Shown here: in pieces, positions 1 through 64,000 of the stretch
Layout of the letters: every line of letters starts with the position of its first letter
How positions within the stretch are numbered: the first letter of the stretch is position 1
Origin: Diadema setosum
Taxonomy: Eukaryota > Echinodermata > Echinoidea > Diadematoida > Diadematidae
Direction of reading: 5' to 3'
DNA: 64,000 nucleotides
NCBI GenBank assembly: GCA_033980235.1
Contig: CM067069.1
Span: 18,906,650-18,970,649 of the forward strand
The notes under the pieces: generated by a model
What the model saw: only the letters and a program-made list of their open reading frames with translations
Databases searched by the model: none
Told to the model about the DNA's origin: nothing
Program-made: the position numbers and the translations under genes

Positions 1-2595
1 TTAATGATAAATCTGTAACAACTCTAATACGTCGCCAACCCAAACAATATTTGAAAATGTATCGAAATGAAACGCCACAAAATATTGATTCATTGAATAA
101 AGATTTACTCGAAGAACAATGGAATGACGTCTTTGAACTCCAGGATGTTAATTCTTCCTACGAAATTTTCTTACAAAAATTATTAGATTACTCAAGGTCT
201 TATGCATTCCATTCTTACTCGAAACCGTCTTTATAAAATATCTCTAAGAAAACCTACTCCTGAAAACGTGAAAAGGTATAAAACATATAGAAACAAATTA
301 ACTTCCTTGATTCGAGCTTCACGTAAATCATATATTTCAAACAAACTCGAATTTAATAAGGATGCTAAAAGTGCTCTTTGGCGGACTGTTAATGAAATAC
401 TCAAAAAGAAACCTACGGAATGTCCTGGTAGCATTACTCATAATAATAATGTTATTACCAATCCTGACTAAATTGCAAGCATTTTTAACAATTTCTTTGT
501 CAATGTTGGTCCTTCTCTAGCAGCATCTATTCCCATAAATGATATCTAAAATTACAAAGATTTCTTACCTGAAAGTAATCAAAATTCTTTGTTTTTTAGT
601 CCAATTAATGAATCGGAAATTATTGATACTGTTCGATCTCTGAAATGTAATAAATCCTGTGGGCCTGATAACTTAAGGGTGAATTTTTTGAAAAAAAAAA
701 AATTTACCCCTTGGCAGCCCCTCTCACCCATATATTAAATCTATCTCTACTTAACGGTAAGTATCCAGACTCTTTCAAAATCGCCAAAGTTATCCCCATT
801 TATAAAAGAGAAGATCCATCAATGGTGAAAAATTATAGACCCATTTCTTTGTTACCTGCAATATCGAAAATTTTAGAAAAAGTAGTTTATAAGCGTCTCT
901 CCTCGTTCATGATTGAAAATGAAATAATAGATATGAATCAGTTTGGTTTTAGGAAAGGATTTTCTACCGATTATGCTATAATCAAACCTGTTGATAATAT
1001 TATTGATGCGCTTATTAAAAAGGAGCACATAATTGGAGTCTTTATGGATCTTAGTAAAGTATTCGACACTATTGATCATGACATTTTACTTGAAAAATTA
1101 CATAATTATGGCGTGATAGGGATTACTTTGTCGTGGTTCAGAAGTTATCTAAGTCATCGAAAACAATATGTTGCATTTAAATCCAGTCACTCATCATATT
1201 TGAACGTGTCATGTGGTGTCCCTCAGGGATCTATCCTCGGTCCCCTACTTTTTTGATTTATATTAATGTTATTATCAATTCCTCTCCTCGTTTAAACTTC
1301 ATTTTATTTGCAGACGACACCAACGTTTTTTATTCCCACAAGGATATTGTAACACTGGTTGATACATTAAATGTGGAATTAAGTAACATTTCCGAAATGG
1401 TTTAGAAGTAACAAGCTTTCATTGAATATTGATAAAACATGTTTTATACATTTTCATACCCTTCAATCCCAACCCACTCCTCCTCAACGTATTTTTATTG
1501 ATGATATAAACATTGCTGAGAAACATTCAACCAAGTTCCTAGGAGTGACCCTAGATAGCAATCTAACTTGGAATACTCATGTCCAGAATATTACAACAGC
1601 AATCTCTAAAGCAACTGGTGTTTTAAGGAGAATTATGAAAATAATCAATGATCAAACTTTAATAATGTTATACAACACCTTACTTCTACCATAATGTACT
1701 GCAGTATTGTATGGGGCAACGGTAGCAAAACCAAATTGAACACAATTTTTCTTCTCCAGAAAAAGGCTCTTCGTATATGCACACATTCAAACTTTTTGGC
1801 TCACACTGATCCCATATCTTATCGCCTAAAAACTCTAAAGGCCCATGATATACATTTATACCTAACTGCCATATTTATGTATAAACACATTCGAAATTTA
1901 CTACCATTTTTCCATAATGCCCTAGTAACCAATGACCATATTCACCCATATAATCCAAAGCTTTTACTTGCTCAAAAGTCACAGTCCGGATACATGGAAC
2001 ACTCTTCCTGAGGAGTTGAAACAGTGTGCCTCCTTGTTTTCATTCAAAGCAAACTTAAAGAAGCATATTCTACTACAGTATACTTCAAATACGAATTAAG
2101 CACGAATAATTTATATGACTCATGTTGGTCTCCCGATAGCAACATCGCATGCCGTTCCCTCTTCCAGCAAACCAATTCTATCATTCTAAATTCCAGCCTA
2201 TCTACCCCTGTGCACTTTCAAGCACTTGCACGCACATTCACCACCATCACACATCAGAGTTTATTTTCCCCTGCTATCTTCGCTGCAGATTTTGTATTGT
2301 TACGAATCTAGTACGTCCCTACCTTTTCCTCGGGCCGGCCATCTTTTCAAGCAATGCTTACAATGGCGGCCCTCTGCATTATGGCTTCTTAAATGTAATA
2401 TTGTTATTGTAATCCCTGCTGCATAGACATGCATACTGTAAAAGATATCATTAATTTCCTTTTATATCGTTGTTTATGCAAGTCAAACGACTCTGTTTCA
2501 AATATACTTTGTATGTTTCCCATGTTCATGATTATGTAATTTATGTATATATTGATTTGCAGAAAATAAAGTATCTATCAAACAACACTTATATT
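1..2595 (+). mobile_element. Non-LTR retrotransposon, CR1/L2-like, 5' end outside window
   Basis: A single degraded LINE copy runs in from the left edge. Reverse-transcriptase sequence is followed by the usual C-terminal region, a short 3' UTR, and an end near AATAAAGTATCTATC at about 2565-2582. No LTRs are present. The endonuclease domain would lie to the left of the window. Frameshifts and stops (for example near 470, 548, 1254 and 1403) show it is dead. Clade placement in the CR1/L2/Jockey group rests on the motif wording, not on a tree. Confidence 0.85.
202..2010 (+). pseudogene. Reverse transcriptase pseudogene of the first LINE
   Basis: The conserved RT blocks can be read across several frames. 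NYRPISLLPAISKILE is at about 831-878, QFGFRKGFSTDYAI at 939-980, motif A (MDLSKVFDTIDHDILLEKL) at about 1044-1100, motif B (GVPQGSILGPLLF) at about 1215-1253, and the catalytic FADDT block at about 1309-1323. An in-frame TGA/frameshift right after motif B splits the domain. C-terminal text such as YCSIVWGN (about 1697-1720) and LQKKALRIC (about 1755-1782) is typical of LINE RTs of this group. The product would copy the element's RNA at a nicked target site, but no intact frame remains. Confidence 0.85.
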
Positions 2596-2869
2596 CCGAA
2601 AACTCGAAAGTTCCTTCATGTACAAGGGGAATATCCCCTTTTAATCAATTCCCATTTCCTCGCTCAGTTCCCCCAGATCAGTTTTTTTAATAGTTTCCCA
2701 AAATATTCTATCAAATATGCGTATACGAGATATCTCAATTTCAACTTTAAAAAGGCAAAAGCTCGTACGGGAAGGGTGGTGATAGCACTCGCCCACGCCT
2801 TCTCCCTGCTCGACCGCCACTTATCTACACCCTCGTTTGCTTGCTTTTTCTGTTTGATTACTTAACAGA
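2596..2869. other. No gene seen
   Basis: This AT-rich spacer lies between the LINE 3' end and the tandem array. An open frame here shows no recognisable protein features. TTATTTAAATGAT is repeated just beyond, at the start of the array. Confidence 0.5.
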
Positions 2870-4315
2870 CAGCGTTCGTGATATTCATTGTAAGAATTAA
2901 TAGGTTATTTAAATGATACCATTTAATAGGTTATTTAAATGATAACCATAAGGTTATTTGAATGATCCCATTTTATTGGCAAATTGTTCAATGTAGTCTA
3001 CATCAAAATATACTGCTACCTTAAACGAGTGGGACTGTTTCAAGTCGATAAAACACGAAAAGATGCATAAAATTGCACCATTTACAACGTCAAAATACAA
3101 AAAGTTCTAACCATGGGAGTGGGGGACACCCCCTTCCACATCCTCCCCCCCCTTGCTCACTCCGGTCACTTGTGCTCGGTCGCGTTGATGACATTCAATG
3201 TAAGAATTAATCCAAGAAGTTTATTTAAATGATACCATTTAATTAGTTAATACTAATCTACATCAAAATAAACTGCTACCTTAAAAAAGTGGGACTGTTT
3301 AAAGTCGATAAAACACGCAAAAACATGCATCAAATTGCACCTTAACAACATCAGAATGCAAAAAGTTCTCACCGCTCGGGTTCGGGGGACATCCCCCTCC
3401 CTCCCTCGGGTTCGGGGGACATCCCCCTCCCACACCCACCCCCCCCCCCCCCCCCCCCGCTCGCTCCGCTCGTTCGGGCTCGGTCGCGTTCATGATATTT
3501 AGTGTAGTAATTTATACGAGAAGTTTATCTCTATGATACAAATTAATAGGCAAATTGTTCAATAATAATCTGCATCAAAATAAACTGCGACCTTCAACAA
3601 GTTGGATTGTGTCAAGTAGATAAAATACGCCAAAACACGCATCGAATTACAACATCAAAATGCAAAACTTTTGCATTTTGAGTTCTCACGTGGGAGGGGG
3701 AAACCCCCCCCCCCCCTCCCACAACCTCCCCTCCCCCCTCGCTCGCTCCACTCGCTCGGGTTCGGTCGCGTTCATGATATTCAGTGTAAGAATTAATACA
3801 AGAAGTTTATTGAAATGATACCATTTTATAGCCAAATTGTTCAATAATTAGTTACATCAAAATGTACTGCTACCTTAAACAAGTGGGACTGTTTCAATTC
3901 GACAAAACGCGCAAAAACATGCATCAAATTGCACCATATACAACATCAAAATGAAGAGTTCTCACCATGTGAGGGGGAATCCCCCCTCCACCACCCCCCC
4001 CCCCTCGCTCGCTCCGCTCGCTCGAGCTCGGTCGCGTTCATGATATTCGATATAATAATTAATACAAGAAGTTCATTTAAATTATAGAATTTTATAGGCA
4101 AAATTGTTCCATAATTATCTGCATCAAAATGTACTGCTACCTTAAACATGTGGGACTGTTCCAAGTCGATAAAACACGCACTAAGAAAAATGCATCAAAA
4201 TGCAAAAAATTCTCACCGTAGGAGAGGGGAAATCCCCCTCCCACACCCTCCCCTTCCCCCCCCCCCCCCCCCCCTCGCTCGCTCCGCTTGCTCGGGCTCG
4301 GTCGCTTCGCTCCCT
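2870..4315. repeat. Tandem array of about 290-bp units (five copies)
   Basis: Successive units begin near 2875, 3190, 3488, 3773 and 4037. Each repeats the same order of landmarks: a GTTCATGATATTCA-like start, AGTTTATTTAAATGATACCA, ACATCAAAATGTACTGCTAC, CTTAAACAAGTGGGACTGTT, CAAGTCGATAAAACACGC, AGTTCTCACC, then a C-rich tract and CTCGCTCGCTCCGCTCG. The C tracts vary in length and account for most of the size differences. No protein is encoded. It is a local satellite-like array. Confidence 0.85.
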
Positions 4316-4562
4316 CGCATCTAACCGCCCCCAAGATCAAATCCTGGCTACACCGGTTATAGGCCCCACTATTTAGTAGGCCTACACAGTGATGTCGCAC
4401 AGGCGGAGCAAAAGCTGAGAATCCACGGTTAAGTCATTCAATTTCTATGAATATTTCTTTTTCTTTTCTTTTTTTTTTAGAGGAAAACAATCCAAAATTT
4501 CACCAAAAGTGTGCACCAGATCGCTGAATTTCAGGTCTGAAAATGCAAAATCTTCCTCGTGT

Positions 4563-4593
<31 letters not shown>

Positions 4594-4599
4594 GGGGGG

Positions 4600-5368
4600 G
4601 AGGATGCCCTGTTGCGACAAAGATTGTCGCCCCCGGCTCGGGGCGATAATTTTTGACGGAGTTGGCGTCATAAATTGTCGCCCCGTCACAAATTGTCGTC
4701 TGGCGACAATTTTTTTTTTATGCTTGCGCAGTTCCCAATTTTTGACCTCGATGGCGACAACTATGATGGCAAAAAAAATTGTTGCGACATAAATTGTCGC
4801 CCCGTCAAAAATTGTCGCCCCCGGCTCGGGGTGGTAATTGCTCCGGTGTTATGCTTTGGTACAATGGTGGGGTGGGTATGACTGGTGAGTTATGCGTATG
4901 AGTGTGTGTGTGTGTGTGTGTATGTGTGTGTGTATTGGGGGCTGCATGGTATGTGCTGTGTATGATTTGTAGGTGCGTACAATAATTGACTTGTGTATGC
5001 GTTTGCGTATAGCTGTGTGTGTGTGTGTGTGTGTGTGTGTGTTCGGAATATAATAATACAATATGTGGAAAATGTGCATGTGTGGTGGTTGTATAGTGGT
5101 AGTGGTTTGTTTGTCTGTGTGTATACGTGTGCCTGTATGCGTACGTGTATAGTGGGTAGTGGCGTGTGTGTATAGGTTGTGTGGTGATGCGTGTTTGTGG
5201 GCGCAGTTTTGTGCCTGCATGAGTGTATACCTGAGGGGTTTGATGTTCGTGGGCTACGTACGTATGTGTGTTGTGTGCGAGTGTTCCTGTGTCTACGTAA
5301 GGACGTTGGAGATAAAAGGAACGAAACATTCAAGGACACGCACAGCGCTCCATCACACACACACACAT

Positions 5369-5410
<42 letters not shown>

Positions 5411-5565
5411 ACACACACACACACACACAAACGGACACTAAATTATCATGTGCGCATAATAAGCTATGACGGGGCGACAATTTAAGACGCCAACTCCGTC
5501 AAAAATTCTCGCCTGTTTCAGGGGGCGACAATCTTTGACGGGGCGACAATCTTTGTCGCAACATA
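4600..5565. mobile_element. Inverted-repeat element with GTCGCCCC ends and GT/CA core
   Basis: The left end (about 4604-4690) reads GTTGCGACAAAGATTGTCGC and related GACAAT/GTCGCCCC modules. The right end (about 5461-5563) is its reverse complement, ending GACAATCTTTGTCGCAAC. The ends are built from a short module repeated several times per side. The interior is largely GT/CA microsatellite (4895-5440). Open frames there are simple-sequence translation and not genes. This is probably a non-autonomous DNA transposon; the target duplication was not resolved because the left flank is a G tract. Confidence 0.55.
4895..5440. repeat. GT/CA microsatellite cluster
   Basis: There are several runs of (GT)n at 4902-4932 and 5012-5041 and of (CA)n at 5355-5430, separated by imperfect GT-rich DNA. 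All six-frame open stretches over this interval are low-complexity. Confidence 0.9.
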
Positions 5566-5754
5566 CCCCCTCCCACAACACCCTTCCCCCGCTCGGTTGC
5601 TCCACTCCCTTGCACAGATATTCCAACTTGTTCTTGTTCTTGTTCATTTTCCATCTGTGAAGATGGCTGGATAGCCCATATTCAGCTACACTAAGCTGGT
5701 CTTCCATGGGGTCCAGTTGGATGTGGGGTGGGACCACTTCACCGGGTTAAACAC

Positions 5755-5992
5755 CCTGCTCTTTGCGATGAATGAATGAAGCGGGATCTTTTACGTGCAT
5801 GAACTGTGACACTCTCATAAACGGGACCTCCATTTTATGTCCTATCCGAGGGACAGAGTGTTTTGCCTCTTGCTAGAGGGGACGGTATGTTTACACATAA
5901 CATTGCTCAGTCCAGACTCGGGTTCGAACCCGGGCCGCGTGATCGTGAGGCAGACGCGCTACCGACTGAGCCCGATTGCCCCTGGAGATGAT
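5755..5992 (-). mobile_element. tRNA-derived SINE
   Basis: Read on the minus strand, the head (about 5990-5915) carries an A-box-like GGCTCAGTCGGTAGCGCGT and a perfect B-box core GGGTTCGAACCCG, the two internal RNA polymerase III promoter parts. The 5' and 3' acceptor arms do not pair, so it is not a working tRNA gene. The body includes GGAGGTCCCGTTTATGAGAG and CACGTAAAAGATCCCGC, a segment I recognise as shared by SINEs of several marine invertebrates. It ends in CATTCATTCATCGC, a short tail repeat. Confidence 0.7.
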
Positions 5993-6507
5993 GGCTTTAT
6001 TGACTTAAATCAAGAAAATTGAAAAATGCAATAGCTACAGGAAAATATCTACTACATTATTACAAAAAAAGAAATGGAGATCCATATTACCATTCTATTG
6101 ATTTTATTTGGACATTATTCAGGGCGACGCTACGTTTTTGAAGGAGGGGGGGGGGGGGTCAAAATCGCTGGTCTGGTCTGATTTCCACCGAAAGTCGGAA
6201 ACAAACGAAAACAAGAACAAAACGTCTTCATATTTTTGCTGCCACTTCCCTCACACTTTATATTTCATGCAAAAGAGTGGGGGTGAAAACATTCGTTCCC
6301 TTTAAAGTGTGTGTGTGTGTGTGTGAGTGTGGGTGGGGAGGGTGGGGGGGGGGGCAGCCCCGCACCAAGCTTCTTCTCTCCCCCGTGCACCCTCCCCCCC
6401 CCCCTCTCAAGGTTGCGCCGGTCCGGTTATGGGCTTGTAATCGTGGTGATGGTGACTATCGCCGACCACCCCCCCCCCCCCCACTCCTCAGTACGTATTT
6501 ACGCCGT
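5993..6507. other. No gene seen; G and C homopolymer tracts
   Basis: The interval holds poly-G (6147-6158, 6343-6353), poly-C (6393-6403, 6469-6481) and GT (6308-6325) tracts. Open frames across them are low-complexity. Confidence 0.6.
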
Positions 6508-6984
6508 TGATTCGTAGCACAGTTATACTGTTCACCATAAATGTATATCAGAAGAAAGATGAATCAAGTTCCATTGCTGTGTTGACGTTTGGTTAAAGTA
6601 TTAGGGATTTGTGTTTGTCTAGTGCTTACGTCCTTGCAGACAAGATGTTTTTAGCTACTATGTCCCATTGAATGACTCGGTAATTAGCAAAGCTTGGGTA
6701 ATGATAATGACAGGGCCCTCTAGTCGAACAGTGGCAGCTCTGAAGCTGAAGAGGCTACCCGTTATAATTATTAAGGTGTGATATCCACATGATGGGAGCT
6801 GTCCAGAATCGGTCCAAAGTTCTTGATGTCTGAGATACCCTGTACCATGCTGCAATGGCGTGATAGCTGCTACGCTGCTAGCTGATACAGCTCCACTATG
6901 CAAACAAGACCCATGAGTCCGACATTATAGTAGGCAAACAAGGCCCACGAGTTTGGCATCAACGCTGAGCAAAAGGCCCATAAG

Positions 6985-7372
6985 ACCGACACATTGAAGA
7001 GATAGCATAGTATTGGTTGAGGTCACGTGAGGATTCAGCTTTTAACTTTTTGCGAGATACTTTGAAGTCACTTTATGAAATGTTGAAGAGCATACAATTG
7101 TAGAAATATTCAAAGTTTGTTTGATGAAAATCGGTTTTGAAATCGCTGAGATACAAAACAAAGCCAACCTAATAAAAGGTGGGTTCAACCTTTTTTTAGG
7201 ATCTCTTTGTTTTGGATATCTCGGCCATTTCATAACCAATTTTCCTCAAATAAACTTTGAATTCCTCCCAGAATTATGCTCTTTATTATTTCAGAAGAGA
7301 TTTCTCATTGTCTAAAAAGAAAAATCATAATCAACAAGTGTTGGAAACCTGAAGCCCCATCTCAACCTATAA
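6985..7372. mobile_element. Foldback MITE, TACAGT/GGTTGAGG-end family, copy 1
   Basis: The element starts in GAAGAGATAGCATAGTATTGG and TTGAGG-type sequence and ends in the complement, GAAGCCCCATCTCAACC. Inner arms also pair: CAAAGTTTGTTTGATGAAAATC against TTTCCTCAAATAAACTTTGA, and AAACAAAG/CTTTGTTT around the centre. Copies 2 (18513) and 3 (19556) have the same plan. It encodes nothing and would depend on a transposase elsewhere. Confidence 0.6.
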
Positions 7373-7503
7373 GTCTGGCTTTCGAGTGGGGAAGAAGGCG
7401 AATGCTTACTAAATTCCAAGACATCTAAATAACAATTGTATGACTGGAGTCTCAGCGATTAGATTCCATCCCATTGCAGAAGTCTTCATCTCATTGTAGA
7501 TAC

Positions 7504-7504
<1 letters not shown>

Positions 7505-7568
<64 letters not shown>

Positions 7569-7623
7569 TATATATATGCATTAAACATACACACACATAT
7601 AGGGCTATATACATATAAATAAA

Positions 7624-7675
<52 letters not shown>
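7505..7675. repeat. TA/CATA microsatellite
   Basis: A long (TA)n run fills 7508-7565, and mixed TATATACA repeats extend to 7675. They directly abut the TIR element that follows. Confidence 0.9.
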
Positions 7676-7676
<1 letters not shown>

Positions 7677-7927
7677 GAAGAGTTTGTTTGCAAAAACCGA
7701 TAAGTCCATTTTTGAAGATTTTGAAGTACGGTCTCTGTCATAAAGTACAAAGTAATACCTTTTAAATGATATATTGGTCACTACTTGTAAAGGTGCACTT
7801 CTGAAGTTATGGTCAAAAGAAGCAAAAATTTTCTCATTATTCTCTGTATTTTTCTTGACCTTTAATCGCAAATATCTCCATTTGGCAAATATGGACTTAT
7901 CGGTCTTTGCATACAAACTCTTCATAT
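7676..7927. mobile_element. MITE with ATGAAGAGTTTGT ends, copy 1
   Basis: The left end reads ATGAAGAGTTTGTTTGCAAA followed by AACCGATAAGTCCAT. The right end is the complement, ATGGACTTATCGGTCTTTGC then ATACAAACTCTTCAT. The element is about 252 bp and sits in TA-repeat DNA, compatible with TA target choice as in Tc1/mariner-type elements, but the flanking repeat hides the duplication. A second copy lies inverted at 14808 and a fragment at 12205. Confidence 0.7.
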
Positions 7928-10226
7928 ACACATATATACATATATTGATATAATAATGATTTCACCTTAACACAAAACGACCATTGGCAACTGGAAACCA
8001 AATGGACGTTCATTATATTAACTGATGAAAATGATATAGCAGTGTATGGAAAGCTTTCGTTTTCAATATCTCTTTTTGTGTGTGTGTCACATTCAACCTT
8101 CAGTTCATTTCAAGCTGTTATAAGTGTATAACAAAGTCCAAAGATATACAAGAATGAAAGAAACATAGAATTATGGAGAAAGAGAAAAAAATCCAGCAAC
8201 ACCGATAGAGTTTATTCTTTTGTACTCTCTCTGCACCTTCACCAATTAAATAGTTTCAGGGAATAAAAAAGAAGGAGAATAATAAACATGTATGGACACT
8301 AGATTGCCATAGTATTACATTAATAGAGGCATTATTGACTACAATTATACTGAACGAAATGTATTATATTGCAAGAAATGTGATGGACAGAGTTAAGAAA
8401 AGAAAAGGGATTCATAAAGATACAGAGTTAAATTATCTCATATACCTATATCGCTTAACTAATCTGTTTATCTTCATTGGCTTTAACTACGTTAGGTTAG
8501 ATACAAGTAAGATGCCGGCGAGAGAAAAAAAAAAGTTGAAGATTTCTAACTTAGCAAAGCTCCGCTTGCCAGTAGATTACTATTTTCCATCAAATTCATT
8601 TGATAGGATAGATAAAATCAATTTGATATGGAGGTATATATATTTTAGATAAAAGGTAAATACTTACACCTTAAATTATGACCACTAGGCCTGTGCTCAA
8701 ATGTTAGTCAGGTGAAGACCCATTTTGAATGAAGATGTTAACAGTGATCAGAAACAAATTGAAATGAAAAGTCATATCGAATTCGATACAGATCATCTCG
8801 ATTTATTCAGAGCAAGTACTTGCTGATACTTTAAGATAATGTTAATGTCCAGTTTGCTGAAAGTATTTTTTTTTGGTGAATATTAATCTAAGTGATATAA
8901 CAGGATCTTTGTGATTTCATTGGAACATATGTTTGAAAAAAAAAATCACTTTCCTTTAAAAGGCTATCGAATTATCGGGAAATTGGTCCAATGATATAAA
9001 GGAACTATACGATCTAGTGCTTTGGAAGATATTCAGTTGTAAGTCTTTCAAAATTTACTTATAATTCATGTCATGCAAGAAAAAGTGGAATGGTTTGGTG
9101 TAGATGTAAATGCCGAAGAATATATTGATTCGTATAAAGGATTTTAAGTCTAACACAACATTATCATGATTATGCAGACGCTACAATCAAATAAATGACT
9201 CCAGCACTTTTTGGTTTGGTTAGCTTTATAATTTTTAATGGTTCGAAAACTGTGTGCGTTCAAAAGTAACAAATGAAGTGCAATATTCCTCCTTTCAAAA
9301 TTTTGTTTTCGTGTGACGCAAACCTAAAGAAGGTACATGTAAACACTTTTATGTAATCGATGTTTTTTTTAATGAACATGAAGTTAAAATGTATCGCTCT
9401 AAAGATAAAGAAAGGAAAACCCTGCTTTCAATTTCTTCTCCTTACTTTACATATAGATATTATTTGAAATACCTGATTGCTCTCAAACATGATAAGATTA
9501 GACATTTTCAAAACCTTGCATTCGATATTTACAAACAAAATTGGATTCTGTATGTTTTCCATTAAGCTATGACTTGAGTATTTATTCATTTTTTTTTAAT
9601 CTCTTGATCTAGTACTTCTTTGATCAGTTGACCAAGGTACTGGCCGAGTGTCTTGTATATGTTATACATGACACTCTGTCAGTACTCAAACAAATATCCA
9701 CGTATTAACACTGAGTGAAACACATTTTAATGAATCAATTCATGATAACGAATTACTGTGTAACGGTTGTAGCATAATCCGTTAAGACAGGGATAGATCA
9801 GGGGGAGGTGTAGTTGTATATGTGAGAGATGAAATTGATTATATTGTAAGATATGACCTGATGAATTCAGAGCTGGAAATGTTAATTATTGAAATAAAAC
9901 GTGTAGATGTAAAGCCAGTATTGATTGCTATATATGTGGTACAGACCTCTTCACTCAAATCTGAGAGCATTTGATATGCTTGAATCAGTACTTCAGAAGA
10001 TAGAAGATTTAGATTATTATTGTATACTTCTTGGTGACATGAATTGTGATACAATGTCTGAGCAAAGATTGTGGCAAACTAAAGGGTTGTTTGAAGTGAT
10101 TGAATGTTATGGTTATGAACAATTAGTGAATTCTGCAACTAGGGATACAGCTACTACATCTTCCACAATTCATCTCATTATGACAAATGCAGCAGAAAAA
10201 AATAGGAATGGTGGTTGTATTGCCAT

Positions 10227-10765
10227 AATCCAAATGCATGTTGATTTGTGTTGATTTATGATACCCTCAACATCACTTTTGCGGTGAAACGAATATCTAG
10301 AAACATTCCATATATTTTAACGATTTTTTCTTCTGTTTTTCTACAGATTACTTTGGAACGCCCACAAAAAATCTTTCTAAACCAATAATCTTGAGATGAC
10401 CTCATCTGTCAATCATTGCTAAAGTACTAAAATGTTTAACAAAAGACATTGGAATGCCCTCGACTCAGCATAACTTGCATGTTCCCTCGCCATGTCTTTT
10501 GTTAGTCACATTAATATCACAGAAACATGCAGTTATGCTGAGTCGAGAGGAAGGTGCATGAGGTCATCTCAAGAATATTGATTTGGAAGGATTTTTTTTT
10601 TTTTTTGGGGGGGGGGCGTTCCCAAGTAATCTGAAGAAAAATAGAAGAAAAAATCGTTGAAAATATATGGAATGTTTCTAGATACACGTTTCACCGCAAA
10701 AGTGATGTTGAGGGTATCATAAATCAACATAAATCAACATGTATTTGGATTTCAGGGCCCCTTTA
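10227..10765. mobile_element. Long foldback MITE inside the second LINE
   Basis: The left arm starts AATCCAAATGCATGTTGATT, runs through TGATACCCTCAACATCACTT and ACATTCC..GATTTTTTC, and the right arm repeats it in reverse to CATGTATTTGGATTTCAGGG. The arms pair over more than 150 bp each side around a central region containing AACAAAAGACATTGGAATGC. The outer GGGCCCCTTTAA end is present only on the right, so the left end is slightly truncated. It splits the endonuclease domain of the LINE. A sister copy is at 59022-59429. Confidence 0.8.
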
Positions 10766-11612
10766 ACTCTAAGTGATCATTACATTGTGTATTGTACCTT
10801 TGGGAAAAGACGCACTCAAAACGACGCTCGACATTTGTATAAGGTTTCTCGTAGTTTAAAGAAGGTCGATTTTGAATTGTTGATTATATCGTCTGTAGTA
10901 TGGGATGATAATGATGACAGAAACTGATGTGGAGATATTGTATAATCAGTATTTTAGACAAGCATGCCCCATGGACAATGATTGAGGAAAAACGAATAAA
11001 GAAAAAAGAATTACCTTGGATCACTGAGCAGGTTCTCGAATTAATCAGAAAAAGAAATGTACAATAGCGCGTGGCAAAGAAATCACGTCTGTCTGATGAT
11101 TGCATGGAATAAGTGTAAGTTCCTGCGAAATAAAGTAGCATATGAAATTCGGAAAGCAAAGAAAGATTATATTGCTAGCTGTGTTGAAAATAGTAATGGT
11201 ACCTCTGGTGACGTGTGGAAATCATTGACATGGTTGAGTTATGTTCTACCTAAGAAATCGCAGACTGAAAGAATAACGTGTATTGCAAATGAGAACAGGG
11301 AGATTTATGATAAAGGTGAGATAGCTGATAGCTTCAATAAACACTACACAAACACAGGCAAGATTATTCAAGAGAACATCGAATTCAACAATGAAGACGG
11401 GAGCAATGGCCTTTGAATCGTTGATAACGGAAATGATTTGAAGTTGAAAAAGATAGATGAGCAAGATGTTTTGAGCTGTTTGAACACTCTCTTTGTTGAT
11501 AAAGCAACTGGTTTGGACAATATTCCCGCTATCATTTTGAAATCAATTGCTGAATATGTTGTTAAAACGCTGACATACATATTTAATCAGTCAATACAAC
11601 AAACTAAGGTGC

Positions 11613-12081
11613 CGATGTCGTGGAAACGATCACGTCTTACGCCAGTTTACAAGGGTGATGAGAAAACTAATATGAGTAACTACCGACCTATATCTATATT
11701 ATCGATTATTACAAAAATATAGAAAGTTAGTATTTGATCAACTCTACGGATATCTACAAATGAATGGCTTGCTTAGTGAGCGCTAGTCAGGCTTGAGGCC
11801 AAGCAATTCCACCACGATTGCCTTAATTACCACCACTCAAGACTGTTTGTCGATGTCGTGAAAACGATCACGTCCGCCAGTTTACAAGGGTGATGAGAAA
11901 ACTAATATGAGTAACTACCGACCTATATCTATATTATCGATTATTACAAAAAATATAGAAAAGTTAGTATTTGATCAACTCTACGGATATCTACAAATGA
12001 ATGACTTGCTTAGTGAGCGCTAGTCAGGCTTCAGGCCAAGCAATTCCACCACGATTGCCTAAATTACCACCACTCAAGACT
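11613..12081. repeat. Tandem duplication of about 235 bp within the second LINE
   Basis: The stretch from CGATGTCGTGGAAACGATCA (11613) to CCACCACTCAAGACTG (about 11845) is repeated from CGATGTCGTGAAAACGATCA (about 11851) to 12081, with small differences. It duplicates the NYRPIS region of the RT. Confidence 0.85.
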
Positions 12082-12204
12082 GGCTTGATAATATGGACAA
12101 AGGCAACATTGTTGGGAAAGTAACTACCTTGGATTTAAAGAAGGGTTTTTATACGGTAGGCCATGGTATCCTCCTGAAGAAACTACGTATGTGAGGTATG
12201 AGTG

Positions 12205-12272
12205 ATGACAGAGACCGTACTTAAAAATCTTCAAAATGGACTTATCGGTTTTGGCGAACAAACTCTTCATTT
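12205..12272. mobile_element. Fragment of the ATGAAGAGTTTGT MITE
   Basis: GACAGAGACCGTACTT..AAATC and ATGGACTTATCGGTTTTGGC followed by AACAAACTCTTCAT match one terminus of the 7676 and 14808 elements. It replaces the RT catalytic segment of the LINE. Confidence 0.7.
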
Positions 12273-13105
12273 AGAGTGTTCAAATCACATCGATACATTG
12301 CATAAAAAATTACAAACTCTTTTATTTTGTTAAGAAGAATTCGACCTTATATAACAGAGCAAATGGCATTGATTTTTTTTATAAAATTATTATCCAAAAT
12401 AGAATTCATTACTGTAGTATAATTTGGGGAAACGCAGGGAAAATACGTATTGATAAAATTCAGAAATTATTAAATAGGGCACTAAGAGTTTCTATAAATG
12501 TAAAATGGAGATTTTCAAGTCAAGCATTATTTAATTTTATACAGACAAATTTAAAGTTAAAGATAGATACATTTATTGAAAGAAGTGATAAACAGTTATT
12601 GTATGTAATGTATAGAATTGTAAATAGGACCATGCCACAAATTATATGTGAAATAAGCAGTCTACTTATATACTGAGAAAAGGAATATTGAAACTAGACG
12701 TACCTCACCCGAGAACTAATTTCAAGAAACGTAGTGTAACATATCAAGGCGCCAAACTATGGAATAATTTATCAGATAATTATTGTAAAGCAAAGTGTAT
12801 CCCTTTCTATATCTAGAAATAAGGTAGCAAAATTTTACAGTAATTGTTTGCATTGAACTGTAACATTGTGCATTAATTATTTTCTTTTTGTATTTTTTTT
12901 CAGTATGTCATTCCCATTTTTCTTTATGTAATATGCATGATTTTGTATGTTTTGCTTTTGTTTGTTTGTTAGTTTTTTTCGTTTTCTACGCTTTGTATAA
13001 AATGTTGTATTTTGTAATTGTATAGTTTTTACTTCACGGACTCGAAGAAAAACAGCCATTGGCTGAAGTGAGTGACCCGTGGTGAAATAAAACAAACTTA
13101 AACAC

Positions 13106-13540
13106 AGACTCATGTACACATTAACGTCGTTGCAGTCTAGCCCGTGGAAATTTCACTGATACCTCCCATGGGGAACCAATAGCCGACTGGTTTTATGGAC
13201 GAATTAGGTCATTACTCATGGTCCAGCACATTATACTCTGATAATTACTTGTTACAATGACCTCACCTTCATGTTTCGATTGTTCTTATTATATTCACAC
13301 TCCCCATTTATTATTATTATCATTATTTTTCATTTTTTTATTTTATTTTATTTTATTTATTTATTTTTTGTTTAATTTTTTTTATTTATTTTTTTTTTGG
13401 GGGGGGGTAAATATTTCATTTCTTCAGAACAAAAAAGAAAAGCCGTTTTTGGTCTGCCAGAGGTCTAAGAGCCTTGTTAAATATTGTCCTTGATTCTCTG
13501 CTAATGAACTTACGTTATATATTATAACTTTCTCACGAAG
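13106..13540. repeat. Duplicated block A, second part
   Basis: From ACGTCGTTGCAGTCTAGC to ATATTATAACTTT this aligns with block B 20993-21395. The shared GGGGGGGTAAATATT.AATTTCTTCAGAA and GTCTGCCAGAGGTCTAAGAG segments are clear. AT-rich low-complexity DNA at 13310-13410 is encoded as a spurious Phe/Leu-rich frame. Confidence 0.7.
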
Positions 13541-15340
13541 AGCTGTATCCTTCTGCACCACTTCGCAAAAATCTGGGTCTACACGGCACCTTTGGTTTTT
13601 AGAAAAAAAAAACACGACACAAAACAAAACAAAAACTATGCACTTAGTACATCTGTCGTAGCACAAGTTTACAAATAACAAATGCATATACAAATGCAAA
13701 ACCAGTCCCTTCATTGCAGAATGCAGACCCAAGATTGTGCACCACCATCTCTGTCGAAGTACTGTACTCATCAAAACATTGCTCTTATCACCACCGCACT
13801 GTAAGTGGTTGGTTCCGTTATCTACGAGAGTTAATGCAGTGCGTTCGTCATAGTTTTACCAATCCTCTCAGTTTATAACACAACTTTTTCGAATCGTAGC
13901 GACATGATTCATATTGCATCTACCTCCATTCTCTTCCTCTTTATCTCTTTATCTCTTTAGCCATCTTCCCGGGAATGTTTGTTGTATCTCCAATTTTTCA
14001 TTGGTTAGTTTTCCCTTTATGTCTTGCGCCGTTTCTTTTATCACAAATTGAAAAGTTGTTAAGTGATAAAAAAAAAAATACTCTTACGGGTGTTACCTTT
14101 CCATTTCACTTCCAGCAAAACACCTGGCAGTATTTACGGATTGAAGTTCTGGAAAGAAATAAAGATACAGAGGTGATCCAAAATTAGTGAATAGTGAGTG
14201 CACGGGATTAGGTATTTCATTAATTGTACGTATCTGCTTTATTTCTGCTTACCATGCATAAATATAAGCTTGTAGTATAAAGGAGTATGTGTGTATGTGT
14301 GTGAGTGTGTGTGTATGTGTGTGAGTGTGTGTGTATGTGTCTGTGTGTGTGTGAGAGAGAGAGTAAGAGAGAAAAACTCTTGCCTGTCAAATTGGTGTTT
14401 CCAATTCGAATGTTTCCCTCAATAAGATGATAAACGATCACATGTCGATCACGTGTCGAACACACTCTTCCGCTCGACCAAGGTTAAAAAGCTGAGTACT
14501 TGATATTGACAGCTTGGAAGAAAGTTTTAACACTGAAGAGCCTACCCTAAAAAGAAATAGCAGAGTATAATACAGAGATAGAAAACCTGTTCCGGATGGT
14601 TGGGTGAGATTGATATTTGCTAATGTTCCAGCTATATGAGCACTAAAATTTGAGATTTGGGATGAGACACCGTTCAAGACAAAATCAATGATTAAAAATG
14701 GAGTGAACCCCTTAACACGTTTTCAGATATATATATATATACATATATATATATAGTTTTCTTTTCCTTATTGAACGTGTGGAATGATATATATATATAT
14801 ATATATATGAAGAGTTTGTTTGCAAAAACCGATAAGTCCATATTTGTCAAATGATATATTTACGATTAAAGGTCAAGAAAAATAAAGAGAATAATAAGAA
14901 AATTTTTGCTTCTTTTGACCATAACTTCAAAAATATACCTTTATATGTAGTGACCAATGTATCATTTAAAAGGTATTATTTTGTACTTTATGACAGAGAC
15001 CGTACTTCAAAATCTTCAAAAATGGACTTATCGGTTTTTGCAAACATATGGAAACATCTCTTTGGGAAGGCGCGGGGGAATATTATCAATTCCAGGGGCT
15101 TTATTTTCATTTCGGCTTCATTTCCCAATGCTTTTATAACATCTCGCTCAGAAATATCGTCTAAATACAATAAATGATACAATGATAAAACGAGTATCCG
15201 TGCATTTTCGACATCTGCTTAAAGAAAACTAAAGTGCAGTTTCTTTACATATTTACATAATGAGGTAAACTGCTCAATAAATAATCTTGCAACATCAGTG
15301 GCATTCAGTAGTTCGGTAAGCATGTTGCCATTGAGATTTC
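13541..15340. other. Segment present in block A but absent from block B; no gene seen
   Basis: Block B passes directly from its equivalent of 13540 to its equivalent of about 15345. The extra 1.8 kb contains a GT/GA microsatellite (14281-14370) and a MITE (14808-15047). Short open frames look non-coding. Confidence 0.5.
14808..15047. mobile_element. MITE with ATGAAGAGTTTGT ends, copy 2
   Basis: It begins ATGAAGAGTTTGTTTGCAAA after a TA repeat and ends ATGGACTTATCGGTTTTTGC then AAACATATG. The interior (TTAAAGGTCAAGAAAAATAA and GTATCATTTAAAAGGTATTA) is the reverse complement of the 7676 copy. The final bases of the right TIR diverge. Confidence 0.65.
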
Positions 15341-15715
15341 CAAGAAGAACTTCATTCGTCATTTGTTTCAAATTACTTTTCTATTTTATCGAAGATCTGT
15401 TATTACTGTTCAGGGAACCACAAACCATGAATTTGTGGTTCGTATTTGTTACTTTCGTCCACGTGAGTTCCAATGTGTCAATATCTAAAATAGATCGATG
15501 GTGTGTACGGTAGGATACATACTATTATGTTTTCGTACTATAAGATAGACTAAGGCATAATTCAACTGAACTTTCATAAAGATTGTGTCTTAAGTGATTC
15601 AAATCTTTAAGTGGGGAGTTTCTTGCAGTCCTACCCTTTCAGCTCAGAAAATATCAAGTTTGGTTTTACGTTAACAAATAAAAATGAGTTATTTATCATA
15701 ATCAGTAGGTTCACA
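15341..15715. repeat. Duplicated block A, third part
   Basis: CATTTGTTTCAAATTACTTTTC, GAACCACAAACCATGAATTTG, TATCTAAAATAGATCGATGG and TGTGTACGGTAGGATA match block B 21408-21745 in order. No gene is present. Confidence 0.7.
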
Positions 15716-16798
15716 GTCTACTGGTCTACTAAATCACTGGTTCTATTACAATATTATGATTATTCTCGAAAAATACAAATAACAAAACACCGAATGATTA
15801 TTACTTTCGACAAATGGAGCACGCAACTTACATGACATTGCCGTGTGCATACGAAGAAAATGCAATTGATTGACAAAGTACATGTCTGTATACACGGGTA
15901 TCTTACATGTTTCACTGTGTTAATATTCTTGGTTGATTACGTATGAAGAAGTTACGTAGGGCCTATAGGAAACTGCTTAAAGTTATTTACATCTTAACGA
16001 TATATCTCCTTAGAGAATGTGTGGTTATTTATAGACAATAATTTCTCTTCCTAACTGTGAGGCAGGAATCTTTTGGCGCATGCTTCAAATTTACTTGTGT
16101 GGCGGCATAAAAAAACGAGTTCAAGAAGGATAAGCCAGTTGTTACCTCACGTCTTAAACCTCCTTGATATGACACAAAAAGAAACCCCATTCTTTTGCAT
16201 AAGCAGAATGTATGAGTTGCTGTCGTACAACATTGCCCCCCCCCCAAAAAAAAAAAAAGAAGAAGAAAAAAGCATGGAACCCTTGCTATAGACAGTGTTG
16301 TATTTCTTTCTTGATTTCACGAGAATGGTAGGATTGCTGTGTGTTCAAAGGAAACAAAATAAATAACTGTGGACAACCTTCACGTATCATAAATACAAGC
16401 ACTTCCATTTGAGACCTATTGCTGGGTAGGCGAAGAGGGATTTAAAAAAAAATATTTTGGTGTTTTTCTTTTTGGCAAAGACATTGAAGTGTCTTTGCAG
16501 ACTAAGCTATCTTGATTTCGGTCATATCTGTAAGTACTGAAAGAGGAGTGTTCAATCTCAAATGAAGCACAGTATCATTAGATACTGACAGATTCCGCCT
16601 AGTTCGCATTTTGTTTGATGGTGAATTTTAATTAATATGGGCTAGGTACATTTCATTGTACCGACATTACAAAAATGAAAGAAGAAGAAGAAGAAGGAGA
16701 GAACGTAAGCTGGAAAAACGTAGGCAATGTGCTAGGGTGCTAACCAGCTTATTAGAAAGTTATTCACTCCCCAAACAGAAACAAGAAGAACATTGTGA
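15716..16798. other. 3' flank of the SLC35G gene; no other gene seen
   Basis: AT-rich DNA with no recognisable coding exon. It should contain the 3' UTR of the minus-strand transporter gene. A TTTAAT at about 16626 would read ATTAAA on the gene strand and could be a weak polyadenylation signal, but this is not established. Confidence 0.4.
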
Positions 16799-17995
16799 TT
16801 AGATATCAGTAGTTTCTGACACGATACTACTACATTCGTCAATATTCTCACAACTCAGCTTTTCGCTTTCATCCTCATCCGTTTTCTTCTTTGTAATAAA
16901 CCATTGTTTTCCTACAATTCCAACAAAGCTCGCTAAGATAAGCACAGTTCCTAACAGTGTTATCCAGTTCGGAACGACACCGAAGAACACAAATTCTAGC
17001 ACAAATGAAAACAGGACGTCGCTGGAGTGATAGAGAGATACATTGGGGGCCCTCTCGTACTTGAGGGCGAGATAGATGAGTATTTGGGAGAAAAAGTTGA
17101 GAAAACCGTTGGCGATTAGTGCTATGCGATCCAACCCACAATACGGAGGAGACCATTGGTTTGGGAAGGACGTAAAGAGGGCAGTGAAACCGGTAGCGGT
17201 CAGAGAATACACTGTCAGCATTCCTAGAGACGAGATACCCAAGGAGGCAAGTTTTCGCTGTACGATGAGCGTAACTGCGGAGAGAAAAGCAGAAAACAAG
17301 CAAAGAATTGCACCAAGGACGCTGGATCTTGAAGCCGAAGCCACCGATTCGAGAGCATCGAACAGAAACGGGGGCTGGGCTACCAACATGACACCCGTTA
17401 TGGTCACCATTCCGAGGACGACGTCGAGGAAGGAGCAAGCCTCTTTAAGAAGCAACCAGCTGAGGAGGCCAGCAAAGACACAACAACTGTACTGGATGGC
17501 CTTAGAGTTGGCCACCGGCATGAGGGTGTATGTGAAGAAGACAAGTGAAGCGTTCAGCGATCCAAGGATGGAGCGCAAAAGAAGGAGGGCGTATCCCTGT
17601 CGAGTATAATTGAAAGATACCTTCTTCCAGGCAGCGATTGGAAGACAAACTAGCAGCTGCATCACCATCCGTGTGAAGGCAACCTCGTTCGGGCTGATGT
17701 AGCTCGTCAAATGTCGCACGGACATCGCTGCAAGCGAAATGATGGCCGCCGAAGTCAGTGTGTACCAAACACCTCTCCACCGCAGTACCCCCTCCCAACA
17801 GGTCGATATTATCCTCCTATTCGCAGTCTTTTCTGCTTCAATGTATTGTCCCAATGTACTTGACATTTGCTCATCCCCGCGAACACGTATGCCTCCGTCA
17901 CTGCAACCCAATACGTTCTCGTTCAAGTCACACAATTCAGCATTGTTTTCATTTCCACTCTGTCGTTTCGCACTTGCAGAGTTGTTGTCTGCCAT
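16799..17995 (-). CDS. SLC35G-like EamA/DMT-family membrane transporter
   Basis: A single uninterrupted 398-residue frame reads from ATG at 17993-17995 to a stop at 16799. About 75 polar residues precede the first membrane segment (LTSAAIISLAAMSV, about residues 78-92). About ten hydrophobic segments follow in two repeated EamA units, including QLLVCLPIAAW, LGSLNASLVFFTYTLMPVANSKAIQY, LVAQPPFLF, VLGAILCLFSAFLSAVTLIV, and WITLLGTVLILASFVGIVGK, then an acidic Ser/Glu-rich tail. Length and layout match animal SLC35G1-type proteins, drug/metabolite-superfamily members of the ER/plasma membrane; the human one has been reported to interact with STIM1. Substrate is unknown. The frame has no intron, common in this subfamily. 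It lies between duplicated blocks A and B, and a decayed N-terminal copy is at 22335. Confidence 0.88.
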   Translation of the reverse strand: MADNNSASAKRQSGNENNAELCDLNENVLGCSDGGIRVRGDEQMSSTLGQYIEAEKTANRRIISTCWEGVLRWRGVWYTLTSAAIISLAAMSVRHLTSYISPNEVAFTRMVMQLLVCLPIAAWKKVSFNYTRQGYALLLLRSILGSLNASLVFFTYTLMPVANSKAIQYSCCVFAGLLSWLLLKEACSFLDVVLGMVTITGVMLVAQPPFLFDALESVASASRSSVLGAILCLFSAFLSAVTLIVQRKLASLGISSLGMLTVYSLTATGFTALFTSFPNQWSPPYCGLDRIALIANGFLNFFSQILIYLALKYERAPNVSLYHSSDVLFSFVLEFVFFGVVPNWITLLGTVLILASFVGIVGKQWFITKKKTDEDESEKLSCENIDECSSIVSETTDI

Positions 17996-18512
17996 TTTTA
18001 AGTTAGTTCTTCAGTCTGCGAAATGTGTCCTATGATTCGTAGCACACTTATACTTTCCACCATGAATGTTAATCAGAAGAATGATGAATCCAGTTCCATT
18101 GCTCTGATGACGTTTGGTTAAAGTATTAGGGATTTGTGTTTGTCCAGTGCTTACGTCCTTACAGACAAGATGTTTTTAGCCACTATGTCCCATTGAATGA
18201 CTCGGTACCTAGCAAAGCTCGGGTAGTGATAATGACAGGGCCCCCTGGTCGAGCAGTGGCAGCTCTGAAGAGGCTAACCGTTATTATTATTTAGCTGTTA
18301 TAGCCAAGATGGGAGCTGTCCAGAATCGGTCCAAAGTTCTTGATGTCTGAGATACCCTGTACCATTCGTGCAATGGCGTGATCGTTGCTACGCTGCTAGC
18401 TGATACAGTTCCATTATGCAAACAAGACCCATGAGTCCGACATCATATTAGGCAAACAAGGCCCACGAGTTCGGCACCAACGCTGATCAAAAATGCCCAT
18501 GAAACCAATGCT

Positions 18513-18914
18513 TTAAAGAGATGGTATAGTATTGGTTGAGGTGAGGATTTAGCTTTTAAATTTTTCCGAGATACTTAGAAATCACTTTATGAAATGTTAA
18601 AGAGCAAACAATTCTAAGAGGAATTCAAAGTTTGTTTGATGAAAGTAGGTTTTGAAATGGCTGAGATATCAAAGAAACAAACTAAAACAAAGCGATCCTA
18701 ATAAAATGACCCACTTTTTATTAGGATCACTTCGTTTTGGATATCTCGGCCATTTCAAAACCAATGTTCGTCAAATAAACTTTGAATTCCTCTCAGAATT
18801 ATATGCTCTTTCATATTTTTTAAGAGGAGGTTCTAATTATCTCATAAAATCATCATTAAAAAATGTTGGAAACCTGAAGCCCCATCTCAACTAAAACTGT
18901 ACCATCCCTTTAAG
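18513..18914. mobile_element. Foldback MITE, TACAGT/GGTTGAGG-end family, copy 2
   Basis: The left end TTTAAAGAGATGGTATAGTA continues TTGGTTGAGGTGAGGAT. The right end is the complement, CCCCATCTCAACTAAAACTG and TACCATCCCTTTAA. The interior pairs around CCTAATAAAATGACCCACTT and TTTATTAGGATC. Both ends carry TTTAAA-like sequence. Confidence 0.75.
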
Positions 18915-19113
18915 GCCCACCTATTTAGTCTGGCTTTCGAGTTGGGCAGAAAGCGATACTTACTATTCTAGAAATTTCCAAGACACTAAATGACAATTTT
19001 ATGACTGGTGCTTCAGCGATTAAATGCCTTACCTTTGTAGAAGTCTCCATCTTATCGTAAATACATTATATATATTATAAGATAAAAAACAAAGCCGGAA
19101 CAAAATTCATGCT

Positions 19114-19260
19114 GTGTTCTCCAACAGTTTATTTCTGCACACAAATTTTCGAGCCACTCGCTCTTTCTCAAGTGTTAATACTCACGTGTTGATACTCAAC
19201 ACTTGAGAAAGAGCCCGTCGCTCGAAAATTTGTGTGCAGAAATAAACCGTTGGTGAACAC
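19114..19260. mobile_element. Near-perfect hairpin MITE (about 147 bp)
   Basis: The left arm runs GTGTTCTCCAACAGTTTATT then TCTGCACACAAATTTTCGAG and CTCTTTCTCAAGTGTT. The right arm is its complement from AACACTTGAGAAAGAG to GGTGAACAC. The loop is a short AATACTCACGTGTTGATACT-type sequence. Almost the whole element is double-stranded if folded. It is absent from the equivalent place in block A. Confidence 0.8.
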
Positions 19261-19555
19261 CAATCAAATAGATTTAGGGAATAAAAAAGAAAGAGAAAAA
19301 GCCAATCATTATATAAACACTAGATTACCATAATACTTCATTAGTACAGACATCATTTTTAGACTAAAATTATACTGAACGAAATATATCATATTGCAAG
19401 AAATGTGATGGACAGAATTGAGAAAAGAAAAGGGATTCATGAATATATAGAGTTCAATTACCTCATATACCTTTCGCTTAGCTAATCTAGTTATCTTCAC
19501 TGACTTTAACTACGTTAGGGTAGATGCAAGTAAATGCCTGCGAGAAAAAAAAATG

Positions 19556-19955
19556 ACGACTTTAAAGGGACTGTACAGTACTGGTTGAGGTGGGGATTCA
19601 TGTTTTGAACATTCCTAAGTGAGGTAATGAAAAGTCTCTTATGAAATATGAAAGAACATGTAATTTTAAGAAGGATAAAACGTTTATTTGATGAAAATTG
19701 GTTTTCAAATGGCTGATATATCCAAAAAAGTGCTAATAATAAAAGGCGACATGTCACAACTTTATTAAGATCTCTTTGTTTCACCTTGTTTTTGGATATC
19801 TCAGCCATTTCAAAACCGATTTTGATCGAATAAACTTTTGATACCCCTTAGAACTGCATGCTCTTTGACATCTCATAGAGTGGTTTCTGAATATCTCGCA
19901 AAACGTTAAAAGCTATATCCTCACCTCGACCAGAACTGTACACACTCTTTAAACT
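19556..19955. mobile_element. Foldback MITE, TACAGT/GGTTGAGG-end family, copy 3
   Basis: It begins GACTTTAAAGGGACTGTACA and GTACTGGTTGAGGTGGGGAT. It ends ACCTCGACCAGAACTGTACA and CACTCTTTAAACTTAG. The internal plan is the same as copies 1 and 2, with AAATTGGTTTTCAAATGGCT and GCCATTTCAAAACCGATTTT as paired arms. Confidence 0.75.
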
Positions 19956-21745
19956 TAGCAAAGCTCCGCTTGCCAGTAGATTACTATTTTCCATCAAATT
20001 CATTTGATGTGGCGGTAATGATAGGATAGATCAAATTCATTTGATAAGGAGGTATATGTATAGGATAAAAGTTAAATATTTACACATTGAATTATGACCA
20101 GTAGGTCCGTGTTTTAAAAATGGTAAATATCATTTCAGTTGCTTTCGCTCAAATGTTAGTCAGGTGAAGACACATTTTGAAGGAAGATGTTAACAGTGAT
20201 CTGAAACAAATTGAGATGAAAAGTCATATCGAATTCGGTAGAGATCATCTCAATTTATTCAGAGCATGTACTTCCTGACAACTTTAAAATAATGGTAATG
20301 TCTAGTTTGCTGGAACCACTATGATCTGGTCTAAAATAGGTGTAAAAGTATTTTTAATGAATATTAATCTAAGTGATATAACAGGATCTTTTGTGATTTC
20401 ATTGAAGTATATATTTGGAAAAAACACTTTCCTTATGAAGTCTATCGTATTATCGGGAAATTGGTCCAATATGTAATATCCACTATACAATCAAATAACA
20501 AACTCCAGCACTTTTTGGTTTGGTTAGCTTTATTATTTTTAAATGTTTCGAAAATTGTATGATTTCAACAGTAACAAATCAAATGCAACATTCCTTCTTT
20601 CAAAATTTTGTTTTCTTGTGACACAAACCTAAAATAGATGTATATTTTTATAACCAATGTTTTTTTTTTATAATCAACATGACTTTAGAAATGTATCGCT
20701 GAAAATATAAAAGAAGGAAAACCCCTGCTTTCAAACTCTTCTTCCTTACTTGACATTTAGATATTAGTTGAAATACCTGATTGCTCTCAACCATGATAAG
20801 ATTAGACAACTTTTTGTTTTCAAAACTTCGAATTCGATGTTTACAAACAAAAGTGGATTCTGTATGTTTTCCATGAAGCCATGATCTGAGTATTTACTCA
20901 ATTGTTTAATCTTTTTGATCTTGTACTTCTTTGATCAATTGATTAAGGTAATGACCGAGTGCGTTGTAGTATGTTAAGTAGGCCTACACATTTACGTCGT
21001 TGCAGTATAGCACGCGGGATTTCCACTGATACCTCCCATGAGCAACTCGTCTGAATATTCTCTGGGAACCAATGGCCGACTGGTTTTATCGACGATTCAG
21101 TTCATTACCCGTGGCTCAGCACATTATACTCTGATTACAAATACCGCATCTTCTGTTTCATTTTTTTTCTTGTTATATTAACACCCACATGTTTTATTTT
21201 GTTTTTGTTTTTGTTTTTGTTTGTTTGTTTGTTTGTTTGTTTGTTTGTTTGTTTGTTTGTGTTTTTTTTTGGGGGGGGGGGTAAATATTCAATTTCTTCA
21301 GAAAAAAAAAGAAAACCCGTTTTAGTCTGCCAGAGGTCTAAGAGTCCTTGCTAGATATTGTCCCTGATTCTCTAGAACTTACGCTTATATTATAACTTTT
21401 TTCATCATTTATCATCTGTTTCAAATTACTTTTCTTTATGAGCGAAGATTTCATTATTACTGTTTAGATGACTGCAAACCATGAATTTGGGGTTCGTATT
21501 TGTTACTTTCAACCACGTCAGTTCTAATGTGTCAATATCTAAAATAGATCGATGGTGTGTACGGTAGGATAGATATGTTTAGGTACTATAAGATAGACTA
21601 AAGCATAAATCTTTTCATAAAGATTGTGTCTCAAGTGATTCAAATATTTTAGTGAGGGATTTTTAAAAATCCTTTCCTTTTAGATCAGAAAATATCGAAT
21701 TTGATTTTACGTAATAGGTGAAAATGAGTGATTTTTCATAATAAA

Positions 21746-22330
21746 CACAATTTTGAGTGAAAATGTTCATTTTCACTAATTTTGGAGTGACCTCAGGAAT
21801 CACTCCATTTTCACTCAAATTTACTCCAATTTCACTCTAAAAATCACTCATATTTATACACACACACTGACGCACACACACATCTATACACACACACGCA
21901 ACAGCTTATTCCATCACTGCTTATAGGAGCCCGGATCTGTCAGGTCGCACGTGGAGAGAGGTCTTCTTACTCTCCACAGATGTCAGCCATCCTACCTGTT
22001 TCTCATAACATTTTGCGTGCTAACCACTAGACATTCCCGTATATAGTTGAAACGAAAAAATTTTCTTACACTACCGAGGAGGATTTTTTTTGGTAGATTT
22101 ATGCCACTCCTGCATAAGCATGGTCGTTCTTTTATGAATATGATAATGATGCTTGAAAGCGAACATCCCAGTTAAGCAAAAGCTCAAGGTCGATTTACAA
22201 AGCGTGGAAAATCGTAAGCAATTGCTAGCAAGAACAGGTAAAAGGTCCGTTTTATGCATACGTTTTAAGCAAATGCTTGGTCTCTAAGCATGCTTGCGGG
22301 CAGCAAGCAATCGCTATCACAAGCAATTGC
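21746..22330. repeat. Low-copy repeats and CA tract; no gene seen
   Basis: At 21755-21850 a short module AGTGAAAATG/TCACTCCATTTTCACTC is repeated in both directions. A CA-rich tract lies at 21855-21900. From 22180 to 22345 AAGCAATTGCTAGC occurs twice, bracketing related AAGCA sequence, probably a small element. Confidence 0.45.
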
Positions 22331-22334
22331 TAGC

Positions 22335-22485
22335 GTTTATGCATCCGGCCCAATGTTCTTTCTAAATATACGTGGCATTTGTTTATCTTCACCAACACGT
22401 ATGCCTCTGTCATTGCAGTCCATCACGTTCCCTGCTCCTGTTGACTCCGTCGATTCGCGCTTGGAGAGTTGTTGTGGTCTGCCAT
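22335..22485 (-). pseudogene. N-terminal fragment of a second SLC35G copy
   Basis: On the minus strand ATG at about 22483-22485 opens a frame starting MADHNNSPSANRRS, clearly related to MADNNSASAKRQSG at the start of the gene at 17995. The frame meets a TGA after about 20 residues. In a shifted frame GIRVGEDKQM follows, matching GIRVRGDEQM of the intact gene. The upstream flank (22486-22600) also matches the flank of the intact gene (CAGTCTGC.AAATGT, ATGAATGTGAATCAGAAG). The copy ends before any membrane segment. It is a decayed third member of the duplication series (block C). Confidence 0.75.
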
Positions 22486-22600
22486 TTTCAAGATGGTTCC
22501 TCAGTCTGCAAAATGTTTACCATGATTTGCAGTACAATTATATTGTTCGATATGAATGTGAATCAGAAGCGTCAGAGTCATTCGACACTTTAATACGAGA
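22486..22600. repeat. Duplicated block C flank
   Basis: This short stretch upstream of the SLC35G fragment matches 17996-18100 and the start of block A. The match fades after TCAGAAGCGTCAGAGTC. Confidence 0.6.
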
Positions 22601-24239
22601 CACACAGCCCACGAATCACACAATCCATGAGTCATACACAACCCATGAGCTCAACACTAGGCTAAAAGGCAGCTAGACAGAAGGCAAACAAGGCCGACCG
22701 AGTTTTAAGCTAGGCTAAAAAAAAAAAAATAAATAAAAAAAAGCAATGAAATCGACTCATCTGCGATTAAATGACGGTCTCCGTGTCTTTTTGTCTAGTG
22801 TCAAACTCGTCTGCCTTGTTTACCTAGTGTCGAACTTATTGGTTTTGTTTCGTTTTGTCTTTTGTTTTTGCCTAGTAACGGACTTCTGGGACTTGTTTTC
22901 CTATTGTCGGACAGATTGACCTTATTTACCGCGGGTCAAGCCAAAGGGTCGTCTAAATAATAACTCGTTGGTGATGGTGATGGAAATCTGATGCGCTAGC
23001 AGGATTTTCTACCTTCACTCACTTCTCCTGTGTTTCGACAAAAATTTTGATTCGACAGTGTCACCTTAGATCTTGTCAAGTCTGAGACAAAAATAAAAGA
23101 GGAAAAAATATGGATACTAAAAGTGACTGTGGATACGTTTGATATTTAGATGGCCTAAATAGCACAGCTGAATGATCATCAATTATCCTTTTCTGGCATA
23201 CTTTGTTGGTTTTTGCCAACGAGTTTCCTCCAACTTGAACTCTCTGATAGTCGACCTAGAGGATCTTATATTTCAGCATCAATAATGAGGCTTAGAAAAC
23301 ACGAACTACCTTGAGTACCGTTATGATAACCAAAGACACCAACACCACATACCGCATTGTCAAGACGACTTCCATCACCAAATTGTGATTAAAAATCAGT
23401 AGGTAATCACTCAGGCAAATAATGAATATTATGTTAAATTTATAAGTGATGCCATTCAGTAGACAAACTCATTCATTCTTCCTGGTTTATCAAAAACTCA
23501 TCAGACAATCCGTGTTGATTTTCTAGACTGGATAACTTTTCACTTCACCTACAGTGACTTGCCAATACCTATAAGTTTCATATCCTTTACAAAAGTAGAC
23601 AGTGCTCACTCAAGCATGAAACATTTCTTGGTGTCACATGATTGAAACGACGTTCGCCAGCCGAGTATTATGTTTATAGAATAACATTTGATTGGAGGTC
23701 ACTTTTGAAGTGCACATTTTTTTTTGACACCCTGTATTCCCTTTTGACATCAGCAAGACTACTAAGCTTGAACTTCGCTCGCCTGTAATGTCTGTTCGGC
23801 ACTGATAACTTAATGGCATGAACAGTCTTATGAACGGAATCCAGGCGCATGAAAAGACACACCTACATACACATGCACATAAATTTCATCAAACAGGCAT
23901 ATATTGTCTGTTTGTTTGTTTATTGTTCATATATCTTCTGTGATAGTCTCTGTGTTGTAACGTCTTACATATGCATTCTATTCTACAGCGCCATGAGTAT
24001 ATTTTTAGGAAGAATGAGCGCTTTATAAGAGTTTCTCAATTATATACACACAGCAAAAAAAAAAAAAAAAAAAAAAAAAGAAAGTAAACACTTTTTCGAG
24101 TTCATAGTTTTCATAGAAGATTTTGATGAAAACCAATGTATTATATGCCATTTTAAAGGTAATACATCATTTCAAATCTTAGCGTCTGCTCTTTCAGAAT
24201 TTGTCCTTTAAAATCCATGTCTGGCGATTTTTTGTCGGT
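22601..24239. other. Gene-poor DNA
   Basis: Nothing coding was recognised. The text CTTGTTTACCTAGTGTCGAA is loosely repeated around 22800-22920. A poly-A run lies at 24056-24079. AAAATCCATGTCTGGCGATT at 24209 recurs as AAAATCCATGTCTGGCGACT at 60186, so a shared dispersed repeat end is present. Confidence 0.4.
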
Positions 24240-24254
24240 TTTGTAATGCAGGGA

Positions 24255-24390
<136 letters not shown>

Positions 24391-26410
24391 AAAGGAAACA
24401 AAAAGTTACAGATAAGACGATAAGACACAAGAGAGGACGAGGGGCATATTAGAGAAAAGAAGAAAATTCAATTATTTTCGACCGATCATTCAATAAAAAA
24501 AAAAAAAGGTGGGAGTGGGAGGATGAACACCAGAATGCACAAAAAAACAAAATAGCCAGAGCTTTTCTTTTAAGTAATCAAACACCACGCATTTAGCAGG
24601 GATACACATAAAGAAGAAAAAGAGGAAGAAAAAAAGAAAGAAAGTTCATTAATGTTTGTGGTGGTTGCAGATGGACTGGTGGCGCGTGCACTCCTCCCCT
24701 TTAATGTTGTAAAGCACCTCTTTAATGTTGTAAAGCACCCCCTCCCTTTTACGGAATTCCTGGATCCACTCCTGAATGTTAAGGTTAAGAACGCCTGAAT
24801 GATGACTGTCCTCGATGCTAATATTATGCTCCGTTACATGCAACATCTGCTGGACTATGACTGGAAATAGTCTTGTCGTTGAGGGCGACTGCCTGGCGTC
24901 TGCTGGCACCTGCATCGCGATATCACTCGAATGCTTGATAACTTATCTTTACCCTCTGCCAGTTCCTAACCAGCTCACATGCACATTGGTACAACGCGAC
25001 TCTCTTTTTCCTCGGTTGGTTATGCACTTAACTCGTTTTAAAAGTGACACAATAAATAAGCTTGATCCACGTAACAATTTATGGAATGTATATTCAAACA
25101 AAGAATGAACTTAGGGGGGACAGGGGGTTACCAAATGGTCGCTTAATTTGGAGTCGAGTTATTGGCGAGCTTTAGATCTGCAACGCGAACGCTAAGACGA
25201 CGCTATTTAGGCCAAAAAAAAAAAAAAAGATCTGCACATGCGCGAGACAGCTGTTTCCATTGTTCAACTGGCGAGGCTGAGTAGGCGTCGTCCTTGATAA
25301 GTAGCGTTCGCGTCGCAGATCTAAAGCTCGCTGTTTTCTCCGAACATGACTAGTAATTTACACGTGGATATGCCTATATCAACTAGTTTAACAACAACAA
25401 CAAGACGATGCCTTACAATGGCTATGCTTTTCAGCAAGTCATTATTGGTAATCGAAAATGTCTGACGCAAATCATAAGAAAGCATTGCTGCATTAATCCG
25501 ACGCTACTTGTATAGGCCCTATCCTACAGTATGTTTATGTCACTTAGTTCATAATGTATCTAATTTTCGCAGATAACCTATAAATGGCCTCATTTCATCG
25601 GAGAGGGCGTCACAGATTACCAGAGAAAGAGGAAAAGAATATGACCCTACACTTGACATTGAATAGGAACTATAAGCCCAGATTAGCCTCGTTGAGATTA
25701 GATTGTTATTCAAACAAATAGAAGATCTTCTTTCATTTCTCAGTGAAATAAGATCATCAAGGATAACAAACGTGTGTCAACCATTAATTGTCCAGAAACC
25801 GCTCGAATAAATCTTCCTTGTTTATGCGTTACGATAGGTTGTCCAGAATGATAGGCCTATTAGATATGCAACAAAGAAACCAAAAAAAAAAAAAAGAAAA
25901 AAGAAGGCTGCATTAGCAACATTCTTAGCAAAATGAACATAAACCAAGGACAAAGAAAAAGGATTTTAACTGATAGGATTCTGTGTGCATTTAGCAATTA
26001 TCTCATCGTGCAAACATTGTGTCATTCAATGTACCATCCATAAACACAATAAATGCACACACACGTACTTAGCACATGAAATGTGTTTTTCTCTTGTCCT
26101 CGCCTCCGCCGTCTAGTAATATAAGAATACATTATGATGTGCATTTGGAAGATTTAGAGTAAGAAAAATACGAAAAAGCCAGTATATAAGAAGGCTATTA
26201 TGCAACTACAAACAATACGGTTAGTTGTACAGTCGCTTTCCACTGAAGGAACACACACTCGGAAACAGTCAAATGGACGAGGACGGGATTGAGTTTCTTT
26301 ATGGATTATGACCCTTCATCACAGAACCAACGAGAAGTGACTGTTGCCAGACATGGATTTTTTTTTTTAAAGCAGATTCTGAAAGAATAGACATTAAGAT
26401 CAGTCACTAG
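24391..26410. other. Gene-poor DNA with one small MITE
   Basis: No recognised gene. An 88-residue minus frame at 24649-24915 (VIVQQMLHVTEHNISIED, IQEWIQEFRKREGVLYNIK) reads somewhat like protein and may be a decayed coding remnant of unknown origin. It contains a 21-bp tandem duplication, TTTAATGTTGTAAAGCACC. Poly-A runs occur near 25216 and 25890. Confidence 0.4.
25165..25331. mobile_element. Short MITE with GCGAGCTTTAGATCTGC ends
   Basis: The left end GCGAGCTTTAGATCTGCAAC, GCGAACGCTA is mirrored at the right by TAGCGTTCGCGTCGCAGATC, TAAAGCTCGC. CGACGC/GCGTCG sequences extend the pairing inward. It is about 167 bp and no clear target duplication was seen. Confidence 0.65.
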
Positions 26411-26425
26411 ACTGGAGCCATCATA

Positions 26426-27225
26426 TTGAACATTTGTGTAAACGCACTATCAGAGATTTGTATAGAGAGAATAAGACATTTTATATTAGTTGAAACGGCT
26501 ATTGCATTCTATAAATCCATTATTCAAAGTAACTTTGATTATTGTGATGTTATGTCAAATATTAATCAGAGCTATACTCAGCGTCTTCAAATTCTTCAGA
26601 ATCGTTCTCTAAGAGCAGTGTTGCAGGTGAATTCGAGATATCCAACTAACTTGTTATACTCACAAATTAATGTTGACACACTTGAGATGAGAAGAAATAA
26701 ACATATGTTGTGCACAATGTATAAAGTCGCTTATAATTTAACCCCTAAATATGTAAGTGAAATGTTTGAGTTAAAAAGTTTTGATTATGATTTCAGGAAT
26801 ACCAACGCTGATATCCAAGTTACCATATATCAAAACCTGCTTTAGGCAAAGGTGTTTTAGTTACCAAGGTCCAAAATTATGGAATACATTGCCAACATGC
26901 GTAAAACAGCAAACAGTTTTTAGCGTTTAAAGACGGTTGTATCTGACACCACAATGATATTGTACCAATTCCCCATTATTTTTTTTTCAAGTAAATCGAG
27001 CATGTATTCATTTTTTTCTGTAAATATTTTTTCTTTCTTTTTTACCTTTGTTCTGATTTGTTTCATCTATTGTATTTTGTATATATGTTTCATGTAAATG
27101 TGTATATGTTTTGAAAAAAAAAAGTATGTCATTTTTACCTCACGATGCACGGGCATGAGGAAAAACAGCCGTCTGGCTGAATCATGTGCCGTGTTGAAAT
27201 AAATAAATGAATGAATGAAAGATTT
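26426..27225 (+). mobile_element. Third LINE, 5'-truncated 3' end (CR1/L2-like)
   Basis: Only the C-terminal RT-distal region and 3' UTR remain. YKSIIQSNFDYCDVMS (about 26505-26552), QRLQILQNRSLRAVLQ (26579-26626) and LEMRRNKHMLCTMYKVAYN (26681-26737) are family signatures. YQGPKLWNTLP-type text follows out of frame near 26860-26890. The 3' tail GAGGAAAAACAGCCGTCTGG CTGAA and the terminal AATAAATGAATGAATGAAAG repeat match the second LINE's tail and the short-repeat tails of this LINE group. 5' truncation is the normal outcome of target-primed reverse transcription. Confidence 0.8.
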
Positions 27226-28780
27226 GAAATGATATATGTTGCATAAACCCAATTCAAATAGACTCTCCTAACCTATCTTAAAGAAATCATACATTCTGGA
27301 ACAGTGTGTTCTGAGAAAAGAGTCTCTGAACTTAGGGTCTATTAAAAAACGGTTTATCTTACAGAGCCGTACTCTGTACAATGAAGGGGACAGAAAAAAG
27401 AAAACAACAGGACGTTTAATCAAAGCAACAACCATGACGGTATTATCAGATTAAACTGAAATCAATCATACTCTATAGTTTTTAGTTTTCGAATTCATAT
27501 TTTTCACATACCTGATGGTATTAATGCGTCCATACAATTATCGAAGACCTTTCCCGTAAACACCAGGGCCTGGCTCGCGTGTACACACTTCAGTTAACCA
27601 CGTTCTAAACTTACCTATTATAGTATTATAATTTGTTACGACAACGTTAATAAGGAATGAGAAATCAATCTCTTACTTTCTTTGGTTGCACAGGGTTTTC
27701 TTTAATTGCAACATGAAAATTGAGCTGATTGAGCCGAGATACTGGGTACGAAGTTTCTTTCAGGTTTACCGCTGTCAATACAGCATTATTTCGAAATGTA
27801 TGATGTTTGGATGTATTCAGTCTTCAGTCATTTGACTCGGCCGTGCGCCATAATGTGAAAGGAGCTTGTCCTTCGAGAGTGTAGCATTCTTTTGTTGATA
27901 TTTTCGAGCTTTCGAGCTTACGTTCGGTTTGAGAGAAGACGTATGAATGAAAGTAAGCCGTTTATTTGAAACACAACAGCTTAATAATCATGCCAAATAT
28001 TGTTTATTCATAAGACGGATGTCAAACAAGACCCCTGGGCTTTAATTAAAACTATTATATGCATTTCTACTCTCATCATCGCCCTTACTAACATGCTTGA
28101 TACAGCGTGCATTCAGGTTAATTTGCAAAAGTAAAAATGCAAACATGTACCTTCAATTCGGCATTGCTTTGTTTACATCTTTATGTGTTTCCTTTTAATA
28201 TACGATTGTGCTCGGCAACGTGTATTTATGCATAGGAACAATAAATTCATACATTTTGTGGTATTTTGTGTAATTCTGTTATATTGTATTGAAAACGGAA
28301 TGCAGAAATAAATTGAACTGAACAAATACCTACAGAGAGCAATGTATTTCGATCATGCGGAAGTGCCTCGTCTTATTTCAAGGTCTTATTTCACTTGAGA
28401 TGTTTAATTTGGAACCAGAACGAACCGCGTTAACCGAAAACAAGGAAGAAAAAACACAATCCTACAGTCCAGTGCATGTTTTCAAGCCAAATTCTCTGAG
28501 CGTCGTTGTAATTTCCTAGTATGTATTGATTCTCCAACTATGCAACAAGTGTCTATCAAAGTAACTCAATCCCTTGTAATCAATAATAAGATTTAGAAGA
28601 AACTTGCATTTACAACTGCTTTTGTCAGATTTTCAGTGATATGATTTCAGTGTCATATTTTGACAAGCAAAGATATATGCGTTACGTATAATAATTTATC
28701 ATAAAATGATATTCAAACACGCTTTGCCATTTCATGTTCATAAAAAAGTAACGAAGATTTGAGCAGTATCATCACGAGTC
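27226..28780. other. No gene seen
   Basis: AT-rich intergenic DNA without recognised repeats or coding exons. It lies upstream of the Ig gene. Confidence 0.4.
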
Positions 28781-28787
28781 CGATCGA

Positions 28788-28893
28788 TGACGTCGTACAT
28801 TATGATTACTCCTCCTACGTCAGCTGATTCCAAGCGCGATGAGTGTTGGCTGGCCAATGGCGTATGACACGCCCACATAAGCCATGGTCCAAT
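28788..28893 (+). promoter_or_regulatory. Candidate promoter region of the Ig gene
   Basis: Within about 105 bp there are two CRE-like sites (TGACGTCG at 28788-28795, TACGTCAG at 28816-28823) and two CCAAT boxes (28854-28858, 28889-28893) in locally GC-richer DNA. The cluster lies about 500 bp upstream of the signal-peptide exon. The assignment is inference from site clustering; no TATA box or mapped start is available. Confidence 0.25.
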
Positions 28894-29389
28894 CCCAGGA
28901 AAGAATACTGCGTATACATGTCGCTGCAGTGGGCAGCTCAATATTTCACAAGCGATCTCAAAATTGAATTGAACTCCAGCGACTACGAAAGGAGCAAAGG
29001 AATGCTGCACGGGGTGCAACATAGGTTTACGTTGTGAATTTCACTTCATCGGTCACACCTGTAATTGGCCTTACTTCGTTGACTGTTTTTTTTTTTCCAG
29101 TATCATTCTAAGATTCATTGGAACATTCAGGTTGAATATCATTCTTGACTATTTGACTATTTTTACATTTCATGTATTTTCCATTGACAAATAGTGAAAA
29201 TGATTTACAACGTTGAAAAAGCTTTTAATGATTATCTCTGCAGGTGGTATGACATTCCTTCTCATAATGTTTCTGCACAGGTTCTTCTTCAGAGAAGGAC
29301 GTTTCTTTTGTTGTTTGATTCACTACCGTAATAACTCTCCTTATTCCTTTTTTGAGACAGATCCCTCGCTTTTAGGAAGAATCTACATA

Positions 29390-29444
29390 ATGGATGACAT
29401 GATGACAGGGTTTGGAATCCTGCTGTTGCTGATTCACTCTTCTG
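29390..29444 (+). CDS. Ig-superfamily gene, exon 1 (signal peptide)
   Basis: ATG at 29390 starts an 18-codon coding stretch with a hydrophobic core, FGILLLLIHSS, ending in phase 1 at a good donor, TCTG|GTAAGA. It reads as a secretory signal peptide. The next exon at 31226 also enters in phase 1, so the two join in frame (a Val codon is made from G + TC). Upstream in-frame sequence from 29213 is probably 5' UTR. A second ATG three codons downstream is possible. No homologue is named; only the architecture is claimed. Confidence 0.6.
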
Positions 29445-31225
29445 GTAAGATATCGGTCACTAAGGTGTGTCTTCATACACACACGCGCGCGCGGCACACA
29501 CACACACACACACACTCACACTTTTTTGTTTGTTTTATAATATTCTTTATTTCAGTTTCATTCAATATCAAATCCATATTAACAATAAAATTGATATTAC
29601 CACCAACAAACAAAAAAGCAGCTGTATTCTTCTTTCTTGTGCTGCTAAATCATTTTTCAAGCATACAGTACAATATATTTGGGTCTTTTTACCAAATCAT
29701 ACCCTGTTTTTATAGGAAAAATGACATGAAATTCTGCATTATTCTCAGAAAAAAGCTATTCTGATCAGCCTAATCGAGCCAATCCGAATGTGCCTTATCA
29801 CTCACACACCCAATAAGAAATTTGTGCTACTAAATCACTTTTTTTTTAAACTTAATTTCCTTTTTTTTTTTTGCAGAGCACACCCACACACAACACACAC
29901 AGACACACCCTCTTACACACATGTGATCCATTCCATGAAATACGCACGTACGTGATTTGTTGTACTCATACTCTTCTCCACAAACTTTGAATCTCTTGAA
30001 TTATACAAATTTGAGATGCAGGCTATACGAACATGTCATGATTGCATGTGAGTAAACGCATAGCTGATGAATTGTATTGATGTTATACTGTTGAATATAT
30101 CCATTTAATTCTCAATGTTACTATTCAGCTTCCCATTTCAATTTATGGGACAATAATGAAAGGTCCTCCGGTAGAACGTTCAGGTAATAACATTAACTTA
30201 TTTCTTTTTTTTTCATGAGTCAATTTCGACATTGTTCTACTTCTTATCTTTTTAGGCATAATTGTACTCACATTAGACTGACAACCATTAATATGGCCAA
30301 GCTAACAAGGGTCATAATCATCAAGCGTATAGTATAAGGTAATAAGCTTCCAGGAAGTGAATACGTTGCTCGGGAAAGCTATCGTAGTGTTTCAAGGCAC
30401 AAAACGTTGCTTTGAGTTAGTGTTTGAACTAAATGAAAACATAAAAGGAGACCGAATGAATGACTTCACTTCATGCTGACCTTACACAGTGGTAAGAAAA
30501 AAGAGGTTGAATAACTATAACGTGACACTGACGCTTAACGCTTAAAGGACAAGTCCACCTTCGTATACATGTGGATTGAGTAAAGGCAACAATATTAGTA
30601 GAACACATCAGTGAAAGTTTGGGGAAGATCGGACAATCCGTTCAAAAGTTTGTTTGTTTGGTTTTTTTTTTTTTTTTTTTACTATCTGCGCAGTCACTGC
30701 TGGATGAGAAGACTACTACAGTGTATGATGTCACATGCGTACAACAATATAAGGAAAATAAAAAGAGAATTTCACAAAACTTTGTTTTTGAATAAAGTAC
30801 ACATTTCTTCGACTTGTTACTGACGAAGTTAAGGGTAATATCATTCCCCCTGCTTTCTGAAAGCAAGAAGTCGAGTAGTCTTTTGCTATGCGAGAAAATA
30901 GTGGAAATGTGTTAAATTTTTTAATTCTTTCTCTATATCGTTGTACACATGTGACATCACAAGCTATAGTAGTCTTCTCATCCAGCCGTGACTGAGCAGA
31001 AACTTAAAAAATTCATAACTTTTGAACGGATTGTCCAATTTTCTTCTAACTCTCATTGATGTGTTCTACTAATATTGCTGCACTCACAAAACCCCTATGT
31101 CTACGAAGGTGAACTTGTCCTTTAAATATCTCTCTTTGTAGATGAATTTAGTCGTTTCAATACACCAGGTGAAACCTGTTATGTCATATTGTTATACTTC
31201 AAATACTTCAAATTTTCTATTGCAG
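29445..31225 (+). other. Intron 1 of the Ig gene
   Basis: It opens with GTAAGATATCGG and closes with a pyrimidine-rich acceptor, TTTTCTATTGCAG. It contains CA microsatellites (29475-29520, 29880-29912) and a 584-bp foldback MITE (30542-31125). Confidence 0.55.
30542..31125. mobile_element. Foldback MITE with TTAAAGGACAAGTCCACC ends
   Basis: The left arm reads TTAAAGGACAAGTCCACCTT, CGTATACATG, then AATATTAGTAGAACACATCA and GGACAATCCGTTCAAAAGTT. The right arm is the complement, ending GAAGGTGAACTTGTCCTTTAA. Inner arms also pair (GATGAGAAGACTACTACAGT against ATAGTAGTCTTCTCATCCAG). TTAA borders both ends, compatible with a TTAA target. It is entirely intronic. Confidence 0.8.
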
Positions 31226-31342
31226 TCGCGTTGACACTGAGCGTACCAAGTCCGGTAACGGCGAACCGGGAAATTACAGCGCGGTGTTCCGCCAGAGATG
31301 TGTACGAAACGCGAACAGCGAGGTGGTATTTGGACGGCTCCC
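31226..31342 (+). pseudogene. Ig-domain exon 2, 5' half, interrupted by insertion
   Basis: After the acceptor TATTGCAG, a phase-1 frame encodes an Ig-like B-C region. It starts VALTLSVPSPVTANREITA, has the B-strand Cys in ITARCSA, and has the C-strand Trp 13 residues later in TARWYLDGS. The frame is cut at 31342 by the 26.5-kb element and runs into about 55 element-encoded residues before a stop at 31507-31509. The exon resumes at 57837. This allele can therefore make at most a signal peptide plus a truncated domain unless the element is removed or skipped. Confidence 0.75.
31337..31342. repeat. Target-site duplication GCTCCC, left copy
   Basis: GCTCCC directly precedes the element terminus TATGGCACGCC. 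The same six bases in the same direction follow the opposite terminus at 57831-57836. Confidence 0.85.
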
Positions 31343-31416
31343 TATGGCACGCCAGAAGGGAATCAAATAATTATGTTCGTATGGCACGCCAGAGGGGAAT
31401 CAAATATTTATGTTCG
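31343..31416. repeat. Tandem duplication of the 37-bp element terminus
   Basis: TATGGCACGCCAGAAGGGAA..ATTATGTTCG (31343-31379) is followed at once by TATGGCACGCCAGAGGGGAA..TTTATGTTCG (31380-31416). Only the second continues into ACACCAACTAAA. The other ends have a single copy. Confidence 0.85.
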
Positions 31417-32395
31417 ACACCAACTAAAAAACCATTTCATCAAGTAAAATTTCATTCAACAAAAATATATTCGACCAAATATATATTTGATAAAAGATAT
31501 ATTCAATAAAATATGTATTTGACAAAAATATATTCCAACAAAATATATATTTGACAAAAATATATATATATTTCACCAAAATATATTTGACCAAAATTAT
31601 ATTTGACCAAAAATATATTTGACCAAAAATATATTCGACAAAATATATATTTCACCAAAAATATATTTGACACAAAATATGTTTGACCCAAAATATATTT
31701 GACCAAAAAATATATCTGACGAAAATATATTCGACAAAATATATTCATTTCAACAAAAATATATTAGACCCAAAATATATTTGACAAAAAGTGTTTTACA
31801 TACATGGCTTTCCATACTTTCGAAAAAAAAAATCATTCGATGAACGAAAAACCATTCCATGAAAATACATTTCATGAGCTGAAATACGTTTCATGACGAA
31901 ATACGTTCGACAAAACGAGTGCGCAATATTCGCTGTGTACCAAGCTGGCCCATGCGACTTGTCTACATGCAGCGCAACACGTACGCATGCATACACTGCA
32001 CGTGTACCATGCATAGCACACTACTACTGCTAGCTAGCCCGTCATGTCATCGGCGCGACTCGACTGCGCCGCTGGCCGCCGCGGTGGGATGCTCGATCGA
32101 GTGGTGGGGTTTGAGCGCGGTAGCTTTCGCGATTTCGATGTCGATCTAGCTCAAGACTTCACGCATGGGCCATGGCTTCCACTTTTCTGAAAGTGGGAGT
32201 AGGAATGATCCCGCTATGGCGTTATGCAAAAGATTCAGCACAGCTTAATCTTCGCCATTGCCAGTTGGCGAGCGCGAGATCGGGATCAGGTCGTGGCCGT
32301 GGCCGTGGCAGAGCAACATCAGCTGTAACCGCATGCAGCAGTGACCCCAACACGTTACTGGTTACAGCGCCCCGCGCCGGGGTTACATCATCACA
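31343..32395 (+). repeat. Terminal module R1 (outer left)
   Basis: In order it holds the 37-bp terminus, GTTCGACACCAACTAAAAAA, an array of ATATTTGACCAAA-like units (about 31440-31810), CATTCGATGAACGAAAAACC-type repeats, a GC-rich segment, CTGAAAGTGGGAGTAGGAAT, GGCGTTATGCAAAAGATTCA, and GACCCCAACACGTTACTGGT up to GGGGTTACATCATCA. The same order is found in the modules at 45107, 46069 and 56738, two in each orientation. Confidence 0.8.
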
Positions 32396-34701
32396 ATACA
32401 AATACACGTACAACCAGTTAATGGTACATAGTACTAGTATTTCATCACATCATCACTATACAACCAGCTATATACCTCATCACTATACAACCAGATACAT
32501 ACTTCATCACTACAACCAGATACATACTTCATCACTACAACCAGATACTTCATTTGATGAATCTTCAAGTCTGATTGGTTAAGAATTGGGGCATACAGTC
32601 AGCAATTACCTGTAGTTCCCACAGTACCCAAACTGACCCATATTATACTAAACTGCCCTCTTGATTTGTAGCAGCACATTCATATGCACATGTAGGGTAA
32701 GCACTTGGCTTCAATAGTGAGAGAGGTGACCAATATCCAATACGATTGCAATGCACGTGAAATGGCAGCGTAGATGTGTGAATTGGCTATCCAAGAGCTA
32801 TTGCCATCAACCTACTAAATTTTCATACAATTTTCTTCATTATAATACATGTATGTACAGATATGAACTGCTTTCCTTCAAGGCAGTTGTTGCTATCGGT
32901 GCCCCTGTAAGGTTCCTTGGGTCATAGCACAGAGCAGAGATCCCTCGTGGTAATGATATCAACAATTCCCCGAAGAGCAGTCCATATTTGCACTCTAGGA
33001 GATTGTCATTAAAAACTTCATGTCTGAATAGATGGGAGAAGTGTTGTGTGGTGGTTAGTAGAGGTGCCATTGAACTACGGCAAACATATTCCATATGTAG
33101 TATCAAAATGTCAATAAATGTTTGTAGAATGTTGAAGGAATTGAACTACAGTCAACCTTGCCCATGTCGAATCTATTTGGACTGAAGAAATAGCTTCGAT
33201 CAGAGAAAATTCAACTAATGAGGGATTAAAATTAATAGAATGTACCGCTATAAAGAGAAGAGGACTTGAAAAGGACCTTTGACTTGGTTGATTATTTGAC
33301 TTATGCGAGGCCAGCTTAAGCAAGGTTGACTGTATTTTCATTTGTGGTGGAACTTTTGCAGCAGTTATCAAAGAATGAATAAAACTGGATACAAATATAG
33401 AATCCATGTTATAAATTTTTTTTTTTTTTTTTTTTGTATGTGAGGGGGTGTGTGTGTGTTTTCATTTGATTGCTCTTATGGTTTGTTCACTTATAGGTCT
33501 CCATACTTTCAACACTGTTATTATTCCTCAAGTACTAGTAGTATGTTGCACTGCATCTTGTATGAAAAAAACAAACACCAAAACCTCTAATTTTGCAGTC
33601 ATTCACCTGGAGCACATACATTTGTACTGTACTCTTCTGGGCAGCAGTAAACTAATTTGCCCATTTACAATGAACTGGTTGTTTCCAGTCGCACAACTTA
33701 CAATATATATAGAAAACTTACAGTTTGTGGGATGGCGTCATTCAGTTGTGTACACAGCTATATGATGTGCGTAGTAACTATCTCACTTTTTCAGTCATAA
33801 ATTTATCTTGTGTATCATTCATCCACTCATGCATTCAATCACTCCTTTCACTTTGTATGCCAAGTTAACAAGGAAAGATATTCGTGCCATACCAATCACA
33901 AGATGGAAATTTAATTGCAGTCATTAACAATTCTGGACATAAAAGAAATACAAAGTCTATGTAAATAACACTGTATATTCAAATTGGCTTGTCATTATTC
34001 AACAAGACAGCTCGCACTGCTGTTGTATGTATTCCACACAACCTACTAAAGAGCTCTGAACCACACTGCTTTCACAGTAGTTTGGGTACAGTCTCTTTGT
34101 TATCGGTCCATATTTTCCATTCACAACAGACCCAAGAGATGTCACCTGTAGGCCATACAGTTTTGGGGGATAAATTGTTTCCTGTCATGAATCCCCACTG
34201 ATCCACTTACAATGTAACATGTAGGGGGCTCGTAGGCATGGCACATCCAGTCAATATTTGAAATATTACACTTTGAAAAGTCGCAAGTAATTAATGCAGG
34301 TTTGATTCATTTCAGAAGGGATCTTTCTTTTCTATCAAAAACAGATCCCTTAACTTCCAAGCTTCAATCATATTTCTTACATGTCATGTGGTTGAAGCTT
34401 CTCTGGCATTGCCAGCTTAATGCCACAGTCAAGGTGTCACAAATTCCAATCTTTCAAATTCATGAAATCAAATTCCAATCTTCTACAATCTAAATGAGGC
34501 AATTGGCACAAATGTACATGCCTTGTCACATATCTTTTTTTTTTCTATATTTTTCAAATTCATTTTATTTCAGTCTCACAATAATGAATGAATGCTAATT
34601 TTGAATGGCAAGTACAATGCTTCTGCTCTGACATTATGCTGTATACTGTAAACCTGTTTCAATCAGAGGGGGCAGAAATTTGCTTACGACACAAGTTAGC
34701 C
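32396..34701. other. Left-arm interior, outer part; mirrored at 54482-56737
   Basis: Starts with short ACTATACAACCAGATACATA-type repeats (32440-32550). One frame (32840-33106, minus) is preserved in both arms and is listed separately. A poly-T tract lies at 33417-33437. The left arm lacks 366 bp found in the right arm (54482-54847). Other short frames show no clear protein features. Confidence 0.5.
32840..33106 (-). CDS. Conserved open frame in left arm, unknown function
   Basis: An 88-residue frame reads ..LTTTQHFSHLFRHEVF, NDNLLECKYGLLFGELLISL, PRGISALCYDPRNLTGAPIA. The copy at 56057-56338 keeps the frame, with changes concentrated at the end. The composition looks like protein and not like random AT-rich sequence, and it could be an exon of a captured gene. 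No family was recognised. No good splice sites were confirmed around it. Preservation in both arms may simply reflect recent duplication. Confidence 0.3.
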   Translation of the reverse strand: MILHMEYVCRSSMAPLLTTTQHFSHLFRHEVFNDNLLECKYGLLFGELLISLPRGISALCYDPRNLTGAPIATTALKESSSYLYIHVL

Positions 34702-34705
34702 TTAA

Positions 34706-34789
34706 CCCAATGAGGACTGACTGATTTTGCGACAACAAGCATTTCCCATAGACACCTGCCCTAGTATACTCCGACTGGTTCTCAATTGG
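34706..34789. mobile_element. TTAA-flanked MITE, diverged copy (left arm)
   Basis: TTAA (34702-34705), then CCCAATGAGGACTGACTGAT, the core GCATTTCCCATAGACACCTG, and the end GGTTCTCAATTG, TTAA (34790-34793). The core matches the MITE at 40511. The terminal repeats are degraded, so this is an older insertion. The right-arm counterpart is cut by the N gap. Confidence 0.7.
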
Positions 34790-36822
34790 TTAAGAGGAAA
34801 CTCTGTTAAGCCAGACTTGAAGCACCTCCAGACATAAAGAATCTTACTCGCAAGTGGTACATGTACACTGATCTTTGAAGGCACTGAACACATAATCAAA
34901 TTCTTGTTAACATGAAAACTTGGCTTACACCAGTCTACTGTCAGCCGCCATTACAGGACAAAGATCATCAATGTAAAGTATTGTATCATCCAATGAAGTC
35001 CCATTCTCTGAGTATGACTACTGCACATCAATAGTTTATACAGGATCCTGCTGTGTACTTCACTGTGAAAACAACCTACAAACAATCAGAGTTAACATGA
35101 TACAGACTACAACTGTGTCAAAGATAAGGTGGGTCTGAAAGTCAAGACTACACACAAGGCCTTATGAACATCAATGCTGAACTGTTACCACATACTAGTA
35201 TATTATTCTGTATGTACAACTTTAATAAAGATGTGGAGTGTAAAACAGATGCACCCATCGTGTCACTGACTTCATTTGTATTTCCAGTTCCAGTGTATAT
35301 TGTAAGCAACTTTGTTCAACTTTGTCAATAAACAAAACTATTTCACATTGATCACTTAAATAAACAGGATTCAAGTCAACATCCCTTTAAAATTAACTCT
35401 GAGACAAATAGAACTATGCAGATATTCATCAGTCTAGAGATACCACACAATTACACTTGCTGCAGGAAGTCTTTAATATTAGAATCTCAGATAAGCTGGA
35501 AACATGATCAAGAGAGGCACTCCTGTATGGATTGTACATTGCTAAGTAATTGAAAAATAAAAACTTTATAAGACCAAGGAGGTACTAGTACCTCCTTGAT
35601 AGGACGATAATTTGTAAATTTACGAATAATTTCTGAATCCAAAAGAAAGATTCATATACACTCAACAACACTGACAAACAGACAGACACACAATAAAAAC
35701 TCACACACCTGTGAAGGAACTTTGTTCACAATGTGGACTAAATCACATTTTTGAACTAAGGAAAACCCACTAGAACTTTAGAAGGCTGAGAGCTAAACAC
35801 TATCAATTCTGTTTATGCTCTTCCAGCATTATCACAGCCAATGTGAAAAACTGAATGTGGATTTTTCTTCCCAACACCAGGATGTAAATCCTGCCTTTCC
35901 ACTGTAAATCTTACTGTTTTCAACAATCTACATATGGCAATTTATAGTCTACAGTCAGGGGTCCTTCAGCTCATATCATGTAATCTGACAATGTAAGTAC
36001 ATTTCAATTGGACCACAGTGATCAAATTAATCTATCATAAAATTTCATTCAAAGTTAAATGGTGCAGTATTTCGAGATATTTACATTGTAACCTCTGGCA
36101 ATTTCAAGAGTCATGAATACTGAGGAAACACCACAGACAGTATTTTTGTACTGAGCAAGGTGATATCCAATATTCTTACAGAGCTAGACCTGCTCATAAT
36201 AAAGAGGATAAAATGGGTTTATCCCTTGCATAGAGACTATAAAATCTCTATCCCATCAAAAGTGCTATTCATTGGAGTGGGTAAAAGGAAAGCGATGGAA
36301 GGTTAATGGCAGGATGATGTCACGGTTTAGGGACAATATGAAGAATGATAGGAAAATGATGTGCTGTCACATTAGTGTCATGATGATGTCACAGTGTTTG
36401 GTGATGATGTCACAATAATGTGAGAATGATGCTATGATGTTGTAAAGGTATAAGAATTATGTCTTGATGACAATGACGATGATGATGATGATTTAGTCTT
36501 ATTCATAGAGGGTAGCCACTTTAGTGATCTTTGCACTGTTCTCCTTGTGGTTCCTGTTCACATTCATGAATGTAATTCAGCTATCAGGATTCTGTCATGA
36601 TAATCTAATGATGATGATGATGTGAGGATGTCATGTTGATAATGAGCTGGTGATGTGATAGGGATGTAACATTGTCATAAAAATAATACAAACATTATTA
36701 TGATGTCATGATGACTGAGGATGTGACATAAACACATTGAGTGGATTAGACATTGGAATGACTGGCAATGAGCCATATTATAATCAATCTTTCGCCTTCC
36801 CCTAACATCATCAGCTATCAAC

Positions 36823-36858
<36 letters not shown>

Positions 36859-37334
36859 TTGACTGAGAGTGATGGGTTGACATTGGTATTGGTATTCCTC
36901 TGAGTAACCAGTGCTATATAACTTGCAAATATATCAAAGACGATTCTGACAGAGAATGTCATCACAACTATGAAATCTGTATGTTTACTTGGGAAAGGGG
37001 AGGGAAAGAACTAACCTGAATTCAATTTCATAGGGGCATGATTTGTTTTGTCCCTTTAAGCAGCATTACACATTAAAATGTTCTTGTCATCTTATCATCA
37101 TACAAATCTGTAACGCTGAAAGACTGCAATAGTGCAGATGAAAGAGTTGGCATTCATGTACCAATTGCAAAATTTCAAATACATGAAATCAAATGCTACA
37201 GATTCAAGAAATGAACTATATATGCATTACTCAATACTGGCAACCTTCATCATCAATAAAAACCATTATCAGTCATAATTGTTTAAAGTAAATGCCCATT
37301 ATAAGAACCATGAGAAACACTTAAATATAAAACC

Positions 37335-37643
37335 TTGTGCAAACAGGAACACTTCCATAAGGCAAAAAAAAAATCATTGTATTGGCGTAACCTGCCCGAC
37401 CCTGAACTTTTCACACACAAAAAAAAAAGGAAATACATCGTTTTTACTGAGAGAGGGCGCGATACGGGTTTGCGAATTATCAAAAACAACAACAACAGCT
37501 GGTGTCAGAAAATGACCGCGCAGTACAGCGTGTTTGCGACTGATAAGTCCGGTTCGAAGATTTTCTTTAGTATTATTCAGAGAATCGATTTGTCAGTGGC
37601 GCTGGGTGATTTAGCCCAGGAATTTCTGACCGGTACGTCGTGA
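37335..37643 (+). other. CpG-richer open frame of unknown origin
   Basis: Around 37500-37640 base composition shifts to CpG-rich. The frame contains KMTAQYSVFATDKSGSKIFF and IQRIDLSVALGDLAQEFL before a TGA at 37641. It could be a captured first exon or CpG-island fragment. No family was recognised and no splice sites are convincing. Confidence 0.3.
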
Positions 37644-37814
37644 CGGCTTTTAAACTGGTTATATAACAAATTTTGGATGCAACAGACCCTCTCTATCGAA
37701 TGGGGTTTCGTTAAATATGAGTTTTACACCTAAAATACAGGTAGCAGGTACACAGTCTTCACTTATTAATGACTTTCACTGAGTATACCCAACCAAACAA
37801 ATGTCCACAAGTAC

Positions 37815-38147
37815 ATGTACGAAGATTTTGACAGATTGAATGCGTCAGAAATACTGCAAAACCACATAAGATTCCTGCCAAGTATCAATGAGACCATCGT
37901 CAGGTCAAACAAGTTCAAAATCACACAGTTGCTTGATGATGTGACGCCGACTCAACCGCCGATGACCCTACTTTTAATCTCCGGCACAACTAAGACAGAG
38001 GAAGTCAGCATCACCAAGAAACAGATATCTGAAATGAGCAACAAAAATCAGTCAATCGAGAATAAGTCATTAAAAGGAGTTCTATGGAAAAGAGTAAAAC
38101 TGTGCCTGATTGCCCCTCTAATTAAACAGACATGGAAGTCATTGTAG
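37815..38147 (+). CDS. Unidentified open frame, possible captured exon
   Basis: A 110-residue frame reads MYEDFDRLNASEILQNHIRF, LPSINETIVRSNKFKITQLL, then PTQPPMTLLLISGTTKTEEV and a Lys/Ser-rich end. Mixed hydrophobic and charged composition and codon use are more protein-like than the surroundings. A pyrimidine-poor upstream region gives no clear acceptor. It lies only in the left arm, where the right arm is N. Function unknown. Confidence 0.3.
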   Translation: MYEDFDRLNASEILQNHIRFLPSINETIVRSNKFKITQLLDDVTPTQPPMTLLLISGTTKTEEVSITKKQISEMSNKNQSIENKSLKGVLWKRVKLCLIAPLIKQTWKSL

Positions 38148-38573
38148 TGCATTAGACATTAAATTAGTCAATTATATCATCCAGTCAGCAGCCTATGAAA
38201 CCAAATATATAGCATTATTTTCCTACAAATATCTTATAAAGTGAAAAAAAGTATAAGAAACCTCTAATTTTCTCAAAACATGAAGCAGAGCAGAATACAA
38301 GAAATCCTACAGAAGTGCTGAGGTTTAGTTGTGAAGAAGTACAATCATAATGACAGATGTTTTACACATGGTTAACTCATTCAATTTTTTTGCTTTTAAA
38401 GGACACATTTGTACACATTAGCGTACAATGGGCAATAATTTTACAATGTGTACAATTAACAATTAGCCTGTGATATTTAAATGACGGCCCTTGGTTTCAA
38501 CAATAACATGACAAAAGTGTGCGAATACACCAGTGGGATGGGAGAAGGGGAGGGAAGTTCATGCCACACTCAC

Positions 38574-38674
38574 CTTATACTGACAGTGCTTCCATCTGGA
38601 ATATTTCCTGTAGTGGTGGGAAGTAGATAACCAACATCAGTTACATCTTGAAGGACAGCTAACCAAGGCATAAT
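38574..38674 (-). pseudogene. SPCA-type Ca2+-ATPase fragment, exon c (left arm)
   Basis: The exon is bounded by ACATGCAG|ATTATG and ATAAG|GTGAGT on the minus strand, 101 nt, entering in phase 0 and leaving in phase 2. Its end, GNIPDGSTVSI plus a split Arg codon, fits the luminal loop that precedes the RDTTMTF block in secretory-pathway Ca2+-ATPases. The first 22 residues are not recognisable, so an alternative acceptor (CCACTACAG) may be the true one. The exon that should follow was not found. Confidence 0.4.
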
Positions 38675-39302
38675 CTGCATGTTTGACAACATTACTTATC
38701 AAAATTATCACTCATTACTTTATGTTGAAACGTACTGACAAAGTCTGTACGCAACTGAGCTATTTCATCACCAGTGGTGCATCAGACAGTATGTAGGCCT
38801 ATGGTCTTGTATTCATACATGTATGCTACACGTCTTTTTATGACTTTGTCTGACACAGAGAAGGCTGAGGCAGGATTGCATCTAATTGAGAGGAAAAGTC
38901 ATTATTACAGTGCCATCTGGACTGCTTGACAGGCACAAGTTGATAAATCCCAGCTCAAGATAGTATCATGCTTGTCCTTATACTCTGAAAAGGCTTCATG
39001 GAGCAAAACAATTCATTGCATACTGTATGTGAAGATGAATGCTGCTACTGCATGTACTAATATACACAGCCAAGTATCTATAAAGACAATGGATAAATCT
39101 AATCAAATCAATACATGTATCATTATCTAATATTACAATCCGCATGACAAAGCATCTGACAGAAGATAGCTTGCTAAATGCACTAATGTTATCACTCGGC
39201 ACAATGTAGCAAAGGCATAATATTACAATTATGTAAAGGAAGAACTTGACCAATATTAATAGAAATGTGTGTACAGTCATGGACAATAAAGGGAGCACTA
39301 AC

Positions 39303-39450
39303 CTCTCTCCAGAAGACCCAGAGGATTCCCACGACGATGATGAGGGCAGACATGACTACATAAATAAGAAGAGGTCTGGTGATCATGGGGTCACGAACCT
39401 AACGAGGAGGCTTCCTTATTACATCCTTGTCCAATGGCTCCACTCCGAGA
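39303..39450 (-). pseudogene. SPCA-type Ca2+-ATPase fragment, exon b (left arm), with stop
   Basis: On the minus strand the exon reads LGVEPLDKDVIRKPPR, a TAG stop (39399-39401), then DPMITRPLLIYVVMSALIIV and VGILWVFWRE. This is the SPCA (ATP2C/PMR1) segment joining two C-terminal membrane helices. Canonical splice sites flank it (GTCCAG|TCTCGG and GAGAG|GTTAGT). The stop sits where family members have a sense codon, and the right arm carries the same stop. The protein would otherwise pump Ca2+/Mn2+ into the Golgi. Confidence 0.75.
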
Positions 39451-40119
39451 CTGGACAGAGGAGTGGGGAGAGAATGAAACATTATCATACAGTCATGTGA
39501 ACTACAGAATGCACAATTTTTTTTTTCATGTCAGTATTTGTTCATTATCCATCTTTGATAATACATGTATACACACTCTTTCTTTTTTTTTTTTTTTACA
39601 GAATGAACAAATATTTGTCCTTTCTTCCAAATTAACAATAAAATCTGTAGCCATATAGACAGAAAGAATTTCTGGAAACAACATTAATGTGTAGAGTAGA
39701 AATAGCTGGCGTCCAGACTTCCCAATAAGAAGGGTCACAAAGAGAAGGAGAGTGGCATACAAATGAGACTTCGAAACACTGCTGATTTGAGAGGTATTGA
39801 TTTTTACTTTTACAAAATTATTTTCCCCATGACTGAAGAATTATAATGGTACTCACTAAGATGCTGCTTTAGCCGATGAAAAGGTAAAATGAAATATTTT
39901 GAAACCAAAGCTTTAATGAGGTTCAAAGATATTTGCTTGAAGAAATTTGATTGATTGATTGATTAGTTGATTGATTGATTGACTGATTGATTGATTGTGA
40001 ATCTTTATGCAGAGTGGCCTGATTAGACTGAATCAGAATAATGACTGCACTGCCGGCATAATTGCTCTCCCCCTTCAGAATACTCTCAGACCTGCTGATG
40101 TGTGCACATTGTGGCTCAC

Positions 40120-40237
40120 CCTTGAGCAGGTGGTCCTTCCATGATGACGTTGATCCAAAGGCTCTGCATGGCATTGAGTGGGTTGGGAAACCTCATGATG
40201 ATGGATAGGGCTATCAGGGTCCAAGGCAGCTATGCTC
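40120..40237 (-). pseudogene. SPCA-type Ca2+-ATPase fragment, exon a (left arm), frameshifted
   Basis: The minus strand encodes SIAAL, then after one extra G (TTGGACCC) [20 protein letters not shown] and [13 protein letters not shown]. This is the membrane helix region with the PLNAMQ-LWINIIMDGPPAQ signature of secretory-pathway Ca2+-ATPases. It splices in phase 2 to exon b, giving GPPAQGLGVEP. The family's conserved Asp in the DGPPAQ motif is Glu here. The extra base is present in both arms. Upstream exons (phosphorylation and nucleotide-binding domains) are absent from the 2 kb before it. Confidence 0.78.
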
Positions 40238-40510
40238 CTACCAACACAGAGAAACAAACAAACAAACAAAATCATATGTTGCAATCTAACTTCATAGATC
40301 CTTCACTTCATACTTTTGCATAATCATTAATGTGTCCATGCAAATTGGTCATTACGGGATAAGTTTTCATCAATAATTCAAATTTCAACTGATTTCTTGC
40401 AAAGTAGAAATCAATACATAATCTTATCACAATTTGTATTCATGTTTGTTTCAATCAAATTACAAATGATTATAAATGATTACACATATTAACATCATAT
40501 TTGTTATTAA

Positions 40511-40595
40511 CCCGTTGAGGACGGACTGATTTTGCTACAACACGCATTTCCCATAGACACCTGCCCAAGTATACTCGGGACTCGTCCTCAACGGG
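40511..40595. mobile_element. 85-bp TTAA-target MITE (piggyBac-like), left arm only
   Basis: The terminal repeats are CCCGTTGAGGACG and CGTCCTCAACGGG, flanked by TTAA at 40507-40510 and 40596-40599. The right arm has the empty site with a single TTAA at 51389-51392. The insertion therefore happened after the two arms separated, or is a haplotype difference. Its size and TTAA target match non-autonomous piggyBac-type elements. Confidence 0.85.
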
Positions 40596-41094
40596 TTAAG
40601 GGGTCATTTTCAATAAGACTACGTTGTGCTTCACATGATTTCTCCATTATCATATTTGACACAGTGCATTTTTGTTTGTTTGTTTGTGTTTTTAATACAG
40701 ATTTTGTCAACCAATAATGAAAGTGAAAATAAATGAGATGAATGAATGAAATGGATGAATGAATAACGTTTGTTGGAGAATAAGCACCAACCCATTTTGA
40801 TTCTTCCGTGAAAACACTGTTTAGAGTCTTTAATGCCTATATTTGAATAATTATTCCACCATACAATTATTTTGCACGGAATGAAGTATACAATCTTTCG
40901 TTTTTGGCATGCAGAACTCAATTGAAGCAAAAATAGTGAACCATTTTAAGCCAAACATTTTCGTGTGTATTCCAATTTTGCAAATTTTGTGAGATCCAAG
41001 AGTCACAAAATCAAAATACATGTACATGCAAAAGTTCTTGTTTACACTGTATGCACTGTATGCATTGAATTCAAGTGGCATGCTGAACTAGAAT

Positions 41095-42205
41095 GGTATG
41101 CCTCCGCCATAATGCATGATTCTCCTAATAGGTCTACTGTACATGTGGACAATGTGTGATTACATTTTCACACAATTGGCAAAATATTAAAATAAAAAGT
41201 TTGTCACAAATGTGTTGAATATTCACCTTCATTGACCTAAGTTTAATTGGATGAATAGGAGAGCATGCATTTGGGGATTTAAGGACTTTAACTTGACTTT
41301 GCCCATTCATAAGTTTATGCATTGAGTACTTTTCAAGGTATGGAGAAAAAGTGCAATTTCTGTATTGAAAAGTACATTGTTACCATTTTCATCTGGCTTT
41401 TGACCGTAAAATTCATAGGATAATCACTGTCAGGCAGAACATGCATAAATATGTAGAAAGTTTCAAGATACCTTGAGCCACTTCTGAGATATGGAGGAAA
41501 GAGTTAGTTCGGCACTTTCCCTTGATCTTTGACCTTTTGACCTTTAAAGCAAAAAAAAAAGAAAAGAAAAAGTTTCCAGAGAATCTCTATCAGGTTATAC
41601 ATGCATACACCAAGTGTAAAAAAAAAATAATAATCCCGCTGGCATTGCATAAATATGAGGGAAATAGTAAAATGTTGAAGTGTTGCCCTTGTCTTTGGCC
41701 CCTGACCTTTGACCCCATGAACCCTAAATTCTCTAGATAATCATTGTCAGTCGGTACATGTATATATGCTATGTTCCATGAAGATACCATGAACAATTTC
41801 CAAGTTACGGACAAAAAAAAATTGTTACTTGACCTTTTGACCTTTGACCTCATGACCCCAAACTTCCACCAGAGAATCTTAATTGGGTAATACATGTATA
41901 CACTAAGTTTTAAGAAAATATCTTCAGGCATTGCATAGATATGGTGGAAATAGTGAAATTTTACATATTTGACCTTGACCTTTTGACCTTTGATCTTGAG
42001 CATGTGCACCCAAAAGTTGATAGGCACAACTTCACCCCCTAATACACATACATGCCAAGTTTCATTAGGATACCTCAAAAGGTTTTTTAGTTACGCTGTC
42101 CACAAAATTCATTACGGACGGAAGGACGGACGGACGGACGGACGGACAACCCGAAAACATATATAATGCCTCCGGCACCACTTCGTGGCGGAGGCATAAA
42201 AAAAA
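41095..42205 (-). repeat. GGCGGAGGCAT repeat with nuclear-receptor-like half sites (left arm)
   Basis: The minus-strand start has ATGCCTCCGCCACGAAGTGG, then GTCCGTCC repeats (42116-42147), then tandem TGACCTTTGACC modules at 41525-41545, 41698-41716, 41828-41852 and 41967-41990. It ends near GGTATGCCTCCGCCATAATG (41095-41115). It is a dispersed repeat type seen in marine invertebrates. The right-arm copy is 49845-50885. Confidence 0.7.
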
Positions 42206-42670
42206 AGAAAAAAAAGGCTGTCAGCTGTGATTCAAGAAAATTTCACACTGCAAATATTTCTTGCTTTACAGTATGCACAAAACTACTTCCATTGTGGTGT
42301 AAGAACAACATTTTGTGTAAGTAGAGAATAGAGATTGTTAAGAATTGGGTGTGCACTTTTGATTATTGCAACACAAGATAGATACTCTAGAATCTACTTT
42401 TTGAAACAAAAATCTTTACAGTATCCTGTCTTCATTTCTTTCTGAATCTACAACTCCTCAAAGATTAGCTGATTGATGTAACTACCTTTATGAGGGTCGT
42501 AAAATTTTGATACACACTGATCAGGATCCTCTGATGAAATAGTTATCGCAGCACAAGCATGGCTCCTGTAAGCAATATGTTGATTAAACAGAATTTCCTC
42601 ACTAGTTAAAGTCAGGGTTAACCACTCTGGAATTGGACTCCAGCTATCACTGGGGTAACATGACTCTCAC

Positions 42671-42765
42671 CTGGTATAGCCATTGAAGACAGCTGCTCTG
42701 GTTTGTCCAAAAGATCCACATTCTCTCGACGACGGAAAGACTTTGACTTGGCACCAGCAAAGTTC
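42671..42765 (-). pseudogene. ABM-like fragment, exon 3 (left arm)
   Basis: Between TTTCAG|GAACTT and ACCAG|GTGAGAG the minus strand encodes NFAGAKSKSFRRRENVDLL and DKPEQLSSMAIPG, in phase with exon 2 at 43098. The pattern (a hydrophobic-polar segment ending in a Pro-containing strand) fits the C-terminal half of an ABM dimeric alpha-beta-barrel fold. The left copy has one more Arg codon than the right. Family assignment is tentative. Confidence 0.35.
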
Positions 42766-43097
42766 CTGAAAGAAAACAAGACAAGCTTATCAACAAAGAA
42801 CATGATACATGTACTACAAAATACCACAAATCATAAGCAATTACATCTGGTACAGAAATCCTATGACCCATCAAACAAACAAATAAACACAAACTACAAT
42901 AACAGTGAACACATTCTGAACACGACACTTTTTTTTTCTTTTAATACTGCACAATTTATTCTGACAAATGAAGTATGGAATTGTTTGCTTGATTTTCTTC
43001 TGAACTTAATAATCTATGCTATATAATAAGGAGCTACAGTGTCAAACCTTGGCAAAACCATCACTGGATCAATAGAGATCAACACAAAGTGACTCAC

Positions 43098-43141
43098 GTC
43101 TTCCAGTCCTCTTCTGTTTCCCAGATCTCGTAGACGGCATA
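43098..43141 (-). pseudogene. ABM-like fragment, exon 2 (left arm)
   Basis: A 44-nt exon encodes YAVYEIWETEEDWKT between AACTACAG|TATGCC and AAGAC|GTGAGT. The YEIWE..E.WK wording is typical of YgiN/ABM-type proteins. In the right arm five bases around the acceptor are missing. Confidence 0.35.
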
Positions 43142-43703
43142 CTGTAGTTACAGGCCCCCTCATGGCTTCAAACATTCTCACACTGTAGCTGCCATTGTGT
43201 ATTAGTGGAAACAACAGAAATACAATGCATGACATTACTGGGTAAATACTGTATACCTTTTGGAACATAATTTTATCAACATATACACTGTAATAAACTT
43301 GATGTTGAAAAGATGAACTGAAATGTTTCCAATTAGTACCATATTGATGTACCGGTACTTGTTTCAGGTTTCTCTAGGTACTGCTATTACAGTTTGCCTA
43401 CAATAGAGGCATATATATTGTAATTCTGCAAGGGGGAAAGCAATGATAAATGATGATGATGATGATGATGATAATCATGACTAGAAACATCATTTTCATT
43501 ATTCAAGTAATAACAACAGTGATAATTCATCATGAAAATTTTATTATGATCACTACCATCACTACTTTATTATTCCTAATATTACTAGCTTTGAAAAAAC
43601 ACACCAAATCACTATATTCCAAGTTTATCACAAAAGTAAAAAACATTCACAATGGGGCATAAAGTCTTGACTTCCTAAACTTCATCTTTGAAACTTTAGT
43701 TTC

Positions 43704-43735
<32 letters not shown>

Positions 43736-44067
43736 TAAATAACAATAAAGAGGTAAAATTTGAACAACAATTTTCAAACAGTACAAGTACTTGAATAAGT
43801 TAGTACTTGACTGGATTAGGCATCCAGAATTCTGCTCTGTTGAAAGATAGGGATGGCTGTTTATATCACATATCTATATCCTCTGAGAATTGTTCATTCA
43901 GCTTATTCAATCTCATAACTTTCCATAAGAAACATCACATTCATAGAAGAAAAAAAAAAAGAAATAAAGTCAATTTTCCTAACTCTGTGATTAGTATATT
44001 ACTGAAGCACTTTCCATTCAAAATATCACACCAGTGGGGATCTAGCAATGAGGACACGATGTCTTAC

Positions 44068-44122
44068 CTCACACATCCATCATCTCTTCCTGCTGCATCA
44101 ACGTATGTCCTCAGGTTGTCAC
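44068..44122 (-). pseudogene. ABM-like fragment, exon 1 candidate (left arm)
   Basis: The minus-strand text LRTYVDAAGRDDGCVR ends at GTGAG|GTAAGAC. DGC.R directly before YAVYEIWE is the usual order in ABM domains. The phase (2) does not join cleanly to exon 2 (0), and upstream frames contain stops, so the gene is probably decayed or the boundary is wrong. Confidence 0.3.
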
Positions 44123-44279
44123 TTTAACTTCATATTCTTTTCCTCCTGTACGGCGAACTACCTGCTGACAATGAATGCCTGTGGAGAGTAATCGTGATCG
44201 CGTGAATAACTGCAGTCAGCAATGCGCTGTCGTAATGATACTGACCTGTGTGACAGTAACTCTAATTGTTAGTCTCATG

Positions 44280-44312
44280 GGCGGGGGGGGGGGGGGGGGG
44301 GGGGGGGGGGGA
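44280..44312. repeat. Poly-G tract, mirrored by poly-C at 47740-47759
   Basis: A run of about 30 G in the left arm corresponds to a shorter C run in the right arm. Length difference is expected from slippage or sequencing error. Confidence 0.9.
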
Positions 44313-45106
44313 GAACAACTAGCAATCTATATTTCATGATGAGTTACACATTACTCCAGGTTAGAAGGCATATAACCTTGTTTTTTATATGATGTCTATG
44401 ATGGTCCTCCTTATTTAAAAGCCACCGTAATGTGTAACGTTAACATTAGACAGCGTAAGCAGTGAGCGCGAGCAGAAACAACCACAACTAAGTCAACGTT
44501 GAATTGAATGCTTCCCCATGTCTCATTTAATTCAAATTTATGTGAGTGACTGGAAATGAGATACACGCTATAGGAATCCCTGAAATTTTGGTGGAATTTG
44601 GTAGAGTGAAATTTGAGGTATATCTTCTTGCCTCTTAGATACGATATTGGCTTACTGCCAATACTGCATTACCATTTTACTACCGCCGGAATCTGTCTCT
44701 AAGAAGCCCATGACCGACGGCAACGAGAAGAGACAGATCTCAGACAAATTTCAATGGTCGCGCTCTGTCAACACGTAGTGCTCCTCTAGTCTCTACAAGT
44801 TAGCGTGGATGTGTCTTCCTGGACATTTTGCTGACTAAACCATACAGATACAGATCTCATCGGTCTACGACAGTTTACCAACCTGGGGTTGCTGAGGCTG
44901 AGCCCGTAGTGCCGGTGCGGTGCCGGTGGTTGAGCCTGAGCCTATTTACAGCCTCAGGCTGTGGTCTATTGCCCTTGGCCTGCTTGATGTTTGGGTTGGA
45001 GACCGGATCGTCATGGCAGGCGCTGCCGTAACTATACACAGCCCAGTCGCTGTACGTAGGATATTCGCACAGCGTACTCCGTCTGGTCGGGCTAACGCTG
45101 CCGCTG

Positions 45107-46068
45107 ATGTAACCCCCGCGCGGGGCGGCCGGGCGCTGTACCAGTAACGTGTTGGGGTCGCTGCTGCGGTTACCGCTGATGTTGCTCTGCTCGTGCTAAC
45201 TTAGTCTCCAAGTACATGTATGTCCACGACCGGGCGACCTGATCCCGATCGATCTCGCGCTCGTCATCTCACTGGCAATGGCGGAGCTGAATCTCTTGCA
45301 TAACGCCATCGAGATCATTCCTACTCCCACTTTCAGAAGAGACAGACATCAAAATCGCTAATGCTTTGTATAATAGCGCGCGTACCACGCGAGCGTCTAG
45401 CTCTCACCGCACGGTCCGGTCGGTACGGGCTAGCAAGCGCGCGCGGATGTGCATGCGCATGCAATTTCCAGATTGATGGTGTATACCACAGTGTACACGC
45501 AACGACACGTGCAGTGTAAGCTTGCGCTGCGCTGTATTGTCATCGAATGACTTTTTATTTTCATGGAATGATTTTTTGTTCATCGAATGGTTTTTTGTTC
45601 ATCGAATGGTTTTTTGTTCATCGAATGATTTCTTGTCGTAAGTATAGAACGCCATATAGGTGTAAAACACTTTTTGTCAAATATATCTTGGGTCTAATAT
45701 ATTTTTGGTGAAATATATATATTTTTTGTCGAATATATTTTGGTCAAATATGATTTTTGGTCAAATATATTTTTTGTAAAATATATTTTTGGTCAAACAT
45801 AGTTTGTGTCAAATATATTTTTGATCAAATATATTTTTGTGAAATATATTTTTGGTGAAACATATATTTTTGTCAAATATATATTTTGTCGAATATATTT
45901 CGGTCAAACCTTCATATTTTCTTGTCAAATATATATTTTGTTTGAATATATATTTTATGAAATATATATTTTATCGAACATATTTTTGTGGAATGAAATT
46001 TAAATTGATGAAATGGTTTCTTAGTTGGTGTCGAACATAATTATTTGATTCCCTTCTGGCGTGCCATA
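45107..46068 (-). repeat. Terminal module R2 (inner left)
   Basis: Reading on the minus strand from 46068: TATGGCACGCCAGAAGGGAA, GTTCGACACCAACTAA, the ATATTTGACCAAA-like array (45985-45670), TTCGATGAAC repeats (45640-45545), TTCTGAAAGTGGGAGTAGGA, GGCGTTATGCAAGAGATTCA and GACCCCAACACGTTACTGGT. It is inverted relative to R1, making the left arm a TIR-bounded unit. R1 and R2 differ far more than the two arms differ, so the unit existed before the dimer formed. Confidence 0.8.
46040..46066. repeat. 27-nt loop at the palindrome centre
   Basis: GTCGAACATA ends at 46039 and its complement TATGTTCGAC starts at 46067. The bases between them are the complete terminus of the left unit (complement of TATGGCACGCCAGAAGGG..). 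The right unit therefore lacks its first 30 or so bases at the junction, and no GCTCCC or host DNA lies between the units. Confidence 0.8.
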
Positions 46069-46985
46069 TGTTCGACACCAACTAAAAAACCATTTCATCA
46101 ATTTAAATTTCATTCCACAAAAATATGTTCGATAAAATATATATTTCATAAAATATATATTCAAACAAAATATATATTTGACAAGAAAATATGAAGGTTT
46201 GACCGAAATATATTCGACAAAATATATATTTGACAAAAATATATGTTTCACGAAAAATATATTTCACAAAAATATATTTGATCAAAAATATATTTGACAC
46301 AAACTATGTTTGACCCAAAATATATTTGACAAAAAATATATTTGACCAAAAATCATATTTGACCAAAATATATTCGACAAAAAATATATATATATTTCAC
46401 CAAAAATATATTAGACCCAAGATATATTTGACAAAAAGTGTTTTACACCTATATGGCGTTCTATACTTACGACAAGAAATCATTCGATGAACAAAAAACC
46501 ATTCGATGAACAAAAAATCATTCCATGAAAATAAAAAGTCATTCGATGACAATACAGCGCAGCGCAAGCTTACACTGCACGTGTCGTTGCGTGTACACTG
46601 TGGTATACATCATCAATCTGCAAATTGCATGCGCATCACATCCGCGCGCGCTTGCTAGCACGCAGCCCGTACACCGTGCGGTGAGAGCTCAACTCGCGTG
46701 GTACGCGCGCTGTTATACAAAGCATTAGCGATTTTGATGTCTGTCTCTTCTGAAAGTGGGAGTAGGAATGATCTCGATGGCGTTATGCAAGAGATTCAGC
46801 TCCGCCATTGCCAGTGAGATGACGAGCGCGAGATCGATCGGGATCAGGTCGCTCGGTCGTGGACATACTTGGAGACTAAGTTAGCACGAGCAGAGCAACA
46901 TCAGCGGTAACCGCAGCAGCGACCCCAACACGTTACTGGTACAGCGCCCGGCCGCCCCGCGCGGGGGTTACATCAGCGGCAGCGT
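46069..46985 (+). repeat. Terminal module R3 (inner right)
   Basis: Begins TGTTCGACACCAACTAAAAA and follows the same order as R1: array (46120-46445), ATTCGATGAACAAAAAACC repeats, GC-rich segment, CTGAAAGTGGGAGTAGGAAT, and GACCCCAACACGTTACTGGT to GGGGGTTACATCAGCGG. It is the near-identical mirror of R2. Confidence 0.8.
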
Positions 46986-47904
46986 TAGCCCGACCAGACG
47001 GAGTACGCTGTGCGAATATCCTACGTACAGCGACTGGGCTGTGTATAGTTACGGCAGCGCCTGCCATGACGATCCGGTCTCCAACCCAAACATCAAGCAG
47101 GCCAATTAGGGCAAATAGACCACAGCCTGAGCTGAGGCTGTAAATAGGCTCAGGCTCAACCACCGGCACCGCACCGGCACTACGGGCTCAGCCTCAGCAA
47201 CCCCAGGTTGGTAAACTGTCGTAGACCGATGAGATCTGTATCTGTATGGTTTAGTCAGCAAAATGTCCAGGAAGACACATCCACGGTAACTTGTAGAGGA
47301 GCACTACGTGCTGACAGAGCGCGACCATTGAAATTTGTCTGAGATCTGTCTCTTCTCGTTGCCGTTGGTCTCCGGCGGTAGTAAAATGGTAATGCAGTAT
47401 TGGCAGTAAGCCAATATCGTATCTAAGAGGCAAGAAGATATACCTCAAATTTCACTCTACCAAATTCCACCAAAATTTCAGGGATTCCTTAGTATCTCAT
47501 TACCAGTCACTCGCATAAATTTGAATTAAATGAGACATGGGGAAGCATTGAATTCAACGTTGACATAGTTGTGGTTGTTTCTGCTCGCGCTCACAGCTTA
47601 CGCTGTCTAATGTTAACGTTACACATTACGGTGGCTTTTAAATAAGGGGGACCATCATAGACATCATAAAAAACAAGGTTATATGGGTCTATGCCTTCTA
47701 ACCTGGAGTAATGTGTAACTCAGATTGCTAGTTGTTCTCCCCCCCCCCCCCCCCCCCCCATGAGACTAACAATTAGAGTTACTGTCACACAGGTCAGTAT
47801 CATTACGACAGCGCGTTGCTGACTGCAGTTATTCACGCGATCACGATTACTCTCCACAGGCATTCATTGTCGGCAGGTAGGAGGAAAAGAATATGAAGTT
47901 TCCG

Positions 47905-47958
47905 TGACAACCTGAGGACATACGTTGATGCAGCAGGAAGAGATGATGGATGTGTGAG
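47905..47958 (+). pseudogene. ABM-like fragment, exon 1 candidate (right arm)
   Basis: Mirror of 44068-44122: LRTYVDAAGRDDGCVR up to GTGAG|GTAAGAC. The upstream text differs between arms (CCGTGAC here, AAAGTGAC on the left), and stops remain in all frames. Confidence 0.3.
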
Positions 47959-48888
47959 GTAAGACATCGTGTCCTCATTGCTAGATTCCCACTGGTGTGA
48001 TATTTTGAATGGAAAGTGCTTCAGTAATATACTAATCACAGAGTAAGGAAAATTGACTTTATTTCTTTTCTTTTTTTTCTTCTATGAATGTGATGTTTCT
48101 TATGGAAAGTTATGAGATTGAATAAGCTGAATGAACAATTCTCAGAGGATATAGATATGTGATATAAACAGCCATCCCTATCTTTCAACAGAGCAGAATT
48201 CTGGATGCCTAATCCAGTCAAGTACTAACTCAGTCAAGTACTTGTACTGTTTGAAAATTGTTGTTCAAATTTTACCTCTTTATTGTTATTTATTTGTGTG
48301 TGTGTGCGTGTGTGTGTGTATGTGTGTGTGTTGAAACTAAAGTTTCAAAGATGAAGTTTAGGAAGTCAAGACTTTATGCCCCATTGTGAATGTTTTTTAC
48401 TTTTGTGATAAACTTGGAATATAGTGATTTGGTGTGTTTTTTCAAAGCTAGTAATATTAGGAATAATAAAGTAGTGATGGTAGTGATCATAATAAAATTT
48501 TCATGATGAATTATCACTGTTGTTATTTATACTTGAATAATGAAAATGATGTTTCTAGTCATGATTATCATCATCATCATCATCATTTATCATTGCTTTC
48601 CCCCTTGCAGAATTACAATCTATATGCCTCTAAATATATTGTAGGCAAACTGTAATAGCAGTACCTAGAGAAACCTGAAACAAGTACCGGTACATCAATA
48701 TGGTACTAATTGGAAACATTTCAGTTCATCTTTTCAACATCAAGTTTATTATATGTTGGTAAAATTATGTTCCAAAAGGTATACAGTATTTACCCAGTAA
48801 TGTCATGCATTGTATTTCTTTTGTTTCCACTAATACACAATGGCAGCTACAGTGTGAGAATGTTTGAGGCCATGAGGGGACCTGTAAC

Positions 48889-48932
48889 TATGCCGTCTAC
48901 GAGATCTGGGAAACAGAAGAGGACTGGAAGAC
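48889..48932 (+). pseudogene. ABM-like fragment, exon 2 (right arm), acceptor damaged
   Basis: Encodes YAVYEIWETEEDWKT as in the left arm. Here CTGTAACTATGCC replaces CTGTAACTACAGTATGCC, removing the acceptor AG. If the left-arm splice is real, the right copy cannot use it. Confidence 0.35.
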
Positions 48933-49265
48933 GTGAGTCACTTTGTGTGGATCTCTATTGATCCAGTGATGGTTTTGTCAAGGTTTGACACTGTAGCTCC
49001 TTATTATAAAGCATAGAGTATTAAGTTCAGAAGAAAATCAAGCAAACAATTCCATACTTCATTTGTCAGAATAAATTGTGCAGTATTAAAAGAAAAAAAA
49101 AAGTGTCGTGTTCAGAATGTGTTCACTGTTATTGTAGTTTGTGTTTATTTGTTTGTTTGATGGGTCACAGGATTTCTGTACCAGATGTAATTGCTTATGA
49201 TTTGTGGTATTTTGTAGTACATGTATCATGTTCTTTGTTGATAAGCTTGTCTTGTATTCTTTCAG

Positions 49266-49357
49266 GAACTTTGCTGGTGCCAAGTCAAAGTCTTTCCGTC
49301 GAGAGAATGTGGATCTTTTGGACAAACCAGAGCAGCTGTCTTCAATGGCTATACCAG
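49266..49357 (+). pseudogene. ABM-like fragment, exon 3 (right arm)
   Basis: Acceptor TTTCAG|GAACTT and donor ACCAG|GTGAGAG are conserved. It reads NFAGAKSKSFRRENVDLLD then KPEQLSSMAIPG, one Arg codon shorter than the left arm because one of two adjacent CGT/CGA triplets is absent. Confidence 0.35.
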
Positions 49358-49844
49358 GTGAGAGTCATGTTACCCCAGTGATAGATGGAGTCCAATTCCA
49401 GAGTGGTTAACCCTGACTTTAACTAGTGGGGAAATTCTGTTTAATCAACATATTGCTCACAGGAGCCATGCTTGTGCTGCGATAACTATTTTATCAGAGG
49501 ATCCTGATCACCCTCGCAGTGTATATCAAAATTTTACGACCCTCATAAAGGTAGTTACATCAATCAGCTAATCTTTGAGGAGTTGTAGATTCAGAAAGAA
49601 ATGAAGACAGGATACTGTAAAGATTTTTGTTTCAAAAAGTAGATTCTAGAGTATCTATCTTGTGTTGCAATAATCAAAAGTGCACACCCAATTCTTAACA
49701 ATCTCTATTCTCTACTTACACAAAATGTTGTTCTTACACCCCAATGGAAGTAGTTTTGTGCATACTGTAAAGCAAGAAATATTTGCAGTGTGAAATTTTC
49801 TTGAATCACAGCTGACAGCCTTTTTTTTTTCTTTTTTTTTATGC

Positions 49845-50885
49845 CTCCGCCACGAAGTGGTGCCGGAGGCATTATGTTTTCAGGTTGTCCGTCTGTCCAT
49901 CCGTCCGTCCTTCCGTCCGTAATGAATTTTGTGGACAGCGTAACTAAAAAACCTTTTGAGGTATCCTAATGAAACTTGGCATGTATGTGTATTAGGGGGT
50001 GAAGTTGTGCCTATCAACTTTTGGGTGCACATGCTCAAGATCAAAGGTCAAAGGTCAAGGTCAAATATGTAAAATTTCACTATTTCCACCATATCTATGC
50101 AATGCCTGAAGATATTTTCTTAAAACTTAGTGTATACATGTATTACCCAATTAAGATTCTCTGGTGGAAGTTTGGGGTCATGAGGTCAAAAGGTCAAGTA
50201 ACAATATTTTTTGGTCCGTAACTTGGAAATTGTTCATGGTATCTTCATGGAACATAGCATATATACATGTACTGACTGACAATGATTATCTAGAGAATTT
50301 AGGGTTCATGGGGTCAAAGGTCAGGGGCCAAAGACAAGGGCAACACTTCAACATTTTACTATTTCCCTGATATTTATGCAATGCCAGCGGGATTATTTTT
50401 TTTTTTTTACACTTGGTGTATGCATGTATAACCTGATAGAGATTCTCTGGAAACTTTTTCTTTTCTTTTTTTTTTTTGCCTTAAAGGTCAAAAGGTCAAG
50501 GTATCTTGAAACTTTCTACATGTTTATGCATGTTCTGCCTGACAGTGATTATCCTATGAATTTTACGGTCAAAAGCCAGATGAAAATGGTAACAATGTAC
50601 TTTTCAATACAGAAATTGCACTTTTTCTCCATACCTTGAAAAGTACTCAATGCATAAACTTATGAATGGGCAAAGTCAAGTTAAAGTCCTTAAATCCCCA
50701 AATGCATGCTCTCCTATTCATCCAATTAAACTTAGGTCAAGGAAGGTGAATATTCAACACATTTGTGACAAACTTGTTATTTTAATATTTTGCCAATTGT
50801 GTGAAAATGTAATCACACATTGTCCACATGTACAGTAGACCTATTAGGAGAATCATGCATTATGGCGGAGGCATACCAGTCGCCT
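49845..50885 (+). repeat. GGCGGAGGCAT repeat with nuclear-receptor-like half sites (right arm)
   Basis: Starts ATGCCTCCGCCACGAAGTGG and TGCCGGAGGCATTATG, continues with GTCCGTCC repeats, and ends GGCGGAGGCATACCAGTCGC then CTTAGCGACATTTCTAG. It contains AGGTCA-A-AGGTCA-AGGTCA at 50045-50063 and GGGTCA-A-AGGTCA near 50312-50324, plus two-base-spaced pairs near 50184 and 50486. Confidence 0.7.
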
Positions 50886-51661
50886 TAGCGACATTTCTAG
50901 TTCAGCATGCCACTTGAATTCAATGCATACAGTGCATACAGTGTAAACAAGAACTTTTGCATGTCCATGTATTTTGATTTTGTGACTCTTGGATCTCACA
51001 AAATTTGCAAAATTGGAATACACACGAAAATGTTTGGCTTAAAATGGTTCGCTATTTTTGCTTCAATTGAGTTCTGCATGCCAAAAACGAAAGATTGTAT
51101 ACTTCATTCCGTTCAAAATAATTGTATGGTGGAATAATTATTCAAATATAGGCATTAAAGACTCTAAACAGTGTTTTCACGGAAGAATTAAAATGGGTTG
51201 ATGCTTATTCTCCAACAAACGTTATTCATTCATCCATTTCATTCATTCATCTCATTTATTTTCACTTTCATTATTGGTTGACAAAATCTGTATTAAAAAC
51301 ACAAACAAACAAACAAAAAGGCACTGTGTCAAATATGATAATGGAGAAATCATGAGAAGCACAACGTAGTCTTATTGAAAATGACCCCTTAATAACAAAT
51401 ATGATGTAAATATGTGTAATCATTTATAATCATTTGTAATTTGATTGAAACAAACATGAATACAAATTGTGATAAGATTATGTATTGATTTCTACTTTGC
51501 AAGAAATCAGTTGAAATTTGAATTATTGATGAAAACTTATCCCGTAATGACCAATTTGCATGGACACATTAATGATTATGCAAAAGTATGAAGTGAAGGA
51601 TCTATGAAGTTAGATTGCAACATATGATTTTGTTTGTTTGTTTGTTTCTCTGTGTTGGTAG

Positions 51662-51779
51662 GAGCATAGCTGCCTTGGACCCTGATAGCCCTATCCATCA
51701 TCATGAGGTTTCCCAACCCACTCAATGCCATGCAGAGCCTTTGGATCAACGTCATCATGGAAGGACCACCTGCTCAAGG
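51662..51779 (+). pseudogene. SPCA-type Ca2+-ATPase fragment, exon a (right arm), frameshifted
   Basis: Mirror of 40120-40237. After TTGGTAG|G, SIAAL is followed by one extra G and then [33 protein letters not shown]. Donor CAAGG|GTGAGC joins exon b in phase 2. The same extra base as in the left arm shows the damage predates the arm duplication. Confidence 0.78.
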
Positions 51780-52446
51780 GTGAGCCACAATGTGCACACA
51801 TCAGCAGGTCTGAGAGTATTCTGAAGGGGGAGGGCAATTATGCCGGCAGTGCAGTCATTATTCTGATTCAGTCTAATCAGGCCACTCTGCATAAAGATTC
51901 ACAATCAATCAATCAGTCAGTCAATCAATCAATTAATCAATCAATCAATTAAATTTCTTCAAGCAAATATCTTTGAACCTCATTAAAGCTTTGGTTTCAA
52001 ATATTTCATTTTACCTTTTCATCGGCTAAAGCAGCATCTTAGTGAGTACCATTATAATTCTTCAGTCATGGGGAAAATAATTTTGTAAAAGTAAAAATCA
52101 ATACGTCTCAAATCAGCAGTGTTTCGAAGTCTCATTTGTATGCCACTCTCCTTCTCTTTGTGACCCTTCTTATTGGAAAGTCTGGACGCCAGCTATTTCT
52201 ACTCTACACATTAATGTTGTTTTCAGAAATTCTTTCTGTCTATATGGCTACAGATTTTATTGTTAATTTGGAAGAAAGGACAAATATTTGTTCATTCTGT
52301 AAAAAAAAAGAAAGAAAGAGTGTGTATACATGTATTATCAAAGATGGATAATGAAAAAAATACTGACATGAAAAAAAAAATTGTGCATTCTGTAGTTCAC
52401 ATGACTGTATGATAATGTTTCATTCTCTCCCCACTCCTCTGTCCAG

Positions 52447-52594
52447 TCTCGGAGTGGAGCCATTGGACAAGGATGTAATAAGGAAGCCTCCTCGTTAGGT
52501 TCGTGACCCCATGATCACCAGACCTCTTCTTATTTATGTAGTCATGTCTGCCCTCATCATCGTCGTGGGAATCCTTTGGGTCTTCTGGAGAGAG
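52447..52594 (+). pseudogene. SPCA-type Ca2+-ATPase fragment, exon b (right arm), with stop
   Basis: Acceptor CTGTCCAG|TCTCGG, text LGVEPLDKDVIRKPPR, TAG at 52496-52498, then DPMITRPLLIYVVMSALIIV and VGILWVFWRE, donor GAGAG|GTTAGT. The stop is shared with the left arm. Splice sites are intact in spite of the stop. Confidence 0.75.
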
Positions 52595-53215
52595 GTTAGT
52601 GCTCCCTTTATTGTCCGTGACTGTACACACATTTCTATTAATATTGGTCAAGTTCTTCCTTTACATAATTGTAATATTATGCCCTTGCTACATTGTGCCG
52701 AGTGATAACATTAGTGCATTTAGCAAGCTATCTTCTGTCAGATGCTTTGTCATGCGGATTGTAATATTAGATAATGATGCATGTATTGATTTGATTAGAT
52801 TTATCCATTGTCTTTATAGATACTTGGCTGTGTATATTAGTACATGCAGTAGCAGCATTCATCTTCACATACAGTATGCAATGAATTGTTTTGCTCCATG
52901 AAGCCTTTTCAGAGTATAAGGACAAGCATGATACTATCTTGAGCTAGGATTTATCAACTTGTGCCGTCAAGCAGTCCAGATGGCACTGTAATAATGACTG
53001 CTCCTCTCAATTAGATGCAATCCTGCCTCAGCCTTCTCTGTGTCAGACAAAGTCATAAAAAGACGTGTAGCATACATGTATGAATACAAGACCATACATA
53101 CTGTCTGATGCACCACTGGTGGTGAAATAACTCAGTTGTGTACAGACTTTGTCAGTACGTTTCATCATAAAGTAATGAGTGATAATTTTGATAAGTAATG
53201 TTGTCAAACATGCAG

Positions 53216-53316
53216 ATCATGCCTTGGTTAGCTGTCCTTCAAGATGTAACTGATGTTGGTTATCTACTTCCCACCACTACAGGAAATATTCCAGATGGAA
53301 GCACTGTCAGTATAAG
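53216..53316 (+). pseudogene. SPCA-type Ca2+-ATPase fragment, exon c (right arm)
   Basis: Mirror of 38574-38674. Acceptor ACATGCAG|ATCATG and donor ATAAG|GTGAGT. It ends GNIPDGSTVSI. The next SPCA exon should lie just beyond, where the right arm has its N gap, but the left arm shows none in the equivalent 3.4 kb. Confidence 0.4.
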
Positions 53317-53706
53317 GTGAGTGTGGCATGAACTTCCCTCCCCTTCTCCCATCCCACTGGTGTATTCGCACACTTTTGTCATGTTATTGTTGAAACCAAG
53401 GGCCGTCATTTAAATATCACAGGCTAATTGTTAATTGTACACATTGTAAAATTATTGCCCATTGTACGCTAATGTGTACAAATGTGTCCTTTAGAAGCAA
53501 AAAAATTTAATGAGTTAACCATGTATAAAACATCTGTCATTATGATTGTACTTCTTCACAACTAAACCTCAGCACTTCTGTAGGATACAATATTTCTTGT
53601 ATTCTGCTTTGCTTCATGTTTTGAGAAAATTAGAGGTTTCTTATACTTTTTTTTCACTTTATAAGATATTTGTAGGAAAATAATGCTATATATTTGGTTT
53701 CATAGG

Positions 53707-53906
53707 NNNNNNNNNNNNNNNNNNNNNNNNNNNNNNNNNNNNNNNNNNNNNNNNNNNNNNNNNNNNNNNNNNNNNNNNNNNNNNNNNNNNNNNNNNNNNN
53801 NNNNNNNNNNNNNNNNNNNNNNNNNNNNNNNNNNNNNNNNNNNNNNNNNNNNNNNNNNNNNNNNNNNNNNNNNNNNNNNNNNNNNNNNNNNNNNNNNNNN
53901 NNNNNN
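53707..53906. other. Assembly gap, 200 N
   Basis: Exactly 200 N, likely a fixed-size placeholder. By comparison with the left arm about 3.4 kb may be missing. The right edge lies inside the diverged TTAA MITE. Confidence 0.95.
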
Positions 53907-53974
53907 CGGAGTATACTAGGGCAGGTGTCTATGGGAAATGCTTGTTGTCGCAAAATCAGTCAGTCCTCATTGGG
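53907..53974. mobile_element. Diverged TTAA MITE, cut by the gap (right arm)
   Basis: CGGAGTATACTAGGGCAGGT to CAGTCCTCATTGGG followed by TTAA (53975-53978) is the complement of 34706-34773. The rest of the element is lost in the N run. Confidence 0.75.
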
Positions 53975-54481
53975 TTAAGGCTAACTTGTGTCGTAAGCAA
54001 ATTTCTGCCCCCTCTGATTGAAACAGGTTTACAGTATACAGCATAATGTCAGAGCAGAAGCATTGTACTTGCCATTCAAAATTAGCATTCATTAATTATT
54101 GTGAGACTGAAATGAAATGAATTTGAAAAATATAGAAAAAAAAAAAGATATGTGACAAGGCATGTACATTTGTGCCAATTGCCTCATTTAGATTGTAGAA
54201 GATTGGAATTTGATTTCATGAATTTGAAAGATTGGAATCTGTGACACCTTGACTGTGGCATTAAGCTGGCAATGCCAGAGAAGCTTCAACCACATGACAT
54301 GTAAGAAATATGATTGAAGCTTGGAAGTTAAGGGATCTGTTTTTGATAGAAAAGAAAGATCCCTTCTGAAATGAATCAAACCTGCATTAATTACTTGCGA
54401 CTTTTCAAAGTGTAATATTTCAAATATTGACTGGATGTGCCATGCCTACGAGCCCCCTACATGTTACATTGTAAGTGGATC

Positions 54482-54847
54482 AGTGTTGTAATTGTTGGAA
54501 GTGCTTCAAGTCTTTTTTGAAAAGGCGCTATATACTGTAATTATTGGTTATCATATGTTATTATGTTTTATCTGTGAGTGTCTGATGAAGAAAATGTATG
54601 TTTCAATATCTCTCATGTTTCAACAGGAGAAATATGGGGGTTATTTCAGTGCAAATTGTAATCTGTGATGCAACTTTTACAACATAACGGTAAGCATACA
54701 AATTTTACCTGGTAATACATGTACTCAGTAATATTCAGATCTTACTCAGTAACATGAAATAACAATGCCATAATGTTAGAAATACTGCCTGCTGGCTCAT
54801 CTGTGAAATAAGTTCAGCCTCTGAAATCTTGTTACTTCTGGCCATAA
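54482..54847. other. 366-bp segment present only in the right arm
   Basis: Between sequences matching 34200 and 34190 of the left arm the right arm has an extra 366 bp (coordinate sums drop from 89047 to 88681). No terminal repeats were seen. A left-arm deletion is as likely as a right-arm insertion. Confidence 0.65.
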
Positions 54848-56056
54848 GTGGGCGATTCATGACAGGAAACAATTTATCCCCCAAAACTGTGTGGCCTACA
54901 GGTGACATCTCTTGGGTCTGTTGTGAATGGAAAATATGGACTGATAACAAAGGGACTGTACCCAAACTACTGTGAAAGCAGTGTGGTTCAGAGCTCTTTA
55001 GTAGGTTGTGTGGAATACATACAACAGCAGTGCGAGCTGTCTTGTTGAATAATGGCAAGCCAATTTGAATATACAGTATTATTTACATAGACTTTGTATT
55101 TCTTTTATGTCCAGAATTGTTAATGACTGCAATTAAATTTCCATCTTGTGATTGGTATGGCACGAATATCTTTCCTTGTTAACTTGGCATACAAAGTGAA
55201 AGGAGTGATTGAATGCGTGAGTGGATGAATGATACACAAGATAAATTTATGACTGAAAAAGTGAGATAGTTACTACGTACCAATACATCATATAGCTGTG
55301 TACACAACTGAATGACGCCATCCCACAAACTGTAAGTTTTCTATATATATTGTAAGTTGTGCGACTGGAAACAACCAGTTCATTGTAAATGGGCAAATTA
55401 GTTTACTGCTGCTCAGAAGAGTACAGTACAAATGTATGTGCTCCAGGTGAATGACTGCAAAATTAGAGGTTTTGGTGTTTGTTTGTTTTTTTTCATACAA
55501 GATGCAGTGCAACATACTACTAGTACTTGAGGAATAATAACAGTGTTGAAAGTATGGAGACCTATAAGTGAACAAACCATAAGAGCAATCAAATGAAAAC
55601 ACACACACACACACACCCTCACATACAAAAAACAAAAACAAAACAAAAAAAACTTGGCACATAATAGCATGGATTGTGTTCCTTTTCAATCCATGACTAT
55701 GATTGTGATGAAATTAGTGTATCATCCTTGCAAGTTTTATAACATGGATTCTATATTTGTATCCAGTTTTATTCATTCTTTGATAACTGCTGCAAAAGTT
55801 CCAACACAAATGAAAATACAGTCAACCTTGCTTAAGCTGGCCTCGCATAAGTCAAATAATCACCCAAGTCAAAGGTCCTTTTCAAGTCCTCTTCTCTTTA
55901 TACCGGTACATTCTATTAATTTTAATCCCTTATTAGTTGAATTTTCTCTGATCGAAGCTATTTCTTCAGTCCAAATAGATTTGACATGGGCAAGGTTGAC
56001 TGTAGTTCAATTCCTTCAACATATTCTACAAACATTTATTGACATTTTGATACTAC

Positions 56057-56338
56057 ATGGAATATGTTTGCCGTAGTTCAATGGCACCTCTACTAACCAC
56101 CACACAACACTTCTCCCATCTATTCAGACATGAAGTTTTTAATGACAATCTCCTAGAGTGCAAATATGGACTGCTCTTCGGGGAATTGTTGATATCATTA
56201 CCACGAGGGATCTCGGCTCTGTGCTATGACCCAAGGAACCTTACAGGGGCACCGATAGCAACAACTGCCTTGAAGAAACGCAGTTCATATCTGTACATAC
56301 ATGTATTATATAATGAAGAAAATTCTATGAAAATTTAG
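56057..56338 (+). CDS. Conserved open frame in right arm, unknown function
   Basis: Counterpart of 32840-33106. It reads LTTTQHFSHLFRHEVF, NDNLLECKYGLLFGELLISL, PRGISALCYDPRNLTGAPIA and then diverges. Frame kept, function unknown, no splice sites confirmed. Confidence 0.3.
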   Translation: MEYVCRSSMAPLLTTTQHFSHLFRHEVFNDNLLECKYGLLFGELLISLPRGISALCYDPRNLTGAPIATTALKKRSSYLYIHVLYNEENSMKI

Positions 56339-56737
56339 TAGGTTGATGGCAATAGCTCTTGGATAGCCAATTCACACATCTGCGCTGCCATTTCACGTGC
56401 ATTGCAATCGTATTGGATATTGGTCACTTCTCTCACTATTGAAACCAAGTGCTTACCCTACATGTGCATATGAATGTGCTGCTACAAATCAAGAGGGCAG
56501 TTTAGTATAATATGGGTCAGTTTGGGTACTGTGGGAACTACAGGTAATTGCTGACTGTATGCCCCAATTCTTAACCAATCAGACTTGAAGATTCATCAAA
56601 TGAAGTATCTGGTTGTAGTGATGAAGTATGTATCTGGTTGTATAGTGATGAGGTATATAGCTGGTTGTATAGTGATGATGTGATGAAATACTAGTACTAT
56701 GTACCATTAACTGGTTGTACGTGTATTTGTATTGTGA

Positions 56738-57830
56738 TGATGTAACCCCGGCGCGGGCACGTTGGTTGCGGGGCGCTGTAACCAGTAACGTGTTGGGGTC
56801 ACTGCTGCATGCGGTTACCGCTGATGTTGCTCTGCCACGGCCACGACCTGTTCCCGATCTCGCGCTCGCCAACTGGCAATGGCGGAGATTAAGCTGTGCT
56901 GAATCTTTTGCATAACGCCATGGCGGGATCATTCCTACTCCCACTTTCAGAACAGTGGAAGCCATGGCCCATGCGTGAAGTCTTGAGCTATAGATCGACA
57001 TCGAAATCGCGGAAGCTACCGCGCTCGCGCTCAAACCCCACCACTCGATCGAGCATCCCACCGCGGCGGCCAGCGGCGCACCACTGCGCCGCGCCGATGA
57101 CGGGCTAGCTAGCTGTAGTGTGCTATGCATGGTACACGTGCAGTGTATGCATGCGTACGTGTTGCGCTGCATGTAGACAAGTCGCATGGGCCAGCTTGGT
57201 ACACAGCGAATATTGCGCACTCGTTTTGTCGAACGTATTTTGTCATGAAACGTATTTCAGCTCATGAAATGTATTTTCATGGAATGGTTTTTCGTTCATC
57301 GAATGATTTTTTTTTTTTCGAAAGTATGGAAAGCCATGTATGTAAAACACTTTTTGTCAAATATATTTTGGGTCTAATATATTCTTGTTGAAATGAATAT
57401 ATTTTGTCGAATATATTTTCGTCAGATATATATTTTGGGTCAAACATATTTTGTGTCAAATATATTTTTGGTGAAATATATATTTTGTCGAATATATTTT
57501 TGGTCAAATATATTTTTGGTCAAATATAATTTTGGTCAAATATATTTTGGTGAAATATATATATATATATTTTTGTCAAATATATATTTTGGTGAAATAT
57601 ATATATATATATTTTTGTCAAATATATATTTTGGTCAAACCTTTATATGTTTTTGTCAAATATATATTTTGTTTGAATATATTTTTGTCAAATACATATT
57701 TTATTGAATATATCTTTTATCAAATATATATTTTGTCGAATATATTTTTGTTGAATGAAATTTTACTTGATGAAATGGTTTTTTAGTTGGTGTCGAACAT
57801 AAATATTTGATTCCTCTCTGGCGTGCCATA
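56738..57830 (-). repeat. Terminal module R4 (outer right)
   Basis: Reading from 57830 on the minus strand: TATGGCACGCCAGAGAGGAA, TATTTATGTTCGACACCAAC, the ATATTTGACCAAA-like array (57755-57345), TTCGATGAACGAAAAACC, the GC-rich segment, and CTGAAAGTGGGAGTAGGAAT to GGGGTTACATCATCA. It mirrors R1 closely. Unlike R1 it has one copy of the 37-bp terminus. Confidence 0.8.
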
Positions 57831-57836
57831 GCTCCC
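57831..57836. repeat. Target-site duplication GCTCCC, right copy
   Basis: GCTCCC follows the terminus ..GGCGTGCCATA and matches 31337-31342 in the same direction. Confidence 0.85.
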
Positions 57837-57952
57837 AGATCTCGCGGAGAGTTCGCACCACTTACAATCAGAACAGACAGGAAAGGGGGTGGGGTTATGA
57901 TGGGTATTCGCTCGCACAACGGAGTGGTGAAGTTTACGATGGATGGTATAGG
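57837..57952 (+). pseudogene. Ig-domain exon 2, 3' half
   Basis: Continuing from codon position 1 left at 31342, the frame reads QISRRVRTTYNQNRQERGWG then YDGYSLAQRSGEVYDGWYR. A donor AGG|GTAGTC at 57953 would end the exon in phase 0; otherwise the frame stops at TGA 57959-57961. Joined lengths (117 + 116 nt) fit entry in phase 1 and exit in phase 0. The donor is weak, so the boundary is approximate. Confidence 0.6.
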
Positions 57953-58555
57953 GTAGTCTGACAAAAATTAAGTCTGCAGTTCAGGGCAACAAAATATGCA
58001 GGACCTTACAGATTGTAACTTGTCCAATGTTAAAGTTGTAGTGAATTTAACGCAGCGGGTACACTGAGCGAGAAATCGATGTTGCAACATCGAGAAAGGC
58101 AAGTACTTTTCTTCCATATTAACTCGGTCTTCATCACACACTAATTTGTGCTTTCATTGCACTTCTGCACTTGACTAGCCAAAAAAGTCACAGTTTTCTT
58201 GTTCCCGTTTATGAAAAAAGGGAAAATATATGTATAATACTAATTTATATAATATATATGCACTAATGTATATATAACATGTATGTATAATTACACGCAA
58301 ACAAATCGTAGATCCAACTTATGAATTATGGCTTTTTTTCTTGTTGTCTTGCGTTATAAAAGAAAAAGGACTAAATACAGCATAGCAATAGAGCAATTGC
58401 TGCTCTCTAGAGATTTCCACTTTAATATTCGAGAGATGAAATAACAGATTATTCAATGAATCAAACTATTTCTAGATGTAAATTAGGTTAAAATTCAGCA
58501 CTCATTTGTCGACAAGTAATGACTGACTGCACTGTGGAAGATATTCTTGCCACAG
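57953..58555 (+). other. Intron 2 of the Ig gene (inferred)
   Basis: AT-rich with no coding signal. The inferred acceptor is TTCTTGCCACAG at 58544-58555. Confidence 0.4.
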
Positions 58556-58760
58556 AATCGGACACTCTACTTAGGGTCATGGTGTGGAAGGGAAAGGAAG
58601 CATTGCATCTGTGCTCAATGCACAGATCGTTGCTATTACTACAAAACCTACTACAACATCCAAAGTGTGTTGACCTTCACCCCTTCCTCCTCTCATCACG
58701 GGAAGACGCTACAGTGCATCATTTCCGGTTCTCAACAATCAGCCACGCTGAACATTAGAC
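58556..58760 (+). CDS. Ig-superfamily gene, exon 3 (second half of Ig domain)
   Basis: A phase-0 frame after ATTCTTGCCACAG encodes NRTLYLGSWCGRERKH, a Cys-rich stretch, YYYKTYYNIQSVLTFTPSSS, then HHGKTLQCIISGSQQSATLN. The SVLTF..HHGKTLQCIIS segment is the E-F strand region of an Ig fold with its second conserved Cys. The exon ends TTAGAC|GTATGT in phase 1, the usual border phase for Ig domains. Later exons (further domains, membrane anchor) were not found before the window ends. Confidence 0.6.
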
Positions 58761-59021
58761 GTATGTATTCAACACCAATATGCCATTGCGTGTGTCAGAT
58801 GTGTGCATGTTTGTGTGATACAGTGTTAACAAATTATGTGATCAGATGAAAGATCCCCATAACAGTTTTCTGTGATGTAATGCTCATTATGCTTACAAGG
58901 AGTGCAAGAGAGTACAAATACTGAGGTAAACCCTGGTATTATGCGGTATATAGTAGCCACTTTAATGGAATTACGCAGTTTTTGTAAATGTTCATAGGAT
59001 CAATAACAAAAGTTCGCATTT
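58761..59021. other. Intron or downstream DNA; no exon seen
   Basis: Begins with the donor GTATGT of the Ig exon. No coding signal was recognised. Confidence 0.4.
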
Positions 59022-59429
59022 TTAAAGGGGCCCTGAAATCCAAATGCACGTTGATTTGTGTTGATTTATGATACCCTCAACATCACTTTTGCGGTGAAAC
59101 GAATATCTAGAAACATTCTATAGATTTCTAACGATTTTTTCCTTTCTTTTTCTTCAGATTACTTGGGAACGCCCGCAAAAAAATCCTTCCAAACCAATCA
59201 ATATTAATATTCTTGAGATGACCTCATCGGTCAATCATTGCTAAAGTACTGAAATGTTTAACAAAAGACATTGGAATGCAAATTCCCCTCGACTCAGCAT
59301 AACTTGCATGTTCCCTCACCATGTCTTTTGTTAGTCACATTAATATGACAGAAACAGTGACAAAAGTGATGTTGAGGGTATCATAAATCAACACTAATCA
59401 ACATGCATTTGGATTTCAGGGCCCCTTTA
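59022..59429. mobile_element. Foldback MITE, GGGGCCCTGAAATCC ends
   Basis: Starts TTAAAGGGGCCCTGAAATCC, AAATGCACGTTGATTTG and ends CATGCATTTGGATTTCAGGG, CCCCTTTA. Both outer ends are intact, unlike the copy at 10227. The right arm is internally shortened compared with that copy (junction near AACAGTGACAAAAGTGATG). Confidence 0.8.
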
Positions 59430-60559
59430 CAGAAAACAAAATGACGACAAGGCGTGAAACAGAAAAAGGCAAATTATAAGGAAATGACGTAGTGTATACA
59501 CAGCCCATGCACTGGAATGAGCTCTCCTCGAATAACAAGATGCTCGTCTTAATTCTTTTAAAACGTAAATCAAAAAGTTTTTCACTAAATGAATATTAGC
59601 TTTGTTGATATTGATTATGTTTGCCGATTTTTTTTTTTGCCAACACTCTGTGCGCATGTGCATTGTGTGTGCTTGTTTGTAATATGTGAACCTGCATCAC
59701 AAAACCATTGCTGTGGCGGTTTGCATCCTGTTTTTTTTTTTTTTTTTTTTTTTTTTGTCCCATTTATCGCACAGCTATAATAGCACGACTTGGTAAAGAT
59801 TACTGAAGTAAGCGCATGAATAGACCCTGTACTTCAGAGCCTCTTTTCTCAGTTCACACTTTTCCAGAGTGTGTGCTTTCTTTCCAAATTTTAGAGAAGT
59901 TAAGAGCGTCCATTTGAATCGAGTTATGCATCATTTAAAAGGTTAGAGTATGCCTTTTTTAGAATATGCTCTTTGGAACCTACATCCAACAAGCATTGCT
60001 TTTTAGTAGGTTCCTCATATCTACACATCATTATATTGCATGTCCTTACACATTTGTGAAATTATGTCTAAAATTGACTGTTGTGTTAAACATATTTTAC
60101 TTCGAAATCAAATGGAATATGAAACCTGAATATGATATGTGAAATATGGAACATGAATAAAAAAACAAAAACAACCCACCCCCCCTAAAATCCATGTCTG
60201 GCGACTTTTTGTTGGTTATGAGATGCAGGGTCACATATATTTTGTTGAGATGGTAGGGAGCCTTGTATTTAAAAAACAAACAAAGAAGCATGTATCAGGC
60301 AAAAAAGAGAATTTTGGTATACGACGTCATAATCATAATGAAAAATTCCATCAAAATGAAAGTTGACTCTTTTTATTGTGCAGCAGTTGCTTACCATTGT
60401 ACGCAACTAAAACAAGATACAACATTTACTTGTTTGTTTGTTTGCTTGTGTTTTTGTGTACACGGGAATGCAGTTGCTGTACCAAGTCCTCCCCCCTAAT
60501 AATAGTTTGATTTTTTTTTCAATTTCCGAAATGTAGATTCGTCAGCCAAATACATACCC
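59430..60559. other. No gene seen
   Basis: Contains poly-T (59730-59756) and the dispersed AAAATCCATGTCTGGCGACT repeat end at 60186, also found at 24209. No coding exon was recognised. Confidence 0.4.
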
Positions 60560-60880
60560 AGTTAATATTTTGACGTTTTCTGAACGTTCTTGAAATGTTC
60601 CAAGTTCGTTATTTGGACGTTTTGTCAAAACGTTTTCAGAACATCTTTTTGTGGAAGGTTCTCGACGTATTTAAAACGTTTCAAATGGACATTATAAAAA
60701 CGTTTTTTAAACTTAAAAAAAAACAAAAAACCTGCAGAAAACCTCTGAAAACCGTCTAGAACGTTCGAAAAAACGTTTTAAGAACGTCTTAAAAGTCTTA
60801 TAACCAGTTCCAGAACGTTTAGAGAACCTTTCATATCCGGCTAGAACGTCCAGAAAACCTTTTAAGAACGTCTAATGTTT
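60560..60880. repeat. AACGTT-rich degenerate repeat
   Basis: GAACGTTC, AAAACGTTTT and AGAACGTC-like words recur roughly every 10-20 bases (for example 60581, 60626, 60676, 60700, 60765, 60790, 60815). The same type of sequence flanks the transposon at 61437-63820 on both sides. Confidence 0.6.
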
Positions 60881-61436
60881 ATTTCTTATTGGGAATTAAA
60901 AGAAATATATAGTTATGAGATTATACAGGCACAATCTGGGATTAATGTACCCTAATCCTAATCCTATATTAATCTATCCTAACCTGTTCCTAATAACCTA
61001 CCACCTATACCTATACTACATCCTATTTCCAATTGATGAATCTGTATCACATTCTTTTATATACCAGAAAAATGTTGTAATGCATCAAGACATGGTTACT
61101 AAAATCAGATCACACACACCTTAATTAGGCCTATGAACATATGAAAATACCTCTTCAGAACACAATTTCAAATTGTAAATAACTGAACAATAACGTAAGT
61201 GGGTTTATTTTTAACACGGAAAATTTGAACCCAGCATCCATCATTAGATTCCAATGTCTTTTATCTTTTCAAATCTTACATTTTCTTATTTGAATATTCA
61301 TAAATGGGCATGAATATTCATGATAAAGAAACCAATGACGAACACGTAGCGGACCAAATAAAAACTTCTTTTAACCTTCATTAAATAGAAGTCGAGGTAT
61401 CAGACCTAATAAAAACGTTTTGTGGACGTTTATAAA
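60881..61436. other. No gene seen; CCTAAT repeats and flank of next element
   Basis: CCTAATCC/CTATACC low-complexity sequence lies at 60950-61020. The last 40 bases, AGACCTAATAAAAACGTTTT.., are related to CAGACCTAATAAAAACATTT at 63841, just beyond the transposon. Confidence 0.45.
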
Positions 61437-63820
61437 GCGGGGTTCCCACTACCGTGCGATTCATTGCGAACGCCACGATTGGACATTCGTATCTGATCGT
61501 GGAAAATTTGTTGAACTCGTCTGACATTTCACGCTTGGATACGAGGTTATGCGAGTCAATACGTGTTGGTTCGCTGGGATGCGACATGGTCGCGATTGGT
61601 CTATTTCAAGCAATACGATCTGTCACGATGTGGTCTCCGATTCAAATATGACCCGATAGGATTGTCCCGATTGAGTCTACGATTGGTCTCGATCTAACAC
61701 GATCATTACGATCGGGATCCCCGATCTGGTGCGTGCAGCTATGTTCTGATACGTTCCAGTACGAACACTGCGAAACAATGCGTGCTGTTGAGATAAGAGA
61801 CGATATCTTTGACGAGCGGGATCAAAAGCGACTCGATTTAAGGCTCGATTGGACCCGAATGGGAATATTATAGTCCGACTGACAATGTCTTTCATTATTT
61901 CTATAACTTCTGAAGAGTGATTAGGCCTATTTATCCACAACCATTGATGATGGCAAGGGTTGACTGATTGAGGATGATGACAATGTGACCTTTGCAATAT
62001 TGCGAATGACGATTACGTTATCATCAGAGAGAAAGCAGCGCCTAGGCCAGCCACAACGTCAGAAATTCCCTCTTCTAATTCAACCTAAAGATTATTGAAT
62101 CGACATGCTCGGCCTCAACCCCCCCCCCCTCAAAAAAAAAAATCAAAACTGCATACGCAAGATCAAATCATTGCCCCCTCTCCCCCCCCCCCCCCCAAAA
62201 AAAAAAAAAAAGATAAAGACAAATGTTTTCGCCTTGAAACACGTGAAGAAATATGATGAAATGGAAGCTAAAAAAGAGGATTGGATCTTTTTGAATGCTG
62301 ACATTATTATGTGTTATAGGCTCAGTATAAGAAAGTTGACCGAACTTATAGTACTGCTTATGTGTTTGATTTCAAATTCGCATAGTATGTATATAACGAC
62401 ATTTTGAAATAAAAAGGCATATTATGCCTTTTTATTTCAAAATGTCGTTATCTCATGGGGTATTGAAAGTTTGGTGGGTTTGGCTTGATAAATAGTTTTA
62501 TTCAAGTGTTTAACAAAACCGATATACACATAACAAAAAAGTAACTCCCCTAAAATAATGTCACTTTTTAACACAAAATAAGTTTGAAGCAAAATTATTT
62601 CGCAGGGGCTACACTTATTAACTATCCTCTATGTGAAAAATGACAGTGATCTTTATAGTCATGTATGCGTGACAATGGTCACTTTTCAAAAGTCACAAAA
62701 GTTTTCGTGCTGTATGAAAAACATTCTGCTTCCGGTGAATGTTTCAGTGGTGTTATTTTAGGATTTATTGTGCCAGCCCTCCCTTATTCAATATCAACAG
62801 TACAATTTTGCAGTTTTTGCTCCATCTTTAAAGTGTACATGCATACTCAATGAAGACACAACTACTCTTATGCTCACTTGACATGGGCTGCTAGAACTTG
62901 GCTGCATTATCTCACAACAATCTTAAACTAAGTGGATTTTGCAGTTTAATGAGAGTAGACAAAGCTATTTTCCTCTAAAAAAACCCAACCACAAAGAAAA
63001 AAAAAACATGAAAATTGTTACAATAGATGTGAAGGGGTCAAATGATGGATGAAGAAACAACAACAGCGATTGATAAATATATACAATACCCAAGAAACAA
63101 TACTTTACCCCCCCCCCCCAAAAAAAAAAAACACCCAAAACAAACAAACAAACAAACAAACAACCCAACAACAACAATTACTGTAGTATAGTTCTGAAAA
63201 GTAATCAAATTTGCCTTTGATGTGTGCTCACTCATGCACGATTCAGGAAATCATTCTCATTTTTATACTGACCTTAGTCAATACGTGCAGACATACCACA
63301 GTCATTTTAGTTTTGTTATTCTTTTCTTCGTTTAAAAATGACCCCAAATTGATTACGGGAAACTCCGTTTTTGTGCGTCTGTGTTATGGTAAAACAATGT
63401 ATAGTAATAATAATGATATGTATAAAAATATCTAATACTCGCGGAATACAAAATATGTACGATCTTGGAGTAAAATAAGGGCAAATATAAAAAGAAGAAG
63501 AAGAAATATATATATATATACATATATAAGTAGGAGGGAAGTAAAAAAGTCGATCCCGATCAACACGATTAAGAAGCACGATTAGATGAGATTTGCTGCG
63601 TTTTGATACGATCCAAGACAACCTGATGCGATGATCACGATCAACAATTAATCGTGTTAATCGTAGAAAATTTGTGAACCGTCCAAATTTTTTCTACGAT
63701 TAATGCGATTGCCACGACTGACCTCAAGATCTGATAAGATTTGTTAAGATCTCCACGATTCCTTCAAGATTAAGACCACGATTTCAATCGTGGCGCCAAT
63801 CGTGATAGTGGGAACCCTGC
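61437..63820. mobile_element. 2.4-kb DNA transposon with GGTTCCCACTA ends and CGAT-rich subtermini
   Basis: The left end GCGGGGTTCCCACTACCGTG and the right end CGTGATAGTGGGAACCCTGC are inverted repeats. Several hundred bases inside each end are dense in CGATC/CGATT/ATCGT words, while the centre is AT-rich with C/A tracts. No transposase was recognised, so it is probably non-autonomous. It is inserted in AACGTT-type repeat DNA. An exact target duplication was not identified. Confidence 0.7.
62393..62451. repeat. Perfect 59-bp palindrome with 1-nt centre
   Basis: Arms of 29 bp start ATAACGACATTTTGAAATAA and meet at AAAAAGGCATA-T-TATGCCTTTTT. Every arm position pairs. It is within the transposon at 61437-63820. 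Confidence 0.9.
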
Positions 63821-64000
63821 TTAAAGGACAAAGACGTAGCAGACCTAATAAAAACATTTTGTAACGTTCACTGACGTTTTTTAAATGTTTTCTAAAAAGA
63901 CTGTGCATTGCGGAAAATGCTATGTCCCAATTTCGACGATGTATGTACGTTTTAAAAACGTCCATTTTACACGAAGACGTACGGAACCTTAAAAAAAAAA
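63821..64000. repeat. AACGTT-rich repeat, continuation
   Basis: ACATTTTGTAACGTTCACTG, GACGTTTTTTAAATGTTT and TACGTTTTAAAAACGTCC resemble 60560-60880. It runs out of the window in a poly-A stretch. Confidence 0.55.

Follow-up and report, generated by a model that had tools for sequence, protein, structure and literature searches.

Nested copies of one large terminal-inverted-repeat transposon as the best reading of a near-palindromic insertion in a predicted immunoglobulin-domain exon of Diadema setosum

Structure of the locus and the interrupted host gene

The window analysed here was a stretch of 64,000 nucleotides from contig CM067069.1 of the sea urchin Diadema setosum. Inspection of this window revealed two predicted exons of an immunoglobulin-superfamily gene, the first of them interrupted by two long, oppositely oriented copies of one element (Table 1). 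The 13-mer TATGGCACGCCAG was found at 31343-31355 (+), 31380 (+), 46056-46068 (-) and 57818-57830 (-); with up to one mismatch allowed there were 4 occurrences, all of them exact, compared with 0.03 expected. Two element starts, at 31343 and 31380, were thus present at the left border, 37 bp apart. The initial annotation had described the outer ends as inverted copies bordered on both sides by GCTCCC in the same direction, and both observations were confirmed. The sequence TGTTCG, present at 31374-31379 and again at 46069-46074, is a further 6-bp duplication that had been missed there.

The arms were near-palindromic and mirrored; 139 ungapped pairs were obtained, and complementarity was 96-100% in the longest 25. 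The initial annotation had placed the mirror axis at 46053; the mirroring was real, but no symmetric centre existed at that position, and the internal junction of the two arms was 46068/46069. The centre was asymmetric and short (27 nt), and as single-stranded DNA it folded to -91.1 kcal/mol. At the centre the second arm was missing the terminal 31 bp of the element; these were found at 31343-31373, followed by the 6-bp duplicate. A large foldback structure with host exons, bordered by one 6-bp duplication, was present as had been proposed, and the "host exons" in its arms were pieces of ATP2C exons.

A complete left (L) end of the inner element begins at 31380. For this element, three adjacent border pairs gave a 6-bp repeat (8 shared letters), from which the pair giving TA..TA ends was picked. 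Its left and right terminal inverted repeats agreed at 82.5% over 496 columns. The outer element comprised 31343-31379 and 46069-57830, and the last 6 bases of its 37-bp tip were one copy of the inner duplication. The sole run of N in the window was at 53707-53906, and left-arm bases 34774-38191 lacked a partner exactly at this gap. The second arm seemed short because the 200 N replace ∼3.4 kb. The right arm was bridged only by this scaffold gap. One D. setosum assembly is described in PMC11066563 with 412 gaps and 0.0093% N; by calculation this gives ∼200 N per gap, as in the window, but gaps of that size are common.

It was found that the host flanks could be rejoined to an open frame across the insertion. 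A C2-set domain scored 36.2 bits when the rejoined flanks were combined with the next exon; separately, the right part reached 23.1 bits and the left part had no match. The splice join behind the 36.2 bits was picked from 16 open combinations and was the only join scored together with that exon. Without the next exon, the joined exon gave only sub-threshold immunoglobulin matches. As judged from these profile matches, the outer element splits a putative exon encoding an immunoglobulin domain. No Pfam match was obtained in any plus frame of 22000-31342; in the plus frames of 57837-64000 there was one sub-threshold C2-set match, from which the second host exon was located. In the search for the interrupted gene, 14 candidates within a length window of ∼250-790 aa were scored, and none matched at E 1 or better. 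A SLC35G1-like frame was also noted; over 336 aa it was 94% identical to a protein of Diadema antillarum, while its best D. setosum match reached only 46%.

Table 1. Positions of the features at the locus, in window coordinates
Feature	Position	Strand	Remarks
Interrupted host exon, 5' part (putative N half of immunoglobulin C2-set domain)	31226..31342	+	follows acceptor TTCTATTGCAG
Outer target-site duplication GCTCCC, left copy	31337..31342	+	6-bp repeat at one border pair when ±10 bp are compared
Outer element, right (R) end, terminal 37 bp	31343..31379	-	severed from the remainder by the inner insertion
Inner target-site duplication TGTTCG, left copy	31374..31379	+	within the outer element
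Inner element, complete	31380..46068	+	14,689 bp; TATGG...CCATA
Inner left terminal inverted repeat	31380..31863	+	∼484 bp; 16-bp tandem array 31460-31790
Last ATP2C exon piece, inner element	37908..38022	-	to final residue 912; internal stop
ATP2C exon piece, residues 851-874	38566..38637	-	79% identity; stops; weak match, 16.2 bits
ATP2C exon piece, residues 740-793	39300..39461	-	83% identity; in-frame stop
ATP2C exon piece, residues 710-742 of D. setosum protein P0020	40122..40220	-	91% identity; frame broken on 5' side
Inner right terminal inverted repeat	45598..46068	-	∼471 bp; array of 16-bp tandem units at 45671-45988
Inner target-site duplication TGTTCG, right copy	46069..46074	+	
Outer element, remainder	46069..57830	-	inverted relative to inner; contains scaffold gap
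First ATP2C exon piece, outer element	51679..51777	+	
Second ATP2C exon piece, outer element	52436..52627	+	match slightly overruns exon
Third ATP2C exon piece, outer element	53253..53324	+	
Scaffold gap, 200 N	53707..53906	.	takes the place of ∼3.4 kb in the outer element; left-arm partner 34774-38191
Outer target-site duplication GCTCCC, right copy	57831..57836	+	same border-pair comparison as left copy
Interrupted host exon, 3' part	57837..57893	+	donor hand-picked; 50 splice combinations tried, 16 open
Next host exon (putative C half of same immunoglobulin domain)	58626..58760	+	borders inferred

Captured ATP2C pieces and classification of the element

Four exon pieces from the C-terminal part of ATP2C, a calcium-pump gene, were present in decayed form in the element. 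The piece at 39300..39461 scored 33.1 bits against the Pfam family Cation_ATPase_C, for which the cut-off is 27.3. The last piece, whose upstream bound was set by eye within a match starting at 38143, was present in the inner copy only, and its partner falls in the scaffold gap. Lesions common to both copies were observed in the three pieces that both hold. Among the 120 matches listed for the captured pieces, the best was to Diadema setosum itself.

No transposase was recognised with Pfam in any of the six frames of the inner copy, one frame having been scanned at E 0.1 and the others at E 1. One family, that of the captured ATP2C piece, was above its cut-off, and one further listed match, to Pox_TAA1 (E 0.06), was below its own. 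The possibility of a coding element was set aside, since the only above-cut-off family in these six frames came from captured ATP2C. At gathering scores, Rfam gave 0 matches over the whole window.

Polinton/Maverick elements have AG..CT termini and carry genes for a DNA polymerase and an integrase. Their duplication is given as 6 bp in PMC10045372, which fits, but the TA..TA ends and the lack of a Pfam polymerase or integrase match do not, and this candidate was rejected. The same paper describes IS3EU elements as having TA..TA termini and usually 6-bp duplications. As in IS3EU/GingerRoot, the termini of both elements here were TA..TA (TATGG...CCATA) and the duplications, GCTCCC and TGTTCG, were 6 bp long (PMC10045372); in contrast, the present element had no recognised transposase, was 14.7 kb long and had long inverted repeats in which a 16-bp unit is tandemly arrayed. 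The ends and the duplication length make IS3EU a candidate assignment, and the lack of a recognised transposase would be expected if the element is non-autonomous. The foldback element FB4 differs from the present element in its duplications, which are 9-10 bp rather than 6 bp. The sea urchin element TU is also a foldback element. Likeness to foldback elements (Drosophila FB, Tetris) lies in the long inverted repeats with tandem repeats and, for Tetris, in a middle without apparent coding capacity (PMC4079207). According to that paper, Tetris has duplications of 8-9 bp (9-10 bp in rearranged copies) and a tandem unit of ∼220 bp, unlike the 6 bp and 16 bp here; "TU element" is not mentioned in it.

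Pack-TIR elements of animals are likewise terminal-inverted-repeat transposons with host gene fragments, here ATP2C, and the two copies with different target duplications, GCTCCC and TGTTCG, resemble the transposing kind of these elements (PMC8277862). The element is, however, far above the internal range of 100-5,000 bp used in that survey, whose authors also tried a 10,000-bp cut-off; its main text contains 0 mentions of IS3EU or GingerRoot. Landing of a transposon in DNA of its own family is reminiscent of the autointegration of cut-and-paste transposons, as treated in PMC3952818, except that the two copies here differ by 1.36%, implying that the incoming copy was separate or that the event is old. 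In a literature search, no description of this structure was recognised among the papers listed, and nothing was found for IS3EU together with sea urchin.

Origin of the near-palindrome

Both elements start and finish with TATGGCACGCCAG, and each lies between exact 6-bp direct repeats. Two random 6-mers of the window match with a frequency of 0.00042; by multiplication, and with the borders taken as fixed by the ends, both duplications would arise by chance with a probability of ∼2 × 10–7. The 37-bp tip had 0 of 37 mismatches with the inner R end, 2 with the inner L end and 3 with the outer L end, and at the two positions where R and the inner L end differ it agreed with R. When the inner insert and one duplication were removed, the outer element was collinear with the inner one, with 149 substitutions in 10,931 aligned bases (1.36%), and private insertions were observed in each of the two copies.

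The structure very probably arose by two successive cut-and-paste insertions from a single family of large, non-autonomous terminal-inverted-repeat transposons. The outer copy would have entered a coding exon of the immunoglobulin-superfamily gene with duplication of GCTCCC, and another copy, in the opposite orientation, would have landed in it at bases 32-37 from its end with duplication of TGTTCG. Because the landing point was near the end and the orientation was inverted, the pair mimics one 26.5-kb palindrome. We infer that both insertions took place at the present site, in the order outer then inner. The transposase, we infer, would have been supplied elsewhere, most likely from the IS3EU/GingerRoot kind, and the ATP2C fragment with its intervening sequence would have been captured, and would have decayed already before the two copies separated.

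The initial annotation had suggested either insertion of an inverted dimer as one unit or dimerisation after insertion. A dimer produced when one element was copied through a hairpin or by snap-back, and either inserted as a unit or formed in place, would account for the near-perfect mirror arms, the single outer 6-bp duplication and the 27-nt asymmetric centre; however, this predicts neither an R-end tip displaced to the left border, nor exact 6-bp direct repeats flanking 31380-46068, nor the complete L end at 31380, and we consider it highly improbable. A single foldback dimer is ruled against by the inner duplication and by the displacement of the tip. Neither insertion as one unit nor dimerisation after insertion is the best reading, given that both ends of the inner copy are complete, that a 6-bp duplication of its own flanks it, and that the tip absent from the outer copy is found beyond it, where insertion of a second copy into the first would leave it.

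It is also very unlikely that two haplotypes of one insertion were chained head to head by the assembly, or that a fold-back read at a contig end was incorporated. The 200-N gap in the right arm, the centre, which with its folding at -91.1 kcal/mol is hard to assemble, and the arm divergence of 1.36%, of the same order as the 2.11% heterozygosity of Diadema setosum stated in PMC11066563, would agree with such an artefact. Nevertheless, the sequence from the left flank to 53706 is gap-free, which places the centre junction inside one contig, and the part missing from the right arm coincides exactly with the gap. Moreover, duplications of 6 bp at both levels of borders and a displaced tip are not expected of chained haplotypes; the left and right host flanks give one open frame and one domain, and each copy has its private insertions. 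Nesting elsewhere, followed by movement of the whole 26.5-kb composite into the exon via the outer ends or via the two L ends (31380 and 57830), seems improbable. The outer duplication alone is compatible with stepwise or joint insertion if the outermost ends were used, and a complete L end lies 37 bp from the left border. But joint movement is required by no datum, movement via the two L ends would leave 31343-31379 behind, and size affected excision, autointegration and productive transposition of Sleeping Beauty and piggyBac (PMC3952818). The structure is best read as an ordinary nested insertion, not as a new kind of giant dimer.

Implications

There is little chance that the nested pair transposes whole, as one mobile palindrome of ∼26.5 kb, and reached the exon in this form; the host would then have a mobile foldback whose two inverted copies of ATP2C exon pieces might give rise to double-stranded RNA directed at the parent gene. 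The locus illustrates that nested insertion near the tip of a transposon imitates a giant inverted dimer, for which the displaced tip together with the inner duplication is diagnostic. It also adds a large terminal-inverted-repeat transposon with gene fragments in a sea urchin, inside a putative immunoglobulin-domain exon. If the inverted ATP2C copies are transcribed, small-RNA effects on the parent gene would be directly testable.

Probable nested insertions and the interrupted host exon

The near-palindrome carried TATGGCACGCCAG inverted at its two outer ends and was bordered by GCTCCC on both sides, in agreement with the initial annotation. With one mismatch allowed, this 13-mer was found four times, all exact, against 0.03 expected. 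The structure had also been regarded as an inverted dimer inserted as one unit; the palindrome and its outer GCTCCC copies stood, but the single unit was not the reading that fitted best, given a displaced right-end tip, a left end at 31380 and a TGTTCG duplication. The 37 bp at 31343-31379 showed no mismatch to the right end of the inner element (two to its left end, three to the outer left end), and a complete left end started directly after this tip. The copy beginning there terminated in CCATA at 46068. Within 10 bp of each border, the outer element had a single coordinate pair that yielded a 6-bp direct repeat and the inner one had three adjacent pairs, because its shared letters extend to TATGTTCG; the inner pair was picked for TA..TA ends like those of the outer element. 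Random 6-mers of the window were identical at a frequency of 0.00042. From its sequence the near-palindrome most probably consists of two insertions, and the nesting may have taken place at the host exon or before arrival there.

Positions of the nested elements, their termini and the ATP2C pieces
Feature	Position	Strand	Remark
Near-palindrome	31343-57830		
Inner element	31380-46068	+	
Outer element	31343-31379; 46069-57830		inverted relative to inner
13-mer TATGGCACGCCAG	31343; 31380; 46056-46068; 57818-57830	+; +; -; -	exact
TGTTCG duplication	31374-31379; 46069-46074		flanks inner element
ATP2C piece 1	40220-40122	-	match to P0020
ATP2C piece 2	39461-39300	-	match to P0020
ATP2C piece 3	38637-38566	-	match to P0020
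ATP2C piece 4	about 38022-37908	-	match to P0020, last residue included

The arms mirrored each other as had been described, but the shorter second arm (∼14.7 versus 11.8 kb) was due to a gap of 200 N at 53707-53906, the sole N run in the window, which replaces the partner of left-arm 34774-38191. The latter had no partner in the right arm and lies exactly opposite the gap, and the arm alignment ended at both contig edges beside it. The centre (45950-46160) gave a single-stranded DNA fold of -91.1 kcal/mol (z -26.3; as low in 0 of 200 shuffles), which is likely to cause assembly and cloning trouble.

The left flank was an exon after TTCTATTGCAG, which the right flank carried on in frame, and the frame was open to the next exon in 16 of 50 donor-acceptor combinations. 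In the chosen combination an immunoglobulin C2-set domain scored 36.2 bits (cut-off 21); the right part alone gave 23.1 bits and the left part alone no match. When the next exon was left out, the joined exon had only sub-threshold immunoglobulin matches. A search among proteins of about 250-790 aa, in which 14 candidates were scored, gave no homologue of the interrupted gene at E 1 or better. Because the frame continues and the C2-set domain forms on joining, the flanks, though on two contigs, appear from their sequence to belong to one gene.

Elsewhere in the window, a 403-aa SLC35G1-like open frame was observed at 16799-18010 (-); it shared 94% identity with a Diadema antillarum protein across 336 aa. 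A direct-repeat chain (6508-9664 and 18033-20976; ∼80-85%, order kept) may represent another repeat family or have arisen by local duplication. By eye, frames at 672-1256, 12275-12676 and 26411-26845 (+) resembled LINE-type reverse transcriptase gene fragments; Pfam gave no match in the frame containing the last.

Architecture and classification of the element

The element was 14,689 bp long with TA..TA ends. Its terminal inverted repeats (∼484 and ∼471 bp, 82.5% identical) contained 16-bp tandem arrays, and an additional inverted block was found (left 803-1011 versus right 728-964, 70.6%). TA..TA termini and, usually, 6-bp target duplications are described for IS3EU/GingerRoot elements (PMC10045372), and both were present. 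No transposase was recognized in the six frames of the inner copy, as may be the case for a non-autonomous element, and the sequence would make the element IS3EU-like only. The TU foldback elements of sea urchin are a possible lead. A literature search on them turned up the paper on the Drosophila element Tetris (PMC4079207) alone; compared with foldback elements as portrayed there, the present element is alike in its ends but unlike in duplication length. It works in like manner to Pack-TIR elements, which carry host gene fragments (PMC8277862).

Divergence of the copies and captured ATP2C exons

The outer element, rebuilt by removing the inner insert and one TGTTCG, was collinear with the inner one, with 10,782 matches, 81 transitions, 68 transversions and 61 indels (25 of ≤3 bases). 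Divergence was 0.76-2.55% per 1-kb bin (13 of 15 bins with data) and peaked in the final, incomplete bin, where the right-end tandem array lies. A palindromic, TTAA-flanked miniature element of ∼89 bp (40507-40595) was present in the inner copy and missing from the outer; a sequence near 34.7 kb resembled it by eye. The outer copy had a private stretch of ∼366 bp opposite 34195.

In a six-frame Pfam scan of the inner copy with stops read as X, Cation_ATPase_C was the sole family above cut-off; one other match was sub-threshold and the remaining four frames had none. When its three minus frames were searched against PDB, ATP2C1-type calcium pumps came up for two of them, with a strong match (E 9e-21) in one frame and a weak match (E 0.005) in the other; the third frame had no match. 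The Diadema setosum ATP2C protein P0020 (912 residues), best among 120 listed of 1508 hits, was used as reference. Four collinear exon pieces extended to its last residue, so the host exons claimed for the palindrome were indeed found; residues about 794-835 had no convincing match. The frame break of piece 1 and the stops of pieces 2 and 3 were shared by both copies, in a comparison covering pieces 1-3 since the partner of piece 4 falls in the gap. The capture of ATP2C and its decay therefore predate the separation of the copies.
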